A stretch of 64,000 nucleotides of DNA, from assembly GCF_003576375.1 (NCBI RefSeq), contig NZ_QWGE01000003.1, positions 124,001 to 188,000 on the forward strand, written 5' to 3'. Shown here piece by piece: positions 1 to 64,000 of the stretch. Below the pieces are notes generated by a model. It ran no database searches. It saw nothing but the letters and a program-made list of their open reading frames with translations, and was not told the DNA's origin. Each line of letters begins with the position of its first letter. The first letter of the stretch is position 1. The DNA comes from Pontibacter oryzae. Its GTDB lineage: Bacteria > Bacteroidota > Bacteroidia > Cytophagales > Hymenobacteraceae. A program made the translations under genes and the position numbers.

Positions 1-614
1 TTCAGCAGCGGCTTGAGGTCAGCCGAAATCTCGAAAAAAGTATTTCGGTTAGGTTCCAGCTGTTGCGTCATTACAATTTTAAGCGCAGCCACGCCTATGC
101 CTTTACGGGCATTCATAGGTATAACCGGCACGCCAAGCTCACGCTGCAAGGTCTCTACATCAATTTTTACACCCTCCTGCTCAGCCACATCCACCATGTT
201 CAAAGCGAGTACAGCGGGCAGTTGCAGGTCGGCCAGTTGTGTAAAGAGCAGCAGGTTACGCTTCAGGTTAGAGGCGTCGGCGGTAACGATTACAAGATCC
301 GGGAAGTGTCTGGAGGTAGGGTCATAGAGCAAATCCGTGATAACGCGCTCATCCAGCGATTTAGGATACAGGCTATATGTACCCGGTAGATCAATAATCT
401 CGGCTCTGAGCTGCGGGGTAAGCTGGCTATAACCGGTCTTCTTATCCACTGTAACACCCGGGAAGTTGCCTACCTTCTGGTTTAAGCCCGTAAGTTGGTT
501 AAAAAGTGAGGTCTTACCAGAGTTTGGATTACCGATCAGGGCAATTTTAGCCATGCCCGGACCAGAAGTAAGTGTGGAGGTCGGCTTTATTTCAGGTTGG
601 GTTGCTACAGTCAT
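1..614 (-). CDS. feoB: FeoB ferrous iron transporter, N-terminal GTPase part (cut by window edge)
   Basis: FeoB is the inner-membrane Fe(II) transporter whose cytoplasmic N-terminal G domain controls uptake. Only the first 204 codons are in the window; the gene runs off the left edge, so the membrane part is not visible. The ATG is at 614. The G-protein motifs are readable: G1 GNPNSGKTS (Lys34), switch I around GVTVDKK, G3 DLPGTYSL, G4 NMVD and a G5-like NARKG. It lies six bases downstream of feoA on the same strand, the usual feoAB arrangement, and should be co-transcribed from the promoter ahead of feoA. The truncation is caused by the window, not by mutation. Identification is secure from the G motifs plus the feoA neighbour. 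Confidence 0.95.
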   Translation of the reverse strand, partial: MTVATQPEIKPTSTLTSGPGMAKIALIGNPNSGKTSLFNQLTGLNQKVGNFPGVTVDKKTGYSQLTPQLRAEIIDLPGTYSLYPKSLDERVITDLLYDPTSRHFPDLVIVTADASNLKRNLLLFTQLADLQLPAVLALNMVDVAEQEGVKIDVETLQRELGVPVIPMNARKGIGVAALKIVMTQQLEPNRNTFFEISADLKPLL

Positions 615-620
615 GAAAAT

Positions 621-872
621 TTACTGCTTGAGTAAGATGGTCTCGGCTTCGTCTAAGCGCAGCGAGAGGGTATAGTTATTCACGATGATGGTAATTGGAT
701 CGCCGAACGGAGCGCGGCTGTTCATCTTAACACTGGTACCGGGTATGCAACCCATCTCAAGCAACTTAAGGCCCATCTCAGGGTCCTGGAGGCAGCATAT
801 AACACCATGTTCTCCTATCTTCAGGTCGCGCACAGATTTGCGCCCTTTATGCTCTTCTACCTTGTGTTGCAC
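621..872 (-). CDS. feoA: FeoA family protein
   Basis: FeoA is a small cytoplasmic SH3-like protein that supports Fe(II) import by FeoB. The 83-residue product has the family length and pattern: a start on function-regulating strands (SVRDLKIGEHGVI), then the LLEMGCIPGTSV segment, which corresponds to the conserved L..mGl.pG motif, and a C-terminal strand NYTLSLRLDEAETI. It is the first gene of a feoAB operon, with feoB starting six bases after its stop. A good Bacteroidota-type promoter lies 40-70 bases upstream, and an AT-rich imperfect dyad (885-905) sits between promoter and start, where a metal-responsive repressor could bind; that last point is inference. Confidence 0.93.
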   Translation of the reverse strand: MQHKVEEHKGRKSVRDLKIGEHGVICCLQDPEMGLKLLEMGCIPGTSVKMNSRAPFGDPITIIVNNYTLSLRLDEAETILLKQ

Positions 873-910
873 CTCTTAGCTGTTTTTATTTAGACTGCTT
901 ATAAACAACT

Positions 911-942
911 GCAAGTTACGAGGTGTTCAACTTTATTGCAAA
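911..942 (-). promoter_or_regulatory. Predicted promoter of feoAB
   Basis: On the minus strand there is a TTTG (-33) at 939-942, a 20-base spacer and TAACTTGC (-7, consensus TAnnTTTG) at 911-918. This is the Bacteroidota sigma-ABfr arrangement, pointing at feoA (ATG at 872). An imperfect dyad TTTAT-N11-ATAAA at 885-905 lies just downstream and could be a metal-regulator site, but no known Fur or DtxR consensus is matched. Confidence 0.5.
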
Positions 943-1017
943 AGAATTGACGATTTGGCCGTTGCAAGTTCCGGCGATCGCCTGCAAAGTATAAACCTGG
1001 CATCGCCAGCACGCTTT

Positions 1018-3474
1018 TTACTCCGAATAAAAAACTCGCTTCACACGCGTGCTCACGTTTGTAAGCAACTCATAAGGGATCGTGCCGATGCGCTGCGCTA
1101 ACTCAACCAGCGTTAACTGTGGGCCAAAAACAATAACGGTATCTCCGGCTTTCACTGGCAAGCCTGTTACATCAACCATGCACATATCCATGCACACGTT
1201 CCCGATGATTGGGCAGCGGTGGCCGTTAATGATAACCTGCCCCGCCCCGTTGCTGAACCGGCGATCGTAGCCATCGGCATAGCCTATGGCAATGGTAGCG
1301 GTGGTTTTAGCCACATCAGCCATACCTTTACGGCTGTAGCCCACGGTTTCGCCCTGCTTTATACTTTTAACCTGCGATACGGTGGTCTTCAGCGTGCTTA
1401 CCGGGCGCAGTGCCTCCTGCTCCGAGCCGGTTGCCTCCACGCCGTACAAGCCAATGCCCAGGCGCACCATGTCCAATTGATGTTCCGGGAAACGCACAAT
1501 TCCCGCTGAGTTTAGGATATGCTTCACCAGTTTATACTTCAGGCCGTTTTCCAGCGCGCTGGCCATACTCCGGAAGGCGGCGATCTGCTGCTCTGAGAAG
1601 TCGTTGTGCACGGCCTCATCGGCACCGGCCAGGTGGCTGAACGCGCTCACGACCTGCACCTGCGGATGCTGCGCCAGCATGGCAAGGAGCTTCTCAAAAT
1701 CCTCTGGCACAAAGCCCAGGCGGTGCATGCCTGTATCCAGTTTCAGGTGTATTTTATACTTTGCCCCCACCTCCAGCGATTCCAGGAAAGCCTGTAACTG
1801 CTCCAGAGAATAGATTTCGGGCTCCAGATTGTACTGCCGCAGCTTGGCAAAGCTATCCTGCGAAGGGTTCATGACCATAATGGGCAGCGTGATGCCATTC
1901 TCGCGCAAAGCTACGCCCTCGTCTACGTAAGCCACTGCCAGGTAATCCACCCGGTGAAACTGCAGCAGGTTTGCCACCTCGAAGCTGCCGCTACCGTAGG
2001 CAAAGGCCTTTACCATCACCATCAGCTTTGTGTCGGGGGCAAGTTTGGCCCGGTAGTAATTCAGGTTGTGCACCATGGCATCAAGGTTAACCTCCAGCAC
2101 CGTGCCGTGCACCTTCTGCTGAAAAGCCTGTACAATCTTCTCAAACCCGAACACACGCGCGCCTTTCACTAAAATCAGCTCGTTGCGGAAACTGGCAGGC
2201 TCAAAGTGCTTCAGGAAATCAGTGGTGGAAGTATAAAAGTCAGCCTCAGAAAACAGATGGCTATACTTACCGATGGTTGGCCCAATACCGATTAGCCGTT
2301 GCACCTTATGTGCCTGCACCAGGCTGGCGACCTTTTCGTACAGCTGCTCTTCTGGCAAGCCCGATTCCAGCAAATCGGAAAGTATAAGCGTGCGTTTCCC
2401 GCGTTGCGGTTGGCTAGCCTGCAAATCCAGCGCAATGGCGAGGCCGGCCAGGTCATTGTTATAGGTATCGTCTATCAGGTAGCAACTGTTTATGGCCTCC
2501 TTCATTTCTAGGCGCATGGCCACGGGGTGCAGGCGGTCCAGGCGGTCCTGGATGTCGGATAGGGGCAGGCGGCGGTGCAGCAGCACGGCCAGGCAGTGCA
2601 GGGCATTCTCCACAGAAGCCTCATCAGTAAAAGGTATGGCCAGCCGCTGTTTTTCACCTGCAAATGTATACACCACAATGGTTTTATGGCCCACGGTAGA
2701 GGTGGCGTTTATAAACAGGTCTGCTTCGGGGTGCTGCCGGCTCCAGGTAAACGAGTGTATGCCCTGGGCCTGCACCTGCTGGTGCAGCAGGTCGTAATCG
2801 GCGCAGTAAAACAGCAGCTCAACGTGAGCAAACAGCTTCAGTTTTTCCGTTACTTTTTGCTCTCTGGATGCAAAGCCTTCATCGTGGGCGCTGCCGATGT
2901 TGGTGAATATGCCTAAGGTGGGCTGAATAACCTGCTCCAGGTTTTCCATCTCGCCGGGTTGCGAGATACCAGCCTCAAAGATTCCGTAGGTATGCATAGG
3001 CTGGATCTGCCACACACTGAGCGGCACACCCAGCTGCGAGTTGTAGCTGCGCGGGCTTTTCACCACCAGTTCCTCGGGGCTCAGCAACTGCGAGAGCCAC
3101 TCTTTTACTATTGTTTTGCCGTTGCTGCCGGTAATACCCAACACAGGTATATTAAACTGCGCCCGGTGCCAGGCCGCCAGGGCCTGTAAGGCATTGAGGC
3201 TGTTCTTTACCTGCAAAAAGTTGGCCTCTGGATAAAGCTGCTGCAGTTCTTCGGGCTTGCCCTGCTCTACCACAAACGCGCGCACGCCCTGCGCATACAA
3301 CTGGCCCAGGTACTTGTGCCCATCGTTATACTTTCCCCGGATGGCAAAAAACACCGTGCCAGCCGGCTGCGACAGCTTGCGGCTATCGGTGAGCAGGTGC
3401 ACGATGGGTAGCGGCTGCACCAACTGCACCAGCTGCGCCCGGGTTATACTTTGTAACTGCTGAAAGGTAAGCAT
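1018..3474 (-). CDS. murF-alr: Bifunctional UDP-MurNAc-tripeptide:D-Ala-D-Ala ligase / alanine racemase
   Basis: The 818-residue fusion joins the last Mur ligase (adds D-Ala-D-Ala to UDP-MurNAc-tripeptide) to the PLP enzyme that makes D-alanine, so one cytoplasmic protein supplies and uses D-Ala for peptidoglycan. Residues about 1-450 are MurF: the ATP loop GITGSNGKT (Lys120), then the DDTYNND segment of Mur ligases. Residues about 455-818 are Alr: PLP lysine in VKAFAYGSG (Lys489), RLGIGLYG, the catalytic Tyr in ETVGYSRKG, IGYADGYDRR and the active-site Cys region NVCMDMCMVDV. After the P-loop it reads IVKEW rather than the TTKE of stand-alone MurF. Such fusions are established in Bacteroidota. 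It is monocistronic by spacing. Both active sites look intact. Confidence 0.95.
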   Translation of the reverse strand: MLTFQQLQSITRAQLVQLVQPLPIVHLLTDSRKLSQPAGTVFFAIRGKYNDGHKYLGQLYAQGVRAFVVEQGKPEELQQLYPEANFLQVKNSLNALQALAAWHRAQFNIPVLGITGSNGKTIVKEWLSQLLSPEELVVKSPRSYNSQLGVPLSVWQIQPMHTYGIFEAGISQPGEMENLEQVIQPTLGIFTNIGSAHDEGFASREQKVTEKLKLFAHVELLFYCADYDLLHQQVQAQGIHSFTWSRQHPEADLFINATSTVGHKTIVVYTFAGEKQRLAIPFTDEASVENALHCLAVLLHRRLPLSDIQDRLDRLHPVAMRLEMKEAINSCYLIDDTYNNDLAGLAIALDLQASQPQRGKRTLILSDLLESGLPEEQLYEKVASLVQAHKVQRLIGIGPTIGKYSHLFSEADFYTSTTDFLKHFEPASFRNELILVKGARVFGFEKIVQAFQQKVHGTVLEVNLDAMVHNLNYYRAKLAPDTKLMVMVKAFAYGSGSFEVANLLQFHRVDYLAVAYVDEGVALRENGITLPIMVMNPSQDSFAKLRQYNLEPEIYSLEQLQAFLESLEVGAKYKIHLKLDTGMHRLGFVPEDFEKLLAMLAQHPQVQVVSAFSHLAGADEAVHNDFSEQQIAAFRSMASALENGLKYKLVKHILNSAGIVRFPEHQLDMVRLGIGLYGVEATGSEQEALRPVSTLKTTVSQVKSIKQGETVGYSRKGMADVAKTTATIAIGYADGYDRRFSNGAGQVIINGHRCPIIGNVCMDMCMVDVTGLPVKAGDTVIVFGPQLTLVELAQRIGTIPYELLTNVSTRVKRVFYSE

Positions 3475-3519
3475 GCGGTAGCGTTTATACTTCTACATCA
3501 AAGATAGGAAGGGAAAGTT

Positions 3520-3660
3520 TAAAAGTTAGAGAGATAGAGGAGTTAGAAAGTTAGAAGGTTGGGAAGTTAGAAAGGTGTGCTGAGTTGACTGACTTTCCTC
3601 GGAGCAATCAACAAACTAGCAATTCAACCATGCAGCAATTAACAATCAACAATTAAACCC
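3520..3660. repeat. AT-rich low-complexity intergenic repeat (copy 1)
   Basis: Two motif types run together here. First come purine-rich GTTAGAAAG/GTTAGAAGG/GGGAAGTTAGAAAG units (3530-3575), then CAAT-rich units such as CAATTAACAATCAACAATT (3638-3656). The same two word families recur at 9095-9300, 13335-13445, 36236-36345 and 36895-37115, always between genes. No coding potential is visible. Confidence 0.7.
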
Positions 3661-3661
3661 C

Positions 3662-3669
3662 TACCTTTG
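3662..3669 (+). promoter_or_regulatory. Predicted -7 promoter element of the EamA gene at 3696
   Basis: TACCTTTG matches the Bacteroidota -7 consensus TAnnTTTG, 26 bases before the ATG. No TTTG is found at the expected -33 distance, because that position is occupied by the CAAT-rich low-complexity repeat. Confidence 0.45.
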
Positions 3670-3695
3670 CGCACTTTTATACTTTTGAGTGACCT

Positions 3696-4643
3696 ATGGA
3701 GGCTACTAATACCAAACCATACTACGCTGCGGGGCTGGCGGCATTTATTATCTGGGGTTTCATTCCTTTCCCGTTAAAGGCGCTGGCCGCATACCCCAGC
3801 GGACAGATTTTATACTTCCGGATAGGGCTATCGGTGGGGCTGCTGTTTATTATATCGCTGCTGTTTCGGCGCAGGCAGCTAAAGGCCACCTGGGAGCAAC
3901 TGAAGTCCGTTACCACGCATGAGAAACGCATGTTCTGGCTTTATACTTTCCTGGGCGGCGCCTTGCTTACCACCAACTGGCTCACATTCATCTACGTTGT
4001 CAACCACATCGATATCCAGACGGGCTCTTTTTCATACTTGCTTTGCCCCATAATCACGGCTGTGCTGGGCTTTCTGCTGCTAAAAGAAGAACTCCGGATA
4101 AACCAGTGGTTTGCCATTGGCCTAAGCGCGCTGAGCTGCGTGTTGGTGGGCACCGGCGAGCTAACGAGCCTGCTGTTTAGCTTGCTTATCGCTCTGAGCT
4201 ATGCGTTTTACCTGATTACGCAACGCCTGCTAAAAGCCTACGATAAGATTGTACTCCTAAAGCTGCAGCTTCTGGTGGCGTTTATACTTATCGGGCCGTT
4301 TTATACTTACCTGGCTGATGAAGGCGCGCACCTGGATACGCACTTTTTCTTGAACATTGGCCTGCTTAGCGCGGGCTTTACCGTGCTGCCGCTGTTCCTG
4401 AACCTTTTTGCACTGAAAGAGCTTACCTCGGGCACCATCGGCATCCTGATGTACATTAACCCGATCCTTAACTTCCTGATGGCTTTTTTATACTTTGGGG
4501 AGCAGACAACCGGCACCAAAATAGCAGCTTACCTGATCATTTTTATCTCCGTGATTATTTATAACCTACACATAAAAAGCCGCAAGAAAGGCGGTGATGG
4601 CCTGGTTATTCCGCCGGTTGGCACTACGGCTGTGGTTAAATAG
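3696..4643 (+). CDS. EamA/RarD-type drug/metabolite transporter
   Basis: A 315-residue polytopic inner-membrane protein with about ten hydrophobic segments in two EamA repeats. RarD-like signatures are visible: the N-terminal FIIWGFIPFPLKAL, the central TNWLTFIYVVNH and the end of repeat one, AVLGFLLLKEEL. The family exports metabolites or drugs by secondary transport; the substrate cannot be told from sequence (RarD is only loosely tied to chloramphenicol sensitivity). The C-terminus is a short basic cytoplasmic tail (KSRKKGG). The stop codon lies in the left arm of a terminator hairpin shared with the convergent lipoprotein gene. A second EamA protein (8162-9061) is divergent enough to be a separate family member, not a recent duplicate. 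Confidence 0.88.
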   Translation: MEATNTKPYYAAGLAAFIIWGFIPFPLKALAAYPSGQILYFRIGLSVGLLFIISLLFRRRQLKATWEQLKSVTTHEKRMFWLYTFLGGALLTTNWLTFIYVVNHIDIQTGSFSYLLCPIITAVLGFLLLKEELRINQWFAIGLSALSCVLVGTGELTSLLFSLLIALSYAFYLITQRLLKAYDKIVLLKLQLLVAFILIGPFYTYLADEGAHLDTHFFLNIGLLSAGFTVLPLFLNLFALKELTSGTIGILMYINPILNFLMAFLYFGEQTTGTKIAAYLIIFISVIIYNLHIKSRKKGGDGLVIPPVGTTAVVK

Positions 4644-4682
4644 AAAGAGGCCTTGCCAATTAATCAGCAAGGCCTCTTTCTA
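4641..4682. terminator. Bidirectional rho-independent terminator
   Basis: Perfect 16-bp arms (4641-4656 and 4667-4682; TAGAAAGAGGCCTTGC) with a 10-base loop lie between convergent genes. The left arm begins with the stop codon of the EamA gene. A and T runs at the arm ends allow termination on both strands. Confidence 0.85.
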
Positions 4683-4697
4683 TAGATTAACTACTTA

Positions 4698-4994
4698 TTA
4701 TTCTTTACGTCTTTTCTGTTCGTCCAGCTGCTCCATTTGGCGGGCCGCTGAGTCTACATTGGGGTTCATGTCGCCAAACTGGTCAGCCTGCTCGCCGGTA
4801 ACGGCTGTGTCGCCGATGGGCGCTGGGCGCGGATTGTTTAGGTTAGCGGCACTCTCATCCTCTTCTACAATGGCTTCGGAGGTGCTCACGTCGTCGGTTG
4901 GGTTAGACTCGGGGCGCTCGTTGCTACAGCCAAAGCCCACAACAGCGGCAAAGGCCACGGCCACGCCCGATTTTAATATGTTTGATGTATTCAT
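4698..4994 (-). CDS. Small acidic lipoprotein, function unknown
   Basis: A 98-residue protein with an N-terminal signal and a lipobox ending VGFGC (Cys23), followed by a hydrophilic acidic region rich in Asp, Glu, Asn and Pro and a charged C-terminus (DEQKRRKE). It is presumably lipid-anchored in the periplasm or outer membrane. I recognise no domain. Its first 15 codons and upstream region are the left part of a 193-bp unit that is triplicated immediately upstream, so two extra copies of its start region lie between it and the DUF5686 gene. The same small acidic lipoprotein type recurs at 23206 and 25184, but with no convincing sequence relation beyond the signal. Confidence 0.75.
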   Translation of the reverse strand: MNTSNILKSGVAVAFAAVVGFGCSNERPESNPTDDVSTSEAIVEEDESAANLNNPRPAPIGDTAVTGEQADQFGDMNPNVDSAARQMEQLDEQKRRKE

Positions 4995-5091
4995 AGTCTT
5001 AGTTACTTGGTTCTTCGGCTATTTTTAACGGCCTGCACGCTAATTGGTTATCAGGAGCCATACCTGCACGGCCGGTTCATACTTTAAGCCA

Positions 5092-5187
5092 TCAGAAACC
5101 GAAGCCAACCATAAGGCCCGTTCTGGCCCTGTTTCCTTCCTGAAAGGCCACGGCCACGCCCGATTTTAATATGTTTGATGTATTCAT
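5092..5187 (-). pseudogene. Chimeric mini-ORF from the triplication (lipoprotein start fused to DUF5686 protein end)
   Basis: Across the copy 1/copy 2 junction the first 15 codons of the lipoprotein gene (MNTSNILKSGVAVAF) run in frame into the last 16 codons of the DUF5686 protein (QEGNRARTGLMVGFGF), then stop. The 31-residue product has the lipoprotein gene's own upstream region, so it could be translated, but it lacks the lipobox Cys. It is most likely a by-product. Confidence 0.6.
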
Positions 5188-5284
5188 AGTCTTAGTTACT
5201 TGGTTCTTCGGCTATTTTTAACGGCCTGCACGCTAATTGGTTATCAGGAGCCATACCTGCACGGCCGGTTCATACTTTAAGCCA

Positions 5285-5380
5285 TCAGAAACCGAAGCCA
5301 ACCATAAGGCCCGTTCTGGCCCTGTTTCCTTCCTGAAAGGCCACGGCCACGCCCGATTTTAATATGTTTGATGTATTCAT
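5285..5380 (-). pseudogene. Second copy of the chimeric mini-ORF
   Basis: Identical to the mini-ORF at 5092-5187, formed across the copy 2/copy 3 junction. It is the first start codon met downstream of the DUF5686 gene. Confidence 0.6.
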
Positions 5381-5477
5381 AGTCTTAGTTACTTGGTTCT
5401 TCGGCTATTTTTAACGGCCTGCACGCTAATTGGTTATCAGGAGCCATACCTGCACGGCCGGTTCATACTTTAAGCCA

Positions 5478-8063
5478 TCAGAAACCGAAGCCAACCATAA
5501 GGCCCGTTCTGGCCCTGTTTCCTTCCTGGAACGAGGTTACAAAATCCACGCGCAGCACTTTAAAGATGTGCTCAATGCCTAAGCCAAGCTCCATGTAGTT
5601 CCTGGATTGCTGCGTGTTCAGGTAGTTTATACTTACCACCTCCTGCAGTTTCAGCTTACGGAACAGCGGAATCTTGTTAAAGATAAAGCCGTTGAAATGA
5701 TGCTCGTAATGCGCCTCCAAGTAAGCGTTGTTCGTGCTGTAGCGGTAATAATCCAGCAGCTGGAAGCCGTTGTACACACCTGCCACCAAGGTGCGGTTGC
5801 CGTTAAAGTGCTTGTAATCCATCAGCCGCATATCTTCCTTGCCCCAGAACACGCCCCCGATCGCGCTATACTTGCTGCGGCCCAGCAGGCCAAAACTAAT
5901 GTCGTCGCTCAGGCTAAGGGCTGCCGTGTGGTACTTTACGTCGCCACCAAGCGCTTTCAGGCCACCGCGGTAACTCAGCGTAAAGGTCGGGTACTTAGAG
6001 CCCAGGTTTATTTTATCGTCGGGGCGGGTAATGTATTCCTGACCGGGCTTAAAACTGAGCGCTGCGCTAACCGTAAGGGCCTGGTGCGGCGAAAAAGCGG
6101 CATCGGCCAGTTCAGCGTTTACGGGCACGTTCGGTGTAAAGCGGCTTTCCACGTCATCCATCCCCTTCCTAAAACTGAAGTCTGCAGTGTTCTGTAGCGG
6201 CATGCGGTGGGCGTAATCGGCGCCCAGGCTCAGCCTCACCCCATTCCAAAGCTCGCTGCGGTAAGTTATGCGGCCAAAATCGCGCTGGTACAGCTTCATG
6301 TAGTTGCGCTCGGCAAGCCAGGAATAAAGCGTATTTACGAAAGGTGAGATCGGGTTCAGGTTATTGATCTGGTACACGTAGCGGCCGCCCTCCACGGCAA
6401 TATTGCTGTTCTTGAATGGGTCAAAGTGATAGCTCATGCGCAGTTTCCCGTTGAGCTTTTCGTTGCTGAAACCGTAGCGCACGGCGGGCTCAATGGTATA
6501 AGACCGGCGGTCCTCGAAGCGCTTCACAAACTCCACGCGCAGGTCGGCGGCCACGCCCTCCACGGTGTTGTACTGCAAAATACTCGGGCCTCCCGTCAGG
6601 CTCAGCAGCGGGTCAAAACGGTAAAATTTGCGCTCGTATGTGTTGGAGTACGTATAGCCGCCCAGCAGAAAGCTCCCGAACGAGGGCTTGTTGCGCACCG
6701 CATCCAGCGAGTCCTGGTACGGTCTGGAGTTTTTGATCACCTCGAGGCTGTCCTTTTTATGGTAATCTGCCACTTCCTCCTGCGTGAGCGGCACCGGGCG
6801 CACACTGGCCCAGTACGCAGAATCGCGTTTGTTAGAGCCTTTCTCTACCAGCAGTACCTCCTTGCTGAACACTTTATCGCTGATAACAGGTTGCTCCGGC
6901 TCGGGTGCCTGCACAGGTTCTACAAGCTTATACTTAGGCTTTTTAGGAGGTTTAGCAGCGTCGATAATTGGCTCCTCTTCGGGCTCCACTTCCTCCAGCT
7001 TGGGTGGTTTGGCATAGGCTGGCTGCACTTTATACTTCGAGTACACGCCCATGGCATAGCCGCCACCTTTAAAGCCCAGGCCAGCCGCCTCAAAATCGAA
7101 GCGCTGCGACACAGGCAGCCATACTTGCTCTGTAACCGGGGCGTATACTTGCCGCACCCTTATCCAGTCCACAAACTCAATTCCGGCGTTTTTAGTCAGC
7201 TTGAGGTCGGTGCTATGGACGCGCCAGGTGCCATCCACAATGTAAATATTACCGGCAAACACCGGGTCGTTTTTGCGGCGCGGGATAACTTTGATCTTAT
7301 TGATGGTGTGGCCGTTTTCCTGAAAGGTGCCCAGGTACTCGAAGCGGTAAAAAAACAGCGCATTGTTGGCCAGCGGCGACACGAAGCCGCGCTCGCTCAG
7401 GCCCTGCACCTTCAGCAGCGGGTCGTAGAAACTGATGTTCATCTCGGAGGCCTGGTTAAAGCTAAAGCCTTTCTTCTGGCCGCTCACCTTGCTCGAGATC
7501 ATGCGTTCATGGATTTTGTTGGGCCGCTTATACGCAAGCTCCGACACCGACTCCGACAAGTACACAATGCCCGTATCCACATCCACCACTTTTATACCCA
7601 GTATCTTGGAAGGCACTTTATCCATGCGGGCCACGCTTTTCATGTACACGCGGGCGCTCCAGGCCAGTGCTTCGTCGCGGTGGTATTTGCGCAGCCGGAT
7701 AGCATTGCGCATGATGCTGTAAGCCGGGTCCTCGTCGGTGGCGCGCACCACCACCTCTTTCAGGTTAAGCACCTCGGGCTGCAATGTTATATTCAGTTCC
7801 TGGTCGTCGGCCCCGATGGTTACGGTTTCGAGGTGGGCACGATACCCGACATACTTAAACTCTATGGTGTACGTGCCCGGCGCCAATGCTAATTGGTAAA
7901 GGCCCTGGTCGTTGGTGGCAGTGCCGCTGGCAGTCTCTTTAATGTAGATGCTGGCAAAGGGTAAGCCATGGTTGTTTTCATCGGTCACGCGGCCGCGCAA
8001 TGTACCGGCCCAGGCAAGGGCAGGCAAAAACAGCAGCAGCAAGAGCAGGTAGCAAAAGCGCAT
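5478..8063 (-). CDS. Carboxypeptidase-regulatory-like and DUF5686 domain protein
   Basis: An 861-residue exported protein. Residues 1-19 are a signal peptide (LLFLPALAWAG). Residues about 20-105 are a CarboxypepD_reg-like beta-sandwich (LRGRVTDENNHGLPFASIYI, GTYTIEFKYVGYR), the fold found at the N-terminus of many Bacteroidota outer-membrane proteins. The rest matches the DUF5686 type: long, beta-rich, with a charged proline-rich linker near residues 350-385 and an aromatic end (TGLMVGFGF) typical of an outer-membrane beta-barrel. Function is unknown; an outer-membrane location is inferred. The last 51 bases are part of the 193-bp triplicated unit, but the reading frame is intact. No co-directional gene lies close upstream. 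Confidence 0.88.
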   Translation of the reverse strand: MRFCYLLLLLLFLPALAWAGTLRGRVTDENNHGLPFASIYIKETASGTATNDQGLYQLALAPGTYTIEFKYVGYRAHLETVTIGADDQELNITLQPEVLNLKEVVVRATDEDPAYSIMRNAIRLRKYHRDEALAWSARVYMKSVARMDKVPSKILGIKVVDVDTGIVYLSESVSELAYKRPNKIHERMISSKVSGQKKGFSFNQASEMNISFYDPLLKVQGLSERGFVSPLANNALFFYRFEYLGTFQENGHTINKIKVIPRRKNDPVFAGNIYIVDGTWRVHSTDLKLTKNAGIEFVDWIRVRQVYAPVTEQVWLPVSQRFDFEAAGLGFKGGGYAMGVYSKYKVQPAYAKPPKLEEVEPEEEPIIDAAKPPKKPKYKLVEPVQAPEPEQPVISDKVFSKEVLLVEKGSNKRDSAYWASVRPVPLTQEEVADYHKKDSLEVIKNSRPYQDSLDAVRNKPSFGSFLLGGYTYSNTYERKFYRFDPLLSLTGGPSILQYNTVEGVAADLRVEFVKRFEDRRSYTIEPAVRYGFSNEKLNGKLRMSYHFDPFKNSNIAVEGGRYVYQINNLNPISPFVNTLYSWLAERNYMKLYQRDFGRITYRSELWNGVRLSLGADYAHRMPLQNTADFSFRKGMDDVESRFTPNVPVNAELADAAFSPHQALTVSAALSFKPGQEYITRPDDKINLGSKYPTFTLSYRGGLKALGGDVKYHTAALSLSDDISFGLLGRSKYSAIGGVFWGKEDMRLMDYKHFNGNRTLVAGVYNGFQLLDYYRYSTNNAYLEAHYEHHFNGFIFNKIPLFRKLKLQEVVSINYLNTQQSRNYMELGLGIEHIFKVLRVDFVTSFQEGNRARTGLMVGFGF

Positions 8064-8161
8064 GTGTGTAAGGTTAAAGCTAAAATCTATGAAAAGGTAC
8101 AGACGAAATGCAGATAATTTAGCACATGATTATACTATTTATACTTTAGGTGCATTTATAC

Positions 8162-9061
8162 TTACACTTCTTCTTCTGTAGAGCTTTTTTGGGCAGCTAA
8201 GGTTGCTTTTCTGGTGATATTATTTTTGTACTGCACGTTCAGCAACACGCCCAACAGTACCAGTGCCATGCCTGCATAGGTCCAGACATTTAGTAACTCG
8301 CCGAAGAAAATAAAACCGAACAGCAGTGCATAAATAATACCAATGTAGGTAAGGTTCGCGACTTTAGAGATCTCCTCGTTCTGGTAAGAGAGCGTCATAT
8401 AATATTGCCCCAGCTGCGTAAAAAGGCCCACTAACAGCAGCATGGCCCAATCCCAGCCTTCGGGCTGCACCCAGTTAAACAAAGTATAAATACCCACCAC
8501 CGGCAGCGTTACCAGCGGAAAATAGAAGATAATGACCAGCGGGTGCTCCTGCACGTTCAGTTTGCGCACGATGCTATAGGCCAGGCCCGTAAAAACTGCA
8601 CTAATTACCCCCAGCCATAGATACAGACTGTCTACGTTTGTTTCAACGCCCTCAATTACGAGCACGCCGGCAAAAGAGATCAGGAAAAAAACCCATTGCC
8701 ATAGCCTCACCCGTTCCTTCACCATAAAATAACCTATAATGGCCGTAAAAATCGGCGACAGGTACTGCAACGTGGCGGCGGTTGCCAGGGGTATGTTTTG
8801 CAGCACATTAAAGAAAAGTATAAGCGCCACGGCCCCAACTGCTCCTCGTGCAAAAAGCCACTTCCGGTTATTGCCCCATACACTCACACCTGCTCTCCTC
8901 AGAAAGGCCATGCTAATTACCAGCGAGATCAACGACCTGAAAACGATAATTTCCTCTGCCGGTATATGCGGCACCCACTTCACGCACACCTGCATCAGCG
9001 CGAAAAAGAACGTAGACAGCAGCATGTATATTACTCCTTTTGATAACTTCATTTTTAACAC
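8162..9061 (-). CDS. EamA family drug/metabolite transporter
   Basis: A 299-residue inner-membrane protein with about ten transmembrane helices in two EamA halves. Conserved features include FALMQVCVKWVPHIPAEEIIVFRSLISL in the first helices (the FR of the family), PLATAATLQYLSPIFTAIIG at the end of repeat one, and an ALLFGFIFFGELL segment in repeat two. This is the large S-adenosylmethionine-transporter-like branch rather than RarD. The C-terminus is hydrophilic. The substrate is unknown. It is divergent from recX across a 250-bp repeat-rich spacer; a degenerate promoter (GACCTTTG on the minus strand, 9072-9079) lies close to the start. Confidence 0.85.
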   Translation of the reverse strand: MLKMKLSKGVIYMLLSTFFFALMQVCVKWVPHIPAEEIIVFRSLISLVISMAFLRRAGVSVWGNNRKWLFARGAVGAVALILFFNVLQNIPLATAATLQYLSPIFTAIIGYFMVKERVRLWQWVFFLISFAGVLVIEGVETNVDSLYLWLGVISAVFTGLAYSIVRKLNVQEHPLVIIFYFPLVTLPVVGIYTLFNWVQPEGWDWAMLLLVGLFTQLGQYYMTLSYQNEEISKVANLTYIGIIYALLFGFIFFGELLNVWTYAGMALVLLGVLLNVQYKNNITRKATLAAQKSSTEEEV

Positions 9062-9094
9062 TTTTCACAACAAAGGTCAGGCTTTTGCCCGTAG

Positions 9095-9300
9095 ATTGCT
9101 AATAGTGGTTAACTTGCTTATGGTTACTGATTGTTGGTTGATGATTGTTAATTGTTGGATGGTTGAATTATTAGATTGTTGGTTGTTAATTGCTGGGAAG
9201 AAAAACCTACCACTAAGCCACACCTTTCTAACTTCCCAACCTTCTAACTTTCTAACCTCTCTACCTCCCAACCTCTCTAACTCTTTAACCCTCTAACTTA
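9095..9300. repeat. AT-rich low-complexity intergenic repeat (copy 2)
   Basis: TTG/ATT-rich words (GATTGTTGGTTGATGATTGTTAATTG-like, 9137-9195) are followed by pyrimidine-rich TTTCTAACTTCCCAACCTTCTAAC units to 9300. These are the same two word families as copy 1, in the opposite orientation. It fills the spacer between the divergent EamA and recX genes. Confidence 0.7.
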
Positions 9301-9310
9301 CTTTTCTCTT

Positions 9311-9796
9311 TTGGAACGCGACAAGAAAAAGAAAACCTATACCCCCAAAGAAGCCTTGCTGAAGGCTGCTGCCTACTGCGCTTACCAGGACCGCACGCAG
9401 CAGGAGGTGCGCGATAAACTTTACTCCTACGGCCTTGAGCCCGACGATGTAGAGGAACTGATCGTGCGCCTAAGCCAGGAAAAAATGATTGATGAGGAGC
9501 GCTATGCCCAAAGCTACGTGCGCGGCAAGTATGGCCTAAAGAAATGGGGTCGTCGCAAAATCATGCAGGGCTTAAAAGGGAAAGGCATTTCTGATTACTG
9601 CATCAAGCAGGGCCTGAAAGAAATCGACCCCGACGTATACGAGCAAAACCTGCTGCAACTGCTGGAAAAGAAGAACGCCACCGAGAAAGAGAAAAACCCG
9701 TTTACCCGCCGCCAGAAACTCACCTATTTTCTAATGAGTAAAGGCTATGAGAACGATCTGATTCAGGATGCGCTGAAGGGGCTGGAAGAAAAGTAG
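9311..9796 (+). CDS. recX: RecX family regulator of RecA
   Basis: RecX binds RecA filaments and limits their activity. The 161-residue, highly charged, helical product shows the three-helix repeats of the family: TPKEALLKAAAYCAYQDRTQ, then ERYAQSYVRGKYGLKKWGRRKI, the best preserved RecX stretch, and GISDYCIKQGLKEI. Length is normal. The start is a TTG at 9311 (product begins MERDKKKK); no ATG or GTG is available upstream in frame, and internal starts would remove conserved residues. No recA is nearby. The repeat tract reaches to within ten bases of the start, so the leader must lie inside it. Confidence 0.88.
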   Translation: MERDKKKKTYTPKEALLKAAAYCAYQDRTQQEVRDKLYSYGLEPDDVEELIVRLSQEKMIDEERYAQSYVRGKYGLKKWGRRKIMQGLKGKGISDYCIKQGLKEIDPDVYEQNLLQLLEKKNATEKEKNPFTRRQKLTYFLMSKGYENDLIQDALKGLEEK

Positions 9797-10056
9797 TACT
9801 TTGCTTTTGCTAATTCTACAGCACTAGTTGAAAAATCTGTGAATCTCCCATACCTGTAATGCAAAGTGTAGCTACGTATTTCAACCATGCTTTACTGTTG
9901 CTGCATCTCATCAGCGTCTAAAAGGTTGTGAAGCCATCCAAGAGCACATTGCTGTTCCACGGCGCGACAAACAGGTAGGCTAGCATTGCAAAGCCCGGCT
10001 ATATTATTTAACTTTATCTTGTAACACATTCATTATCTAAAACTTGCCCCATCGCC

Positions 10057-10302
10057 ATGATTACAAACCAACTAATTTCTATCAGCAGTAACTTAGTCAC
10101 TTGGCAAACACTTTTATTCATGGTTTGCACCACATCAGTTATTCTATGGCTTTGGGCACTCCAAGATATACTTAGGAACGACTTCAAGACAGGTACAGAC
10201 AAGTTAGTATGGGTAATCGTAGTTGTGGTTCTACCAATAGTGGGCGCTGTGCTTTACCTCCTGATTGGCAGGAAGCAAAAAAGAGACATTACTGCGGCCT
10301 AA
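10057..10302 (+). CDS. Small PLDc_N domain membrane protein
   Basis: An 81-residue protein with two transmembrane helices and the phospholipase D/cardiolipin synthase N-terminal (PLDc_N) signature: WLWALQDILRNDF between the helices, then KLVWVIVVVVLPIVGAVLYLLIGRKQ. It lacks any PLD catalytic HKD motif, so it is a stand-alone membrane module of unknown role. It is somewhat AT-rich. The 260 bases upstream hold no gene. It converges on the DUF4230 gene with only 25 bases between stops and no clear hairpin. Confidence 0.8.
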   Translation: MITNQLISISSNLVTWQTLLFMVCTTSVILWLWALQDILRNDFKTGTDKLVWVIVVVVLPIVGAVLYLLIGRKQKRDITAA

Positions 10303-10327
10303 AAGCAGTTACTATTATCAGACAGAC

Positions 10328-10963
10328 CTATTGTTTAGGCGGCAGTTCTGGGTTCTGAACTCTCCGCTGTGGCACCAGCACCACGCGGCGGCCAGTTACT
10401 TCCTCTAAGATCGGTTTCAGTATTTTTTCGGCGTTTACTTTGGTCTGGCTCAGGATACCGGAATTTAGAGCGGCGCGCTTTACATTATTTTCGGCGTAAG
10501 TATAAGCTTCTTCCACAAGGTCTGCATCCTGAAAGTATGTGTTCTCTTTGCTGAAAACCTTTGATTTGCTGTGATCTACTTTGTAATAACAGACCTCTGG
10601 GTCCGGCAGCGCCACCTGCACCAGCGAATCGCCCTGAAACTGTATGTCGGCCTGCGTGATTTTAGTAAAGTCAACGCAGCCTACAGCCTCGCCAGCCACA
10701 ATCAGCACCACTTTGGAGTTGGGCACCCACCGCGACACGTTTTTCTCATACTCTACCACATCCTTGAAATTGTAACGCACTAATTCCATTTTGCCAAGAT
10801 CCTCCACTGAGGTGAGAACAGTGTTGAAATTCACCACTACCTCCGGCTCTTCCTTTTTATCCGGCTTGCTAAAAAACTCGCCAAAAGTGCGCCACAGGTA
10901 CACGCCGAGCAAAATCAATAGAATCCAGGGGGTGAGCTTAAGTATAAAACGAAGTAGGGGCAT
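10328..10963 (-). CDS. DUF4230 domain protein
   Basis: A 211-residue protein with one N-terminal membrane helix (LTPWILLILLGVYLW) and a DUF4230 body: TVLTSVEDLGKMELVRYNFKDVVEY, VLIVAGEAVGCVDFTKI, a central ALPDPEVCYYKVDH and a C-terminal helical part ending VVLVPQRRV. The family is widespread in Bacteroidota and its function is unknown; the topology suggests a membrane-anchored, outward-facing domain. A -7 element TATATTTG (minus strand, 11002-11009) sits about 40 bases upstream of the ATG. Confidence 0.85.
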   Translation of the reverse strand: MPLLRFILKLTPWILLILLGVYLWRTFGEFFSKPDKKEEPEVVVNFNTVLTSVEDLGKMELVRYNFKDVVEYEKNVSRWVPNSKVVLIVAGEAVGCVDFTKITQADIQFQGDSLVQVALPDPEVCYYKVDHSKSKVFSKENTYFQDADLVEEAYTYAENNVKRAALNSGILSQTKVNAEKILKPILEEVTGRRVVLVPQRRVQNPELPPKQ

Positions 10964-11001
10964 AGGTGCTTATTCAGGATATATGTTCAAATACGACGTT
11001 G

Positions 11002-11009
11002 CAAATATA
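11002..11009 (-). promoter_or_regulatory. Predicted -7 element of the DUF4230 gene
   Basis: TATATTTG on the minus strand matches TAnnTTTG. No TTTG occurs at the usual 19-21 base distance. Confidence 0.35.
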
Positions 11010-11105
11010 ATGCTACAAAAAAGCGTTTATGGCACTGCAAAAAATCCTTAGGTAAAAGTCCGCTTTGTTAATACCTTACATCTTTTAACACGTGTATTTT
11101 CATAC

Positions 11106-12299
11106 TTGGCACATCATATTTACGGCAAACTCAGGACCCAAAAGAAGGCAGCCGCAGCATGGCTAGCAGCCCCGAAGCGATTACAGTTACTCATACTTTT
11201 GAGGCTGTTGATGAACATTGCTTTATACTTTAGGTTTGGGGTGAAAATCGTTTTCGACAGCCACAGATACCTTGCCTATGCTGATTCGTTAATGGCAGGC
11301 GAGACTTACTGGTATAGAGCAGATAGCATCCTTTATTCAGGGTATACCTTTTTCTTAACTGCTATTCTGCACTTGCTAGAACTCCCGATCAAATCAGTAA
11401 TTCTGATACAGGTACTAGTATCTGGTTTGGCACTTATCTGCCTCTATAGTGCAGTGTATAACCTCACAAGTAACCGTGTAAGCAGCTTTATATGCTCCTT
11501 TCTTTATATAGCCTGGCCCGAGATACACCTATGGAATTTCTATATCCATACTGAGTCATTGTATATAAGTACCAGTATTTTTATACTTTATTACCTATCC
11601 ATAAAAACCAAGAGCAGGTTCGACACGATAGCCTGCGCCTTATTATTCTTGTTCGTTGTTGTGCTGCGCCCCAATGGTTTTTTTCTTGTGATCGGAGTAA
11701 TAGGCTATCTTATCCATAGGTTCCATGAAAGATTTAGCCAAAGCAGTAAGCTTACGTTTTCGGTAATAACCTTGCCTTTTTTAGCTTATGGGGCATACAT
11801 TTCTTTGGAGATTTACTCACCTATAAACAGCCTATTGCAAGGGCACGCAATACAAGGGTATCAGGATGTTCGGATTAACATGAAGCCTATGCCTTCAAAT
11901 ACAGCCGGTGCTGGAGTTATGCAGATGTTTTACATTGTGGCAGATCAGCCGGTTAACTATATAAAGTTATTGCTGTTGCGCTTTGGTTACTTTTGGGGGC
12001 AGGTTAGGCCATACTACTCTGTCATACATAATGCAACTATTGTGGTTTTCTATCTGCCGGCATATTTTTTTGCTTTGAAAGGCTTCAGAAAGATTCTTCA
12101 GCACCCAATCTATACGTTTATGCTTACAGTCATGTCGCTTCAGACATTGATGGTCATGGCTCTGGCAGTAGACTGGGACAATAGGTTCATGGTGCCGCTC
12201 TTGCCTTATATTTTTGTATTCACTAGTATCGGATTAACATCTTCCAGTACATATAACCATGTATCTAGCGTAGCTTCTCAAACTGGTTCTATTGTTTAA
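11106..12299 (+). CDS. Polytopic membrane protein, GT-C glycosyltransferase-like
   Basis: A 397-residue protein with about nine to ten transmembrane segments. After the first helix it has an acidic loop VFDSHRYLAYADSLM, which resembles the first periplasmic loop of GT-C (ArnT/PMT, GT39-like) enzymes, where an Asp is catalytic. A later loop (AWPEIHLWNFYIHTESLY) fits the same fold. If so, it transfers a sugar from a polyprenyl donor on the outer face of the membrane; this is inference. The start is uncertain: TTG at 11106 keeps the whole first helix, while ATG at 11211 cuts into it. The gene is clearly richer in A+T and in ATA codons than its neighbours, possibly of foreign origin. Confidence 0.6.
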   Translation: MAHHIYGKLRTQKKAAAAWLAAPKRLQLLILLRLLMNIALYFRFGVKIVFDSHRYLAYADSLMAGETYWYRADSILYSGYTFFLTAILHLLELPIKSVILIQVLVSGLALICLYSAVYNLTSNRVSSFICSFLYIAWPEIHLWNFYIHTESLYISTSIFILYYLSIKTKSRFDTIACALLFLFVVVLRPNGFFLVIGVIGYLIHRFHERFSQSSKLTFSVITLPFLAYGAYISLEIYSPINSLLQGHAIQGYQDVRINMKPMPSNTAGAGVMQMFYIVADQPVNYIKLLLLRFGYFWGQVRPYYSVIHNATIVVFYLPAYFFALKGFRKILQHPIYTFMLTVMSLQTLMVMALAVDWDNRFMVPLLPYIFVFTSIGLTSSSTYNHVSSVASQTGSIV

Positions 12300-12372
12300 A
12301 AAGTTGCCAGCGGGCTCATACCTGTAAGGATTCTGAGCTTTTATCTTTTCATCAAAATACCACAACAGCTCC

Positions 12373-13272
12373 TTACACCTTCAACCCAAGCCGCTCTGTA
12401 AAGCCTGCGTTGCCTTGCAGCCCGCCCGTGTGCACCGCTACAATACGGCTGCCCGCTTCGAAATAACCTTTTGCTATCAGGTCGAAAAGGCCGAAAAGCA
12501 TTTTGCCTGTGTAAATGGGTTCTAATTGTATACCGTATTGCTGCTTAAACTGCTCCATGAAGTTTAGCAGCTCGGGTTTTACCTTGGCGTAACCTCCAAA
12601 ATGATAGTCTGTGATAAGCTGCCAGTTTGTATAAGTTTCTCCGCTGTAAGCCTGCACCAGTTGCTGCACTTCATCTTTCAGAAAATCACCGCCTTTAAGC
12701 GCCGGGAAGCCCAGCACCTGCTGCTGCCCTGCTAACCCCGCCACAATACCTGCCAATGTGCCGCCAGTGCCCATGGCACAGCAAATGTAATCGTAAGCCA
12801 TATCGATGTCCTGAACGATCTCGGTGCAGCCTTTCACCGCTAATAAGTTGGTGCCGCCTTCGGGCAAAAGGTATACCTGCCCAAACTGCTCTTGCAAGGC
12901 TGCCAGAAACGCAGGTTCGTCTTTTAATCGATACTTTTCGCGGCTGATGTAGTGCAGCGCCATACCCGTTTCGGTAGCCAGCGCCAGGGTTGGATTCAAA
13001 GGTAAATGCTCTTCCCCGCGAATGATGCCTATGGTACGCAAGCCATACGCCTGCCCGGCCGCAGCCGTGGCCGCAATGTGGTTAGAATAAGCGCCGCCGA
13101 AAGTTAGCAAAGTATGATGCCCCTGCCGCTGCGCTTCCTGCAGGTTATACTTCAGTTTTCGCCACTTATTTCCCGAAATATGCGGATGCAGCAGATCTTC
13201 GCGCTTTACCCATACTTCTACGCCACGCTCCTGCAGCCACTTGCTCTCCAACTTTTGCACTTTTGCTTCCAT
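12373..13272 (-). CDS. ACC deaminase/D-cysteine desulfhydrase family PLP enzyme
   Basis: A 299-residue fold-type II PLP enzyme. The N-terminal VWVKREDLLHPHISGNKWRKL carries the PLP-binding lysine (Lys36 in SGNKWRKL). TFGGAYSNHIAATAAAG is the substrate-binding segment, CCAMGTGGTLAGIVAGL the phosphate-binding loop, and the end reads IVAVHTGGLQGN. Members deaminate 1-aminocyclopropane-1-carboxylate or release sulfide from D-cysteine. The short length and Bacteroidota origin favour the desulfhydrase-like group, but this cannot be decided from sequence alone. A strong hairpin followed by a T run (13290-13325) lies just upstream of the ATG. Confidence 0.85.
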   Translation of the reverse strand: MEAKVQKLESKWLQERGVEVWVKREDLLHPHISGNKWRKLKYNLQEAQRQGHHTLLTFGGAYSNHIAATAAAGQAYGLRTIGIIRGEEHLPLNPTLALATETGMALHYISREKYRLKDEPAFLAALQEQFGQVYLLPEGGTNLLAVKGCTEIVQDIDMAYDYICCAMGTGGTLAGIVAGLAGQQQVLGFPALKGGDFLKDEVQQLVQAYSGETYTNWQLITDYHFGGYAKVKPELLNFMEQFKQQYGIQLEPIYTGKMLFGLFDLIAKGYFEAGSRIVAVHTGGLQGNAGFTERLGLKV

Positions 13273-13289
13273 ACCTGGTAAATATTGGC

Positions 13290-13325
13290 AAAAAAAGAAG
13301 CCCCGGCAACTGCCAGGGCTTTCTG
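13290..13325 (-). terminator. Rho-independent terminator or leader attenuator
   Basis: On the minus strand, AGAAAGCCCTGGCA pairs with TGCCGGGGCTTCT across a 3-base loop, followed by seven T. It lies about 120 bases after the yfhO stop and only 18 bases before the ATG of the PLP enzyme gene, so it either ends yfhO transcripts or acts in the leader of the next gene. Confidence 0.75.
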
Positions 13326-13334
13326 TTTATACTT

Positions 13335-13445
13335 TGAATTGCTGAATTGTTGAATGGTAGATTGTTGAGTTGTTGATTGCTCCAAAGGAAAACCATCAAT
13401 CAACGTACCTTTCTAACTTCCCAACTTTCTAACCTTCTAACTTCA
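13335..13445. repeat. AT-rich low-complexity intergenic repeat (copy 3)
   Basis: GAATTGCTGAATTGTTGAAT and GATTGTTGAGTTGTTGATTG words are followed by TTTCTAACTTCCCAAC and TTTCTAACCTTCTAAC units, ending at the yfhO stop. Same two word families as the copies at 3520 and 9095. Confidence 0.7.
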
Positions 13446-15899
13446 TTAAACTTTCGCTACCACCGGCTGCGCTACGGGCTGCTTTTTTATCGCGTAGTAG
13501 ATTGCGCCTGCAATAACCAACAGCAACAGGATCGATGAGATTAACGAGATGGTGTTGCCAAGCGAATAAGCTTTTGGAGCAAACTTAAATTCTATGGTAT
13601 GTTTGCCCGCAGGTACTTCCATGGCGCGCAGCACGTAGTTTGCCCTGAAATGATCTACCGGCTCGCCATCCAGGTATGCCTGCCAGCCATCAGCGTAGTA
13701 AATCTCAGAGAACACTACCAAACCCTCGCGAGCCGACTCCGACTCATACTTAAGCTCGTTAGGCGCATAGCTCACCAGCTTAATGCTTGCGCTGTCTGCG
13801 TTGAAATGGCGGCGCTCTACTTCAGGGAATTTAGCCACATCTACCACAGCCGTTGTGCCGGCATCAAACATGGTTAGGGCCTTGATTTCCTCATCCGGTG
13901 ATTCTACCGGTTTTACCTCCGATACAAACCAGGCATTGCCCAGCGGGTCTGGCACGCGCTGCACGGGCTGCTGTTGGTTGCCAGTAATGGCATACTTGGT
14001 GTTCAGCATGCGCAGTACCTCCAGGTTATTCTGCGAAATGTGCCTATCGATCAAATCCTGGTAGCGGCGCAGCTTGGCACCGTGGTACCCGCCTACCGAT
14101 TTGTGGAAGTATGACGTGCGGGCATCGTTAAACGGATTCGGTAAATTGATAACCCGATAGCTCAGGTCCTTGTCCTGCAGGATCAGTTGGTCTGCCTGCG
14201 TTGGCTGGAAATAGTTAGCTTCTACCTGGCGCTGGAAATCGTTGCTGTTCAGGTAGCGCTTATCTACTGTCCATAAATCAACAAGCAGCAGCACGCCCAC
14301 GCCTGCCATAGCCACCGTAGCGGATACTTTGTTTTTGATGTAGAAGTATAGCAAGCCGCCTGCCAGCACAATAAACACCAGGGAGCGGAAAGCATCGGAG
14401 CGCATCATACTTGCGCGGTCGGCGCGGATGGCATCGATCGGGAACTGTGCCTGTATCAGTTGCTGGTCAGAATCCGAAATAAAGCTTGCAGAGCCTGCAA
14501 ACAACCAAACCAGCAAACACACACCTGCGGTTATACCGCCTGAAATTAGCAATTTCTTATCCAGGTTCTTGATCTCGTCGCGCTCGCTAAGCAGTTTCCA
14601 AAGGGCAAGTATAGCCAGGAAAGGCATCGTAATCTGGGCGATAACCAGGGTAGATGACACCGCTCTAAACTTATTGTATAGCGGGAAGTAATCAAACATA
14701 AAGTAGTTTAGGGCTTCGAAGTTTTTGCCCCAGGCCAGCATCATCGAAAGTATGGTTCCGGCCACCAGCCAGCTCGTCCAGCGGCGGTTCACGATGAAAA
14801 GGCCCAGCACAAACAGGAAGCACACAATGGCGCCCACATACACGGGCCCGCTCGTCATTGGCTGTGGCCCCCAGTACATAGGCAAGCCTTGTTTTACCAG
14901 TTGCTCGGCCTGCGCGGCAGGCGCACCCATGTTCAGGAATGCGTTGTAGGTTTCAGAATCAGTATCGAGTGGCGCGCTGCTGCTGCCGCCGTAAAAGTCC
15001 GGGATCAGCAGGGTAATGGTCTCGCCAACGCCGTAGCTCCAGTTAAAGGCATACTCGCGGTCCAGGCCGCTGCCAACTTTCTCGCCGCTGTTTGGCTCGG
15101 TCAGCTCAGATTTGCCCCGGATGCTATACTTGCTGTACTCAGCAGTTGTATACAACCTCCCAAAGTTAACGCCTACTGCCAGAATGGCGGCTACCAGCAG
15201 TACCAGGCCGCGCTTAAACAGCTCGGCAAACGCACCGTTCTTGATAGCGTAAACAATCTCCACCACCGCAAACACAAGCACCAGCAGGAGCATGTAATAA
15301 GTCATCTGCAGGTGGTTGAAGTGCAGGTTCATAGTAAGGCCAACCGCAAAAAGCGCAGCGCCCACCCAAAGGTTTTTGCGCAAGGCGTACACAAGCCCGC
15401 CCAGCACCATCGGTATGTAAGCAATCGTCAGGGACTTAGTGTTGTGCCCCGCCTCCAGGATGATCAGGTTGTAGGATGTAAACGAGAACGCCACCGCGCC
15501 GATAATGGCCAGCCAGGAGCTCATGCCCATTGCCACCAATAAAATGTATGCGCAGATCAGCGTAATGAATATATTGCCCGCCAGTGCCGGCAGGTCAAAT
15601 GTCAGGATTTTGTGGATGTAGCCAGACCAATCGCCGGGGAAGTGGGTTTGGATAAGGTAGGCTGGCATGCCCCCAAACATAGAGTTGGTCCAGAGGGCCT
15701 CATTGCCGGTTTGCTCCCGGTAATCCTGTATTTCTTTGGCACCGCCCTTAAACTGCAGGATGTCGTGCTGGGCCAGGCCTTTGTTTTCAAACAGAACCGG
15801 CGAGAAGTATACCGCCGTCAGGAGCAGGAAAATAACTACTGCGATGGCATGTGGCAGCACATCGCGCTTAACGTTGAACGAAGTTGTCATATCTTTCAA
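13446..15899 (-). CDS. YfhO family membrane protein
   Basis: An 817-residue inner-membrane protein with a YfhO layout: N-terminal helix, periplasmic loop VLFENKGLAQHDILQFKGG (the acidic first loop of GT-C-like proteins), many helices to about residue 560, then a large soluble domain ending in GWQAYLDGEPV and a last helix. Relatives help glycosylate cell-wall or lipid-linked polymers in Firmicutes, but the role in Bacteroidota is unproven. Translation may begin at ATG 15899 or three codons later at MTTSFN. It starts 33 bases after DUF4834 and very likely shares its transcript. A near-consensus -7 element TATCTTTC (15921-15928) could give additional transcription. Confidence 0.85.
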   Translation of the reverse strand: MKDMTTSFNVKRDVLPHAIAVVIFLLLTAVYFSPVLFENKGLAQHDILQFKGGAKEIQDYREQTGNEALWTNSMFGGMPAYLIQTHFPGDWSGYIHKILTFDLPALAGNIFITLICAYILLVAMGMSSWLAIIGAVAFSFTSYNLIILEAGHNTKSLTIAYIPMVLGGLVYALRKNLWVGAALFAVGLTMNLHFNHLQMTYYMLLLVLVFAVVEIVYAIKNGAFAELFKRGLVLLVAAILAVGVNFGRLYTTAEYSKYSIRGKSELTEPNSGEKVGSGLDREYAFNWSYGVGETITLLIPDFYGGSSSAPLDTDSETYNAFLNMGAPAAQAEQLVKQGLPMYWGPQPMTSGPVYVGAIVCFLFVLGLFIVNRRWTSWLVAGTILSMMLAWGKNFEALNYFMFDYFPLYNKFRAVSSTLVIAQITMPFLAILALWKLLSERDEIKNLDKKLLISGGITAGVCLLVWLFAGSASFISDSDQQLIQAQFPIDAIRADRASMMRSDAFRSLVFIVLAGGLLYFYIKNKVSATVAMAGVGVLLLVDLWTVDKRYLNSNDFQRQVEANYFQPTQADQLILQDKDLSYRVINLPNPFNDARTSYFHKSVGGYHGAKLRRYQDLIDRHISQNNLEVLRMLNTKYAITGNQQQPVQRVPDPLGNAWFVSEVKPVESPDEEIKALTMFDAGTTAVVDVAKFPEVERRHFNADSASIKLVSYAPNELKYESESAREGLVVFSEIYYADGWQAYLDGEPVDHFRANYVLRAMEVPAGKHTIEFKFAPKAYSLGNTISLISSILLLLVIAGAIYYAIKKQPVAQPVVAKV

Positions 15900-15932
15900 A
15901 AAACCTCAAATAGAGGTTGAAAGATAGTAGTT

Positions 15933-16217
15933 TTATTTTACTTCTTCATAATCCACATACTCTCCGCCGTTGAAACTCTTGTCTTTTGGCTGGTCGGGGA
16001 TGTAGTCTATTTTGATATCGCCTTTGGCGCGGCCGTTTGCGTTGTGGCTGCTTTGCTGCTGCTGTGCTTGGCGCTGCTGGTTTATGTTAGAGTAGAAAAA
16101 AGTGCCGTTGCGCATACTTTTCTTCAGGAAAAGGCCGAGTAACCACCTAAACAAGGTAGGGGCAATCATTCTAAGGAAGAAAATAATGAGTAAGGTGGTG
16201 AATATGAACTTAATCAT
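15933..16217 (-). CDS. DUF4834 family small membrane protein
   Basis: A 94-residue protein with one N-terminal membrane segment (FIFTTLLIIFFLRMIAP) followed by a polar Gln/Asn-rich linker and a conserved-looking acidic end (IKIDYIPDQPKDK). The pattern matches DUF4834, a small Bacteroidota-specific family of unknown role often found upstream of yfhO, as here (33-base gap). A -7 element is present at 16328-16335. Confidence 0.8.
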   Translation of the reverse strand: MIKFIFTTLLIIFFLRMIAPTLFRWLLGLFLKKSMRNGTFFYSNINQQRQAQQQQSSHNANGRAKGDIKIDYIPDQPKDKSFNGGEYVDYEEVK

Positions 16218-16327
16218 GGTAAAGCTTTCTCTTTTTGATACATAGGGTGCACTGCAAAAACAGTACCCAATCCTTCATACAACTCCTTTGCCAGGCTTTT
16301 GTTACCTGACGTTTTGGCGGTGCCCTG

Positions 16328-16335
16328 CAAAGATA
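16328..16335 (-). promoter_or_regulatory. Predicted -7 element of the DUF4834-yfhO operon
   Basis: TATCTTTG on the minus strand, an exact TAnnTTTG match about 110 bases upstream of the DUF4834 start. No good -33 TTTG at normal spacing. Confidence 0.45.
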
Positions 16336-16413
16336 AGGACTACAGATTGGAAATGCAGCTTTGGCAAGGTTAGTTCCGGTTTGCTTAGGGAGCTATGCTT
16401 TTGTTAGCTCACT

Positions 16414-16439
16414 TATACTTTGGTTATACTTTATACTTA
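16414..16439 (+). repeat. Cluster of three TATACTT heptamers
   Basis: Three copies of TATACTT in 26 bases (16414, 16425, 16433), the densest occurrence in the window of a heptamer that is over-represented throughout. A related AGGTATAAAC follows at 16441. Confidence 0.8.
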
Positions 16440-16820
16440 CAGGTATAAACTTTTATAGCTGCTCTTCTGGCGCAAGCGCCCACTTGTGCCTACTTGCAAC
16501 TGAGGCCAAGCTATATCTTTTCTAGTTACAGTTTGTCCATGGCGCTACAACCTGTATGTTTTCATTTTTTTGGCTTTGGTCCCTTCTCGGGAGGGGACAA
16601 GGAGTGGGTTTACACATATGAGCACAGCTCGTGACCTATCCGCGCGATGGCTGTACAATGAAGCTTTTACCTTGATAGTTTCAGACTCTTGCCCCTCCTT
16701 TGATAAGGCAGGGGTGGTTGGCCCCGGTAATACAGACAACCTCCTTCCACTGGTTTTCAAGTATAGTTATTCATATCAGAGCCATATTGAGACTAAGTAT
16801 AACCGAGGTCCTAAAACAAA

Positions 16821-16850
16821 AAGCCCTTCCCTGAAAACAGGAAAGGGCTT
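16821..16850 (-). terminator. Rho-independent terminator of carB
   Basis: AAGCCCTTTCCTG and CAGGGAAGGGCTT (minus strand) pair with one mismatch around a 4-base loop and are followed by a T run on the minus strand. It lies 20 bases after the carB stop. Confidence 0.85.
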
Positions 16851-16870
16851 AAGTATAATTTCACAGATTC

Positions 16871-19684
16871 TTACTTACTCAAGTATAACTTTCTTTCAGA
16901 GTATACTTTGGTAAAGTAATCGTCTTGCAGATCGTCAATGAAGTAGATGGCCTCGCCAGTGGATTTCATCTCCGGCCCCAGCTCCTTGTTCACTTCCGGG
17001 AACTTGTTGTACGAGAACACAGGCACCTTAATGGCATACCCGTGCTTGTACGGATTAAAGGTAAAGTCCTTTACCTTCTTATCTCCCAGCATAATCTTGG
17101 TCGCGTAGTTGATGTATGGCTCGCGGTAGGCCTTGGCAATGAACGGGAAGGTGCGCGAGGCACGAGGGTTCGCCTCAATGATGTATACTGTCTCGTTCTT
17201 GATGGCGAACTGGATGTTGATCACACCTACAGTCTGAAGGGCCACCGCAATCTTCTTAGTATACTCTTCAATCTGCTTGATCACCTTCTCGCTCAGGTCA
17301 AACGGAGGCAGCACGGCATAAGAGTCTCCGGAGTGAATACCGGCTGGCTCAATGTGCTCCATGATACCGCAGATGTATACATCCTCGCCGTCGCAGATCG
17401 CGTCGGCCTCGGCCTCAATGGCGTTATCAAGGAAGTGATCGAGCAACACTTTATTACCTGGGTGGTCCTTCAGGAGGTCGATCACGTGGGCTTCCAGCTC
17501 TTTCTCGTTGATCACGATTTTCATGTTCTGGCCACCCAGTACGTAGCTTGGGCGCACCAACAGCGGGAACTTTAACTCCTTGCTTAGCTCCAGCGCCTCC
17601 TCTGCCGTCTCAATCACAGCGAACGGCGGGTACGGAATGCTCAGGTCGCGGAGCAAGGCAGAGAACGAGCCACGGTCCTCGGCTAAGTCTAGGGCTTGGT
17701 AGCTTGTTCCGAAGATCTTGATGCCGAAGCGCTCCAGCTTTTCGGCCAATTTCAGGGCTGTCTGCCCGCCCAGCTGCACTATTACGCCTTCTGGCTTTTC
17801 GTGCAGAATGATATCGTAGATATGCTCCCAGAACACTGGCTCGAAGTACAGCTTGTCCGAAATGTCGAAGTCTGTGGATACCGTCTCTGGGTTGCAGTTG
17901 ATCATGATGGTCTCGTAGCCGCACTCCTTGGCCGCCAGCACGCCGTGCACGCAGCTATAGTCGAACTCGATGCCCTGCCCGATGCGGTTCGGGCCGGAAC
18001 CCAGCACCACTACTTTCTTTTTATCAGACACTACGCTCTCGTTCTCCCCATCGAAGGTGCTGTAGTAGTAAGGTGTGTTCGCCTCGAACTCAGCCGCACA
18101 GGTATCCACCATTTTGTAGACCCTAGTAATGCCCAACTCGGTGCGCACGCTGTGCACTTCGCTTTCCTTGCAGCGCAACAGGTGCGCAATCTGGCGGTCG
18201 GCGTAGCCTTTTATCTTGGCCTCGCGCAGCAACTCTGCCGGTATGGTGGCCAGGCTATACTTCTCAATCTCCTTCTCCGTCACGTCCAGCTCCTCGATCT
18301 GGTTCAGGAACCATGGGTCGATTTTCGTGAGCTTCTGGATGGTGCTGGTCGGGATACCGATGCGCATGGCGTCTTTGATGCTGAACAGGCGGTTCCAGCT
18401 TGGGTTGGCGAGGCTATAAATCAGCTCGTCGTAGTTGGTCTTCTCCTTGCCGTCCGCGCCAATGCCGTTTCGCTTGATCTCCAAGCTCTGGCATGCCTTC
18501 TGCAGCGCCTCCTGGAAGGTGCGGCCAATGCCCATCACCTCACCCACCGATTTCATCTGCAGGCCCAGTTTGCGGTCTGCGCCCGGAAACTTATCGAAGT
18601 TCCAGCGCGGTATTTTCACGATCACGTAATCCAGGGCAGGCTCGAAGTAAGCCGACGTGGTTTTGGTGATGGCGTTTTTCAGTTCGTCCAGGTTATACCC
18701 GATGGCTAGCTTAGCTGCTATCTTCGCGATTGGGTAACCGGTAGCTTTGGAGGCCAGCGCCGAAGAGCGGGAAACGCGCGGGTTAATCTCAATGGCGATG
18801 ATGGTATCGTCTTCTGGGTTCACGGAGAACTGCACGTTACAGCCACCCGCAAACTGCCCGATACCGTTCATCATTTTGATGGCCAGGTCGCGCATCTGCT
18901 GGTATACCGTGTCGGGCAGCGTCATGGCCGGGGCCACCGTAATCGAGTCGCCGGTATGCACACCCATCGGGTCGAAGTTCTCTATAGAGCAGATAATGAT
19001 CACGTTGCCGATGTTGTCGCGCAGCAGTTCCAACTCATACTCCTTCCACCCCAGGATGCTTTGCTCCACTAGCACCTCGTGCGTAGGCGAAGCATGTAAG
19101 CCGCGTGTTAAGGCTGCATCAAACTCCTCGGGGGTATGTACAAAGCCACCACCGTAGCCACCCAGCGTAAACGACGGACGGATAACCAGCGGGAAGCCAA
19201 TCTCCTGTGCAATCTCTTTTCCTTCCAAAAACGATGTGGCTGTCTCGCCCTTGCACACGTTCACGCCAAGCTCCAGCATCTTCAATCGGAACTCCTCGCG
19301 GTCCTCGGTTGTCTCAATCGCTTTGATGTCCACGCCGATGATTTTCACGCCGTACTTTTTCCATATACCGGCTTTGTCACAGTCTATGGCAAGGTTCAGG
19401 GCGGTCTGGCCGCCCATGGTTGGCAGCACGGCATCAATTTGGTGCTTCTCCAGAATCTCGATGATGTACTTCTTCTCCAACGGCTTCAGGTACACATGGT
19501 CGGCCGTTACCGGGTCGGTCATGATCGTGGCTGGGTTAGAGTTGATGAGAATGACTTCTATTCCCTCTTCGCGGAGCGAGCGGGCGGCTTGTGAGCCAGA
19601 ATAGTCGAATTCGCAGGCCTGGCCGATTATGATAGGACCAGAACCAATAATTAAAACGGATTTGATGGAGGTGTCTTTAGGCAT
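16871..19684 (-). CDS. carB: Carbamoyl-phosphate synthase large subunit
   Basis: The 937-residue protein makes carbamoyl phosphate from ammonia (delivered by CarA), bicarbonate and two ATP, for arginine and pyrimidine synthesis. The N-terminal half begins VLIIGSGPIIIGQACEFDYSG; the repeated half begins VVVLGSGPNRIGQGIEFDYSC; both contain ATP-grasp domains (RPSFTLGGYGGG; RPSYVLGGQNM). It ends at about the start of the C-terminal MGS-like allosteric domain found in E. coli CarB (about 1070 residues), so ornithine/UMP control through that domain is absent; short CarB proteins are usual in Bacteroidota. I chose ATG 19684 (MPKDTS) over 19738, because a good promoter lies at 19708-19739, inside the longer frame. 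carA is not in the window. Confidence 0.95.
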   Translation of the reverse strand: MPKDTSIKSVLIIGSGPIIIGQACEFDYSGSQAARSLREEGIEVILINSNPATIMTDPVTADHVYLKPLEKKYIIEILEKHQIDAVLPTMGGQTALNLAIDCDKAGIWKKYGVKIIGVDIKAIETTEDREEFRLKMLELGVNVCKGETATSFLEGKEIAQEIGFPLVIRPSFTLGGYGGGFVHTPEEFDAALTRGLHASPTHEVLVEQSILGWKEYELELLRDNIGNVIIICSIENFDPMGVHTGDSITVAPAMTLPDTVYQQMRDLAIKMMNGIGQFAGGCNVQFSVNPEDDTIIAIEINPRVSRSSALASKATGYPIAKIAAKLAIGYNLDELKNAITKTTSAYFEPALDYVIVKIPRWNFDKFPGADRKLGLQMKSVGEVMGIGRTFQEALQKACQSLEIKRNGIGADGKEKTNYDELIYSLANPSWNRLFSIKDAMRIGIPTSTIQKLTKIDPWFLNQIEELDVTEKEIEKYSLATIPAELLREAKIKGYADRQIAHLLRCKESEVHSVRTELGITRVYKMVDTCAAEFEANTPYYYSTFDGENESVVSDKKKVVVLGSGPNRIGQGIEFDYSCVHGVLAAKECGYETIMINCNPETVSTDFDISDKLYFEPVFWEHIYDIILHEKPEGVIVQLGGQTALKLAEKLERFGIKIFGTSYQALDLAEDRGSFSALLRDLSIPYPPFAVIETAEEALELSKELKFPLLVRPSYVLGGQNMKIVINEKELEAHVIDLLKDHPGNKVLLDHFLDNAIEAEADAICDGEDVYICGIMEHIEPAGIHSGDSYAVLPPFDLSEKVIKQIEEYTKKIAVALQTVGVINIQFAIKNETVYIIEANPRASRTFPFIAKAYREPYINYATKIMLGDKKVKDFTFNPYKHGYAIKVPVFSYNKFPEVNKELGPEMKSTGEAIYFIDDLQDDYFTKVYSERKLYLSK

Positions 19685-19707
19685 TGGGATGGTATGTATA
19701 AATTGCC

Positions 19708-19739
19708 CAAAGTTACCGCAAAATGTTTTGGCACGCAAA
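19708..19739 (-). promoter_or_regulatory. Predicted carB promoter
   Basis: Minus strand: TTTG (-33) at 19736-19739, 20-base spacer, TAACTTTG (-7) at 19708-19715. Both boxes match the Bacteroidota consensus exactly, about 24 bases before the chosen ATG. Confidence 0.65.
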
Positions 19740-19966
19740 AGGAAAAATCCCTGGATGCATATTTACTACCCTATTATAGCATCTTTTAAGCTAGCTTTAA
19801 TTTCTAATTGAGCCGTATTTTATCCCTTCCCGGCATGTGAGGGCATATTATGACTTATCAAAAGTGATCAATAAAAAGATGGAAATATAAAGTATATCCG
19901 GCCAACATGTACATAAATCCTCTATCGCACGTAAGCTACAAGTATAAACCATACTTTATTTCACTT

Positions 19967-20185
19967 ATGGCCCCAAGACAGGATGATCATATAACAAATG
20001 CAGACGAGAGCAAACGCCTGCCCGACGAAAACCCGGAACCACTGGCTGGCTCCCTGAAAAAGGAAACAGACATTATGGATGGTGAATACGAAGGCAAAGA
20101 ACAAGGTGGTAACGTAGCCGCCAAGAACGAAGAGGACACCAGAAAACTGGATGGCAGCAACGCCAACAACCTGCGCACCAAGTAG
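19967..20185 (+). CDS. Small hydrophilic protein, function unknown
   Basis: A 72-residue, highly charged protein without hydrophobic segments (MAPRQDDHITNADESKRL... ending NANNLRTK). Composition (Asp, Glu, Lys, Asn, Gly) suggests an intrinsically disordered, possibly stress-related protein, but no family is recognised. The frame extends to 19907, but the upstream part is poorly protein-like, so ATG 19967 is preferred. A clear terminator follows 24 bases after the stop, which supports a real single-gene transcript. Confidence 0.6.
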   Translation: MAPRQDDHITNADESKRLPDENPEPLAGSLKKETDIMDGEYEGKEQGGNVAAKNEEDTRKLDGSNANNLRTK

Positions 20186-20208
20186 CGCTTTAGCCTTACT
20201 AGCCATAC

Positions 20209-20250
20209 AAAAGCCCGACCCAGATAACTACTGTTCTGAGTCGGGCTTTT
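20209..20250 (+). terminator. Rho-independent terminator
   Basis: Perfect 11-bp arms AAAAGCCCGAC/GTCGGGCTTTT around a 20-base loop, ending in a T run, after the gene at 19967-20185. Confidence 0.85.
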
Positions 20251-20419
20251 GCTTATGTAGTATGGCTAGCATGCCAGCTATATTAAAATTAGCATGCACA
20301 CTCACATTTAAAAAAAACAATTTTATGCAGCTCAATTAATATCAATATTAGTATTTAATGTTTTGAAGTCAACAGATTAAACACTAATATTAGGATATCT
20401 CAATGTCATACAAGTTCTT

Positions 20420-20824
20420 ATGGTTTTATCGGACACACCATATATACATGTAGAGTATTACCCTGCGCACAACGTAATCGTGACGCAATGGTATGCTCAC
20501 TGCACGAGCCGTGAGTACCGTAATGCGTTGAATCGTTTTTTGGCTTATGTTACCTCCATGGACATATCTTACGCCATTGCCGACAGGCGCCTATTGCCTC
20601 CCCTGCCTCCAGAAGACACCCGCTGGACCCTCACAGAATATATTGAAGACTTTAAAAAGTTGCCGCTAAAACGATTTGCCATTATTAATTCGTTTGACCC
20701 TGCCGCCAGCACCCAGGTGCAAGAGTTTATCCATAACAAAGCGAACCCGCTGCCCTTTGAGGTACGGGTTTTTGAGGACCTTACCTCTGCGTATGACTGG
20801 TTGATAGAAGACCAGCAAAAGTAA
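20420..20824 (+). CDS. Conserved-looking hypothetical protein
   Basis: A 134-residue soluble protein with an alternating strand/helix pattern: a first strand pair (HVEYYPAHNVIVTQWYAH), a helix (SREYRNALNRFLAYV), a strand with D and R (ISYAIADRRLL), a later strand (KRFAIINSF) and a final strand-helix (FEVRVFEDLTSAYDWLIE). The layout resembles small STAS/SpoIIAA-like domains, in which a final helix follows the last strand; this is only a structural guess. No signal peptide. It is single, with about 170 AT-rich bases upstream, which hold no gene. Confidence 0.6.
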   Translation: MVLSDTPYIHVEYYPAHNVIVTQWYAHCTSREYRNALNRFLAYVTSMDISYAIADRRLLPPLPPEDTRWTLTEYIEDFKKLPLKRFAIINSFDPAASTQVQEFIHNKANPLPFEVRVFEDLTSAYDWLIEDQQK

Positions 20825-20881
20825 GGCCCTTCCCGAGCCTTGTATATGGCGCATACGGGTAGTATAGGTTGCACCTACTGC

Positions 20882-21535
20882 TTATCTCCCCGCCTCGCCA
20901 GCGTCCTGCTCCAACTGCTGCAGGGCAGCCAAAAGCTGCTCGTAAGGCATGTAGCCCCGGGCCACTAAGTATAGTTTTTCCCAGGATTGGCAGATAACAG
21001 CCGGGAAACCTGTAATCCCCCAGTTTTCTACCAACTCAAAATCCTGCCTCGCCTTTGCCAGAAACTCTTTATCTGTAAACTTTCGCTTAAAGTCACCCTC
21101 GTCTGCGCCGAAAGCACGCACTACAGGCAGGTATACGTCCACTTCGTTCAGGTCTTTGCCTTCCTCAAAATGCAGCCTCTGGATTGCCGTGGCCATAGGC
21201 AGTTGTTGGTCCGGGAAGTAGTCCTTTAGTATGGCTAGTGCTATGGCAGGCGGCTCAGAGTTGCTTTGGTAGGTGCCCTTGTCCAGTATCTCGCGGTGGT
21301 AAGTATCTGTTAATTTCACACCGGCAACCTCCTCTAGCCGCGGGGCCGCCTGGCGTATAAAGCTGGCCATGCCGCTAATCGGGCGCACGTTCTCACCGCG
21401 AATCATGCCGCCGCTTAAGGCTACAAAATCATACTTTTGGTTATGCTCTTTATAGAGGCGCTCCATAACGGGGCTCATGCCATAGCACCAGCCACACAGG
21501 GCATCCTGAACATAGTATATTGTTTGGTTTTTCAT
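20882..21535 (-). CDS. DsbA family thioredoxin-fold protein
   Basis: A 217-residue cytoplasmic-looking protein (no signal peptide) with the active-site motif CGWC (Cys14-Cys17) after the first strand (TIYYVQDALCGWCYG), a large helical insertion, and the cis-proline loop GITGFPAVI near residue 175. This is the DsbA/FrnE-like branch of thioredoxin-fold oxidoreductases; relatives act on cytoplasmic disulfides or serve in polyketide or stress responses. The exact substrate is unknown. The gene is divergent from the acyltransferase gene across about 120 bases. Confidence 0.85.
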   Translation of the reverse strand: MKNQTIYYVQDALCGWCYGMSPVMERLYKEHNQKYDFVALSGGMIRGENVRPISGMASFIRQAAPRLEEVAGVKLTDTYHREILDKGTYQSNSEPPAIALAILKDYFPDQQLPMATAIQRLHFEEGKDLNEVDVYLPVVRAFGADEGDFKRKFTDKEFLAKARQDFELVENWGITGFPAVICQSWEKLYLVARGYMPYEQLLAALQQLEQDAGEAGR

Positions 21536-21653
21536 CAGATCAGGTAATTTGTTTTGTTTTCAACTCCGCAATGGGGCAAAGGTTTTCCAAAGATTGCCAA
21601 GCAGCTATGGCGGCAAAAAGCTATCTTGCTTTTTTGATTGTTACAGAGCCCTT

Positions 21654-23012
21654 ATGCTTTACGCCATACTTAAGTTTATTTACCGGGTGGGTCTTCAGGT
21701 GTTTTTCCGGAAGTTTGAGGTGCGTAACCGCCACCTGATACCTGCCCAGGGTCCCCTGCTGGTCGTAAGCAACCACCCTAATACCTTCATGGACCCAATC
21801 GTGATTGCCTCGCTACTGCGCCAGCCAGTATACTTTATTGCGAAAGGGACAGTGTTTGGCTCGGGTTTCCAGAACTGGATGCTGCGCCAAATGCACCTCA
21901 TCCCAATACATCGGCGCGAGGACAACCCTGACCAGCCTATCAGCAACGAAGAGGCTTTTTCGGCTAGTTTTCGGGCGTTGCGGGATGGCCAAACGCTGCT
22001 CATTTTCCCGGAAGGCAACAGTTTCAACCAGCGCCGCCTGCGCAAGATTAAAACAGGCACGGCACGCATTGCCTTGGGCGCCGAGGCAGAAAACAACTAC
22101 ACATTAGGCGTAAAGATACTGCCAATAGGGCTGAATTACTCAGCGCCTACTCGGTTCCGCAGCAATGTTTTTGTGAACATTGGTGAGCCGATAGAAGTTG
22201 CCGATTACCTGGAAGCCTATGTGCAGGATAAAAAAGCGGCTACCGTAGCCCTGACGGATGAAATCAGAAACTGCCTGGAAAGCCGCATTATCCATACCCC
22301 AACCGACGAGGAAGACACGCTGGCGCGCCAAGTAGAAACACTGTACAAAAAACGACTCGCTGCCACCATTCCTGCCACTGCACCGCCGCACATTCATGAT
22401 TTTATACTTACCAAAGCTATAATTAGAGGCATAAACCATTTTAGCCAGGTGGCACCCGAGCGGGTCAATGCCATTAAGAAAGAGATCAACCACTATACCC
22501 TGCAGCTAAAGCGCCTCCGGCTGCACGATGCCCTGTTAGGTAAAGGCCCTACAACCATACTTCGTAAGAGCGCCATCGGATTGTTTTTCCTATTGTTAGG
22601 CCTACCTATTTACCTGTATGGGTTGCTGCATAACTACCTTCCCTACATTATCCCCTCCAGGGTGGCACGCGCTGTAACCAAAGAGGAGGAGTGGTATGCG
22701 CCTATTATGCTCACTGTTGGCATCTTTACCTTTCCGCTATTTTATTGGCTGGAAGTATGGTTGCTCTCGCAATGGATAGATATGGAAGGATTGATTCTAG
22801 TGCTTCACTTGATTACCCTGCCACTGAGCGGCTTTTTTACGCTTGGCTACTGGGATACGCTGCTCCACACCCAGGCACACTGGCTGTTGCTCCGGATGTT
22901 TTTTCAGCGCCGGCGCCTGATAGAGCAATTACAGAAGGAGCGAGAGCACATAATTGCACAGCTAGAACAGGCCCGTGTAGAGTATCTTGCACTCCAAAAT
23001 ACGGGTTCTTAA
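21654..23012 (+). CDS. PlsC-type glycerophospholipid acyltransferase
   Basis: A 452-residue membrane-associated acyltransferase. The catalytic motif is NHPNTFMD (His with Asp six residues on), followed by the second block (GSGFQNWMLRQMHLIPIHR) and FPEGNS, as in the PF01553 lysophosphatidate/glycerol-3-phosphate acyltransferases. The C-terminal 200 residues add a helical region and about four membrane helices, beyond the core of a classical PlsC (about 240 residues). It probably acylates glycerol-3-phosphate or lysophospholipid at the inner membrane. The frame opens at 21549, but homology-like sequence begins at ATG 21654. Confidence 0.85.
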   Translation: MLYAILKFIYRVGLQVFFRKFEVRNRHLIPAQGPLLVVSNHPNTFMDPIVIASLLRQPVYFIAKGTVFGSGFQNWMLRQMHLIPIHRREDNPDQPISNEEAFSASFRALRDGQTLLIFPEGNSFNQRRLRKIKTGTARIALGAEAENNYTLGVKILPIGLNYSAPTRFRSNVFVNIGEPIEVADYLEAYVQDKKAATVALTDEIRNCLESRIIHTPTDEEDTLARQVETLYKKRLAATIPATAPPHIHDFILTKAIIRGINHFSQVAPERVNAIKKEINHYTLQLKRLRLHDALLGKGPTTILRKSAIGLFFLLLGLPIYLYGLLHNYLPYIIPSRVARAVTKEEEWYAPIMLTVGIFTFPLFYWLEVWLLSQWIDMEGLILVLHLITLPLSGFFTLGYWDTLLHTQAHWLLLRMFFQRRRLIEQLQKEREHIIAQLEQARVEYLALQNTGS

Positions 23013-23205
23013 CAACCTTCCCTCGTAAAAGACTCCTTCCTTTTACCAGCACGATCTGCACCTATACCTTGCACCCAGCCGTCATTAGCTAAATAACTAT
23101 TAAGCCCATAAACAAACATTGCACTGGAAATCCACCTTAACTCCCACTGCTCGTAAAAGTAAGGCTAGTATTAAATCTTATACTGGTTAAAACAGACAAC
23201 AAGCT

Positions 23206-23502
23206 ATGAAAAAGACCTTTGTAAACTGCGCTGCAGCCCTTGTAGTATCGGGCTTACTATTTAGTTGCACCACCTCTGACTCCACCACGGATTCTGAGGC
23301 AGATATAAATTCTGAAACCGGCACCATGGATGATGATTACGGCTCCACCACAACCGGCACAACTACGGGAACAACAACCGGTACCACGACTGGAACAACC
23401 ACCGGTACCACAACCGGAACAACAACCGGTACCACAACCGGAACAACCACCGGTACCACGACTGGAACAACCACAGGTACAACCGGGACTACAACCATGT
23501 AG
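23206..23502 (+). CDS. Lipoprotein with Thr-Thr-Thr-Gly tandem repeat
   Basis: A 98-residue lipoprotein: signal and lipobox LLFSC (Cys21), an acidic Ser/Thr/Asp stretch to about residue 45, then a run of about a dozen TTTG units to the end. The DNA repeat is 12/24 bp (23345-23490; units like GGAACAACCACCGGTACC), with synonymous changes among units. It is presumably a surface or periplasmic tether or spacer; Thr-rich stretches in Bacteroidota can carry O-glycans on D-S/T-hydrophobic motifs, which are not clearly present here. Copy number is likely variable. A terminator follows 28 bases after the stop. Confidence 0.75.
   Translation: MKKTFVNCAAALVVSGLLFSCTTSDSTTDSEADINSETGTMDDDYGSTTTGTTTGTTTGTTTGTTTGTTTGTTTGTTTGTTTGTTTGTTTGTTGTTTM
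23345..23490 (+). repeat. 12/24-bp coding minisatellite (TTTG)n
   Basis: Tandem 12-bp units encoding G-T-T-T, arranged largely as 24-bp pairs, each pair containing GGTACC. Units differ at third codon positions, so the array is not newly expanded. Confidence 0.85.
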
Positions 23503-23529
23503 CTAATTACTGAACGGTAATACAGATAT

Positions 23530-23562
23530 AAAAAGGCAGACACTCGCGGGTTTGCCTTTTTA
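23530..23562 (+). terminator. Rho-independent terminator
   Basis: AAAAAGGCAGAC pairs imperfectly with GTTTGCCTTTTT, ending in a T run, between the TTTG lipoprotein gene and the HTTM gene that starts 23 bases later. Confidence 0.75.
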
Positions 23563-23584
23563 TGTTTCTTAACACAGCACATGC

Positions 23585-25105
23585 ATGAAGTATCTGGAGC
23601 AATACTTACGACATGTTTTTACGGTAGACCTGCGGGCACTAGCCCTGATGCGCATCTGGCTCGCTGGCATAGTCCTGCTTGACCTGGCTATACGGGCAAC
23701 AGACCTGGAAGCGCACTATGCTAACACCGGGATCTTGCCCCTGCACGTGCTGCACCAATACCTTTGGCTACCACAATACTTCTCGCTTCATGCACTTAGC
23801 GGGCAGTGGCAGGCGCAGCTATTGCTTTTTGTACTTGCCGCCCTTGCTGCTTTTAGCCTTTTGCTGGGGTATAAAACAAGAACAGCCACTGTAGTAAGCT
23901 GGCTGCTTTTGGTTTCGCTGCAGAACAGAAACCCGATGATTACCCAGGGCGGCGACAGCTTGCTGCGCATGCTTCTGTTCTGGGGCATGTTCCTTCCGTG
24001 GGGCAGATATTACGCTTACGATGCCATTAATTCTGTTAGAACAAGGCTCACTGAGCAAACAACCAGCTATTTCAGCCCGGCCTCGATAGCGTACATCCTA
24101 CAGATTGCCTTAGTATACTTTTGCACCGGGCTACTGAAAAACTCACCGGAGTGGCGCACCGACGGCACAGCTTTATACTATGCCCTCAGCCTGGATCAAA
24201 TCCTGATGCCCGGTGGCAAGTTGATCTACCAATACCCTGATCTGCTGCGCTTTTTAACCCTAGCTACGGTGTACACCGAACTTATCCTCCCCTTCCTGCT
24301 GCTTATTCCGTTTTATACTAAATTCTTCCGGATGGTGGTGGTCGGCGTGCTAGTGAGCCTGCATATTGGCATCAGCCTTACGTTGTTTGTAGGCTTGTTT
24401 TATCTGATAAACATTGCCTCGGTAGCGGGACTGCTCCCGGCATCATTTATGGATTGGATTGACAGGCGCCTGATGGCTTCGTATAGGCGCTTGCGAAGCG
24501 GGCAGTTTTGGCCACTGGTCTCGTACCTGGATAAGCTGCCCGGCATCCGGGTGTCGGTGCATCTGCCGAACCGTGCAAGCGCAACGCGCCTACGCCCATA
24601 CTTTCTGAGTGCATTTATAGTGTTTTCCCTGCTTTACAGCATCTGGTGGAACTTAAGCACCACCAACCTGCCGCTCCGCACGCTGCCTGATAGCAGCCGT
24701 TGGTTTGGCTACCTGCTACGCCTCGACCAGCACTGGGGCATGTTTTCCCCGACTGTTTTCAAGGATGATGGTTGGTATGTGCTGGAGGGCAAAACCGCGA
24801 CAGGCAATATTATCGACCTTAACCAAGAAGGTAAGGCATTAGACCATGTTAAGCCTGCCTCTGTTATGGCGCTTTTCAAAAACGACCGCTGGCGGAAATA
24901 CTCCGAAAACTACTTATTCGTTTCAAACTCATACTTGCGGCCTTACTACTGCAATTACCTGGTGCGCCGCTGGAACGAGGCACATCCGCAAGCGCCAATC
25001 AAAAACTTAGAGGTAGTGTATATGCTGGAGCCCTCGCTACCAGACTATCAGGTAGCCACTCCAACCCGCCAAGTGCTTTGCTCTTGTGCCAATGCCCCAG
25101 AGTGA
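23585..25105 (+). CDS. HTTM domain (vitamin K-dependent carboxylase-like) membrane protein
   Basis: A 506-residue inner-membrane protein with several transmembrane helices in the N-terminal 300 residues and a soluble C-terminus. The HTTM domain is marked by RALALMRIWLAGIVLLDL at the start, NRNPMITQGGDSLLRMLLFW and the later TGLLKNSPEWRTDGTALYYAL. HTTM is related to vertebrate gamma-glutamyl carboxylase, but bacterial members of this length have no proven reaction. The tail (HWGMFSPTVFKDDGWYVLEG) is common in the Bacteroidota subgroup. It lies between two small lipoprotein genes on the same strand; a terminator precedes it, so it has its own promoter. Confidence 0.85.
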   Translation: MKYLEQYLRHVFTVDLRALALMRIWLAGIVLLDLAIRATDLEAHYANTGILPLHVLHQYLWLPQYFSLHALSGQWQAQLLLFVLAALAAFSLLLGYKTRTATVVSWLLLVSLQNRNPMITQGGDSLLRMLLFWGMFLPWGRYYAYDAINSVRTRLTEQTTSYFSPASIAYILQIALVYFCTGLLKNSPEWRTDGTALYYALSLDQILMPGGKLIYQYPDLLRFLTLATVYTELILPFLLLIPFYTKFFRMVVVGVLVSLHIGISLTLFVGLFYLINIASVAGLLPASFMDWIDRRLMASYRRLRSGQFWPLVSYLDKLPGIRVSVHLPNRASATRLRPYFLSAFIVFSLLYSIWWNLSTTNLPLRTLPDSSRWFGYLLRLDQHWGMFSPTVFKDDGWYVLEGKTATGNIIDLNQEGKALDHVKPASVMALFKNDRWRKYSENYLFVSNSYLRPYYCNYLVRRWNEAHPQAPIKNLEVVYMLEPSLPDYQVATPTRQVLCSCANAPE

Positions 25106-25183
25106 AGGTATAACACAAATAACCTGATCGGTTTTAAAGAAAGTAACGTACAAGTGTAATCTTTTACAACCCTTAAACTGAAT

Positions 25184-25414
25184 ATGATCATGAAAAAAAC
25201 TCACATTGCTATACTTGCCGCTGCTGTTTTTATGAGCACCAGCCTTTACAGTTGCTCTTCTGAGACCACGACAGGCGTAGACACAGAATCTACTGAAAAC
25301 GAACTGGATGGGCAACCTAATGATGAAAACGAAGGCAGCATGAGCCAAGACAACGTAAGCCCGCTAGACACTGCCAGCAACGCAACAGGCGACACTACGG
25401 GCATTAACCACTAA
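25184..25414 (+). CDS. Small acidic lipoprotein, function unknown
   Basis: A 76-residue lipoprotein with lipobox LYSC (Cys24) followed by a low-complexity acidic region (Ser, Thr, Glu, Asp, Asn). ATG codons at 25184 and 25190 are both possible; the second gives a typical MKK start. It resembles in build the lipoproteins at 4698 and 23206. A strong palindromic terminator lies 80 bases downstream. Confidence 0.7.
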   Translation: MIMKKTHIAILAAAVFMSTSLYSCSSETTTGVDTESTENELDGQPNDENEGSMSQDNVSPLDTASNATGDTTGINH

Positions 25415-25494
25415 ATGGCGCGCAAGTTTTTGGGGCCAAAGTAAAATCAGCAACATTACTGATTTAACCTGCTCTGTAAAGTATGAACCTCACC

Positions 25495-25542
25495 AAACAC
25501 AAGGTGGGCCGGCTTCTTAAGAAGCCGGCCCACCTTGTGTTT
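25495..25542. terminator. Bidirectional terminator, 48-bp perfect palindrome
   Basis: Arms of 24 bp (25495-25518 and 25519-25542) are perfectly complementary without a spacer, with A-rich and T-rich outer ends. It lies between the convergent genes at 25184 (+) and 25561 (-). Confidence 0.9.
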
Positions 25543-25560
25543 TATTAAGTGATACCAGAA

Positions 25561-26007
25561 TCAATCTTCGTCGCTGCTGAGTGCGTGGCCTACAGCAGCT
25601 GCCACCATACCGCCCAGCAAGTAATACCCGATGGTCATGGCCTGCGTTTTATGGGTTTTGTTACTTGGTTCTTCGCCTAAGCCTAGTGGCCCTGGCAAAA
25701 ATACGGCTCCTGCTCCGGCAGCGGCACCAAGTATGGCCCCGCGCCACCAGGCATCTTTGCCTGTACCCGCTAGGCTGTAAAAAAGGGAGTTCGAAAGCAT
25801 GTCTCCGGCGAGCGCCCAGTTGTGCAGTTCCTCCTTGTTCTGTGGCGGCTCTTCACCGGCCTTTTTCATAATTTTGGTGATGGAGCGCATCCCGAGCACA
25901 TCCATTCTGGGGGCATCCGGCATCAGACGCCGTGCAGTTTCGTGCAATAGGGTTAGGGCACAGGCTCCTGCCAGCCCCCCAACCATTGCTTTTATCGCAT
26001 TGTTCAT
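25561..26007 (-). CDS. Hypothetical membrane protein
   Basis: A 148-residue protein with a first hydrophobic segment (MVGGLAGACALTLLHETARRL), a Gly/Ala-rich pair of membrane segments (RGAILGAAAGAGAVFLPG; YYLLGGMVAAAVGHAL) and an acidic C-terminus. I recognise no domain; the Gly/Ala-rich segments are like those of small glycine-zipper or DUF-type membrane proteins. ATG 26007 is preferred to the frame opening at 26055, since the extra residues are not protein-like. It shares a terminator with the convergent lipoprotein gene and lies close downstream of the DUF3616 gene (63 bases), so co-transcription is possible. Confidence 0.6.
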   Translation of the reverse strand: MNNAIKAMVGGLAGACALTLLHETARRLMPDAPRMDVLGMRSITKIMKKAGEEPPQNKEELHNWALAGDMLSNSLFYSLAGTGKDAWWRGAILGAAAGAGAVFLPGPLGLGEEPSNKTHKTQAMTIGYYLLGGMVAAAVGHALSSDED

Positions 26008-26070
26008 AGTTTTATACTTTTGGTTTGCATGGTTGCTGTTGAGGTATATAGGCAAAATGCTACCATAAGG

Positions 26071-27159
26071 TTACATGTGTCGCAACTGCAACACGTCGGC
26101 CTTAACCGCCCCCTCCCCTACCTTGCGGGCTTTTACGGGGCTATCAAAAACTACCAGCACGTGCTTCTCATCCAAAATGGCCAGCCCTTCGGCTTTGTCT
26201 TTCCCTGAGTTTTTACCGGTACCATGTGGTATTTCGCAGAGCCGCTCCAGTTCATTGTTATGCAATAGCTGCTCCTGCTGTCCAACGGCATTTCGCCAGC
26301 GGTAAATGGCGATTACGCCATCTAAATCCATGGTTGGGCCAGCAAGTATGTACAAGTCTTCATTAAAGAAGCGAAGCTCCCGGATGCCTTTGCCGCGCAA
26401 GTTCAAGAAGTGCTTTTTGTATAGCCTGCCGTTTTCCAATTTCTCCAGGTGCAGTATTCCTTTTTTATCTTCTTTGGCCTCTACTTCCAGCACCACGGCC
26501 CAGCCGCGCAGCACTGGGCCACGCAAACCAATAAAAATCCGGTCACCGAAAATAGCCAGCCCTTCTACATCGAAACCGTTGTCCTTACCCGATATATCCA
26601 TAAAAGCAGCCAGGTGCTCGTCTTGCTCCAGTATCTCGGTAAGCATACTGCTGTGGCTGTTGCCTCGGACTTGTGCGGCGCACAAGGTGTGCATGGGGTT
26701 GTCGGGGTTCTGAGCAAAGCGGTGCAGCATATACTCTCCGCTTTCCTTATCCTGCAGAATGGGGATGCGCGCCAGCAGGTAGCGGTTGGGGTCGTTCTTT
26801 ACCCTGGCAAGCCTTTTAACTTGCTTCGCAATAGACTGGTGGCGCTTGGGCTTGCTGCGCTTCAGGCTATGCGATCCCATAATCCAGAGGTAATGGTTCG
26901 CCATACCTATCCCTTCTATGTCAATTCCTGACCCTTTTCCGCCAGGCAAACTCAGGAAATCCTCCAGGTTAAACGAGTAATGGGCAGCAAAAGAGCCGTC
27001 GGGTTGCAGCGTCAGCCGCTCAATTGTTGTGCGCTCATCACAGCTGAGCCACAAATTGTTATCTGTTAGAAGCACCGTAGACAGGCCGTCGCGCACATGC
27101 TTCCCTTCCGGGTTTTGACTCAGTTTTGAATCAAACGTAAGTATAACCTTCTTTTTCAT
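26071..27159 (-). CDS. DUF3616 domain protein
   Basis: A 362-residue protein without a signal peptide, built from repeated beta strands: LSTVLLTDNNLWLSCDE, GIDIEGIGMANHYLWIMGSH, a basic insertion (SKPKRHQSIAKQ), FDVEGLAIFGDRIFIGLRGP and GKDKAEGLAILDEKHVLVVFD. The repeated D-[IV]-EG-[IL] motif is characteristic of DUF3616, predicted to be a beta-propeller-like domain of unknown function. The start at 27159 (MKKKVILTF) is well placed. It is divergent from msrA across 90 bases. Confidence 0.85.
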   Translation of the reverse strand: MKKKVILTFDSKLSQNPEGKHVRDGLSTVLLTDNNLWLSCDERTTIERLTLQPDGSFAAHYSFNLEDFLSLPGGKGSGIDIEGIGMANHYLWIMGSHSLKRSKPKRHQSIAKQVKRLARVKNDPNRYLLARIPILQDKESGEYMLHRFAQNPDNPMHTLCAAQVRGNSHSSMLTEILEQDEHLAAFMDISGKDNGFDVEGLAIFGDRIFIGLRGPVLRGWAVVLEVEAKEDKKGILHLEKLENGRLYKKHFLNLRGKGIRELRFFNEDLYILAGPTMDLDGVIAIYRWRNAVGQQEQLLHNNELERLCEIPHGTGKNSGKDKAEGLAILDEKHVLVVFDSPVKARKVGEGAVKADVLQLRHM

Positions 27160-27248
27160 TCCTCAGTTGTAAAAGATACAGGTGTATGCATTTGCACCAT
27201 GGCACCTGCCATTATAACGTATACAAAACCGAACAATCTTACTAAACC

Positions 27249-27749
27249 ATGGAATTAACTGGCAATAATCACACAGCAAAGGCTACATTCGGCGCCGGCT
27301 GTTTCTGGGGCGCCGAAATGGCATTTCAAAACCTGGATGGGGTAACCGGCACAACTGTTGGCTATATGGGCGGGCACCTGGATAATCCAACATATCAGGA
27401 TGTTAGCACTGGGCGCTCGGGCCACGCTGAGGTGGTGCAGGTTACATACAACCCCGCTCAAATCAGTTTCGACCAACTGCTGCAGGTGTTCTGGAACTAC
27501 CACAACCCGACAGAGCATAACCGCCAGGGGCCGGATGTTGGCACACAGTACCGCTCTGTAATCTTCTTCCACTCCGATGAACAGCGCGTTATCGCTGAGA
27601 CTTCCAAAGAGAACTGGCAGCAGTCGCCGGAGTTTAGCGGCCGCGAGATTGTAACTAAGATTGTGCCCGCCGATACGTTTTACCCTGCCGAAGAGCATCA
27701 CCAGCAGTATTTGCTGAAGCGTGGCATGGCTGGTTGCAGGGCTTCGTAG
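27249..27749 (+). CDS. msrA: Peptide-methionine (S)-S-oxide reductase
   Basis: MsrA reduces methionine-S-sulfoxide in proteins or free methionine with thioredoxin. The 166-residue product has the catalytic GCFWG (Cys18), the GYMGG and GHAEVVQVTY segments, PTEHNRQGPDVGTQYRSVIF and the C-terminal EEHHQQYL. A C-terminal Cys (in MAGCRAS) is positioned as a resolving cysteine. Length is normal for the stand-alone enzyme and no MsrB domain is fused. It is a single gene with a terminator downstream. Confidence 0.95.
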   Translation: MELTGNNHTAKATFGAGCFWGAEMAFQNLDGVTGTTVGYMGGHLDNPTYQDVSTGRSGHAEVVQVTYNPAQISFDQLLQVFWNYHNPTEHNRQGPDVGTQYRSVIFFHSDEQRVIAETSKENWQQSPEFSGREIVTKIVPADTFYPAEEHHQQYLLKRGMAGCRAS

Positions 27750-27770
27750 CGCTTACACCTGTAGCACAAA

Positions 27771-27800
27771 AAAAAGCCGGAACGTAATGTCCGGCTTTTC
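27771..27800. terminator. Bidirectional terminator between msrA and the gene at 27829
   Basis: AAGCCGGA/TCCGGCTT arms around an 8-base loop, with A run before and T run after. Confidence 0.85.
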
Positions 27801-27828
27801 TGTCGTGTAGCTTAAAGTATACTCTCGC

Positions 27829-28275
27829 TTACTTTACTCTTGCATTTGTTGTTGATGATGAACTGTTGCCAGAAGTGTTTTGCTTTTGAGAAGAAGAGCT
27901 TGTCATGTTTTTGTTGGCCTCTTTCATCTTATCTGTTGCATTGGCGGCTGCCGAGCTAATCTGGTTTTTAACCTTATTCTTGTTCTTAGAGCTCAGTGCT
28001 AACCAACCTGCACCTAGCGCCAACGCAGCACCGCCTACGGCAGCTTTCTGAGTGGTTGTCATCTTATTGAACTTATCTGCGGCAGTGCTGCCATACTGCT
28101 TCAGTTTGCCCTGAAAATCTTTTAAACCGCCCTTGCCTGTAGTAGCCTGCTGGTTGCTGCGGCCCTGTGCGTTCTGGCTATTGCTACTTGTCGAGCTATT
28201 GCTACTTGTAGATTCGTTTGTTTTCGAGGCGTTGTTTGTAGTGCTTGTATTGTTATTATTCTTATTAACTTCCAT
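27829..28275 (-). CDS. Asn/Ser/Thr-rich protein with one membrane segment
   Basis: A 148-residue protein of low complexity: an N-terminal Asn/Ser/Thr/Gln-rich half, a short basic-helical part (KGGLKDFQGKLKQYGSTAADKFNKM), a hydrophobic segment (AAVGGAALALGAGWLALS) followed by a positive patch (KNKNKVKN), and another Ser/Asn-rich tail. Such a layout is seen in Bacteroidota stress or envelope proteins of unknown role. I do not recognise the family. The gene is probably real, because codon use is regular and a shared terminator follows the stop. Confidence 0.6.
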   Translation of the reverse strand: MEVNKNNNNTSTTNNASKTNESTSSNSSTSSNSQNAQGRSNQQATTGKGGLKDFQGKLKQYGSTAADKFNKMTTTQKAAVGGAALALGAGWLALSSKNKNKVKNQISSAAANATDKMKEANKNMTSSSSQKQNTSGNSSSSTTNARVK

Positions 28276-28584
28276 AAGTCTTTTATTCTTTATATTTAAA
28301 AATGGTACAATTTAACTCTAGGCTTACCGCAGGTTGTTTTTTACCTGAATCCGGATGGCTTAGGTTTATTTTATCGTTAAAATCGCAGCTTAGTTACACT
28401 TATAGCTATATTTTTGACCAGTAAAACTAATATTATGATTATTGGGCAATTAGCGTAGCCACCTAACCGTGTTCATAGTCAAGTACAAAAAGGTGCATAT
28501 TTAGTGTACGTAGCGCATACGTGGTGTAAAGCCTAAAATACTAGTGGCAGGAGTTCTCAGCGGGGCTTCGGCAAGTATGGCTTG
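28276..28584. other. Intergenic region, 309 bp, nothing recognised
   Basis: AT-rich spacer upstream of the gene at 27829 and downstream of the PAP2 gene. No clear promoter, hairpin, RNA or repeat was found. Confidence 0.6.
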
Positions 28585-29448
28585 TTAGTTTTGCAGGCTT
28601 TCCTGCCTATGCCTGCGATAGAGCATGACTTCTACAATGCTGATACCAACCAGCAGCCAAAACGCCCCCAGCATGAAGCCCGCCAGTACATCTGAAAGAT
28701 AATGAACCCCCAAGTATATCCGGCTGAAACCAATGCCCAGTATAAAGGCCACTGCCAGCCATGCAGCCAGTCGCCTTTGCCATCTCTCATCGTAGTGGCG
28801 GTGCATAAAGTAGGCTAACAGTCCGAATAGCGCTATAGCCGTGGTAGAATGCCCACTTGGGAAAGAGAAATGCTCAATGGTATAATAGGCTACATCGGAT
28901 GGGCGGGCACGGCTCACGAAATTTTTCCCTAAGCGCACCGATAGGCCTACCCCAGCCATCGTAATCCAGAAAGCAAGTATAGCCACCCACTTTTTCCGCA
29001 GCAGCAACATTACCGTAGCTATGCCGCCAATAATAAAGACGCCCTCCTGGTCGCACAGCTTGGTTAGCAGCAACAGAAACTGGCTAAGCCACTCCGTGCG
29101 TATCTCATAGAGCATGGTGCTGAATTGTTTATCCAGCACTACAACCCATTCGGCATCCAGAACGCTTTCGGTTAGCTCTGAGAGTAGCGCAATGTTTACG
29201 CCTGCCGCCACAAGTATAAGCGTAAGTGGCAACCCTATGAAGTACTTTGTATCAAAGCGGCCTTTTGCAAAGGCGGTTAGTTTAGGATAGCGCTGCCTAA
29301 ACCGACGCACGGCAGGTTGGTGCAGCACCCAGTTAGTGGCATACCTTACTTTAGACGTTAATATATTTTTCATAGGCTTTTGCTGTGCAGGTATACGCAG
29401 CCAGATTCCTTTGTTTTCCGGAGCACGCTTTTGCATCATGGCAGTCAA
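28585..29448 (-). CDS. PAP2 family phosphatase
   Basis: An inner-membrane phosphatase of the PAP2 superfamily (phosphatidic acid or undecaprenyl-pyrophosphate phosphatase type). The three signature motifs are present in order: KNFVSRARP, FPSGHSTTA and SRIYLGVHYLSDV, between about six membrane helices. The full frame is 287 residues; an ATG at 29373 (MKNILTS) gives 262 residues and may be the true start, since the first 25 residues are not conserved-looking. Substrate cannot be assigned. It is divergent from the DUF4864 gene. Confidence 0.85.
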   Translation of the reverse strand: MTAMMQKRAPENKGIWLRIPAQQKPMKNILTSKVRYATNWVLHQPAVRRFRQRYPKLTAFAKGRFDTKYFIGLPLTLILVAAGVNIALLSELTESVLDAEWVVVLDKQFSTMLYEIRTEWLSQFLLLLTKLCDQEGVFIIGGIATVMLLLRKKWVAILAFWITMAGVGLSVRLGKNFVSRARPSDVAYYTIEHFSFPSGHSTTAIALFGLLAYFMHRHYDERWQRRLAAWLAVAFILGIGFSRIYLGVHYLSDVLAGFMLGAFWLLVGISIVEVMLYRRHRQESLQN

Positions 29449-29511
29449 TATTTATCTCCCAAAGTTGGCTCCGCTCACAACAATCGTCATCCAGGTAAAG
29501 TACATATTTAT

Positions 29512-30072
29512 ATGCAGAAGCGAGATAAAGTGTTTGATCGGGTGATGCTGGTGATAGGCATCCTGCTGCTGGGCTTGTTCTGGGCTCAGTTTCCGGCCGC
29601 GCCTGCCCTGAGCGATCAGAACTTTGCCACGTATACTTCTGACAGTTCCGAAATCAGCCATACTTCCAAATGGACGTACCTGAAGCCAGACAAAGCGCTT
29701 TCGCCGCGCGAGGTAGTGCGCATACAGCTTAAGGCCCTGCAACAAAACGACCGCAGCGATAGCGGCGTGATCACGGTATTTAACTTTTCATCGCCCACTA
29801 ACAGGATGCACCTCGGCCCCCTGGACCATTTCCGGATGATGGTGCGCGACCCGGCCTATCGGCCAATCCTGAACTTTAAAAGCTACACGCCCGGCCAAAT
29901 GGTTGTATCCGGCAAAAACGCATACCAGCTTATACTCATCGAAACACCCAGCGGGCAGCAGGAAGCCTACATGTTTATACTTACCAAACAAATTAAAGGT
30001 ACTTATAAAGACTGCTGGATGACTGAGGGTGTCGCGCGTATGGAACAAGCACGCCAAACCAGCCAGATTTAA
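29512..30072 (+). CDS. DUF4864 domain protein
   Basis: A 186-residue protein with one N-terminal membrane helix or signal anchor (VMLVIGILLLGLFWAQFP) and a DUF4864 body: PREVVRIQLKALQQNDRSDSG, FSSPTNRMHLGPLDHFRMMV and a C-terminal beta part ending MFILTKQI. DUF4864 is an NTF2-like fold of unknown function. ATG 29512 is chosen because the frame opening upstream overlaps the divergent PAP2 gene and is not protein-like. It is followed after 61 bases by the dipeptidase gene on the same strand. Confidence 0.8.
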   Translation: MQKRDKVFDRVMLVIGILLLGLFWAQFPAAPALSDQNFATYTSDSSEISHTSKWTYLKPDKALSPREVVRIQLKALQQNDRSDSGVITVFNFSSPTNRMHLGPLDHFRMMVRDPAYRPILNFKSYTPGQMVVSGKNAYQLILIETPSGQQEAYMFILTKQIKGTYKDCWMTEGVARMEQARQTSQI

Positions 30073-30133
30073 TTTTCCGTTAGCCACGATACAAGGTTTG
30101 CCGTATCTTTCTCAGAAGTAAACCTGATTTTTT

Positions 30134-31150
30134 ATGAGCCTACCTACAAACCTAAGCCTTCCTGTTATAGATCTGCATTGTGACCTGCTGGTATATCTCA
30201 CCGATGTGCCAAACGCAGACATGAACAAGTTGGAAGACATTGGTTGTGCCGTGCCAAGCCTGGCCGAGGGCAATATTAAGCTTCAGGTAATGGCAATTTA
30301 CTCCGCTGTGGGCACAGGCAGCACACGTTACGCTGAATTACAGCGGGACATGTTTCGGCGCCTGGCCGACGACCAAACCAACTGCCTGACTGCCGTAACC
30401 AATGCCGCCAAGCTAGCCGAGGTGATGCAGCAGCCCGGCGGGGTTGGCATGGTAGCGGCCATTGAGAACGCCGCTGGTTTCTGCGAGGAGCATGAGCCGC
30501 TGGAAGATGGCTTTAAGCGCCTTGAGAAGATGATTGAAGTATGCGGCCGCATCTTGTACATCAGCTTTACCCACCATACAGCCAATCGTTTTGGCGGAGG
30601 CAACGCCAGCATGCAGGGCATTACCAGAGACGGCAAAATGCTGCTAGATTATCTGCACGGCCGCCGCATCGCCGTGGATTTATCGCATACCAGCGATGCC
30701 CTGGCCTTCGACATGCTGGAGCATATAGACCGCGAGAAACTGGACATTCCGCTGATTGCGAGCCACTCAAACTTCAGGCATGTATGGCAGCACGAGCGCA
30801 ACCTGCCCGATGAGCTGGCTCAGGAGCTTATCCGGCGCAAGGGGCTTATTGGCATGAATTTCTTGCGCAAGTTTGTTCATGCTGAGTTGCCGGAGGAGGC
30901 TTTGCTGGAGCACATTGTGTATGGTTTTGCAAACGGTGCTGAAGACGCGCTATGCTTTGGTGCCGATTACTTCTATTTTGCCGACGAGCAGGACCTCAGC
31001 CGTTTCCCTTTCTACCATAAGGTGCACGAACAGGCTGGCAGCAGCTATGCCCATATTTTGCATAGCCTTCGGGAGCAACTTACTCCCCGGCAGTTACAGA
31101 AACTGGCATATAGCAACGCCCGGCAATTTGTAGAACGCCTCTGGGAATAG
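30134..31150 (+). CDS. M19 family (membrane/renal type) dipeptidase
   Basis: A 338-residue binuclear zinc dipeptidase. The metal and catalytic motifs are DLHCD near residue 14, the AIENA strand (bridging Glu), DLSHTSD, IASHSNFRHV with the following RN, and GADYF near the end. It lacks a signal peptide, so it acts in the cytoplasm; family members split a range of dipeptides and some act on D-amino acid or cysteinylglycine dipeptides. A near-consensus -7 element TATCTTTC lies at 30104-30111. It may be co-transcribed with DUF4864 upstream. Confidence 0.9.
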   Translation: MSLPTNLSLPVIDLHCDLLVYLTDVPNADMNKLEDIGCAVPSLAEGNIKLQVMAIYSAVGTGSTRYAELQRDMFRRLADDQTNCLTAVTNAAKLAEVMQQPGGVGMVAAIENAAGFCEEHEPLEDGFKRLEKMIEVCGRILYISFTHHTANRFGGGNASMQGITRDGKMLLDYLHGRRIAVDLSHTSDALAFDMLEHIDREKLDIPLIASHSNFRHVWQHERNLPDELAQELIRRKGLIGMNFLRKFVHAELPEEALLEHIVYGFANGAEDALCFGADYFYFADEQDLSRFPFYHKVHEQAGSSYAHILHSLREQLTPRQLQKLAYSNARQFVERLWE

Positions 31151-31309
31151 GCTGAGATTATTCTACCTCTGTGCACATCCTACTTTTTAATTAACTTCTG
31201 GTTTTATACGTAATTATTCCTATATTTAAATTACCAGGATTTGACAAAAGGATAAAGCCTTTGTGCGGAGAATACGGAGACCTGGCATTCACTCAAAAAA
31301 TTTATATTT

Positions 31310-31495
31310 ATGAAATTTATCGGGTTATTTCTTTTGCTGGCTGGGTTGGTTTCGCTGGTGCTCGAGTTTACGGGCGCTAATCTAGTTGTTCTCAATTGGT
31401 TAAGCCAGTTTGGAGAGACCGGCAGTTGGGCTATTCGTATTGGCATAACTGCGCTCGGAGGCATAATTTATTATGTGCGCCGCCATGATGATTAG
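31310..31495 (+). CDS. Very small membrane protein
   Basis: A 61-residue protein with two predicted membrane segments (IGLFLLLAGLVSLVLEFTG; AIRIGITALGGIIYYV) and a basic end (RRHDD). It has a normal Met start and good codon use. The composition fits small Bacteroidota inner-membrane proteins; no function is known. Confidence 0.6.
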   Translation: MKFIGLFLLLAGLVSLVLEFTGANLVVLNWLSQFGETGSWAIRIGITALGGIIYYVRRHDD

Positions 31496-31614
31496 GCCTT
31501 GACTCAAATTTCTATATAGATTGATTGCCATGTGCCGCAAAACTCCGTATACGCAAAATAATACCCGCACAGCACCGTATGGGCCAAAAACCAAAATCTT
31601 AAAGCCGTAATGCC

Positions 31615-32274
31615 ATGGACGCTCAGGAATATTCGCCGCACTACGTACAAATAAATGAACTGTATATTGATACAGTTGTGATTGACGATACCGAGTTTAT
31701 TACGCTTTGGTGTTTTACGGTGCTTGATGATGAGTATAAATTCGTTTACCTGGGCTGTGACTTCTGCCAGTTTAACCAAATACTGATTGCTGCCGGCGAA
31801 AAAGGTAAGGAAATGGCGCTACACCTGGCCGAAGTGCTGGATAAGCCTTACGAAACCCCTACCCTCATCCCGATTAAGGAGCAGTTTGATGAGTACCTCG
31901 AGCTCACCGGCCACGATATTATTGTGTATGAACCCATGGCTATAGAAGATGGTTTCGAGGAATACGACGAGGAAGACGAAGACCTGCCACTGGAGCAGCT
32001 TTTTGGCGGCAGATCAAACAAAACCCACCAGAAATACCTTATCTACCAGCTCGACAAATTGTATCCTTCTAAAGTGTTTGAGCCCGAAAAACGCAGCCAA
32101 GAAGACCTTACTGAATGTTTTGAGGATGACTCGCTGGAGCTGGCACAATTATACTACGATTACCTGAATGCCGTGGAGAATGGCTACAGTGAGTGCGAGG
32201 CAAGGCAGGTAGCCGGCCTGGACCGCGAACTGTTTTTCCGGATGGCGCGCAAAGCCTCTGAAGCCTGGAAGTAG
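31615..32274 (+). CDS. Acidic hypothetical protein
   Basis: A 219-residue acidic soluble protein. The first part forms strands (VQINELYIDTVVIDDTEFITLWCF, YKFVYLGCDFCQFNQIL), the middle is very acidic (EEYDEEDEDLPLEQL), and the last third is helical (LAQLYYDYLNAVENGYSECEARQVAGL). No signal, membrane segment or recognised domain. It may be a binding or adaptor protein, but I cannot assign a role. It is single, with a convergent DUF4142 gene 26 bases away. Confidence 0.7.
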   Translation: MDAQEYSPHYVQINELYIDTVVIDDTEFITLWCFTVLDDEYKFVYLGCDFCQFNQILIAAGEKGKEMALHLAEVLDKPYETPTLIPIKEQFDEYLELTGHDIIVYEPMAIEDGFEEYDEEDEDLPLEQLFGGRSNKTHQKYLIYQLDKLYPSKVFEPEKRSQEDLTECFEDDSLELAQLYYDYLNAVENGYSECEARQVAGLDRELFFRMARKASEAWK

Positions 32275-32300
32275 CCCACCGGGCAACAACACATTCTGTG

Positions 32301-32876
32301 TTATAACAATGCATCTTCTGCCACGCTAGCAGAGTCCAGTTTGCTAAATGCGTTTATCTCTTCGCGCAGGTGGCTACGCATATCCATTATCCAATCCCGT
32401 ATTTTCTGATCATCAGCTTTCACCAAGGCCTCTTCATAGCGGTCTAGTTGCGCGTTGTGCGTACTAATGATAAACTCCTGATACCGCAGATCAAACTCCT
32501 CGCCTTCCAGCAATTTCATTTCCTGCACCAGGCCCTGATCGGCTCCGGCAAGGCTATCTGGCAATAAGATATTATCCTGTTTACTTACCAACTGCTGCAG
32601 TTGCTGCAAGGCTCCGGCATGATATGTTACGGCATCTTGGGCCATTGCTCGCAGTTTAGCGGAGCTAGCCTTTTGCTCAGCCAGTTTGCCCAGCGCCACT
32701 TGCAGCATGTTGCTGCTGGCGGCATAATCCCAGAAGGCCGGCTCGTGCAGTAAGGTGCGTGTGCGTGTTTCAGGTATTGCCTCCGCGGTATCCTTTTCAG
32801 CAGCAGGTCCCTCGCAAGCCAGCACCAGCAGAAAAATCACACCAAGGATGAAAGAAATCAATTTATCGGTTAACAT
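32301..32876 (-). CDS. DUF4142 lipoprotein
   Basis: A 191-residue lipoprotein with lipobox LVLAC (Cys21) and a four-helix DUF4142 body: FWDYAASSNMLQVALGKLAEQKA, LRAMAQDAVTYHAGALQQLQQLV and FIISTHNAQLDRYEEAL. DUF4142 is a ferritin-like helical bundle without known metal ligands in many members; here the helix His residues (YHAG, THNAQ) match the family. Location is the periplasm or outer membrane. Function is unknown. Confidence 0.8.
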   Translation of the reverse strand: MLTDKLISFILGVIFLLVLACEGPAAEKDTAEAIPETRTRTLLHEPAFWDYAASSNMLQVALGKLAEQKASSAKLRAMAQDAVTYHAGALQQLQQLVSKQDNILLPDSLAGADQGLVQEMKLLEGEEFDLRYQEFIISTHNAQLDRYEEALVKADDQKIRDWIMDMRSHLREEINAFSKLDSASVAEDALL

Positions 32877-32997
32877 ATATCGGGTGCGTAGTATAGATCT
32901 TTTTAACCTATACTATGCATCAGTATACTTAGGTTGAGCTAATCATAAACTTCACCTCAAAGTATAATTCACCCTCCTCAGACTACTAAATAAGGCC

Positions 32998-35310
32998 TCA
33001 GAAAGTATAACTTTTCTGGACAACCGTTAGGTTGCTGTCGCGGCCTGACTCTGCTATAACATGTGCCGGTTTGGCTTGCTTTACAAGTTGCGCAGGCAAG
33101 CCAATCACCTGGTCGTAGAGGTAAACAGTGAGCGGTTTTTTGGGTGTAAGGTGTAGCTCCAGATCCACTGTTTTACTGACCGGCAGACCGTGCAGGCGCA
33201 TAAAGTATACTTCGCCGGTTTCTATGGTGATAGGCTCCAGTTGCAAAGGCTCTCCGGCCACCGATGCCTGCAGCAAGGCACTGGCAGGTTCTGGTTGCAA
33301 CACAAGTTCCATGTGTGCCGCCCCGCGCTGCGATGTCAGCCGCAACCGAAGTATGCGCTCCGCTCTTATAACCGTATCCTGCAACACCTCGGCTACGGGT
33401 GCTGGCAAATTAACAGCCTCTGCTTTGCTTTTCAAGTATGAAATGCCTGCATGCGGATACACCTCCTTGAGCGGCTCTACTACTGGCTCATTGAAAAACT
33501 GCTTGTTCCACATGTCAGGTAAAGTATAGGCTGATGCCCAGAAAGCTTGGCCAGTGTCAGCATTAAGGTAATAGGAAACATGGCTGCGAAGCGGCCGTTC
33601 CGGGGTTGGCGTTTGGTTGTTGATAGCCAGCATCAGAAACACTATTCCTACAAGCAAGGCAGCAAGTGGCAGCGCCGGCACCTTACCGAAAGTATAACAC
33701 TGCAGGGCAAACAGAAGCAACGGCAACAGCAGCCCAACCAACAACAGGAACAACACCACCGTACCAAGCGGCATACTCATCCCGAAGGCTAAAAACACGA
33801 TCTGCACCACCGGGAACACGATAAATATTGCTGGGTCAGCAGCCGCTAATAGTACTAATGCATACTTCCAGCCTTGCTGCTTGTTTAGCTCCAGCAGGAA
33901 CATAACGAATGCACCTGCCAACGCAAACAGCACCGGGAATAACAGCAGGTACGCAGCTAGCGGCAGCAGCAGGTATAACCCCAGCATCAGAAAGTATAAA
34001 AGTATAATTGCGCCCATAAAAATGGACAAGGGATTTACCCAGCGCAGTGCAACCTGTAGCAGCAACAGGGAAAGCCCCAGCGCTAGCAGCAAGTATGCCA
34101 CAAAGAAAGTATGAGTAGCGTGTAGGCCAAGGTGTGGGTTAAGCACAGGTAATAAGTCCAAAACCAAATTGTTAATCGGGATAAACAGGAGCGCTACCAC
34201 CACAACCAATACTAAAAAAGCCAGCAAGCCCAACAAAGCCTGTCGCACCGAGAAGACCCGTTTGCGTATGCCAAGAAGGCATGTTGCAACCAGAAGCAAG
34301 GTTGTCAGCGCTACCCATACTATGTTTAGGTTGCTACCATAGCTCACCACCCAGTTGCCTGCTGCGTTAAAGAAAACCCTATCGGGTGCCTTGGTTTGCG
34401 TGAACTCGGAGCTGTCGAAACGCTTTACCAGCGCAAGCAAGTTGCTGCCGTGTTGCTGTAAGCTGCCTGTATCCAGGTTTTCGGGAGCGTCGGTGGTTTT
34501 GTGGTAGTGCACCAGGCCATCAATGAAAGCGGAGTTCAGGCCACTGTAGCCTGCTTCTTTAAACACCGTAAAATCGGTATCGTTGGGCATGCGCTTGTAC
34601 ACCTCGTAAGCCAGCGAGCTGATGAATGGATACGGCGCCGCCTGCGCGTACTGGTCGGCGAGCCAGCCATTGTAAGGGCTTAGCTCAAACGTCATACTTG
34701 GTCCGCTGTTTCCGCGCGCCTCCAGGTTCAGGACCAGTGCCACTTCTTTTGCCCATGGGTGTTTTAGAAAAGCCCGCGCGCCATACAGGCCATACTCCTC
34801 GCCATCGGTCAGCAACACAATGATATCGTGCCGTAACGGGGCTATAGTTTTAAGCGCTCGGATAGTTTCCAGGATAGCTGCTACTCCGGCTGCATCATCG
34901 CCGGCGCCGCGGGCGTTAGGCTGAGAGTCGTAGTGGGCCACTAGTAAAATTGCGCTGCTATCGGGAGTGGTGCCTGGTAACCGGCCCAGCAAGTTATAGA
35001 CATGCCCCACGCTCGCCATGCCATTACGGCTGTTAACCACAGTGGCTTCCTGCACTTGCGGCTGCAGGCCCAACTGCTGCATCTCCCCGAGCAGGTACTC
35101 CCTCACCCTGGCATGCGCTGCGGTGCCCATGGCATGCGGCTCTTGTGCCATTTGGTGCACGTGCTGCATGGCCCGCTCCGCAGAAAAAACAGTAGCACTG
35201 GCAGTTGCTGGCACAGGCTTAGGCGGCGACAGCAAGTATAAACTCAGGAGAGCCAGCCCTGTAATGGCCAGAAGTATGAATGCGGCAAGTACCCGGTTTC
35301 GGTTTTGCAT
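32998..35310 (-). CDS. M28 family metallopeptidase with C-terminal membrane domain
   Basis: A 770-residue protein: an N-terminal membrane helix, a zinc-peptidase domain (residues about 45-310) and a membrane part (residues about 330-560) followed by a beta-rich tail. The zinc site motifs are VAHYDS, GAGDDAAG, TDGEEYGLYG, NLEARG and the late DGLVHYHKTTDAPEN. The layout resembles eukaryotic ER metallopeptidase 1 (FXNA) and its bacterial relatives. The peptidase domain should face the periplasm. Its substrates are unknown. It is a single gene. Confidence 0.9.
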   Translation of the reverse strand: MQNRNRVLAAFILLAITGLALLSLYLLSPPKPVPATASATVFSAERAMQHVHQMAQEPHAMGTAAHARVREYLLGEMQQLGLQPQVQEATVVNSRNGMASVGHVYNLLGRLPGTTPDSSAILLVAHYDSQPNARGAGDDAAGVAAILETIRALKTIAPLRHDIIVLLTDGEEYGLYGARAFLKHPWAKEVALVLNLEARGNSGPSMTFELSPYNGWLADQYAQAAPYPFISSLAYEVYKRMPNDTDFTVFKEAGYSGLNSAFIDGLVHYHKTTDAPENLDTGSLQQHGSNLLALVKRFDSSEFTQTKAPDRVFFNAAGNWVVSYGSNLNIVWVALTTLLLVATCLLGIRKRVFSVRQALLGLLAFLVLVVVVALLFIPINNLVLDLLPVLNPHLGLHATHTFFVAYLLLALGLSLLLLQVALRWVNPLSIFMGAIILLYFLMLGLYLLLPLAAYLLLFPVLFALAGAFVMFLLELNKQQGWKYALVLLAAADPAIFIVFPVVQIVFLAFGMSMPLGTVVLFLLLVGLLLPLLLFALQCYTFGKVPALPLAALLVGIVFLMLAINNQTPTPERPLRSHVSYYLNADTGQAFWASAYTLPDMWNKQFFNEPVVEPLKEVYPHAGISYLKSKAEAVNLPAPVAEVLQDTVIRAERILRLRLTSQRGAAHMELVLQPEPASALLQASVAGEPLQLEPITIETGEVYFMRLHGLPVSKTVDLELHLTPKKPLTVYLYDQVIGLPAQLVKQAKPAHVIAESGRDSNLTVVQKSYTF

Positions 35311-35383
35311 GAGCGCGAGGTTGTGTCTGTATCTATCCCTACCCTAATGTAACGCTTTTAGGCCGAAGTATAAACAGGGCACA

Positions 35384-35422
35384 AAAAAGGGGCGGCACCT
35401 ATAGCAGGCGCCGCCCCTTTTT
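35384..35422 (-). terminator. Rho-independent terminator of the TerC gene
   Basis: 13-bp arms AAAAAGGGGCGGC/GCCGCCCCTTTTT with a 13-base loop and a T run on the minus strand, 20 bases beyond the TerC stop. Confidence 0.9.
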
Positions 35423-35441
35423 CAGAGATTCCAGTAATGTA

Positions 35442-36224
35442 TTATACGACCTTTTCCTTTTCGGGGTCCAGTACTTCGTTTTGGCGTAGGTGCACGGGTT
35501 TCGTTTTCTTGCGCAGCCGCAGGTTCAGCATCTCTACAAGCAGCGAGAAGAACATGGCAAAATAGATATAGCCCTTCGGGATGTGCTGGTGCAACGACTC
35601 TACCACTAGCATAAACCCGATAAGTATAAGAAAGGACAGCGCCAGCATTTTCACGGTTGGGTGCTGGTTCACGAAATCGCTGACATACTTGGCGAATATC
35701 AGCATGATGCCCATGGCAAGTATAACCGCAATGATCATAACGCTTACCTCCTGCGCCAAACCTACTGCCGTAAGTATGGAGTCGAAGGAGAAAACGATAT
35801 CGATGAGCACGATCTGCACTAAGGTTCGGCTTAGCGTAGCGTATACTTTTCCCGCGCCCTCCTCCTCTTCCTCGCCCTCTAGCTTGTTATGGATCTCGGT
35901 GGTGCTTTTAGCCAGCAGAAACAAGCCTCCGGCAAAAAGTATGATATCGCGCCACGATACCGGGAAATCGGCTTCGGTAAAGGGCAGGTTTATACTGAAC
36001 AGCGGCGCGCTGGCCCCCACAATCCAGGAGATGAACAGCAGCAGGATAACACGGAAAATCAATGCCAGTGCCAACCCAATGGTGCGGCCTTTGCTTTGCT
36101 GCTCGTGCGGCAGGCGGCCCACCACAATCGAGATAAACACAATGTTGTCGATGCCGAGCACCACTTCCATAAAGGTCAGCGTCAGCAGGCTGATCCATGT
36201 ATCTGGGTTAGCGAAAATCTCCAT
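35442..36224 (-). CDS. TerC family integral membrane protein
   Basis: A 260-residue membrane protein with about seven helices. The acidic membrane motifs of TerC are present: EVVLGIDN near the start and IDIVFSFDS in the middle, plus LALSFLILIGFMLVVE. The TerC (Alx/MntX-like) family is linked to tellurite resistance and, more recently, to manganese export. The hydrophilic loop EGEEEEEGAG is unusually acidic. No metal-sensing riboswitch of the yybP-ykoY type is visible upstream; the spacer holds a low-complexity repeat. Confidence 0.88.
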   Translation of the reverse strand: MEIFANPDTWISLLTLTFMEVVLGIDNIVFISIVVGRLPHEQQSKGRTIGLALALIFRVILLLFISWIVGASAPLFSINLPFTEADFPVSWRDIILFAGGLFLLAKSTTEIHNKLEGEEEEEGAGKVYATLSRTLVQIVLIDIVFSFDSILTAVGLAQEVSVMIIAVILAMGIMLIFAKYVSDFVNQHPTVKMLALSFLILIGFMLVVESLHQHIPKGYIYFAMFFSLLVEMLNLRLRKKTKPVHLRQNEVLDPEKEKVV

Positions 36225-36235
36225 ACGGATTTAAG

Positions 36236-36345
36236 ATAAATTGTTTGATGGTTAAATTGTTAAATGGCAGCGCAGCCGGCACGCAGTTGTTGCATAGTGC
36301 TTGAAGACCTGACCTTCAACAATGCAGCAATTCAACAATTAGGTT
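36236..36345. repeat. AT-rich low-complexity intergenic repeat (copy 4)
   Basis: Contains TTGTTTGATGGTTAAATTGT-like words at the left and CAACAATGCAGCAATTCAAC at the right, between the TerC and YajQ genes (both minus strand). Same CAAT/ATTG word family as copies at 3520, 9095 and 13335. Confidence 0.65.
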
Positions 36346-36843
36346 TTAGCTTTTCATGTTCACGAACTGCAGCGGCATGCCTATTTCTTCGGATTTACCG
36401 CGCAGCAATGCAATTACGCCCTGCAGGTCGTCTATCTTTTTGGCCGTCACCCGGATCATCTCATCCATCATGGCCGCCGATACTTTCAGCTTGCTGTCCT
36501 TAATTATTTTCATGATGATCTTGGACGTGTCCTTCTCAATGCCGGCCTTCACCTTGATATCTTTCTTGAGCATCGCCCCAGACTGGTACGCCTCTTTGGA
36601 GAAATCGAGGGCGGTAGCATCCAGGCCCTGCTTCACCATTTTACCGATCAGCACGTCTTCGGTATGCTGCACGCGCATTTCGTTTTCCATCGTGATGTTT
36701 ACGACGTTGTTTTTCTTATCATAGTCCAGGCTGCCTTTGGTGTCGCGGAAGTCGTAGCGGTTCATGATTTCCTTACGCGCCACGTTCACGGCGTTGTCCA
36801 TGGTTTGTGGGTCTACTTTACTTACAATGTCAAAAGATGCCAT
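36346..36843 (-). CDS. yajQ: YajQ family nucleotide-binding protein
   Basis: A 165-residue protein with the full YajQ pattern: MASFDIVSKVDPQTMDNAVN at the start, EIMNRYDFRDTKGSL, VRVTAKK-type segment (MIRVTAKKIDDLQ) and the end GMPLQFVNMKS. The family binds cyclic di-GMP in some bacteria and tRNA/GTP in other reports. Two ferredoxin-like RRM-type halves. It is normal in length. A -7 element TAACTTTG lies at 36890-36897. Confidence 0.95.
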   Translation of the reverse strand: MASFDIVSKVDPQTMDNAVNVARKEIMNRYDFRDTKGSLDYDKKNNVVNITMENEMRVQHTEDVLIGKMVKQGLDATALDFSKEAYQSGAMLKKDIKVKAGIEKDTSKIIMKIIKDSKLKVSAAMMDEMIRVTAKKIDDLQGVIALLRGKSEEIGMPLQFVNMKS

Positions 36844-36889
36844 AGTTTTTCTTATGCTTTAAAAATTGATTTTACATGTGTTGATACGA

Positions 36890-36897
36890 CAAAGTTA
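36890..36897 (-). promoter_or_regulatory. Predicted -7 element of yajQ
   Basis: TAACTTTG on the minus strand matches TAnnTTTG exactly, 47 bases before the ATG; no clear -33 box, since a low-complexity repeat occupies that position. Confidence 0.45.
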
Positions 36898-37115
36898 TTT
36901 TTAATTGTTGATTCTTGCACCGCTGCGTGGTTAAATTGCTACACGGTTACATTGTTAGAGGCTGGCTCTCTTTACAACCCGGAGTTTCCATACTTGGCTG
37001 CTACACGAAACAGAGCAACTAGTCACCTAACGAGCCATCAATAATACATGCAGCAGAAAGCATACAACCGTTTAATCATGCAGCAATTAACAATTATCAA
37101 CCAACGATCAACTCC
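36895..37115. repeat. AT-rich low-complexity intergenic repeat (copy 5)
   Basis: TTAATTGTTGATTCTTGC and GTTAAATTGCTACACGGTTA words at the left, AATCATGCAGCAATTAACAA and CAACCAACGATCAACTCC at the right. It fills the spacer between divergent yajQ and the GNAT gene. Confidence 0.6.
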
Positions 37116-37550
37116 ATGCATATTATAGAACCCGCCACCCCAGAGCAGTTTGAACAGTATTACCGCTTGCGTTACCAAACACTGCGCGCACCCTGGGGCC
37201 AGCCCGAAGGCAGCGAGCGCGTAGACGACGACGCCTCCGCCATACATGCCATGCTGGTAAACGAGGCCGGCGAGGCCATTGGCGTGTGCCGCCTGCATCT
37301 GAACACACCCCAAGAGGGACAGCTGCGCTTTATGGGCATCCGGGCCGACCAGCAGGGCAAATGCCTCGGAGACCAATTGCTGGCTTACTTAGAGGAGCGC
37401 GCGCGCAATTTAGGCGCAACACGCATAATGCTGCAAGCCCGCGACAATGCCGTAAACTTTTACCGCCGCAACGGGTATGAAGTACATGAAAAAACCTACC
37501 TGCTGTTCGGCACCATCCAACATTACAGCATGGGCAAGCCGCTGCAGTAG
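37116..37550 (+). CDS. GNAT family N-acetyltransferase
   Basis: A 144-residue GNAT enzyme of the short ElaA-like type. The acetyl-CoA-binding core is readable: strand FMGIRADQQGKCLGDQLLAYLEE (Q/R-x-x-G-x-G/A type), the following strand GATRIMLQARDNAVNFYRRNGYEV, and final LFGTIQHYSM. The first third has RLRYQTLRAPWGQPEG. Substrate unknown. It is followed after 18 bases by a lipocalin gene on the same strand, probably in one operon. Confidence 0.85.
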   Translation: MHIIEPATPEQFEQYYRLRYQTLRAPWGQPEGSERVDDDASAIHAMLVNEAGEAIGVCRLHLNTPQEGQLRFMGIRADQQGKCLGDQLLAYLEERARNLGATRIMLQARDNAVNFYRRNGYEVHEKTYLLFGTIQHYSMGKPLQ

Positions 37551-37568
37551 GTACTAACATACCTGAGC

Positions 37569-38123
37569 ATGAATAAAAACACGAAACTATGGCTTGGCGC
37601 CGGGGCCTTACTGGCCGGCGCGTTTATACTTAACAGTTGCAACCGCAGCTACGCGCCTCTCCAAACCGTGGGAAGCGTGGACTTGAACAAGTACGAAGGC
37701 CGTTGGTATGAGATTGCAGCGCTGCCGCAACGCTATGAGAAAGGGTGCCACTGTGTGTTCGCGGAATATAAAATAAACCCGGATGGCTATGTGGAGGTGC
37801 ATAACGTGTGCCGCAAGGGTGGCCCTAACGGAAAACTAAAAGAGGTGCAGGGCAAGGGCTTTCCGGTGGAGGGCAGCAACAATAGTAAACTGCGCGTGCA
37901 ATTCTTCTGGCCATTCCGTGGCGATTACTGGATTCTGGCGCTTGATGAGGCCTATAGCTATGTGCTTGTTGGCTCCCCGGACCGCGAAAGCCTTTGGATA
38001 CTTGCCCGCTCACCACAGCTAAACCCCCAAACCTATAACCGCCTGCTGCAACTGGCCCAGGAGAAAGGCTTCCCGGTAGAGAAGATGGAGAAAATGGACC
38101 AAAGCTGCTACACGGGCAAGTAG
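37569..38123 (+). CDS. blc: Lipocalin family lipoprotein (Blc type)
   Basis: A 184-residue lipoprotein with lipobox ILNSC (Cys24) and a complete lipocalin: the first conserved block KYEGRWYEIAALPQRYEKGC, then NPDGYVEVHNVC, FFWPFRGDYWILALDEAYSYVLVGSP and the third block ILARSPQL. Bacterial Blc binds lysophospholipids or fatty acids at the outer membrane and is tied to envelope stress. Cys in YEKGCHC pairs likely with the C-terminal Cys (DQSCYTGK). A shared terminator follows. Confidence 0.92.
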   Translation: MNKNTKLWLGAGALLAGAFILNSCNRSYAPLQTVGSVDLNKYEGRWYEIAALPQRYEKGCHCVFAEYKINPDGYVEVHNVCRKGGPNGKLKEVQGKGFPVEGSNNSKLRVQFFWPFRGDYWILALDEAYSYVLVGSPDRESLWILARSPQLNPQTYNRLLQLAQEKGFPVEKMEKMDQSCYTGK

Positions 38124-38145
38124 CTTGGCTATACAATTTTGCACA

Positions 38146-38190
38146 AAAGAGCATCAACCGTTAGTATGTATACTTTGGGCTGATGCTCTT
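38146..38190. terminator. Probable bidirectional terminator
   Basis: AAGAGCATCA/TGATGCTCTT arms separated by about 23 bases, between the convergent blc and SDR genes. The loop is long, so the call is moderate. Confidence 0.6.
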
Positions 38191-38234
38191 CATGTTTCAG
38201 GCTCGATTTACTGATGCTTTGGGAATTTAACCTT

Positions 38235-38837
38235 TTAACTGTATATCCTGATCACCTCTCCGTTAGCCTTACCTATCACGCTTCTAATGTAGGCATTAAC
38301 CGCTTTCTGCATCGGGATAGGGTTGTGGCCCGGGAAGTAGTCTTTATACTTTTCATACGCATCTTCCACCATCCCTAAGGATACCGCATTCACCCGAATG
38401 CCGTTTTCTATCTCTAGCGCAACAGCCTGCACAAAACTATGAATACCGCCGTTTACCATGGCTGCACTTGCCGTTTTAACCACTGGGTCGTCGGCTAATA
38501 TACCTGTAGAAAGCGTTATTGACCCTTTAGGGTTAAGGTAATACTGCCCAATGCGTACAAGGTTAACCTGCCCCATTAGCTTGCTCTTCAGGCCAATATA
38601 ATAATCATCTTCCGATAGCTCATTAAATTCAGCCCACCTGGCTTCTCCAGCAATGCTAATAATGGCATCCTGCTTGCCTGTTTTGGTAAACATTGCCTCA
38701 ATAGAGCTGGTATCGGCTATATCCACGGTTACATCGCCACTTGTTCGCCCGGCTACAAGCACTTCATGGTTTGGAGCAAAGTGGCTGGTTACCTTCTGAC
38801 CGATGGTTCCATTGCCTCCTATTATCAGTATCTTCAT
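38235..38837 (-). CDS. Short-chain dehydrogenase-like protein (Rossmann fold, no YxxxK)
   Basis: A 200-residue Rossmann-fold protein with the NAD(P) motif GGNGTIGQ at residues 7-14 and SISIAGEARWAEF-type substrate region. The usual catalytic YxxxK is missing: the equivalent stretch reads KTASAAMVNGGIHSFV. The same substitution occurs in a known short SDR branch, so this is not a mutated pseudogene. Reaction unknown. It is single, followed by a shared terminator. Confidence 0.8.
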   Translation of the reverse strand: MKILIIGGNGTIGQKVTSHFAPNHEVLVAGRTSGDVTVDIADTSSIEAMFTKTGKQDAIISIAGEARWAEFNELSEDDYYIGLKSKLMGQVNLVRIGQYYLNPKGSITLSTGILADDPVVKTASAAMVNGGIHSFVQAVALEIENGIRVNAVSLGMVEDAYEKYKDYFPGHNPIPMQKAVNAYIRSVIGKANGEVIRIYS

Positions 38838-39306
38838 TGTTTATCTCTTATATAAAATGGTTTAAAATCAATCTGTCTGCTTTAGGCTGTTAACTCACAA
38901 GGTATAGATGCTTCAAAAACTTACACGGCGTTTAGTTAACAGCAGTCCGTTTTCCTCGCACTTACCACACCAGAAGTAATAGCAGGCTATAACAACGTGT
39001 TTTCTCCTGAATTCGAGTTGCTTGAACGCCACTACAGAAATGCCAGGGCATGCAGAGGAAGTGCTTTCTTGGTGCTTTTTGCTATACTAACATTTGCAAT
39101 TGCATAAGGTTAGACAGCGATTTACTTACGTTAATGGTTAGCCGTAACCTATACCATAAAAGCATATTCATAAATATCAATATATAGAAGAACCTGTGTG
39201 ATGCAGATAAGTTATTCGCATAAGAGCATGAGTAGGCCCGTCAAGGTTTAGAATATACTTGTAGCTTGTATCTTTACATTTGTAAAGTACACTATACCCA
39301 ACAATC
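38838..39306. other. Intergenic region, 469 bp, no gene supported
   Basis: No coding potential is visible on either strand. The right end holds the candidate promoter/operator at 39269-39287. The remainder is unremarkable. Confidence 0.6.
39269..39287 (+). promoter_or_regulatory. Candidate promoter with overlapping inverted repeat
   Basis: TATCTTTA (39269-39276, near TAnnTTTG) overlaps CTTTACA-TT-TGTAAAG (39272-39287), a perfect inverted repeat, 20 bases before the ATG of the next gene. This looks like an operator at the transcription start. Confidence 0.4.
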
Positions 39307-39720
39307 ATGGAAAAGCACCTTGCCCTTTCCGATGCAGCGTTTGAGAGCCAGTTTGAGCACTGCCAGCTGCCACCATCTATTTTCAGCCATGAAGCGCACC
39401 TGCGGCTAGCCTGGATTCACATCCGGAAGTATGGTATTACCAAAGCGATAGAAAATGTGCAGGCGCAGCTTCAGAATTTTGTAGCGCACGTAGGCGCAGA
39501 GAGCAAGTATAATATGACCCTGACAGTGGCTGCTGTCAAAGCCGTGCATCACTTTATGCGCAAATCCGATGCTGACAATTTCGCAGATTTTGTTGCAGCA
39601 CTCCCTAGGCTAAAGTATAACTTTAAAGAACTGATGAATTGCCATTACGGAATCGACATTTTCAGCTCCGAAGCAGCCAAAACTGCATTTCTGGAACCAG
39701 ATTTACTTCCTTTTGAATAA
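39307..39720 (+). CDS. Hypothetical helical protein
   Basis: A 137-residue, mostly helical soluble protein with several His residues in a pattern that could bind metal or a ligand: FESQFEHCQLPPSIFSHEAHLRLAWIHI, then YNMTLTVAAVKAVHHFMRK and the end NCHYGIDIFSSEAAKTAFLEPDLLPFE. It looks like a conserved family (good codon use, defined start and end), but I cannot name it. An inverted-repeat operator candidate lies just upstream. The decayed outer-membrane gene follows 25 bases after the stop. Confidence 0.65.
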   Translation: MEKHLALSDAAFESQFEHCQLPPSIFSHEAHLRLAWIHIRKYGITKAIENVQAQLQNFVAHVGAESKYNMTLTVAAVKAVHHFMRKSDADNFADFVAALPRLKYNFKELMNCHYGIDIFSSEAAKTAFLEPDLLPFE

Positions 39721-39745
39721 AATTCCGCGCCACAAACCAAACAGC

Positions 39746-40353
39746 ATGCTATACGAAAACAAATATTCTTCTTTTAGCTCTACTTCTCCCAAACACAGCG
39801 GCTGTTACGCAGTCCCCGGAACTAAAGCCACTTGTCGGGCTTATAACTAAACTAGAGCTCGGGCTTCAGGGCGTTGGGTTAGGCAATGAAGTGCTTTTCA
39901 GCCAGAAATGGTCTGTAAGCCTGAGCGCTGGCTTGGGTGGCGGCTACTCCATCCAAGATGAGGCGTATGCCAATGGTTTCCGTAGCACGCTCATCCTCAA
40001 CAAGCCCGCTGTTTATTTTCGGTACGAGGTAAAGTATACGTACAACCAAGCCACTAGAGCGCATTAGGGCAAATCAACCATAGATAATACCGGCAATTAC
40101 ATCGCACTCCAGACGAAGTATACCACCAACAGGATTTTTGAAACGGATGACTGGAACGCCTCGGCACACCCTATGAATCGCACACTTTAAGCGAGGTGCA
40201 TTGGGGCATGCAGCGGCCACTGGGGCAGCAATTGATACTAAAGGCCATCTGGGCTTGGGTTATGCCACTGATTTTGACTTCGATAATAGCCAGGCATATC
40301 CGGCGGCGGGGCTGCAGGTGGCGTACGTTATCTCCAGAAACCAGCGGTTTTAG
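39746..40353 (+). pseudogene. Decayed outer-membrane beta-barrel-type protein gene
   Basis: Joining frames gives a protein of about 200 residues: a signal peptide (ILLLLALLLPNTAAVTQ, frame from 39753), a barrel-like pattern (LELGLQGVGLGNEVLF, WSVSLSAGLGGGYS, AVYFRYEVKYTY), YIALQTKYTTNRIF, EVHWGMQRPLGQQLILKA and the terminal strand GLQVAYVISRNQRF ending in Phe before TAG at 40351. Lesions: the ATG at 39746 is one base out of frame with the signal peptide, an in-frame TAG at 40065, a frameshift near 40185 and another near 40240. Several lesions make sequencing error unlikely. No intact homologue is in the window. Confidence 0.8.
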
Positions 40354-40438
40354 TTTAGCAGTGCTGTCTGATGGTAGGTAAAAATAGTTTTGTATCTTCA
40401 GGCAGTTGCCATTAACTATAACCTTAAACCGCTATCTG

Positions 40439-40906
40439 ATGCAATCAACAGCCCTCACCCCCGAGCAGTACATTGCCGAGTTACCCGAAGACCGCCAGCA
40501 GGCCATGGCGCAATTAAGGCAAACCATACTTGAGAACTTGCCTGCCGGTTTCGAGGAAACGATGGCTTACGGCATGATCGGTTATGTGGTGCCGCATTCG
40601 CTCTACCCTGCAGGTTACCATTGCAAGCCAGCAGAGCCGTTACCGTTTATGAGCATAGCTTCCCAAAAAAACTTCATCGCGGTGTACCACATGGGTATTT
40701 ATGCGGATGAAGCACTTCTGGGTTGGTTTAAACAGGAGTATGCCAAGCAGGCTACCACTAAATTGGATATGGGGAAAAGCTGCATTCGGTTTAAGAAAAC
40801 GGGGCATCTACCATTAACGCTCATCGGCGAGCTGGCTGCCAAAGTCACGCCCCAGCAATGGATTGAAACGTATGAGCATCAATTCAAAAGTAAGCCTGCC
40901 AGCTAG
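40439..40906 (+). CDS. DUF1801 domain protein
   Basis: A 155-residue cytoplasmic protein with the DUF1801/YdhG-like layout: YIAELPEDRQQAMAQLRQTILENLPAGFEETMAYGMIGY, a strand-rich centre (PLPFMSIASQKNFIAVYHMG) and the MGKSCIRFKKTGHLPLTLIGEL segment typical of the family. Function is unknown; homologues are small, soluble and widespread. The ATG at 40439 is chosen over the TTG at 40406, because homology-like sequence starts at MQSTALTPEQY. Confidence 0.85.
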   Translation: MQSTALTPEQYIAELPEDRQQAMAQLRQTILENLPAGFEETMAYGMIGYVVPHSLYPAGYHCKPAEPLPFMSIASQKNFIAVYHMGIYADEALLGWFKQEYAKQATTKLDMGKSCIRFKKTGHLPLTLIGELAAKVTPQQWIETYEHQFKSKPAS

Positions 40907-41068
40907 TTTAACATCATACTTAAATAGCGCCACTCCTTAGCAAACTTATACTTATGCTGCCAGTTGCAGGCTGCCTTACCAGAGGGTTTCTACATAGTTT
41001 TGCAAACAATATTTTGGTTTAAGCGTTTTAACCAGGAATACAACATATTATTAAACAAGCATAAAACT

Positions 41069-41332
41069 ATGGAAGCACAAGATTTGAAGAACAAGGTAGA
41101 CAGCATGAACCCTGATAAGAAAGAAGGAAAAGTAGCAACCGCTATTGAAGAGCAAACCGCTAAAATACCATCCGACGTATTTTTATGGGCAGCCGTTGGC
41201 TCAATTGGAGCCTCGCTAGTGCTCAAAATAATGAAGAAAGACGATGAAGCGCTTTTCGTGGGTCAGTGGCCGGCACCATTCCTGCTACTGGGCATATACA
41301 ATAAGCTGGTAAAACAGCTTGGCCACGATTAA
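41069..41332 (+). CDS. Small membrane protein
   Basis: An 87-residue protein: charged N-terminus (MEAQDLKNKVDSMNPDKKEGK), then one or two hydrophobic segments (VFLWAAVGSIGASLVLKIM; WPAPFLLLGIYNKLV). Family unknown. The ATG at 41069 begins the protein-like part; the frame opening at 40964 lacks it. A clear terminator follows. Confidence 0.65.
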   Translation: MEAQDLKNKVDSMNPDKKEGKVATAIEEQTAKIPSDVFLWAAVGSIGASLVLKIMKKDDEALFVGQWPAPFLLLGIYNKLVKQLGHD

Positions 41333-41365
41333 TATTGGCGCTTTAGATAATTATAAAAATAACTT

Positions 41366-41392
41366 AAAGGAGAAAGCAATGCTTTCTCCTTT
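41366..41392 (+). terminator. Rho-independent terminator
   Basis: AAAGGAGAAAGC/GCTTTCTCCTTT perfect 12-bp arms, 3-base loop, long T run. Confidence 0.92.
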
Positions 41393-41499
41393 TTTTATAC
41401 ATTGCACGATTAGAATATTTTCCAGCAGTTGTGCCCGGTTGGTTATTTGGAAATGGAGCTGCTTTAGGTGTGTGAGTTCAACTAAAATAAATATACCCT

Positions 41500-42150
41500 A
41501 TGAAAACCTCTCTTTCTATTTGCCTGATGCTAAGCATCTTGCTTTTCTCTGGCTGTGCTGTTTCCAGCACTAACACTGCTAACCTCAACAAGTCTCAAAA
41601 GTACTATGTCGGCATTGTAACGTTGGTAGTAAATATAGACCAAGACTTTAGCAAGCTAGATTCCGTTACATATAATAAGTATGTGCGAGGTAAATTTAAC
41701 AACCTTGAAAACCTGAAATATCGCAAACAGTTGGAGAAAAGCCTGGAGCGAAACCTATCACAGCAAGGGACACAAACACGCGTCATCAAATCTGAGGACT
41801 TATTTGAGTTAAACACCGATGTTAGCTACAGTGATTTCCTAGATCAAATTGAATACACTGGCGCGGATGGCATCTTACTGGTAAACCAGCGCAGTTACTG
41901 GACAACCGTAAACTCTGCCCAAACCGTAAATTTTGAGTATACCAGTGCCACAACCATAGACACAGAGCCAAACGCAGATTTCCATAGCTACCTAATAGAT
42001 ACTAAAAGCCTACAACCTGTATGGTATGCCAATACATTAGTACAGGGCGTTTCGGCTGGTTACGACACGCTAAATAATTACCTGGCACGGGCGCTTTATC
42101 GCAAGCTCCGCAAAGATAAATGCATTATCACAGAGTACGCACTCCGTTAG
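41500..42150 (+). CDS. Lipoprotein, function unknown
   Basis: A 216-residue lipoprotein with lipobox LFSGC (Cys19) and a mixed alpha/beta body (YYVGIVTLVVNI, KQLEKSLERNLSQQGT, GADGILLVNQRSYW, LIDTKSLQPVWYANTLV). The end (NNYLARALYRKLRKD) is a helix. This resembles periplasmic lipoproteins that answer to or modulate GTP/ATP-type components in shape only; I assign no function. It is AT-richer than neighbours. A shared terminator with the SDR gene follows after 280 bases. Confidence 0.7.
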   Translation: MKTSLSICLMLSILLFSGCAVSSTNTANLNKSQKYYVGIVTLVVNIDQDFSKLDSVTYNKYVRGKFNNLENLKYRKQLEKSLERNLSQQGTQTRVIKSEDLFELNTDVSYSDFLDQIEYTGADGILLVNQRSYWTTVNSAQTVNFEYTSATTIDTEPNADFHSYLIDTKSLQPVWYANTLVQGVSAGYDTLNNYLARALYRKLRKDKCIITEYALR

Positions 42151-42491
42151 CCAGTTAAGGCCTCTATTTTAGTATCTAGCTTGTACTGCCGCATGCTGCA
42201 AGAACTGCGATGCTCATGCTGATGTCGCTTCAAAAGCCTGTGGCTTAGGCAGGGTATGAGCGTAGCCATTGCTGATCACTAGCAGCACTCAGAAACCTCA
42301 GTTAACCTAAAACCTAGCCAAAGCTAGCCGTGGAGTTACACTTAGTGGCAACGAGAAGTATCATTGCGGCAGTTTATAAACTGCAAGCTAACCTTTACTA
42401 GAGGCAAGTATGGAATGCGCTGTTTAAAAACACAAAGCCCAGGCTATATCAGAGAACCTGGGCTTTGTGTTTGTAAAGTATAAACTACGCT
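42151..42491. other. Intergenic region, 341 bp, with terminator only
   Basis: No gene is supported here. The right third holds the bidirectional terminator at 42428-42472. Confidence 0.65.
42428..42472. terminator. Bidirectional terminator
   Basis: 16-bp perfect arms AAACACAAAGCCCAGG/CCTGGGCTTTGTGTTT with a 13-base loop, between convergent genes. Confidence 0.9.
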
Positions 42492-43286
42492 TCAGCTCCG
42501 CTTTCCCTGTATCTTCTTTACCATTTGCCGCACCAAATGCCTTGGCAGCAGCCGTACCGAGAAAGCTGTAAGTTTATTCTGAATGCCTGGGATAACCACT
42601 ACTTCACCAGCCAGCATGCCATTGTAGCCAGCTTTTGCCACGCTCTTGGCATCGGCAACAAGCTGGCTATTAAACAAACCGGACTCATGCAAGTTAGCAG
42701 CATCCTGAAAATCTGTTTTGGTAGGCCCGGGGCATAGTGCTGTCACGGTTATGCTATCGTCCTCAAGTTCGGCGGCAAGCGCTTCCGAGAAGCTTTGCAC
42801 ATACGCTTTTGAGGCATAGTAAACAGCCATGTACGGCCCAGGCGGAAAAGCAGCCGTTGACGATACATTCAAGATCTTTCCGTTGCTTCCTTTTGGCAGT
42901 TGGTCTAAAAACAGTTTGCATAAGTGCGTTAGAGACACCATGTTAAGCTGCATCATATCCAGCTCTTTTTGCAAAGCAGTTTCCCGGAACGGGCCGAAGT
43001 TACCGAAACCAGCATTGTTTACCAGCACATCTACCGCTACGCCGTCTTTCTTAAGCTCCTCAAAAACCTTTGCGGGCCCATCGGCTTTGCTAAGGTCTTG
43101 GCTAATTACCTTGGTGTAGATGCCATACGTAATGGCATAGTGCAGGGCTTGGTTATGCAGTTTCTCCTCCGACCTGGCAACTAATACCAGATTGTGCCCA
43201 TCGCGGGCAAACAGCGCTGCTAATTCTTGGCCAATCCCACCGGAGGCACCGGTTATCAGTGCGGTGTACTTTCTTTTATCACTCAC
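42492..43286 (-). CDS. SDR family oxidoreductase
   Basis: A 264-residue classical short-chain dehydrogenase: NAD(P) motif TGASGGIGQ (residues 13-21), NNAGFG, catalytic Ser in NVSSTAA, YYASKAYVQ (Tyr/Lys pair), and CPGPTKTDF. Substrate unknown; this is the DltE/YqjQ-like branch with extra C-terminal basic helix (RLLPRHLVRQMVKKIQGKRS), suggesting peripheral membrane contact. It may be co-transcribed with the DUF4174 gene 20 bases upstream. Confidence 0.9.
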   Translation of the reverse strand: MSDKRKYTALITGASGGIGQELAALFARDGHNLVLVARSEEKLHNQALHYAITYGIYTKVISQDLSKADGPAKVFEELKKDGVAVDVLVNNAGFGNFGPFRETALQKELDMMQLNMVSLTHLCKLFLDQLPKGSNGKILNVSSTAAFPPGPYMAVYYASKAYVQSFSEALAAELEDDSITVTALCPGPTKTDFQDAANLHESGLFNSQLVADAKSVAKAGYNGMLAGEVVVIPGIQNKLTAFSVRLLPRHLVRQMVKKIQGKRS

Positions 43287-43305
43287 GTTATTCGTCTTTT
43301 TATAC

Positions 43306-43764
43306 TTAGTTTTTATCGTTTCTCATTTCCTGACGGCGCATGGGCATCTGGTCTATCAGGCCAAATAGTTCTTCAGGCTCTACGGGTTGGTTGCGGCGCA
43401 GTTTTTCGGTTCCGTCTTTGCCCAGTAGCAGTATGGCAAAACTATCCGGGGGAACCTGAAACCAGCCTTGTATGGCTTTCGCTTGCTTTTCATGCTGTAG
43501 CTTGCCGTCTATGTATAATTTATTGCCCCCAACCAGCTCTATTAGCACTATATCGCGCTCGTTTAGCTTTGGCTTCTCTGCGTATAACATTTCTTTCTGA
43601 GAGAGATAGGCGGCATTAGCCTCATCTGGAACAAAGACCAGCACTAGGCGGTTTTTCCATTTATAAGCATCGAGGTACATAGGTGCATTAGGTTGCTGGG
43701 CACAGGCCACTGCCGTGCAACAAAGGAAAAGTAAGAGCAGGGGTAAAGTATACTTGCATCGCAT
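43306..43764 (-). CDS. DUF4174 domain protein, exported
   Basis: A 152-residue protein with a signal peptide (LLLLFLCCTAVACAQ) and a thioredoxin-like DUF4174 domain: YKWKNRLVLVFVPD, then ERDIVLIELVGG and FAILLLGKDGTEKLRRNQP. No CxxC is present, in line with the family. Periplasmic or secreted, function unknown. ATG 43764 gives a normal signal peptide; ATG 43782 would add six residues. It is the first of a possible two-gene unit with the SDR at 42492. Confidence 0.82.
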   Translation of the reverse strand: MRCKYTLPLLLLFLCCTAVACAQQPNAPMYLDAYKWKNRLVLVFVPDEANAAYLSQKEMLYAEKPKLNERDIVLIELVGGNKLYIDGKLQHEKQAKAIQGWFQVPPDSFAILLLGKDGTEKLRRNQPVEPEELFGLIDQMPMRRQEMRNDKN

Positions 43765-43954
43765 ACATACACCTACGCACATAAGGGTGGGCAGGATTGG
43801 CTGAGCCGGAAATGCTGCCTGCCATACTTCGTGAAAAGCGCGGGCAGAGGCTATTGGGCTTATCCGAAGAAAACCTTAGGTTTTGCAGACCGAAACTATG
43901 CTATGGATAACAAAGAAGAATTATCAATGCGCAAAAATGGGAAGTGGGGAACCC

Positions 43955-44438
43955 CTAGACGTACTTCTGTTCTGTAAGGTCGCGGAACTCGGTTTGGAGT
44001 TGGCTTGCTACCTGTTGCATTTGCTGCATGGCTGGCTCTTTTTGGCTATGCTGTAGCAGGTGCAGTTTTTTGCCGTTCCGTAGCTTTAGGTAGCCATCAT
44101 ACTTCTCGCGGTGCGCCACAGACATAGAGGCTTTGGACTCAAAGGTCTGGCTGTACGTGTTCTTCTTCAGGAAAGCGAACTCAAAACCCGGCAGTGGTAA
44201 CTTCTTTCCAAAGGTTATTCCTCCTATCCGCACACCTTCGGTATGCCTGTTGCTCCAGGTCGAAGGCTAAGAAGTATTTGGTCAGTAGCGCTATCGGCCC
44301 TAGCGGGAGCAACAGCACCGCAATCCATGCTCCTGAGAGCAAGTACACGAGCATTATCCCGGAAACTATCCAACTGCCGGCACGCGCAGCCACACTAAAG
44401 TATTTACCGGTGTCGTACTGAAAGTAGGTTTGTTTCAT
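43955..44438 (-). pseudogene. Frameshifted membrane protein gene (PH-domain-like)
   Basis: The reading frame from ATG 44438 gives a pair of membrane segments (IVSGIMLVYLLSGAWIAVLLLPLGPIALL) and FDLEQQAYR, then shifts into a meaningless end at 44181. The next frame continues EGVRIGGITFGKKLPLPGFEFAF and runs to a normal stop at 43955. Joining at about 44239-44241 restores AYREGVRIGG, typical of a Bacteroidota family in which the phrase K.YREG...G...G.W..LP..EY follows two membrane helices. A single missing base in minus-strand CCGAAGG explains it. It is either a recent pseudogene, a sequencing error or programmed frameshifting; no slippery sequence is evident. Confidence 0.75.
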
Positions 44439-44451
44439 AGTTTCATAATAT

Positions 44452-46434
44452 CTAAACCGTTTCTATTACCTGCCCTACTTCGGCTTTGGGCAAGGCTACA
44501 AAAAAGGTGGTTCCTCTCCCCTCTTTACTTTTTACCCATATGCGCCCGTTTATACTTTCAACAAACTCCTGGCACAGCAGCAGGCCAAGGCCCGTGCCTT
44601 TTTCGTTGCAAGTGCCTACCGTAGAGAAGCGGCGGTTCGTGAAAAGCAGGCTCATGTATTTATCAGGGATGCCTTTGCCGCTATCCTGAATGGCAAGCAC
44701 CACCTCGTCCTGCTCCAGTGTAGCAAGTACCTGCACCTGCCCGCCGGGGTAAGTAAATTTAAGGGCATTGGAAAGCAGGTTGCGCAGCACAAAGTTAAGA
44801 CGCTCTTTATCGGCCTGTACCAGTGTAAATGCCGGCACATTATTAACCAAACTTATGTCCTTGCCCTGCGCCTGGCTGGCGAGCAACGCCAGATTTTCAT
44901 GGGCCAGTTCATGCAGTGTTACAGGCTCGCTGTGTATCTCGCCTCCTTCCATTTGCGCCTGAGCCCACACAAGCAGGTTGTTTAGCATGTTCATGGCTAC
45001 ATCCACTTCTTTCTCCAGTAACCAGAACATATGCTTCATATCAACCTCTCCCGGCTGCTTGCGCTGGTGCAGGTTAAACATCATCTTAATTGAAACCAGA
45101 GGGCTGCGCAGGTCATGGGAGATAATGGACAGCACTTTACTTTTAAAAGCATTTGCCTGCTCCATCTTTGTATTCTGAATCTGCAACTCTGTGGCTTGCC
45201 CGGCTATGGCGTCTTTCTGCAGCCCAATTTCCGCGTTCTGGTTTTGTACTTGTACATATAGATTCCCAAGTTGAAGATTCTGGGATTTCATGCGCTTCCA
45301 GCCCAGATACAGAACAATAACTAACACGCTAAGCAGGAGAATAGCTATGATTCCTAAGCCCTGCACCAGATTTTTCTGCTCCAGCAACGCACTTTGGTTT
45401 TCGGAAAGGGCGCGTAACCGATGGTTTTCCAACTCCTTCTTCTCCGTTTCGAACTTAGCCGTTATCTCCTCCCGGATTCTGTCGGCCTGTTCGTTATACA
45501 TGCTGTCGGAGTGCGCCCCCACTATCTGCAGGTAAGTATGAGCGGTTTTAAAATCGCCCTGCGTTTCTGCAATTGTTTCAACCAGCCCAGCCGATACCGT
45601 AATTTCGTTGTGCGATTTTATACTTTGAGCCGCTTCGTAACTTTGCCGGGCATAGCGCATGGCTTCTTCGTAGTTTTTAAGGCTAAGGTAAGCCTCTGCT
45701 AACATACGGTTGGTGCCAATGTTGCTCACGCTGTTATGTGCTTCCTCATTTAGCCGCAATGCCTGAAAAAGATAAGGCAGCGCTTTCCTGGCATTGCCCT
45801 GCAACATGTGCACCACGCCAATGTGCTCCAGCGTAACGGCCCACCCTCGGGTATCGCCAAGTTCTTCCTTCAGTTTAGACGCTTTTAAAAAATACTTGAG
45901 CGCCTCCTTGTAATCGCCTTTGTTTTCGTGGAAGCTTCCAACGTTATTATAAATCCGGCTGAGGCCAAGCTTGTCACTAACCTTCTCGGCAAGCACAGAG
46001 CCCGCTAAGTAGTTTTTTAAAGCGCGCCCTTGGTCGTGGGTTTTAAAGTATACGTTGCCTAGGTTGATGTAAGAAGCTACCATACCTGCCGTGTCGCGCA
46101 TACTTTCGCGTAGTTTCAGGGCCTGCAGGTGCTTTTCCAGAGACTTGCCATAATCGGCCATGATGAGGTAGGAAATACCCAGCGCGTTCAGGGCTTTGGC
46201 CTGCCCTATCTTAAACTTGATTTTCGCGGCCAGTTTCTCAGCTTTCAGGCCGTGAATAATCCCCTTCGGAGGGTCAGACAGAAAATAGTGCTCGTTTAGC
46301 TGGCAATGCAGCATCACGCGCGCCGAATCCGTGGTTGCCTTGGCGAGCGCTGCCTGCAGGCTGTCTATCGGCGTTTGCTGCGCATAGGCTGCTCCTGCAA
46401 GTAAACTGAACAAAACGAGTAAATAGTGCCTCAT
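44452..46434 (-). CDS. TPR-containing sensor histidine kinase
   Basis: A 660-residue kinase: signal peptide (residues 1-18, LAGAAYAQQ), a periplasmic array of tetratricopeptide repeats (about 60-330), a membrane helix (GIIAILLLSVLVIVLYLGW), a short coiled coil, HisKA with His440 in SIISHDLRSPL, and a HATPase domain with N-box NLLSNALKF, DSGKGIP and GTGLGLLLC. It should autophosphorylate and pass phosphate to a receiver that is not adjacent. TPR-sensor kinases of this kind are common in Bacteroidota. Confidence 0.93.
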   Translation of the reverse strand: MRHYLLVLFSLLAGAAYAQQTPIDSLQAALAKATTDSARVMLHCQLNEHYFLSDPPKGIIHGLKAEKLAAKIKFKIGQAKALNALGISYLIMADYGKSLEKHLQALKLRESMRDTAGMVASYINLGNVYFKTHDQGRALKNYLAGSVLAEKVSDKLGLSRIYNNVGSFHENKGDYKEALKYFLKASKLKEELGDTRGWAVTLEHIGVVHMLQGNARKALPYLFQALRLNEEAHNSVSNIGTNRMLAEAYLSLKNYEEAMRYARQSYEAAQSIKSHNEITVSAGLVETIAETQGDFKTAHTYLQIVGAHSDSMYNEQADRIREEITAKFETEKKELENHRLRALSENQSALLEQKNLVQGLGIIAILLLSVLVIVLYLGWKRMKSQNLQLGNLYVQVQNQNAEIGLQKDAIAGQATELQIQNTKMEQANAFKSKVLSIISHDLRSPLVSIKMMFNLHQRKQPGEVDMKHMFWLLEKEVDVAMNMLNNLLVWAQAQMEGGEIHSEPVTLHELAHENLALLASQAQGKDISLVNNVPAFTLVQADKERLNFVLRNLLSNALKFTYPGGQVQVLATLEQDEVVLAIQDSGKGIPDKYMSLLFTNRRFSTVGTCNEKGTGLGLLLCQEFVESINGRIWVKSKEGRGTTFFVALPKAEVGQVIETV

Positions 46435-46617
46435 ACTACGGCCTTAACAAGGCTCCTTAAAAGTAAATCAACAACTGACTAAGTAAAAATAGAAAACATC
46501 CTATATAACGCAACTCATTACCACTTTTTAAGCAATGATTCCAGTTCTTACAGTTACCGTTGCCATGCAAAGTATAGCTCTTCTTTATAAGCTCTCAGGC
46601 TTTCTGAACATAAAAAG

Positions 46618-46657
46618 GCCGCCCCCAAGCATAGACGTAACTGCACTTGGGGGCGGC
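46618..46657 (-). terminator. Rho-independent terminator of the sterol-desaturase-type gene
   Basis: Perfect 12-bp arms GCCGCCCCCAAG/CTTGGGGGCGGC around a 16-base loop, with a T run on the minus strand. Confidence 0.9.
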
Positions 46658-46680
46658 ACTTATAAATTTAATTGTGAAAG

Positions 46681-47664
46681 CTACTCGGCTATTAATTGCG
46701 GGGTATTCTGCCTCGGCGCATTTACTTCGGCTTGCTGCAGCTGCGCTACGTATTGAGCCTGTAGCTCGGCTTGCAGTTGCTTAGAGGTCTTACGGCTTCC
46801 GTCAGGGCTCCACCCCGGAGGGCCAAATACATACATCAGGCGCTCGTGCCATGTGCTGGATTGCTTTACATCTTTCCAGATGTCTGAAAACTCATGAAAG
46901 TTAAGGGTAATTGGGTCGTGCTTTACAGGTGGGTGCAATACGCCGAATTTCGTTTCGAGGTATTTGTCTTTATCCATGTACGTGCCAAACATTCGGTCCC
47001 AGATAATAAGTATGCCGCCATGGTTACGATCGAGGTACTCCACGTTGCAAGCATGGTGCACCTGATGCACCCAGGGCGTATTAAAAATTTGGCCAAACAC
47101 AGGAATCTTAGGCACCAGTGTGGAGTGCAGGAAGAACTGGTAAATGGAGTTGAATGACATACACAGGGCAATCATTACGGGGTTAAACCCCAGTATGGGC
47201 AACCAGATCCAGTAGAACGGCTTGTACAGGAAGATTGTCCAGCCGTTGCGGAAGGCAGTGCCCAGGTTAAACTTCTCGGAGGAGTGGTGCACGATGTGTG
47301 CCGCCCAGAAAATACGCACGGTATGGCAAAAACGGTGGTGCCAGTAAAAGTTAAAATCATCACCAACAAGGCAAAGCACCCAGGCCCACCAGGCCCAGCC
47401 CATGTTCTCGTAACCAAGGTAGGTGACGCGCAGTGGTTCAAAAAGCTTATAAAACACAAAGAACAAGCCTATTTGGTAGGCTTTGGTAAGGGTATTGAAC
47501 AGTGCTGCGCCCAACCCCACCCATGTGCTGGCTATCGAGTCTCTGAAATTGTATAGCTCCTTGTCTTCGCGGTAGCTAATGTACGCTTCGCCTAAGATCA
47601 GAAGGGCGAATATCGGCACAAAGTACACGAAGGGATTGGGCATGTTATCGAAAAGAATTTCCAT
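46681..47664 (-). CDS. Sterol desaturase/fatty acid hydroxylase family protein
   Basis: A 327-residue membrane protein with the histidine motifs of the diiron family in order: HHRFCH, HIVHHSSE and HQVHHACN, plus several membrane helices. Members hydroxylate or desaturate sterols, fatty acids or ether lipids; bacterial substrates are often unknown. ATG 47664 (MEILFDN) is chosen, because the frame upstream to 47727 is not protein-like. The C-terminus carries a Gln/Ala-rich tail. Single gene with its own terminator. Confidence 0.9.
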   Translation of the reverse strand: MEILFDNMPNPFVYFVPIFALLILGEAYISYREDKELYNFRDSIASTWVGLGAALFNTLTKAYQIGLFFVFYKLFEPLRVTYLGYENMGWAWWAWVLCLVGDDFNFYWHHRFCHTVRIFWAAHIVHHSSEKFNLGTAFRNGWTIFLYKPFYWIWLPILGFNPVMIALCMSFNSIYQFFLHSTLVPKIPVFGQIFNTPWVHQVHHACNVEYLDRNHGGILIIWDRMFGTYMDKDKYLETKFGVLHPPVKHDPITLNFHEFSDIWKDVKQSSTWHERLMYVFGPPGWSPDGSRKTSKQLQAELQAQYVAQLQQAEVNAPRQNTPQLIAE

Positions 47665-48003
47665 AGAGAAATATGTATGGCAAGTAGTAAAATATTTAAA
47701 CGGCAGCTTTTTCAGAACTGCGCGCATATCCGAAATTTAACTATATCCTATGCAAATTCCTATTCCTGAGTTGCTGCTTCTGCTGCTGAAGATTGCAAGT
47801 ATAAGTATTAAAAAAAGCATCAGACAGCACACAGCATGCTGGTAAACAACAACTTGAAAATAGCCAAAGCGCCCAAGAAACCAAAGATTAGCAACTGGGT
47901 TTCGGCCGACCAATAAACTTTTGCGGAGCCGAGCCATAACACAAAAAGAAGAGCGGCAAACGCATTTCGCGCCTGCCGCTCTTAGCAGCCAAGTGTGGCT
48001 ATG
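47665..48003. other. Intergenic region, 339 bp, no gene supported
   Basis: No gene is supported. It contains the terminator of the DUF2911 gene at 47949-47983. Confidence 0.6.
47949..47983 (-). terminator. Rho-independent terminator of the DUF2911 gene
   Basis: AAGAGCGGCA/TGCCGCTCTT arms, 15-base loop, T run on the minus strand. Confidence 0.85.
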
Positions 48004-48537
48004 CTATTCCTTAGAATCTACAGAAACGGGCACTTCCAAGTTCTCCCACTGCAGTATAATGCCTTCGTCGGTTACGTTATACTTTAGGCGCTCCTGCATG
48101 GCTCCTGCCTTACGGGGCTTTACCGTTACGCGCAGGGCATCCTGCTCCTGGCTATACTGCGTGCCCCATTGCTCGGCCGTTTTATTGAAAATAATGGTCC
48201 ACTGGTCTTCGCCGGGTATGGCATAAAAGCTATAGGTGCCGGCCGGCAGTTCTTTGCCTTCCACCATCAAATCTTTATCGGTGGTTACGGTTGTGGCCTC
48301 GTTGGCTCCTGCCCGCCATACTTCGCCATAAGGTACTAGCTTGCCCCATACTTCGCGGCCTTTAACAGCAGGGCTGCTATAGTTTACGGTGAGGGTGGCA
48401 TTACCTATTTTACCAGTTGCTGTGGCAGGTGGACTGGCGCGCTGAGCTTTGTCTTGTTTCTGTGCCATTGCGCTGGTGCTAACTAATATACCGAGCAGCA
48501 GCACGGCTACCATACTTAAGATGCGTGTGTTTTTCAT
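48004..48537 (-). CDS. DUF2911 domain protein, exported
   Basis: A 177-residue protein with a signal peptide (VAVLLLGILVSTSAMA) and the DUF2911 body: LTVNYSSPAVKGREVWGKLVPYGEVWRAGANEATTV, then GTYSFYAIPGEDQWTIIFNK and a C-terminal beta strand set. DUF2911 proteins are extracellular or periplasmic, beta-sandwich-like, function unknown. ATG 48537 is chosen because the upstream frame adds a non-protein-like prefix. A terminator follows. Confidence 0.87.
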   Translation of the reverse strand: MKNTRILSMVAVLLLGILVSTSAMAQKQDKAQRASPPATATGKIGNATLTVNYSSPAVKGREVWGKLVPYGEVWRAGANEATTVTTDKDLMVEGKELPAGTYSFYAIPGEDQWTIIFNKTAEQWGTQYSQEQDALRVTVKPRKAGAMQERLKYNVTDEGIILQWENLEVPVSVDSKE

Positions 48538-48804
48538 AATTTTCACTGTAAGGTTAAGATAGATATACGGCAAAGCATTGGATTATTATCCGGTACTTTG
48601 CCTTCCCTCTAAGTTAGTAATTCCCTCATATCCTGAAACTTAATTTAGCCACTATGCCATAAAAGCCCGCCAAACGGCAGCTCAGCTTCGCCAGGAAACA
48701 AGATAACCCTGTGTAACCACAAGCCATGGGTTTCTGCGTATAGCAGTAGGTATAAAAACCAGCTACCGCGCTTTGGGTTTAAAGCGCAAAACCGACATAC
48801 GTAT

Positions 48805-50127
48805 ATGGCTTCCTACAGAAGACCCTCCACTTCAAAAGCAACACACGAGCAAAATTATACTACCCGCAGCAGGCGCAGAACGTCCGTATCGCAGCAAACC
48901 AGTTCTCCCCGCAGAAAAGTCAAAAGAAGAATCTCCGGCGAGGGTGCCGTAAAGGGGGCAGAAAACCGATTAAAGAACTTCAGGCAGGCAACGGTGCTGG
49001 CGGTGGCAATAACCGGCTTTATGATGCTGATGTTTGCTCCCAGCGAGGCAAGTGTACAAACCGACACCCTAACCACTGACACCTTAATGCAAGAGGCTGC
49101 AGTGGCAACCGCTGAACCAGACACCGTGACGGCCCCTCTTTCCACCCGGGAGTCTGCGGATGAAGCCATTGGCGCACTGCAGAACCTCTGGGACAGCTTC
49201 CTGTACAACCTACCCAAGATCCTGATTGCGCTTGGCACGCTTATACTTGCCTGGCTGATAGCGCGGCTCCTGAAAATACTTTTGCGGCGCGCGCTTGGCC
49301 GCTGGAGCAGCTCCAGTGCTATTATCTCACTGGTATCTATTGCGGTGTGGCTTTTGGCTATTGGCGTGGCACTTAGCGTGGTGGCCGGCGATATTCGGGC
49401 CTTGGTTGGCTCACTGGGTTTGATTGGTTTGGCGCTGTCATGGTCGTTGCAAACCCCGATCGAGAGCTTTACCGGCTGGGTCCTCAACTCGTTTCAGGGC
49501 TATTACCGCGTCGGCGATAGGGTACGTGTAGGCGAGGTGTTCGGGGATGTATACCGCATCGATTTCCTGACCACTACAGTTTGGGAAATCGGGGCGCCTT
49601 ACCAGCCGGGTTTTGTGCAGGCCGAGCAGCCCACGGGCCGCCTGGTTACTTTCCCGAACAACGAGATCCTGACGGGCACGGTCATCAACCTTACCGGCGA
49701 TTTCCCTTATGTCTGGGATGAACTGGCTGTTGCCGTGGCCAACGAGTCTGACGTTGAGCTCTCGATGAAAGTGCTGGAGAACTTGGCGCAGGACCTGCTG
49801 GGCAGTTATATGGTGGACCCTGCCCGCAAGTATGCACAGCAACTTAAAAAAGCAGGCCTTTATGACGATGTGCCTGATAAGCCACAGGTTTTTCTATCGA
49901 TGGAAGACTCCTGGACCAATATTACCATCCGCTACCTGGTAGGTGCCCGCGAACGCCGCAAATGGAAAAGCGCCCTTACCTTCCGGATCACAAAGGAGCT
50001 CGCCAAAGCAGATTACCTTAACAAGATCATACCTGTATACCCAAGGCAGCAGGTGCAGTTCATCAACCCGCAGGGCGTGCCCACAGAGTCATACTTAGGA
50101 GGAGCCTCCCCTAACACCTCCTCCTAA
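48805..50127 (+). CDS. MscS-type mechanosensitive ion channel
   Basis: A 440-residue channel. Basic N-terminal tail (residues 1-55, Arg/Ser/Lys-rich), a first membrane helix (ATVLAVAITGFMMLMFAP), a Thr-rich linker and then MscS core helices (LPKILIALGTLILAWLIARLLKILL; ISLVSIAVWLLAIGVAL). The pore helix region reads ALVGSLGLIGLALSWSLQTPI, and the beta domain VGDRVRVGEVFGDVYRIDF, with FPNNEIL. The long basic tail is unusual. A 14-bp hairpin spans the stop codon (50090-50132). It converges on the TPR-hydrolase gene with nine bases between stops. Confidence 0.92.
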   Translation: MASYRRPSTSKATHEQNYTTRSRRRTSVSQQTSSPRRKVKRRISGEGAVKGAENRLKNFRQATVLAVAITGFMMLMFAPSEASVQTDTLTTDTLMQEAAVATAEPDTVTAPLSTRESADEAIGALQNLWDSFLYNLPKILIALGTLILAWLIARLLKILLRRALGRWSSSSAIISLVSIAVWLLAIGVALSVVAGDIRALVGSLGLIGLALSWSLQTPIESFTGWVLNSFQGYYRVGDRVRVGEVFGDVYRIDFLTTTVWEIGAPYQPGFVQAEQPTGRLVTFPNNEILTGTVINLTGDFPYVWDELAVAVANESDVELSMKVLENLAQDLLGSYMVDPARKYAQQLKKAGLYDDVPDKPQVFLSMEDSWTNITIRYLVGARERRKWKSALTFRITKELAKADYLNKIIPVYPRQQVQFINPQGVPTESYLGGASPNTSS

Positions 50128-50132
50128 GTATG
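50090..50132. other. 14-bp hairpin spanning the MscS stop codon
   Basis: CATACTTAGGAGGA (50090-50103) is the exact reverse complement of TCCTCCTAAGTATG (50119-50132), with a 15-base loop. The TAA stop is inside the right arm. It lacks a T run, so it may be a convergent-gene barrier or an RNA stability element, not a standard terminator. Confidence 0.55.
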
Positions 50133-50136
50133 ACTG

Positions 50137-51360
50137 CTACTTTTTAGCGCTGTGCTGCTGCTTTAGCTTAGCCAGGTTGTTCTCGCTGCTTTTAAGCGTG
50201 GCTGTATCCTTGTTGAGCGTGGCCAGGGCAATGGCTTTCTCGAATTGGGCTTTCGCCGATTTTAGCTTGCCGTGACTCATCAGGGCTTCGCCGTAGCTAT
50301 CATAAGCGTTGGCGGAGGAGGCATACTGTATGGCGTTATACTTAAAGATGAGCACAGCCACGGGCATATCGGTGGCGTTGCCCAGCTGCTGGTAGCCAAT
50401 GGCGTTAATTGTTTTCTCATCGAAGCCTGTTGCTGCGAGCGCCTCAAAAACAAGTTCTTCCGCCTTTTGCTGCTGCCCTTTCTTTACGTAAGCAGCCGCC
50501 GTATGCAGTTTGCTTTGTAGCTCGGTTACCTTAGCCTGGTACGCCTGGCGCTGGCGCTCTTTTGTGGCCGATTGGATCACCTGCTGTATGGCGTTCACTA
50601 CCAGCTCTGGCTCTTCTTTGTGTATGTTGTGCCCGCTTCTGCTGGTTAAAATGTGGGCTCCGTTGGCAAATTGGGCAAAAAACTCGTTGTGCAGCCTGCG
50701 CCATACTTCCACGCCCTGCGGCTCATGCAGAAACAGCTCCGGCTTGGCGTGCTGCTGCACTGATGTCAGCACGGCCACTGGCACCTCTGGCAGCAGGCCT
50801 GCATCGGGCAGTGCTGCCTTCTCAAAGAGTTGGTTTATCAGCTCGTTCTCTTCCTTAAAACGCTCCGGCATAAAGCTGCGCTGTAGCGCTACATCGTTCA
50901 TTGCTTTGGCGTAGTCAACTTTTTTAAGCTCCTGCATCAGCCTTTCATGCGCCGGGTCAACAAACACCATTCCTTTTACCTTGTCTTTATTTAGGGCGGC
51001 ATACTGCCGGATAATGAATGCGCCGTAGGAGTGCCCCACCAGGATGAGCGGCGTGTTTATGTTAGCTTTTTCCAGGAGCATCGATAAATCCTGCACGGCC
51101 TGCTCCAGTGTTTGCGGATTTGCGCTTTTGCCCGAGTTGCCGCAACCAGCCCTGGAGTAGAGCAACACCTTGTTTGCGACTGCAATTTCGGAGGCCACTT
51201 TTCCCCACACCTTATAATCAGACCCGAAGCCCGCTTCGAAAACCACGGTATACTCTCCCTCGCCGCCCTGCACGGTTTCCAGGGCATGGTCCCCGACCTG
51301 TATCATTTGGGTTTGCTGCGCATGGGCTGCGCCGAACATTACTAAGAGTGCAAAAAGCAA
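50137..51360 (-). CDS. Alpha/beta hydrolase with C-terminal TPR-like repeats, exported
   Basis: A 407-residue protein: signal peptide (ending AAHAQ), an alpha/beta-hydrolase domain with nucleophile GHSYGAF, oxyanion strand VVFEAGFGS, and His in SGHNIHKEEPEL, then a helical TPR-like tail (ANAYDSYGEALMSHGKLKSAKAQFEKAIAL). Substrate unknown. The start is unclear: TTG 51360 is the first accepted start codon, but the preceding in-frame codons read ATA-ATA-ACG-AAG-AAG-ATC-TGG, that is an in-frame T-K-K-I-W n-region typical of a signal peptide with no start codon in front, so the true start may be non-canonical or mutated. A short M16-peptidase-like remnant lies upstream at 51453-51530. Confidence 0.83.
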   Translation of the reverse strand: MLFALLVMFGAAHAQQTQMIQVGDHALETVQGGEGEYTVVFEAGFGSDYKVWGKVASEIAVANKVLLYSRAGCGNSGKSANPQTLEQAVQDLSMLLEKANINTPLILVGHSYGAFIIRQYAALNKDKVKGMVFVDPAHERLMQELKKVDYAKAMNDVALQRSFMPERFKEENELINQLFEKAALPDAGLLPEVPVAVLTSVQQHAKPELFLHEPQGVEVWRRLHNEFFAQFANGAHILTSRSGHNIHKEEPELVVNAIQQVIQSATKERQRQAYQAKVTELQSKLHTAAAYVKKGQQQKAEELVFEALAATGFDEKTINAIGYQQLGNATDMPVAVLIFKYNAIQYASSANAYDSYGEALMSHGKLKSAKAQFEKAIALATLNKDTATLKSSENNLAKLKQQHSAKK

Positions 51361-51452
51361 CCAGATCTTCTTCGTTATTATAAGCTTAGTTTGAAAGTGA
51401 AAGCACTACAGACGGGCACAAACTGTTCGGCCAGAAGCGCTATATTTACCAG

Positions 51453-51530
51453 ATGCCAGACCTAGAACTGAGGTTGCCCAATGGGATTCGTTTATTTCGC
51501 AGGTGCGTGCGTAATTTTACCAAGCAGTAG
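51453..51530 (+). pseudogene. Possible remnant of an M16 peptidase N-terminus
   Basis: A 25-codon frame reads MPDLELRLPNGIRLFRRCV and stops. LPNGIR followed by ..V.N.TK is the typical first strand of Bacteroidota M16 (pitrilysin-type) peptidases, which here is cut off. It is too short to be a gene and could be chance. Confidence 0.25.
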
Positions 51531-51597
51531 TTGTCATGATCCTTAAATTCATACTTTCCTGCGCCATACTTTATAGTGCTTAACAACCCGACATTGT

Positions 51598-52671
51598 ATG
51601 CAAAACCCTAACACTCCCGCCCGGTCATTTATGCCACAGATACCTGCACAGGCAGGCGGAAAACTTGGCAAGCTGCAGGAGCAGTTCAACAAAAAGACGC
51701 AGCAAATAGAGAAGCTGAAATTGGAGCTGGCGGCAAAGCGAGAAAGTATAAACCTGGCGCAAAAGCGTGTGGATGACGAACTGAAGCCCCTGATCGCGCA
51801 GATTGTTGAGCAGCAGGTTATACTTGTGCAGCTTCTTGATGAGGCGTATGCCCTGCCGTTTTTCAGGAAACGCGAGAAGGAAAAGCTGGCAGACCTGATC
51901 GCGGGCATGGCATTCGACCTGATTGACAAGTATGGCCGCCAGGACTTGGTGCCGCTGCACGACAAGTATGCCCCGCGCTCGTTTGAGGAAAGTATAGCCC
52001 AGGTTGAGGAGGATGCCCGGCAGGTAGCCGAAGATATCTTTAGCACCGTGTTTGGGTTTGATGAGGAACCAGACGAGCCGTATGACTTTGAAAACATACA
52101 GGACCAGCTGGACAGGGAAGCAGAGCGACGAGAGCAAGAAAAGCAGAACCGCCAGAAATCCAGAAAGACCAAAGCCCAGCAGGCCAAGGAAGACAAGGCA
52201 AAGGCCGAGCTCAGCAACATTGGCAAAGCCTGCCGCCGCGTGTACACCGAACTAGCCAAACAGCTCCATCCCGACAAAGAACAAAACGAGACTGAGCGCG
52301 CCTGGAAGGAAGAGGCCATGAAACAGGTAACACAGGCTTACCACAACGATGATTTTTTCGAGCTGCTGCGGCTACAGATGGAGTTCCTGCACCTGCACCA
52401 AGACGCCCTCGGCCAACTCCCCGACGATCAGCTAAAGTACTACATCAAGCTGCTCTCAGACCAGGTACAAACGTTAGAAGACGAGCTTGATGATTTCCTT
52501 TTCGGCCCTGATGGCGCCTTTTACGAACACTACTGCGGCACGCCCAAGCAAATGAACCAGAAGTTTAAGCAGGCAAAAGACGGCCTGGGCTACGAGCTGC
52601 AACGCCTCCGCTACGAACTCCGCCTGCTACAAGACCCGCAGGAAATCCGGAATATGCTGAAGGAGGTGTAG
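51598..52671 (+). CDS. Coiled-coil protein with J-domain-like HPD motif
   Basis: A 357-residue soluble, mainly helical protein. Residues about 20-60 are coiled coil (LQEQFNKKTQQIEKLKLELAAKRES), residues about 150-205 are a highly charged acidic/basic helix, and residues about 210-260 resemble helices II-III of a J domain: RRVYTELAKQLHPDKEQNE with His224-Pro225-Asp226, then KQVTQAYHNDDFFELLRLQ. The HPD motif is what stimulates DnaK in J proteins. There is no Gly/Phe region or zinc domain. A DnaK co-chaperone for a special client is plausible, but unproven. Confidence 0.75.
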   Translation: MQNPNTPARSFMPQIPAQAGGKLGKLQEQFNKKTQQIEKLKLELAAKRESINLAQKRVDDELKPLIAQIVEQQVILVQLLDEAYALPFFRKREKEKLADLIAGMAFDLIDKYGRQDLVPLHDKYAPRSFEESIAQVEEDARQVAEDIFSTVFGFDEEPDEPYDFENIQDQLDREAERREQEKQNRQKSRKTKAQQAKEDKAKAELSNIGKACRRVYTELAKQLHPDKEQNETERAWKEEAMKQVTQAYHNDDFFELLRLQMEFLHLHQDALGQLPDDQLKYYIKLLSDQVQTLEDELDDFLFGPDGAFYEHYCGTPKQMNQKFKQAKDGLGYELQRLRYELRLLQDPQEIRNMLKEV

Positions 52672-52695
52672 TAAGTGAACATACCTAAATATACC

Positions 52696-52892
52696 GCCAG
52701 TTTGAGCACAGCGGTAACTGGTGGTCGGGTATGTAGCCAGTTTGTAACTGGCGAGATCCAAACTTATACTTTCGCCAGTTGCAAACTGGCCTTATAGAAA
52801 GCCACAAGTTGCGCTGCGCTAAACTTGCGGTATGCATAATTCCCGGCAACGAATACCTGTGCACGATTGGACAGGTCGCGACCTGTCCCTAC
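52696..52892. repeat. REP-like palindromic elements, left cluster
   Basis: Several dyads in 200 bases: CCAGTTTGTAACTGGCGA (52739-52756) with TCGCCAGTTGCAAACTGG (52774-52791, 17 of 18 complementary); a GCGC-centred dyad around 52802-52831; and the 20-bp perfect palindrome GGACAGGTCGCGACCTGTCC (52869-52888), itself inside the left 45-bp inverted repeat (52848-52892) of the RAYT unit. Confidence 0.8.
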
Positions 52893-53466
52893 AAGGTCAT
52901 AAAACGTATGCTGCTCTATGACAACAAGGCCAACACGCAAGCAAAACAGACTGGCGGGATATGCCTACAGCTTGGATGCGCTATATTTTGTGACCTGCTG
53001 CGTGCAGGAGAAGCAGTGTGTTTTCGGGAAAATTGCCAACCATACCATGCAGCTAAATAGCTATGGCAGTATAGCACAACAGCAATGGGAGTGGCTAGCC
53101 CATCAATATCCATACATTGTTTTACATGCCTTTGTGGTGATGCCCAACCACATACACGGCATCCTTGAAATAAACCAGGAAAGTATAGCAGAAGGCGTGA
53201 AGATTAAACCTTTATCTGAGTTGATGGGCGCTTACAAAACCACATCTTCCAAACTTATAAGAGCGGCAGGTTTAACTGATTTTGCCTGGCAGCGCTCATT
53301 TTATGACCACATTATCCGTCACGAGAAATCATACTTGCACATTAAGGCATACATAGAAGATAACCCATCCAAATGGAGCGAGGATATGTTTTACCAGCAG
53401 GTTTAAAACCGCACCACCCTCGTAGGGACAGGTCGCGACCTGTCCAATCGTGCAGAGGTAATCGTT
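52848..53466 (+). mobile_element. RAYT/REP unit: transposase gene between 45-bp inverted repeats
   Basis: Left repeat 52848-52892 and right repeat 53422-53466 are inverted copies matching at 43 of 45 positions (33 in a row are perfect). Each contains the palindrome GGACAGGTCGCGACCTGTCC. They enclose exactly one gene, a REP-associated tyrosine transposase. The structure is that of a domesticated or mobile REPtron, rather than a classical IS with terminal direct repeats. Confidence 0.8.
52918..53406 (+). CDS. REP-associated tyrosine transposase (RAYT, IS200/IS605-like)
   Basis: A 162-residue HUH-type single-strand DNA nuclease of the Transposase_17 (Y1_Tnp) group. It has the metal-binding HUH pair (His78-Ile-His80-Gly in VVMPNHIHGI), a probable catalytic Tyr129 in WQRSFYDHIIR, and YIEDNPSKW at the end, which marks the RAYT branch. 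RAYTs bind, cleave and rejoin REP palindromes, and are linked to REP spread. Here it is flanked by inverted 45-bp repeats, each with a 20-bp palindrome, so these are its likely DNA targets. ORF is intact. Spacing from the left repeat is 25 bases, and the right repeat begins 15 bases after the stop. Confidence 0.88.
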   Translation: MTTRPTRKQNRLAGYAYSLDALYFVTCCVQEKQCVFGKIANHTMQLNSYGSIAQQQWEWLAHQYPYIVLHAFVVMPNHIHGILEINQESIAEGVKIKPLSELMGAYKTTSSKLIRAAGLTDFAWQRSFYDHIIRHEKSYLHIKAYIEDNPSKWSEDMFYQQV

Positions 53467-53633
53467 ACTGAACAATTTATGGGGTATCTGCAGAAGCCGG
53501 GTTTATAGTTTCATAGTATGGGCTGATGCGCGGACAGGTCGAAACCTGTCCCTCCGAAGACGATGACAAATGCAGCGGCACAAAAGCCTGAATCCTACAA
53601 AATCCGCCGCTAGCGCGAGCTTGTAGCTCGTGC
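53422..53633. repeat. REP-like palindromic elements, right cluster
   Basis: The 20-bp palindrome of the right inverted repeat (53426-53445), a related imperfect one GGACAGGTCGAAACCTGTCC (53532-53551), and GCGCGAGCTTGTAGCTCGTGC (53613-53633), which is a different short dyad. Together with the left cluster there are at least four dyad families around the RAYT gene. Confidence 0.75.
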
Positions 53634-53676
53634 TTCCAAAGCCTGCAGATGAAAATCCCGCAACCTTCTGCCCCTC

Positions 53677-53705
53677 CTTGTAGTTCTTTTAAAACATTAT
53701 CTTTG
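53677..53705 (+). promoter_or_regulatory. Predicted mfd promoter
   Basis: CTTG (-33 like) at 53677-53680, 17-base spacer, TATCTTTG (-7, exact TAnnTTTG) at 53698-53705, about 100 bases before the TTG start. The -33 box is one base off consensus. Confidence 0.5.
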
Positions 53706-53805
53706 TGTAGATAGAAAGCAGGTATAAGCCCGGGCTCTTGCAGCGCGTGGCCTTATTTCCTGCTATTGGTGTTTACACGATCTTGCGTTTTAAACCAATT
53801 TACCT

Positions 53806-56800
53806 TTGAAAGTAAAAGACTTCTTAGAGCTATACCGCCTCGACAGCGTGGTGCAGACCATTGCCGAGCGCCTGAAAGCAGATGAACCCTATCGCCTTCA
53901 GATTAAAGGCCTGGCAGGCAGCCTCGACGCGGTGCTGGCCTCGGCGGTGTATACCTTAAACTATGGGCACCAGCTCTTCGTGATGCACGACAAAGAGGAG
54001 GCCGCCTATTTCTATACCGATCTCAAAAACCTGCTTGGCGAGGAAAAGGAGATATTGCTTTTCCCGACCTCCTACAAGCGCCCCTACAGCTTCGACGATA
54101 CCGAGAACGCAAACATACTCATGCGGGCCGAGGTGCTTAACCGCCTCAACCAGAAAACAGGCAAAGGCGAGCTGATCGTGACCTACCCGGAGGCGCTGAC
54201 CGAAAAGGTGATCAACAAGAAATCCCTGGTAGAGAATACGCTGGGCGCCAAAATAGGCGAAAAACTGGACACGGCTTTCCTGAGCGAGATGCTGGCGGAG
54301 TATGGTTTTGAGCGCACCGAGTTTGTGTACGAGGCCGGCCAGTATGCCGTGCGCGGTGGCATTGTGGATGTATACTCGTACGCCAACGACCTGCCCTACC
54401 GCATCGAGCTCTTCGGGGATGAGATAGAAAGTATACGCACCTTCGACCCCGACACGCAACTGTCGGTAGAAACCAAGAAGGCGATCTCGATTATCCCGAA
54501 CGTGCAAACAAAGCTGCTCCAGGAAACACGCGAGGCCTTCCTCGACTTTCTGCCTAAAAACACCACGCTTTGGTTTAAGGATGTGCGCCTTACTTTGGAT
54601 GTGATTGATGAGTACTTCGACAAGGCATCGCACAACTTCGAGAAGCTGATGGAAACCAGCGGCGGCACCCAGATCGTGTCGGACCCCGAACAGCTGTTCC
54701 AGACGCAGAAACAGTTTAAGAAGCTACTGGAAAACTACACGGTGGTGGAGATCGGCAAGCGTTTCCATTTCAAAAACACCGAGGTATTGCCGCTGCAGGC
54801 CAAGCCGCAGCCATCGTTCAACAAAGACTTTAAGCGCCTGGTAAAAGACCTGCACGAGCAGCAGGGCGCCGGTTTCGTGAACGTGATCGCCACCGACTCG
54901 CCGCGCCAGATCAACCGCCTCACCATGATCTTTGATGAGCTGGACCACGACGTGCGCTTCCAGCATTTGCCGGTTTCGCTGCGCGAGGGCTTCATCGACC
55001 AGACACTAAAAATAACCTGCTACACCGACCACCAGCTGTTCGACCGTTTTTATCAGCACAAAGCCAAAGAGGGCCACTCCAAGTCCAAGGCCATGACGCT
55101 GAAAGAGCTACGCTCGCTGCAACCCGGCGATTACGTAACGCACGTGGATTATGGCATCGGGCGTTTTGCCGGCCTGGAAAAGGTAGAAGTGGGTGGCCGA
55201 TTGCAGGAGGCCATACGCCTGGTGTACCGCGACGACGACCTGCTGTATGTAAGTATACATGCGCTGCACAAAATATCGAAGTATAGCGGCAAAGAGGGCG
55301 GCCCACCAAGTATGAGCAAACTGGGCTCGCCGGAGTGGGAGAACAAGAAGAAGAAAGTAAAGAGCAAGGTAAAGGACATTGCCCATGAACTGATCAGTCT
55401 ATACGCCAAACGCAAGGCCGCGCCCGGGTATGCTTACACCAAAGATGGCTTTCTGCAGGCTGAGCTGGAGTCGTCGTTTATCTATGAAGACACTCCAGAC
55501 CAGGGCAAGGCCACCGAGGACGTGAAAGCCGACATGGAGCAGCCCCACCCGATGGACAGGCTGGTATGCGGCGACGTGGGCTTCGGCAAAACCGAGATTG
55601 CTATACGTGCTGCCTTTAAAGCCGCCTGCGACGGAAAACAGGTTGCCATACTTGTGCCCACCACCATACTTGCCATGCAGCATTTCCGTACCTTCCGCGA
55701 TAGGCTGGAGCAGTTTCCGGTAACCGTTGATTACGTGAACCGCTTTAAAACCACTAAGGACACCAAGGACACGCTAAAACGTGTGGCCGAGGGGAAAGTG
55801 GATATCCTGATAGGCACGCACCGCATCGTGAGCAAGGATGTGAAGTTTAAGGACCTGGGCCTGATGATTATAGACGAGGAGCAGAAATTTGGCGTGAAAA
55901 CCAAGGACAAGCTCAAGGAGATGAAAGTAAACGTGGATACGCTCACGCTTACGGCCACGCCAATTCCGCGCACGCTGCACTTCTCGCTGATGGGTGCCCG
56001 CGACCTGAGCGTAATTGCCACACCGCCCCCAAACCGCCAGCCCGTGAAAACAGAGCTGCATGTGTTCGACGAGACGCTGATCCGGGATGCGATTGTGCAT
56101 GAGATGAAGCGCGGCGGTCAGGTTTTCTTTGTGCACAACCGCATAAAAGACATCGAGGAAATCGCCGCCATGATCCTGCGCCACGTGCCTGACTGTAAAG
56201 TTGCCTATGCTCATGGCCAGATGGATGCCGAGAAATTGGAGAAGCGCATGATGAAATTTGTGAACGGCGAATATGACGTACTGGTGAGTACCAACATCAT
56301 TGAGTCGGGTTTGGATATTGAGAACGCCAACACCATCATCATCAACAGGGCGCACATGTTTGGCCTCTCGGACCTGCACCAGATGCGTGGCCGCGTGGGC
56401 CGATCCAACAAGAAAGCCTATTGCTACCTGCTCACGCCACCTGTATCGGGCCTACCATCGGATGCCCGCAAGCGCCTGAGCACCCTGGAGGAGTTCTCTG
56501 ACCTGGGCGAGGGCTTTAAGATTGCCATGCGCGACCTGGATATACGCGGCGCCGGCAACCTGCTGGGCGGCGAGCAAAGCGGCTTCATCACCGACCTGGG
56601 CTTCGAGATGTACCATCAGGTGCTGGACGATGCCATAAAAGAGCTGAAAGAGACCGAGTTCCGCGAGCTGTTTATGGCTGATAACCTGGAGCAGTTTATT
56701 GAACCGGTCCGCGAGTGCTCTATCGAAACTGACATGGAAGTACTGATTCCGGATAGCTACGTTGGCAACATTTCGGAGCGCCTGAACCTGTACAGCAAAC

Positions 56801-57177
56801 TCGACAGCACTAAAGACATGCAGGAGTTAGAGAAGCTGCGCGCAAGTATAGTAGACCGCTTCGGTCCGTTGCCCGAGCAGGTGCAGCAGTTGGTCGAGAT
56901 CGTGAAGCTGCGCTGGCAGGCCCAGCAACTCGGCTTCGAGAAGCTCACCATCAAAAAAGAGGTGATGAAAGGCTACCTGCCAAGCGAGGACAACGACAAG
57001 TATTTCCAGTCCGATACGTTTGGCAATATACTTAAGTACGTGCAGCAGCACCCACGCCGCTCGCGCCTAAAGGAGGCTAAGAAGAAACTGATCGTGATTG
57101 TGGAGGACATCCGAAACCTGGCCGATGCGAAAGAGGTTTTCGAGGACTTTGGTTTGAAAGAAGCTGCATCGGTATAG
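53806..57177 (+). CDS. mfd: Transcription-repair coupling factor
   Basis: Mfd removes RNA polymerase stalled at DNA lesions and recruits UvrA. The 1123-residue protein has the normal order: UvrB-like N-terminal domains (QIKGLAGSLDAVLASAVY; FLFPTSYKRPYSFDDTENANI), the RNA-polymerase-interacting CarD-like domain (LQPGDYVTHVDYGIGRFAGLEKVE), and the SF2 helicase with Walker A GFGKTE (Lys595), DEEQ (Asp690), TATPIPRTL and the TRG motif region QMRGRVGRS. The C-terminal autoinhibitory domain is present. The start is TTG 53806 (MKVKDF); no ATG near it. A terminator follows. Confidence 0.95.
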   Translation: MKVKDFLELYRLDSVVQTIAERLKADEPYRLQIKGLAGSLDAVLASAVYTLNYGHQLFVMHDKEEAAYFYTDLKNLLGEEKEILLFPTSYKRPYSFDDTENANILMRAEVLNRLNQKTGKGELIVTYPEALTEKVINKKSLVENTLGAKIGEKLDTAFLSEMLAEYGFERTEFVYEAGQYAVRGGIVDVYSYANDLPYRIELFGDEIESIRTFDPDTQLSVETKKAISIIPNVQTKLLQETREAFLDFLPKNTTLWFKDVRLTLDVIDEYFDKASHNFEKLMETSGGTQIVSDPEQLFQTQKQFKKLLENYTVVEIGKRFHFKNTEVLPLQAKPQPSFNKDFKRLVKDLHEQQGAGFVNVIATDSPRQINRLTMIFDELDHDVRFQHLPVSLREGFIDQTLKITCYTDHQLFDRFYQHKAKEGHSKSKAMTLKELRSLQPGDYVTHVDYGIGRFAGLEKVEVGGRLQEAIRLVYRDDDLLYVSIHALHKISKYSGKEGGPPSMSKLGSPEWENKKKKVKSKVKDIAHELISLYAKRKAAPGYAYTKDGFLQAELESSFIYEDTPDQGKATEDVKADMEQPHPMDRLVCGDVGFGKTEIAIRAAFKAACDGKQVAILVPTTILAMQHFRTFRDRLEQFPVTVDYVNRFKTTKDTKDTLKRVAEGKVDILIGTHRIVSKDVKFKDLGLMIIDEEQKFGVKTKDKLKEMKVNVDTLTLTATPIPRTLHFSLMGARDLSVIATPPPNRQPVKTELHVFDETLIRDAIVHEMKRGGQVFFVHNRIKDIEEIAAMILRHVPDCKVAYAHGQMDAEKLEKRMMKFVNGEYDVLVSTNIIESGLDIENANTIIINRAHMFGLSDLHQMRGRVGRSNKKAYCYLLTPPVSGLPSDARKRLSTLEEFSDLGEGFKIAMRDLDIRGAGNLLGGEQSGFITDLGFEMYHQVLDDAIKELKETEFRELFMADNLEQFIEPVRECSIETDMEVLIPDSYVGNISERLNLYSKLDSTKDMQELEKLRASIVDRFGPLPEQVQQLVEIVKLRWQAQQLGFEKLTIKKEVMKGYLPSEDNDKYFQSDTFGNILKYVQQHPRRSRLKEAKKKLIVIVEDIRNLADAKEVFEDFGLKEAASV

Positions 57178-57225
57178 ACTTAGTGCAATTTAGTTATACT
57201 TGCCGCCTACCTGGCAAGCCAGGCA

Positions 57226-57265
57226 AAAGTGCCGGATATACAGTTAGTTGTGTATCCGGCACTTT
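57226..57265 (+). terminator. Rho-independent terminator of mfd
   Basis: AAAGTGCCGGATA/TATCCGGCACTTT arms (57226-57238, 57253-57265) with a 14-base loop, followed by ATTCTT. Confidence 0.8.
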
Positions 57266-57315
57266 ATTCTTATAAATATACTTATAAAGACCTGGAAAAT
57301 ACTCTTCTTTATTCG

Positions 57316-57323
57316 TACCTTAT
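57316..57323 (+). promoter_or_regulatory. Candidate -7 element of PAS gene 1
   Basis: TACCTTAT, 51 bases before the ATG at 57374. Similar TACCTTA/T-words occur in front of the next two PAS genes (58701-58708 TACCTTAC; 60466-60473 TACCTTTA). Confidence 0.35.
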
Positions 57324-57373
57324 ACTATCATTGCCATCATAGCCATACCAAATCCAGTTACATTCTTCTTAAA

Positions 57374-58573
57374 ATGAATAAGTCTAACCAAATAGCGCCA
57401 CCTGCATTTGACGTTCTTTTTCATGCACTACCAGGTTTATACTTACTCATGACTCCGGATTTTTACGTGGTAGATACGACAGACGCGTATTTGCGGGCCG
57501 CTCTTCTGACCCGTAACCAGATCATTGGCCAGTATATCTTTGATGTTTTCCCAAACAATCCAGAGAACCCCGGTGTAGATTCAGAAAGTGAGCTGAAACG
57601 CTCTCTAGAACTTGTTCTGGAAAGCAAGCAAGTGCAAACCATGTCTGTCATCCAATATGATATTGTAGACCACATATCACATAAGAACCGGTTTCTGCAA
57701 CGTTACTGGCGCTCTTCCAACACCCCGATTCTTGATGACAAAAACGATATTTGCTACATTCTGCACGAAACCAGTGACATTACTGAGCTAATGCAGCTCC
57801 AGCAGCGGGAACAACACATTACAGAGCACCTAACTGCGCTAGCACAGGCTGTAAACGCTGTAAACCGTGAGTATAACCTAGAAACCAAGACCATCAGATG
57901 GGGCAAAGGCCTCAGAAACATTCTTGGCTATACTCCTGAGGAAATTGGCACGCAGTTGGAATCCTGGACGGCGCGCATCCACCCTGGTGATTTGCCACGC
58001 GTTGTAACCGGCCTAACAGAAGCCATGAAAGGCAAGGTATGGACCGCGCAATATCGCTTTAAGAAGGCATCCGGCCACTATGCGCATTTCCTAGACCAAG
58101 GGTACATTATGCATGACAGGCATGGCAACGGAAGCAAGATGTTGAGTTCCATGATTGATATTTCGGCAAGCAAGAAAGCCGAACAAGCCCTTAGCGACAG
58201 TAACGACCGTTTCCTGAAGCTGATAGAGGCTTTGCCACAGATGGCTTGGACCGCAGATCCCAAAGGCAAAATCCTACATTTCAATAAGAACTGGTATACA
58301 TACACTGGCATGCTCCATGGCCAAACCGAGGGGTGGCTAAATATGGTACACCCCGATGATTGCCCGTTGGTGATAACAGCCTGGAAAGAGGCCCAGCACT
58401 CAGGGTTTTACCAGATAGAGTGCCGTGTTAAGTGCCAGCTAGACGGTTCTTACCAGTGGTTCTTTGCCCAAACTGTACCAATCCGCAATAATGCCGGAGA
58501 GGTTATTTACTGGCTCGGCACCATGACGGACATGCACCACCGAAGCGTCTTTAATGGCAGAAGCAACAACTAA
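57374..58573 (+). CDS. PAS-only sensory protein 1 (no kinase domain)
   Basis: A 399-residue soluble protein of three PAS domains. The first (residues about 10-130) reads FDVLFHALPGLYLLMTPDFYVVDTTDAYL and FDVFPNNPENPG, a PAS type common in Cytophagales kinases. The second (about 160-280) has RWGKGLRNILGYTPEEI and IHPGDL; the third (about 285-395) has FLKLIEALPQMAWTADPKG and MVHPDD. No HisKA, HATPase, GGDEF or output domain follows. It is paralogous to the two genes downstream. Perhaps a decoy or heteromeric partner of the kinase at 60532. The ATG at 57374 is preferred; the frame opens from a TTG at 57248, but the first 42 residues are not PAS-like. Confidence 0.85.
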   Translation: MNKSNQIAPPAFDVLFHALPGLYLLMTPDFYVVDTTDAYLRAALLTRNQIIGQYIFDVFPNNPENPGVDSESELKRSLELVLESKQVQTMSVIQYDIVDHISHKNRFLQRYWRSSNTPILDDKNDICYILHETSDITELMQLQQREQHITEHLTALAQAVNAVNREYNLETKTIRWGKGLRNILGYTPEEIGTQLESWTARIHPGDLPRVVTGLTEAMKGKVWTAQYRFKKASGHYAHFLDQGYIMHDRHGNGSKMLSSMIDISASKKAEQALSDSNDRFLKLIEALPQMAWTADPKGKILHFNKNWYTYTGMLHGQTEGWLNMVHPDDCPLVITAWKEAQHSGFYQIECRVKCQLDGSYQWFFAQTVPIRNNAGEVIYWLGTMTDMHHRSVFNGRSNN

Positions 58574-58746
58574 TATCCCAGGCATGAAATTGCCACGTAT
58601 TCTCGCATCCTTCATTCGTTAGCTAGACATTATGCTTGCACCTCTTACAAAGTATAGGTATACTTCTGGAGGCACCCTTGCAGAGCCACGTAGTTTTCCC
58701 TACCTTACTACGTATAAACCCATAGGCTACTCCACAACAGATTAGC

Positions 58747-60336
58747 ATGCTAGAAACAAACGACAATTTTACAGGCTCCATCTTTCATGCGCTGCCCGGC
58801 TTATACCTTGTCATGGCACCAGACCTGGTTATACTAGACGCAACGGATACTTACCTGCATACCACGCTTGCCACCCGCGAGGATATTATTGGGCGCTACT
58901 TTTTCGAGGTTTTCCCAAATAATCCTGCCACCCCTGACCTGGACTCCGCCCAAAACTTTGAATACTCTTTGCGCTATGTACTGGAACATAAGCAGGAGCA
59001 TATAATGGACGTGCTGCGGTATGATATCCCGAGCCCAACCCAACAAGGTGGTTTTGAGGAGCGCTACTGGAGCCCGCGCAACAAGCCTATTCTAGATAGG
59101 GCAGGCAACTTGCTCTATATCCTTCACGAAGCCCGTGATATCACCGCGCAAATCCTGTCGCAGCGTGAAAAGGCCCATAACCAAGAACGCCTGCAAATGC
59201 TTACCGGTGCTCTAAGTGCCGTTTCGTGGGAGTATGACATTCTGAATGACCACATGAGCTGGGGCAAAAACCTGCAGCAGATACTAGGCTACACCCCTGA
59301 AGAGATTGGAAACAAAGGCGAAGGCTGGGATAAACGCGTACACCCCAAGGATTTTAACGCCGTCCAGCAAAGCATTACTATGGCAACCTCTTCCGGCAGT
59401 AAAATATGGACGGGCGAGTACCGGTTCAGAAAGGCCGATGGCACATATATTCCTGTGCTGGACCAGGGCTACATTGTTTATGATGCCAAAGGTACCCCAA
59501 TCCGCACGATTGGCTCCATCATAGACCTTACTCATAGCAAGCAGTCCGAAGAAAGCCTGCGGGAAAGCGACGAGCGCTTCTGGCATCTACTGGAGGTGCT
59601 GCCCCAAATGGCCTGGTTAGCGGATGCCCAGGGACGCATTGTTTATTTCAACGAGAACTGGTTTAATTTTACGGGCATGCCTAGAGGGCAGCTTAATGGC
59701 TGGGTCAACGTGATCCACCCCGAAGATTCTGCCAGCGTTCTCACCGCATGGCATGACTGCGTCCGAACCGGCGACCTGTACGAGATGGAGTACCGCATTA
59801 AAAACTACCTAACCGGGGAGTACCGCTGGTTTATGGAACGGGGCGTACCAATGCTTGATGATCAGGGAAAAGTAAAGTCCTGGATTGGAGCTTTCACAGA
59901 CATTGAGGATCAAAAAAACGCGCTGGTGCAAGTGCAGGTGAAAGACCGTCAACTGGAAAGTATACTTAACCTGTCACCGGCCCACCTTTGCCTGCTTACC
60001 GGCCCCGAGCATATCTGCCGCTACATTACGCCTGGCGTGTACCGCATGTATGGTAACCGCCATTATGTTGGCCGGCCCGCCCGCGAGATATGGCCAGAAC
60101 TGCATGAGCATAGCTTTCTGGAGATCCTGGAGCAAGTATACCATCAACAAGACTCGGTTACTATAGAGCAGCTTAAGATACCGTTCGATAGGCATCACAC
60201 CGGCAAACCAGAAGAGGCATACTTTAACCTGCAGTACCAGCCTATACTTGACCAGAACCAGGAAACTGAAGGCATCCTTATCTCAGCCATCGAGATAACA
60301 GAATTGGTAGTATGCCGAAAGGACAAGAGTAACTAA
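58747..60336 (+). CDS. PAS-only sensory protein 2 (no kinase domain)
   Basis: A 529-residue soluble protein of four PAS domains, paralogous to its neighbours: first PAS FHALPGLYLVMAPDLVILDATDTYL with FFEVFPNNPATPD, second with SWGKNLQQILGYTPEEIG and VHPKDF, third FWHLLEVLPQMAWLADAQG with VIHPEDS, and a fourth, less similar one at the C-terminus (LTGPEHICRYITPGVYRMYGNRHYVGR). It ends after the PAS domain (LVVCRKDKSN), without any recognised output domain. Residues 5-130 match the same region of gene 1 and gene 3. Gap to the next gene is 195 bases, so separate promoters are likely. Confidence 0.85.
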   Translation: MLETNDNFTGSIFHALPGLYLVMAPDLVILDATDTYLHTTLATREDIIGRYFFEVFPNNPATPDLDSAQNFEYSLRYVLEHKQEHIMDVLRYDIPSPTQQGGFEERYWSPRNKPILDRAGNLLYILHEARDITAQILSQREKAHNQERLQMLTGALSAVSWEYDILNDHMSWGKNLQQILGYTPEEIGNKGEGWDKRVHPKDFNAVQQSITMATSSGSKIWTGEYRFRKADGTYIPVLDQGYIVYDAKGTPIRTIGSIIDLTHSKQSEESLRESDERFWHLLEVLPQMAWLADAQGRIVYFNENWFNFTGMPRGQLNGWVNVIHPEDSASVLTAWHDCVRTGDLYEMEYRIKNYLTGEYRWFMERGVPMLDDQGKVKSWIGAFTDIEDQKNALVQVQVKDRQLESILNLSPAHLCLLTGPEHICRYITPGVYRMYGNRHYVGRPAREIWPELHEHSFLEILEQVYHQQDSVTIEQLKIPFDRHHTGKPEEAYFNLQYQPILDQNQETEGILISAIEITELVVCRKDKSN

Positions 60337-60465
60337 CACGCTCTAAGCTCTACCGGATAAATCTGCACTTATAAGTAAACAATTTTATCGCACTTAGGTA
60401 TTGTAGTATCACGCATATTTTACTGAGTGAGTTAATAAACAGGTCTATTTTTAAGCCTGATATAC

Positions 60466-60481
60466 TACCTTTACGTAAAGG
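60466..60481 (+). promoter_or_regulatory. Candidate promoter/operator of the PAS kinase gene
   Basis: TACCTTTA (60466-60473, near TAnnTTTG) overlaps the perfect 14-bp palindrome CCTTTACGTAAAGG (60468-60481), 51 bases upstream of the ATG. The half-site CTTTAC/GTAAAG is shared with the inverted repeat at 39272-39287. Confidence 0.4.
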
Positions 60482-60531
60482 CAAGCTTCTGGCGAAAAAA
60501 GCAAGCCACTAGGCATATCCGTATTTTTATC

Positions 60532-63500
60532 ATGGAAAAAGCACCTTCTTATACTTCTGCAGCAGACTTTGTGGCGCTATTTGAGTCACTGCCAGGTTTG
60601 TACCTGCTTTTATCACCCGATTTACGAATACAGGCGGCTACCAAAAGTTACCTGAGAGCCATTAACGCCGATGAGCATGAGATTATAGGCAAGTATTTTA
60701 TGGATGCCTTTTCCAGCACCTCGTTCCCGGCTAACTCTTCTGCTTTAGGCGAGATAGAGATAGCCCTGGTGAAAAGCGTAACCGAGAAAGACACCACCAC
60801 ATTGGAGCAACTTCGCCTGGATGTATTGGCAGGGCAGGAAGCATACTGGGAGGCAACCAATACGCCGATGTTTGACGCTGAAGGCAAACTAACCTACATT
60901 CTGCAAGAAGTGCGCGACATTACCAAGAAAGTGTTTGCAGAGCGTGAGTTCGCCTCCACCCAAGACAACCTGCTGATCATGTCGAAAGTGGCTGGCGTTG
61001 TAGTATGGGAATGCGATGTGCCCGCCAACAAGCTGGTCTGGAGTGATAGCTATAAAGAGATTTTCGGTTATACCGACAGTGACCTGATTACAACCCTGGA
61101 TGTTTGGGACGAGCAAGTGCACCCTGATGACTTCCCGCAGCTGCGCAACAGCCTGAACAACGCGCTCTTGAACGGGCAGAAATCATGGACTGGCGAGTAC
61201 CGCTACCGCCGAGCTGATGGAACTTACGCAGATGTGTTCGACCATGGCTATATTTTCTATGACCCACAACAAAAGCCCCTGCGCATGCTGGGGTCAATAG
61301 TGGATATAACCAACCAGAAAAAACACGCACATGAGGTAAAGGAGAGCAATGAACGCTTCGAGCGTGTAGCCATGGCCACAAACGACGTAATATGGGATTG
61401 GGACCTGGTAAACCAAACCGTGTGGTGGAACGAAGGTTTCAAGACTTTGTTTGGATACGATGATGCGGTTCTGCTGCAGGAGCCAGGACCTGAATCATGG
61501 ACGAACCGCATTCACCCTGATGACATAGGTACCGTCAGCGACACTATACATCATACGATAGATCACGGCAGCGTGTGGCAGGCAGAATACCGCTTTCGCT
61601 GCCAAAACGGCGCCTATAAACTAGTGCTTGACAAGGGCTACGTTATCCGGAACGAGAAAGGCGAATCGGTGCGCATGGTTGGTGCCATGGTGGACATAAC
61701 GGAGCAACGCGAAACCGCCCTAAAGCTTCAGGCATCCATGGCCCGCACCCAAGATGTTCTGGAATCATTGCCTTTGATGACTTGGACAGCAACTCCTGAA
61801 GGCAACGTAGATTATTACAGCTCTCGCTGGTACGACTATACAGCTGCTAGCTTTGATGAGCTCAAAAACTGGGGATGGGAGCACTTTATCCACCCGGATG
61901 ATTGGGAGATAACGAAAAAAGTATGGTTGAAATCCCTGAAAGAGGCCTCTCCCTTTCACCTTGAAAACCGCTGGCTTAGCAAAAGCGGCGAATACCGCTG
62001 GTTTTTGGCTCGCGCGCTGCCGATCTACGATAGTGCTGGCAACATTACCATGTGGGTCGGCTCACATACCGACATTGAAGAGCAGAAGCAGATGATGCTG
62101 AAGCTGGAGGACAGCAACAGTAAGTTTATGATGTTAGCGGAGTCTATCCCTCATATTGTGTGGAGCGGAAACCCTGACGGACATGTGGACTACTTTAACC
62201 AACAGTGGTACGACTACACCAAAATGACGCAGGAAGAGACGCTGGGTTTTGGCTGGGGACCATCGCTGCACCCCGACGACCAACAACCCACCGTAAACGA
62301 CTGGCTACACTCCATGCGCACCGGCGAGAAGTACGAGCGAGAGCTGCGCCTGCGCGACATCAACACCGAGGACTACCGCTGGTTTCTGGCACGTGCCCTC
62401 CCTCACCGCAATGCCGAAGGGGAGATAGTTAAATGGTTCGGAACAGCCACCTACATACATGAGCAAAAGTTACTTCGCGAGAAAGTAGAGGAATCCGAGA
62501 AGCAGTTCCGGTTCCTGGCCGAGTCTATCCCGCAGCTGGTTTGGACCACGCGCCCGGACGGATATACGGACTATTTTAACAAACGCTGGTACGAGTACAC
62601 GGGCATGAAGCTTGAAAATAGCTTAGGTGATGCTTGGAACACTGTGCTGCACCCGGATGACCAAAAGCGAGCCATTGAACGCTTCCAGTATTCTCTCCGC
62701 ACCGGTGAGTACTATGAAATAGAATACCGCATCAAGAATGGGTATAATGACACTTACCGCTGGTTTCTGGGCCAGGGCATGCCGATGCGCGATGAGCAGG
62801 GGAATATAATCAAATGGTTCGGCACCTGCACTGACATTGAGGATCACAAGCGCGCGGAGGAGGAGCTGGTGGAAAAGAACATTGAACTAGAACGCATCAA
62901 CCAGGACCTGGACAGCTTTGTATACACAGCCTCTCATGACCTGAAACTGCCGATCATTAACATGTCCGGCATCTTTGACGAGTTGATGAATGATGCAACG
63001 TTCAACGACCCGGACGCCCCGAAGCTAATCGAAATGTTCAACAAGTCTCTAAAGCAGCTGCACAACACCATTTACGACCTAAGTGAGGTAGTGCGTATAC
63101 AGCGCACGAAAGACCATAAACTGGATGACATAGACCTTAACGAAACAATAAAGGATGTGCTGACAAGCGTACAAGATCAGATCGATAGTATGGGGGCCAA
63201 AGTCTCAGTTGACTTCTCTGCTGTAGATAAAGTGCCGTTTACACGCTCCAGCCTAAAGAGTATACTTTATAATTTGGTGAGCAATGCCTTAAAGTATCGC
63301 TCCCCGGACCGTATGCCGGAAATTAGTGTTACATCTGCCCTTAAGGCTGATTACATAGAACTGAAAGTACAGGACAATGGACTGGGCATCGACATGAATA
63401 AACACGAGAGCAAGCTATTCCAGATGTTTAAGCGATTCCATAGCCACGTAAAAGGCTCAGGACTAGGATTATACATTGTAAACAGGCTCTTAAGCAACCA

Positions 63501-63576
63501 CGGCGGCTATATCAACATCGAAAGCTCCGTAAACGAGGGTACTACCTTTTACCTATACTTTAAACTGAAGAAATAA
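60532..63576 (+). CDS. Multi-PAS sensor histidine kinase
   Basis: A 1014-residue soluble hybrid-less kinase. It has about six PAS/PAC repeats: the first (FVALFESLPGLYLLLSPDLR) matches that of genes 1 and 2, followed by repeats with VWECDVPANKLVWSDSYKEIFGYT, WDWDLVNQTVWWNEGFKTLFGY and three LPLMTWTATPEGN/IPHIVWSGNPDGH/IPQLVWTTRPDGY types. Then HisKA with His802 in TASHDLKLP and a HATPase with NLVSNALKY, DNGLGID and GSGLGLYIV. No membrane segment, so it senses a cytoplasmic or diffusible signal. The receiver at 63591 starts 14 bases after the stop and is the likely partner. Confidence 0.93.
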   Translation: MEKAPSYTSAADFVALFESLPGLYLLLSPDLRIQAATKSYLRAINADEHEIIGKYFMDAFSSTSFPANSSALGEIEIALVKSVTEKDTTTLEQLRLDVLAGQEAYWEATNTPMFDAEGKLTYILQEVRDITKKVFAEREFASTQDNLLIMSKVAGVVVWECDVPANKLVWSDSYKEIFGYTDSDLITTLDVWDEQVHPDDFPQLRNSLNNALLNGQKSWTGEYRYRRADGTYADVFDHGYIFYDPQQKPLRMLGSIVDITNQKKHAHEVKESNERFERVAMATNDVIWDWDLVNQTVWWNEGFKTLFGYDDAVLLQEPGPESWTNRIHPDDIGTVSDTIHHTIDHGSVWQAEYRFRCQNGAYKLVLDKGYVIRNEKGESVRMVGAMVDITEQRETALKLQASMARTQDVLESLPLMTWTATPEGNVDYYSSRWYDYTAASFDELKNWGWEHFIHPDDWEITKKVWLKSLKEASPFHLENRWLSKSGEYRWFLARALPIYDSAGNITMWVGSHTDIEEQKQMMLKLEDSNSKFMMLAESIPHIVWSGNPDGHVDYFNQQWYDYTKMTQEETLGFGWGPSLHPDDQQPTVNDWLHSMRTGEKYERELRLRDINTEDYRWFLARALPHRNAEGEIVKWFGTATYIHEQKLLREKVEESEKQFRFLAESIPQLVWTTRPDGYTDYFNKRWYEYTGMKLENSLGDAWNTVLHPDDQKRAIERFQYSLRTGEYYEIEYRIKNGYNDTYRWFLGQGMPMRDEQGNIIKWFGTCTDIEDHKRAEEELVEKNIELERINQDLDSFVYTASHDLKLPIINMSGIFDELMNDATFNDPDAPKLIEMFNKSLKQLHNTIYDLSEVVRIQRTKDHKLDDIDLNETIKDVLTSVQDQIDSMGAKVSVDFSAVDKVPFTRSSLKSILYNLVSNALKYRSPDRMPEISVTSALKADYIELKVQDNGLGIDMNKHESKLFQMFKRFHSHVKGSGLGLYIVNRLLSNHGGYINIESSVNEGTTFYLYFKLKK

Positions 63577-63590
63577 CACTGATATAGAAC

Positions 63591-63998
63591 ATGAGAAGGC
63601 TCAATACCATACTGCTTATCGATGATGATGACACCACAAACTACCTGAATCATCGTTTACTTAACCGCCTGGAGGTCGCTCCGGACATACGTGTCGTGAT
63701 GAATGGCGAAGAAGCCATTGACTATTTGAACAAGTCGTTTGCCAGCGTGGATGGCTACCCACGCCCTGACCTTATCTTTGTGGATATCAAAATGTCGGTA
63801 ATGGATGGCTTTGAGTTTCTGGAAGAGTACCAGCAGTATGCCGATGCGCAGAAGCGTGAGATAGTGCTGCTCATGCTCACATCCTCTGCCAGCTTCTATG
63901 ACCTGGAAAAGCTGAAGCACTTCCCGGACGTGCGCAGGCATTACTCCAAGCCGCTGGCTGAAGCCGATGTACGCGAAATTTTGCACGAGTTCTTTTAA
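63591..63998 (+). CDS. CheY-like response regulator (single receiver domain)
   Basis: A 135-residue stand-alone receiver: acidic pair in ILLIDDDDTTNYL, phospho-acceptor Asp65 in LIFVDIKMSVMDGFEF, Thr/Ser in LMLTSSASFYD and Lys in RRHYSKPL. No output domain. It is directly downstream of the multi-PAS kinase (14-base gap) and should be phosphorylated by it; it may pass phosphate on or bind a target. It ends at the right window edge, but the stop codon is inside. Confidence 0.92.
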   Translation: MRRLNTILLIDDDDTTNYLNHRLLNRLEVAPDIRVVMNGEEAIDYLNKSFASVDGYPRPDLIFVDIKMSVMDGFEFLEEYQQYADAQKREIVLLMLTSSASFYDLEKLKHFPDVRRHYSKPLAEADVREILHEFF

Positions 63999-64000
63999 AC

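Follow-up and report, generated by a model that had tools for sequence, protein, structure and literature searches.

The genome of Pontibacter oryzae is studded with a short DNA word, AAGTATA (TATACTT on the other strand), and comparison of this word with its counterparts in related genomes leaves about an even chance that AAGTATAR is this Pontibacter lineage's dialect of a self-recognition sequence of the DNA-uptake type. The larger proposition, that self-DNA uptake sequences have evolved independently for a third time, in Pontibacter, with no fewer than three dialects (probably five) and a pilus-independent receptor that reads a fixed TATA-R half plus an evolving three-base half, is advanced somewhat more tentatively, at a little under even chances. 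The dialects within the genus are the new part of the finding, and a search of openly licensed papers turned up none that describes uptake words in Bacteroidota or treats this word as a genome motif.

The original prediction, made from the letters of the window (the whole 64,000-nucleotide stretch analysed here), counted at least 24 copies in the first 10 kb, where the exact count is 25, and each of the 21 places that it named has a true copy no more than 6 bases away. Over the whole window there are 117 copies, against 8.1 expected from base composition and 7.3, 12.4 and 26.0 under Markov models of order 1, 2 and 3, and no other 7-mer with at least 15 copies reaches so high an order-3 score. 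On the forward strand AAGTATA occurs 52 times (first bases at 987, 2229, 2380, 8482, 8816, 10498, 10940, 14344, 14607, 15805, 16759, 16795, 16851, 16881, 19890, 19940, 20967, 27139, 27815, 28712, 28975, 29212, 32960, 33003, 33203, 33522, 33690, 33992, 34000, 35234, 35366, 35622, 35718, 39505, 39613, 40032, 40116, 42476, 43746, 46046, 46570, 47797, 51744, 51990, 53181, 54429, 55251, 55279, 56844, 58650, 59958 and 60134), and the reverse-strand copies, read as TATACTT, number 65 (first bases at 1360, 1533, 1755, 2262, 3327, 3445, 3486, 3678, 3811, 3942, 4283, 4302, 4489, 5628, 5867, 6929, 7031, 7144, 8140, 8157, 10167, 11224, 11582, 13146, 13328, 15125, 16414, 16425, 16432, 16902, 18256, 21829, 22403, 24114, 25210, 26013, 29632, 29976, 32924, 33206, 35842, 37625, 38169, 38345, 39254, 40947, 43301, 43749, 44551, 45619, 48078, 49242, 50337, 51819, 52765, 57027, 57195, 57277, 57438, 58659, 59961, 60243, 60550, 63261 and 63554). 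The motif continues to 63 kb, as had been claimed, because the counts per successive 8 kb (21, 15, 14, 10, 20, 12, 11 and 14) hold up over the whole window. It is also sharp, consisting of AAGTAT followed by A or, less often, G; one-mismatch neighbours are mostly near background. The enriched heptamer was thus correctly recognised, but the motif is wider than was stated, since the weaker form AAGTATG/CATACTT is enriched too (29 + 40 copies on the two strands of the window, 69 against 8.3 expected at order 1).

Genome-wide, AAGTATA/TATACTT occurs 6705 times (3343 forward and 3362 reverse) and the reversed word 422 times (213 + 209), far from the near-Markov count that would have undone the prediction, and chance or base composition is rejected as the cause of the word's abundance. 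Copies are found in both gene orientations, in all reading frames and in spacers, with 176 in the sense and 177 in the antisense direction, and their intergenic share (0.369) is nearly unchanged from that of permuted words (0.332). A protein motif or promoters had been discounted at the outset, and rightly so; a promoter or terminator role is rejected by the intergenic share together with the small number of close inverted pairs in AAGTATA genomes, and a codon or RNA-level cause by the equality of sense and antisense copies in all frames. Codon, codon-pair or dinucleotide bias, or some protein or RNA signal, might claim the preference among copies for certain frames and peptides, such as KY and LYF; it would nevertheless have to explain this strand neutrality, the shortfall of every order-1 to order-3 expectation (7–26 against 117) and the near-background neighbours, and we give it practically no chance. 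The word was further said to force the rare codon ATA, to which it does contribute, but it is not the source of most ATA codons, only 27 of 162 in 17 long open reading frames of the window lying wholly within an AAGTATR copy.

Across the genus the picture becomes one of dialects. The highest AAGTATA count belongs to genome G013 (11818 against 333), and copy number differs more than 10-fold between Pontibacter species, with G065 and G141 at background; the enrichment is absent from 100 genomes of the family's other genera and from 391 other genomes of the phylum. In 12 of 50 Pontibacter genomes the word is instead AGGTATAG (2823–5222 copies), and in five it is AACTATAG (6288–8208 copies, with 907–2617 in three more), both equally divided between the strands, while GGGTATAA and ATATATAR are the words of two further genomes, known from partial samples. 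Whole-genome counts of GATATATAR give 480 in G040 and 28–118 in the other 49, although the reversed word is a poor control here, as it shares the TATATA core and is itself raised (259). All dialect words fit NNN-TATA-R, a common TATA-R half beside a variable three-base half, and the dialects number three or more, probably five. Words were discovered, and gene context read, in partial samples of 14–400 kb per genome, and 8-mer enrichment values depend on the order-2 model used. Samples of 15–120 kb, in which a rare dialect could be missed, gave no clear word in G024, G141, L003/L004, L017, L020 and L023, and in L013 AAGTATA is no more than weakly enriched (4x in 14 kb). Separately, AATTATTC, which does not fit NNN-TATA-R, is mildly over-represented in G065 (9.0x) and G143 (6.9x), in 120 kb of each.

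The dialects follow the tree of a gene for a DUF5686 and CarbopepD_reg_2 protein (Pfam; 5478–8063, reverse strand, in the window), which serves as an orthology anchor, also identifies the genus through 30 named loci, and has no part in the proposed mechanism; a second such anchor, in that role only, is the carbamoyl phosphate synthase large-chain gene (Pfam; 16871–19738, reverse strand). The 11 AGGTATA rows form one clade (100/100), and AAGTATA requires two changes on the tree. At orthologous sites where the aligned flanks exceed 60 bases, the word is kept in 0.62 of cases in D1 and 0.77 in D2, compared with 0.33 for permuted words in both (303 vs 1960 and 275 vs 2244 sites), so that within a dialect it is retained about twice as often. 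By the same measure the word of the other dialect has no clear advantage (0.21 vs 0.26 at 34 sites; 0.33 vs 0.24 at 18 sites). Flank identity is equal for copies and controls (0.804 vs 0.808 in D1, 0.848 vs 0.854 in D2), and the flanks of Pontibacter copies are thus no more divergent than control flanks, unlike the result for Neisseria, where copies sit in more permissive stretches. Between dialects 0–10% of copies are kept, control words in that comparison being kept in 1–22%. A genome-wide recognition motif, which had been among the causes suggested, is supported by the genome count, the sharp profile, the equality of sense and antisense copies, the intergenic share and the fact that the word, unlike its flanks, is better conserved than its controls; it is a DNA-level motif that is supported, and the same observations speak against an RNA-level signal.

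Within 400 kb of G001, 20 stretches of 20 kb hold 20–38 copies of AAGTATA each, with no clustering (mean 7.06 and variance 8.38 in 5-kb bins), and the largest gap, 8.1 kb free of the word, is by family search likely a tRNA-linked mobile element. The largest gap in the window (30537–32924) holds M19 peptidase and DUF4142 genes, and the same kind of search found nothing mobile there. Three plasmids carry the word at 16–66% of chromosomal density: 34 copies in 116 kb of the P. akesuensis plasmid against 148 expected at that density, 20 in 74 kb against 128 in P. kalidii and, for P. actiniarum, whose plasmid was counted over its first 50 kb and is mildly depleted there, 27 against 41; the tetranucleotide signature of the depleted plasmids is Pontibacter-like. 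No depletion is seen on the second contig of G002, a genome whose word is weak: 60 kb of it carry 19 AAGTATA, where the density of the whole genome (2052 copies in 5.4 Mb) predicts about 23. The word is therefore rare in recently acquired DNA, within a small sample of two strongly and one mildly depleted plasmid and one likely mobile element, and with the G002 contig against it.

Even spread, conservation of the word itself, plasmid depletion and sense/antisense neutrality would also fit a site bound by a protein of chromosome maintenance or recombination (a nucleoid protein, Chi-like stimulator or repair factor) that shifts in specificity from one lineage to another, with selection at each site keeping the word on the chromosome. 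Chi and KOPS resemble the Pontibacter word in being short, over-represented and recognised by a protein (in Pontibacter a presumed one), and they should be strongly oriented with respect to replication. The check on replichore skew that had been proposed found only a weak bias, 317 vs 247 copies by replication strand, as split by GC skew, in the same 400 kb (summed by hand), and therefore there is no polar guide of the KOPS type or typical oriented Chi site; a polar segregation or Chi-type motif is rejected on this skew and the even spread. The lack of clustering also counts against a chromosome-protein site, and an essential chromosome function is hard to square with a copy number that varies more than 10-fold and falls to background in two genomes. 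We know of no chromosome-protein motif that occurs once per 250–800 bases with lineage dialects, and consider this explanation improbable, if worth keeping in view. A still less probable one, indeed very unlikely, is that a defence or restriction-like system reads the word as a mark of self and spares DNA that carries it from degradation: one word per few hundred bases would tag any long self fragment, and the word is depleted on three plasmids and in one likely mobile element, but word-depleted plasmids persist in these hosts, and no system of this type is known to us.

Another possibility is that a mutational or gene-conversion machine, such as short-patch repair or methylation-linked mismatch repair, writes the word without benefit. 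Cyanobacterial HIP1, which like the Pontibacter word is short, iterated genome-wide and strongly variable among relatives, provides a case of such a word tracking methyltransferases (PMC4390886); the mildly raised near-miss words (at most 3.4x apart from AAGTATG) and the palindromic cores CTATAG and TATATA in dialects 3 and 4 point the same way. HIP1, however, is palindromic and tied to methyltransferases (PMC4390886), whereas three of the five Pontibacter words, AAGTATAA, AGGTATAG and GGGTATAA, are non-palindromic and the dialects differ by base changes within one genus; there is therefore no shared palindromic methyltransferase site longer than TATA. Such a machine should act on resident plasmids too, yet Pontibacter-like plasmids are depleted, and conservation at orthologous sites requires retention, not writing alone. 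We regard it as quite unlikely.

Lineage dialects and plasmid depletion favour, without proving, the uptake-type reading among those originally listed. Uptake words are known genome-wide in Pasteurellaceae and Neisseriaceae, with type IV pilins as known or predicted receptors, and the Pontibacter word shares with them its thousands of copies on both strands and in all frames, its phylogeny-following dialects and its conservation at orthologous places. The neisserial DUS likewise has lineage dialects consistent with phylogeny and a conserved core beside variable positions (sections of PMC3630211), and is reported to be conserved, over-represented in the core genome and absent in recently acquired genes (sections of PMC2397512), much as the Pontibacter word is conserved at orthologous places and rare in recently acquired DNA. 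The Pasteurellaceae USS is also a short word, highly iterated in a small bacterial genome, and excerpts of three papers link it to competence, propose its accumulation by molecular drive and predict a pilin receptor (PMC7811141, PMC12616744, PMC1939737). The differences lie in size and machinery: uptake cores have 9 bases in Haemophilus and 10 in Neisseria, and USS adds a long AT-rich extension (29 bases) where the Pontibacter word has one or two bases (PMC1939737, in part). DUS has 10 or more bases with a CTG core; the Pontibacter word has 7–8 with a TATA-R core, in a different phylum and with a putative function.

We infer competence, biased uptake and a receptor that reads the word. A surface or periplasmic receptor, part of a competence machinery without type IV pili, would prefer DNA with NNN-TATA-R. 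Because imported kin fragments would replace chromosomal homologues, word-bearing alleles would be imported more often, and biased homologous exchange (molecular drive) would thus make the word accumulate and then preserve it; a receptor change at the three upstream positions would slowly rewrite the genome into a new dialect. If this is true, biased uptake of self DNA, or another self-recognition of chromosomal DNA, has evolved again with other machinery, and the dialect switches, mixed stages and losses within one genus provide a test of molecular drive versus selection. The dialects also offer a route to the outer-membrane DNA receptor of Bacteroidota, which could be sought as the surface protein whose changes parallel those of the dialect. 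Counting against uptake are the core of 7–8 bases, the lack of a receptor among the candidates, mismatches between ComEC and motif, the undiverged flanks, the mild P. actiniarum depletion and the G002 contig.

The machinery was sought directly. Unlike DUS and USS genomes with their type IV pilus and minor-pilin receptor, the 29 genomes searched lack any full-length match to PF00437, the pilus ATPase family; 25 of them give partial matches that score no higher than 25.9 bits (two just over the cut-off), and all 14 control genomes match. On this ATPase search the type IV pilus route is rejected, and a ComP-like pilin receptor is therefore not expected. All 29 genomes have ComEC and HhH proteins, and a triple-HhH protein of about 320 residues occurs in all 24 Pontibacter tested (broken in one), which is permissive for competence, not proof of it. 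An intact ComEC occurs even where the motif is scarce or missing in Pontibacter (G065, G141, G143, G024); ComEC is split over two frames in G018, among the most motif-rich genomes, and G022 has both ComEC and the triple-HhH gene interrupted, yet carries AAGTATA 5476 times vs 623. Riemerella, also of the Bacteroidota, is described in excerpts of PMC8459023 as having a transformation machinery unlike the known pilus type, and a protein essential to it shares three HhH domains with the Pontibacter protein. No obvious receptor appears among ORFs, judged by first residues, in the ComEC or triple-HhH neighbourhoods. DUF5689, a domain of a Riemerella candidate, did not lead to a receptor, being found in only 13 of 29 genomes and absent from the strong-motif G013, G006 and G070; at eight loci, by size and first residues, DUF5689 genes resemble SusCD-type operon members or encode proteins of 1260–1300 residues.

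The original prediction that the heptamer TATACTT/AAGTATA is over-represented was borne out: the window contains 117 copies on both strands against 7–26 expected from order-1 to order-3 Markov models, the highest order-3 score of any 7-mer with at least 15 copies, and all 21 of the positions originally listed lie within 6 bases of an actual copy. The excess extends to the whole genome (4.23 Mb in 9 contigs), where 3343 + 3362 copies of AAGTATA stand against 213 + 209 of the same word read backwards. Of the 205 copies of AAGTAT in the window, 57% continue with A and 34% with G; the base after AAGTATR is A, G, C or rarely T (10%), and positions outside AAGTAT and these two bases carry at most 0.07 bits each. 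In 464 kb from two genomes, AAGTATA and AAGTATG reach 19.2 and 6.7 times the order-1 expectation and one-mismatch words only 0.6–3.4 times. The motif is thus an AAGTATR-type word of 7–8 bases, and its putative reader tolerates little change.

This word belongs to Pontibacter. Homologues of one protein of the window come from Pontibacter at 26 loci and from Botryobacter at one (66–83% identity), beside three weak Chitinophaga matches, which places the window itself in Pontibacter. In a count of 39 genomes, AAGTATA occurs 966–11,818 times in the 25 from Pontibacter, and the 14 from other families show no consistent excess (0.4–1.3 times the control). The degenerate form ARSTATAR was counted in 150 genomes of the family: in the 50 from Pontibacter it ranges from about control level (genomes G065 and G141) and 1.2 times control (G040) to 16,572 copies in the 4.1-Mb genome G055, and none of the 100 from five other genera exceeds about 1.4 times control. 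Counts are highest in Pontibacter genomes of about 4.0–4.5 Mb and low in those of 5.8–6.5 Mb. Across 392 genomes of the phylum that are at least 90% complete, AAGTATAA occurs 3503 times in the window's own genome against 134 for the control, and for this word none of the other 391 rises above about 1.7 times control. Over-represented words with palindromic cores, more like HIP1, occur in other genera of the Pontibacter family: ACCTAGG/CCCTAGG, 27 and 16 copies in 20 kb, and CGCATGCG, 12 over both strands and hence 6 places in 20 kb (L103, G042:C1:1–20000, and L101, G039:C1:1–20000).

Within the genus the word is spoken in dialects. At 22-kb orthologous loci AAGTATA leads the 7-mers of some species, AGGTATA those of others and ACTATAG/AACTATA those of one, and a few species have no outstanding 7-mer. 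Pooled samples of 26–400 kb gave AAGTATAA (26-fold enriched in G001), AGGTATAG (35-fold) and AACTATAG (93-fold in G018), with AACTATA and AAGTATA mixed in G055, G070 and G089; 120-kb samples gave ATATATAA (9-fold in G040) and GGGTATAA (10-fold in G133). Aligned, these share the form NNN-TATA-R, where NNN is AAG, AGG, AAC, GGG or ATA; the GGG and ATA dialects rest on the 120-kb samples, ATA also on a whole-genome count with a weak control. Over the 50 whole Pontibacter genomes, AGGTATAG reaches 2823–5222 copies in 12 and does not exceed 833 in the remaining 38. AACTATAG reaches 6288–8208 in five and 907–2617 in G070, G089 and G079, with no more than 476 in any of the remaining 42. Both words are near-equal on the two strands. 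Two Pontibacter genomes that lack the usual word show mild enrichment of AATTATTC (9.0-fold in G065, L082 and L213–L217; 6.9-fold in G143, L085 and L218–L222; 120 kb each). A maximum-likelihood tree built from 28 DUF5686 proteins, anchored by the window's gene at 5478..8063 on the minus strand, unites the 11 AGGTATA species in a single clade (100/100). The distribution of the 10 AAGTATA species requires two changes on it, and that of the six species whose word is absent or unclear requires four, at least three of them forced by starred branches, so the word was lost or gained several times.

Motif sites were traced between orthologous loci wherever they aligned gap-free and over 60 flanking bases were aligned as well. 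In the eight AAGTATA pairs a fraction of 0.62 of 303 sites retains the word, compared with 0.33 of 1960 permuted-word sites; in the six AGGTATA pairs the fractions are 0.77 (275 sites) and 0.33 (2244 sites). Several pairs have a species in common, and sites are therefore not independent. Flank conservation in these same-dialect pairs is equal at motif and control sites, and the pairs show no clear preference for the word of the other dialect (0.21 against 0.26 at 34 sites; 0.33 against 0.24 at 18). Across dialects the word is kept at 0–10% of places (control words, 1–22%), and AAGTATA stands opposite AGGTATA at 2–6 of 24–40 places per pair. The word is thus retained wherever it is the current dialect.

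An RNA-level signal or a codon cause was rejected, since 400 kb of G001 hold 176 sense and 177 antisense copies of AAGTATA, with 206 outside the ORFs of a simple caller, and the intergenic share (0.369) is near that of permuted words (0.332). The AACTATA set has 125 sense and 63 antisense copies; in one antisense frame a stop codon would fall. Spacing in G001 is near exponential (sd/mean 1.09). Pairs closer than 20 bases are depleted at AGGTATA loci (8 against 24.7 expected) and in excess in the AACTATA set (43 against 19.1), where 27 are an overlapping palindrome. When 20 stretches of G001 were halved by GC skew (L061–L069 against L070–L080), the 564 copies, summed by hand, fell 317 one way and 247 the other; AAGTATA is hardly polar and its replication-strand bias is weak.

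Plasmids carry fewer copies than expected from chromosomal densities, here taken as whole-genome counts over rounded sizes with the plasmid included: 34 against 148 at 1.27 per kb on the complete P. akesuensis plasmid (116,138 bases), 20 against 128 at 1.74 per kb on that of P. kalidii (complete, 73,841 bases), and 27 against 41 at 0.82 per kb in the first 50 kb of that of P. actiniarum. Against such depletion counts the second contig of G002, a putative plasmid, with 19 copies in 60 of its 127 kb against about 23 at the low density of that genome. Where the second contig of G001 was compared with the P. akesuensis plasmid, over 20 kb, the two are identical. Tetranucleotide signatures, computed without the motif tetramers, correlate at 0.77–0.88 between the four contigs and half of the chromosome sample from G001, and at 0.29–0.64 with other genera and families (20-kb samples), so by composition the four look long resident in the genus.

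Biased uptake coupled to homologous exchange would be predicted to produce a highly iterated, strand-neutral, chromosomal word whose form changes with the lineage and that is scarce on several plasmids, and to conserve the word rather than its place. Such a pattern has been described for the neisserial DUS (PMC2397512; PMC3630211), and we put the chance that the Pontibacter word is an uptake signal at about even. A chromosome-bound maintenance protein of drifting specificity would predict much of the same pattern, yet it fits poorly with a copy number that differs ten-fold between congeneric species, some of which have lost the word, and with the lack of a strong position or strand bias; these separate the two best here and favour uptake, leaving a maintenance site rather improbable.

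As for machinery, ComEC is present in all 29 genomes tested, and a protein of about 320 residues with three HhH repeats in all 24 Pontibacter tested, broken in one. In Riemerella anatipestifer, according to one study (PMC8459023), transformation needs ComEC, DprA, ComF, RecA and a triple-HhH protein, with CarboxypepD_reg, DUF5689 and DUF1343 proteins also essential. Across 29 genomes, matches to the pilus/secretion ATPase family are partial and reach at most 25.9 bits, making a pilin receptor unlikely. ComEC is split over two frames in G022 and G018 and the triple-HhH gene over three in G022 (L146 and L271 in G022, L254 in G018), for which sequencing error may be the cause; because G018 is word-rich despite its split ComEC, interruption of these genes does not simply follow the abundance of the word.

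Two local features deserve mention. At G020:C1:1944098–1946633, at least 39 copies of AGGTATAG recur at a regular spacing of 64–69 bases, which seems, from coordinates, to be a CRISPR-like array whose repeat contains the other dialect's word. The largest AAGTATR-free gap in the 400 kb of G001 (L078 611–8757, on G001:C1; 8.1 kb) adjoins a tRNA gene, holds a DUF3987 gene, a DUF6371/zinc-ribbon gene and three ORFs that match no Pfam family, and has a TaqI/MmeI-type (TaqI-like) specificity domain at its edge; we infer that it is likely a candidate mobile element.
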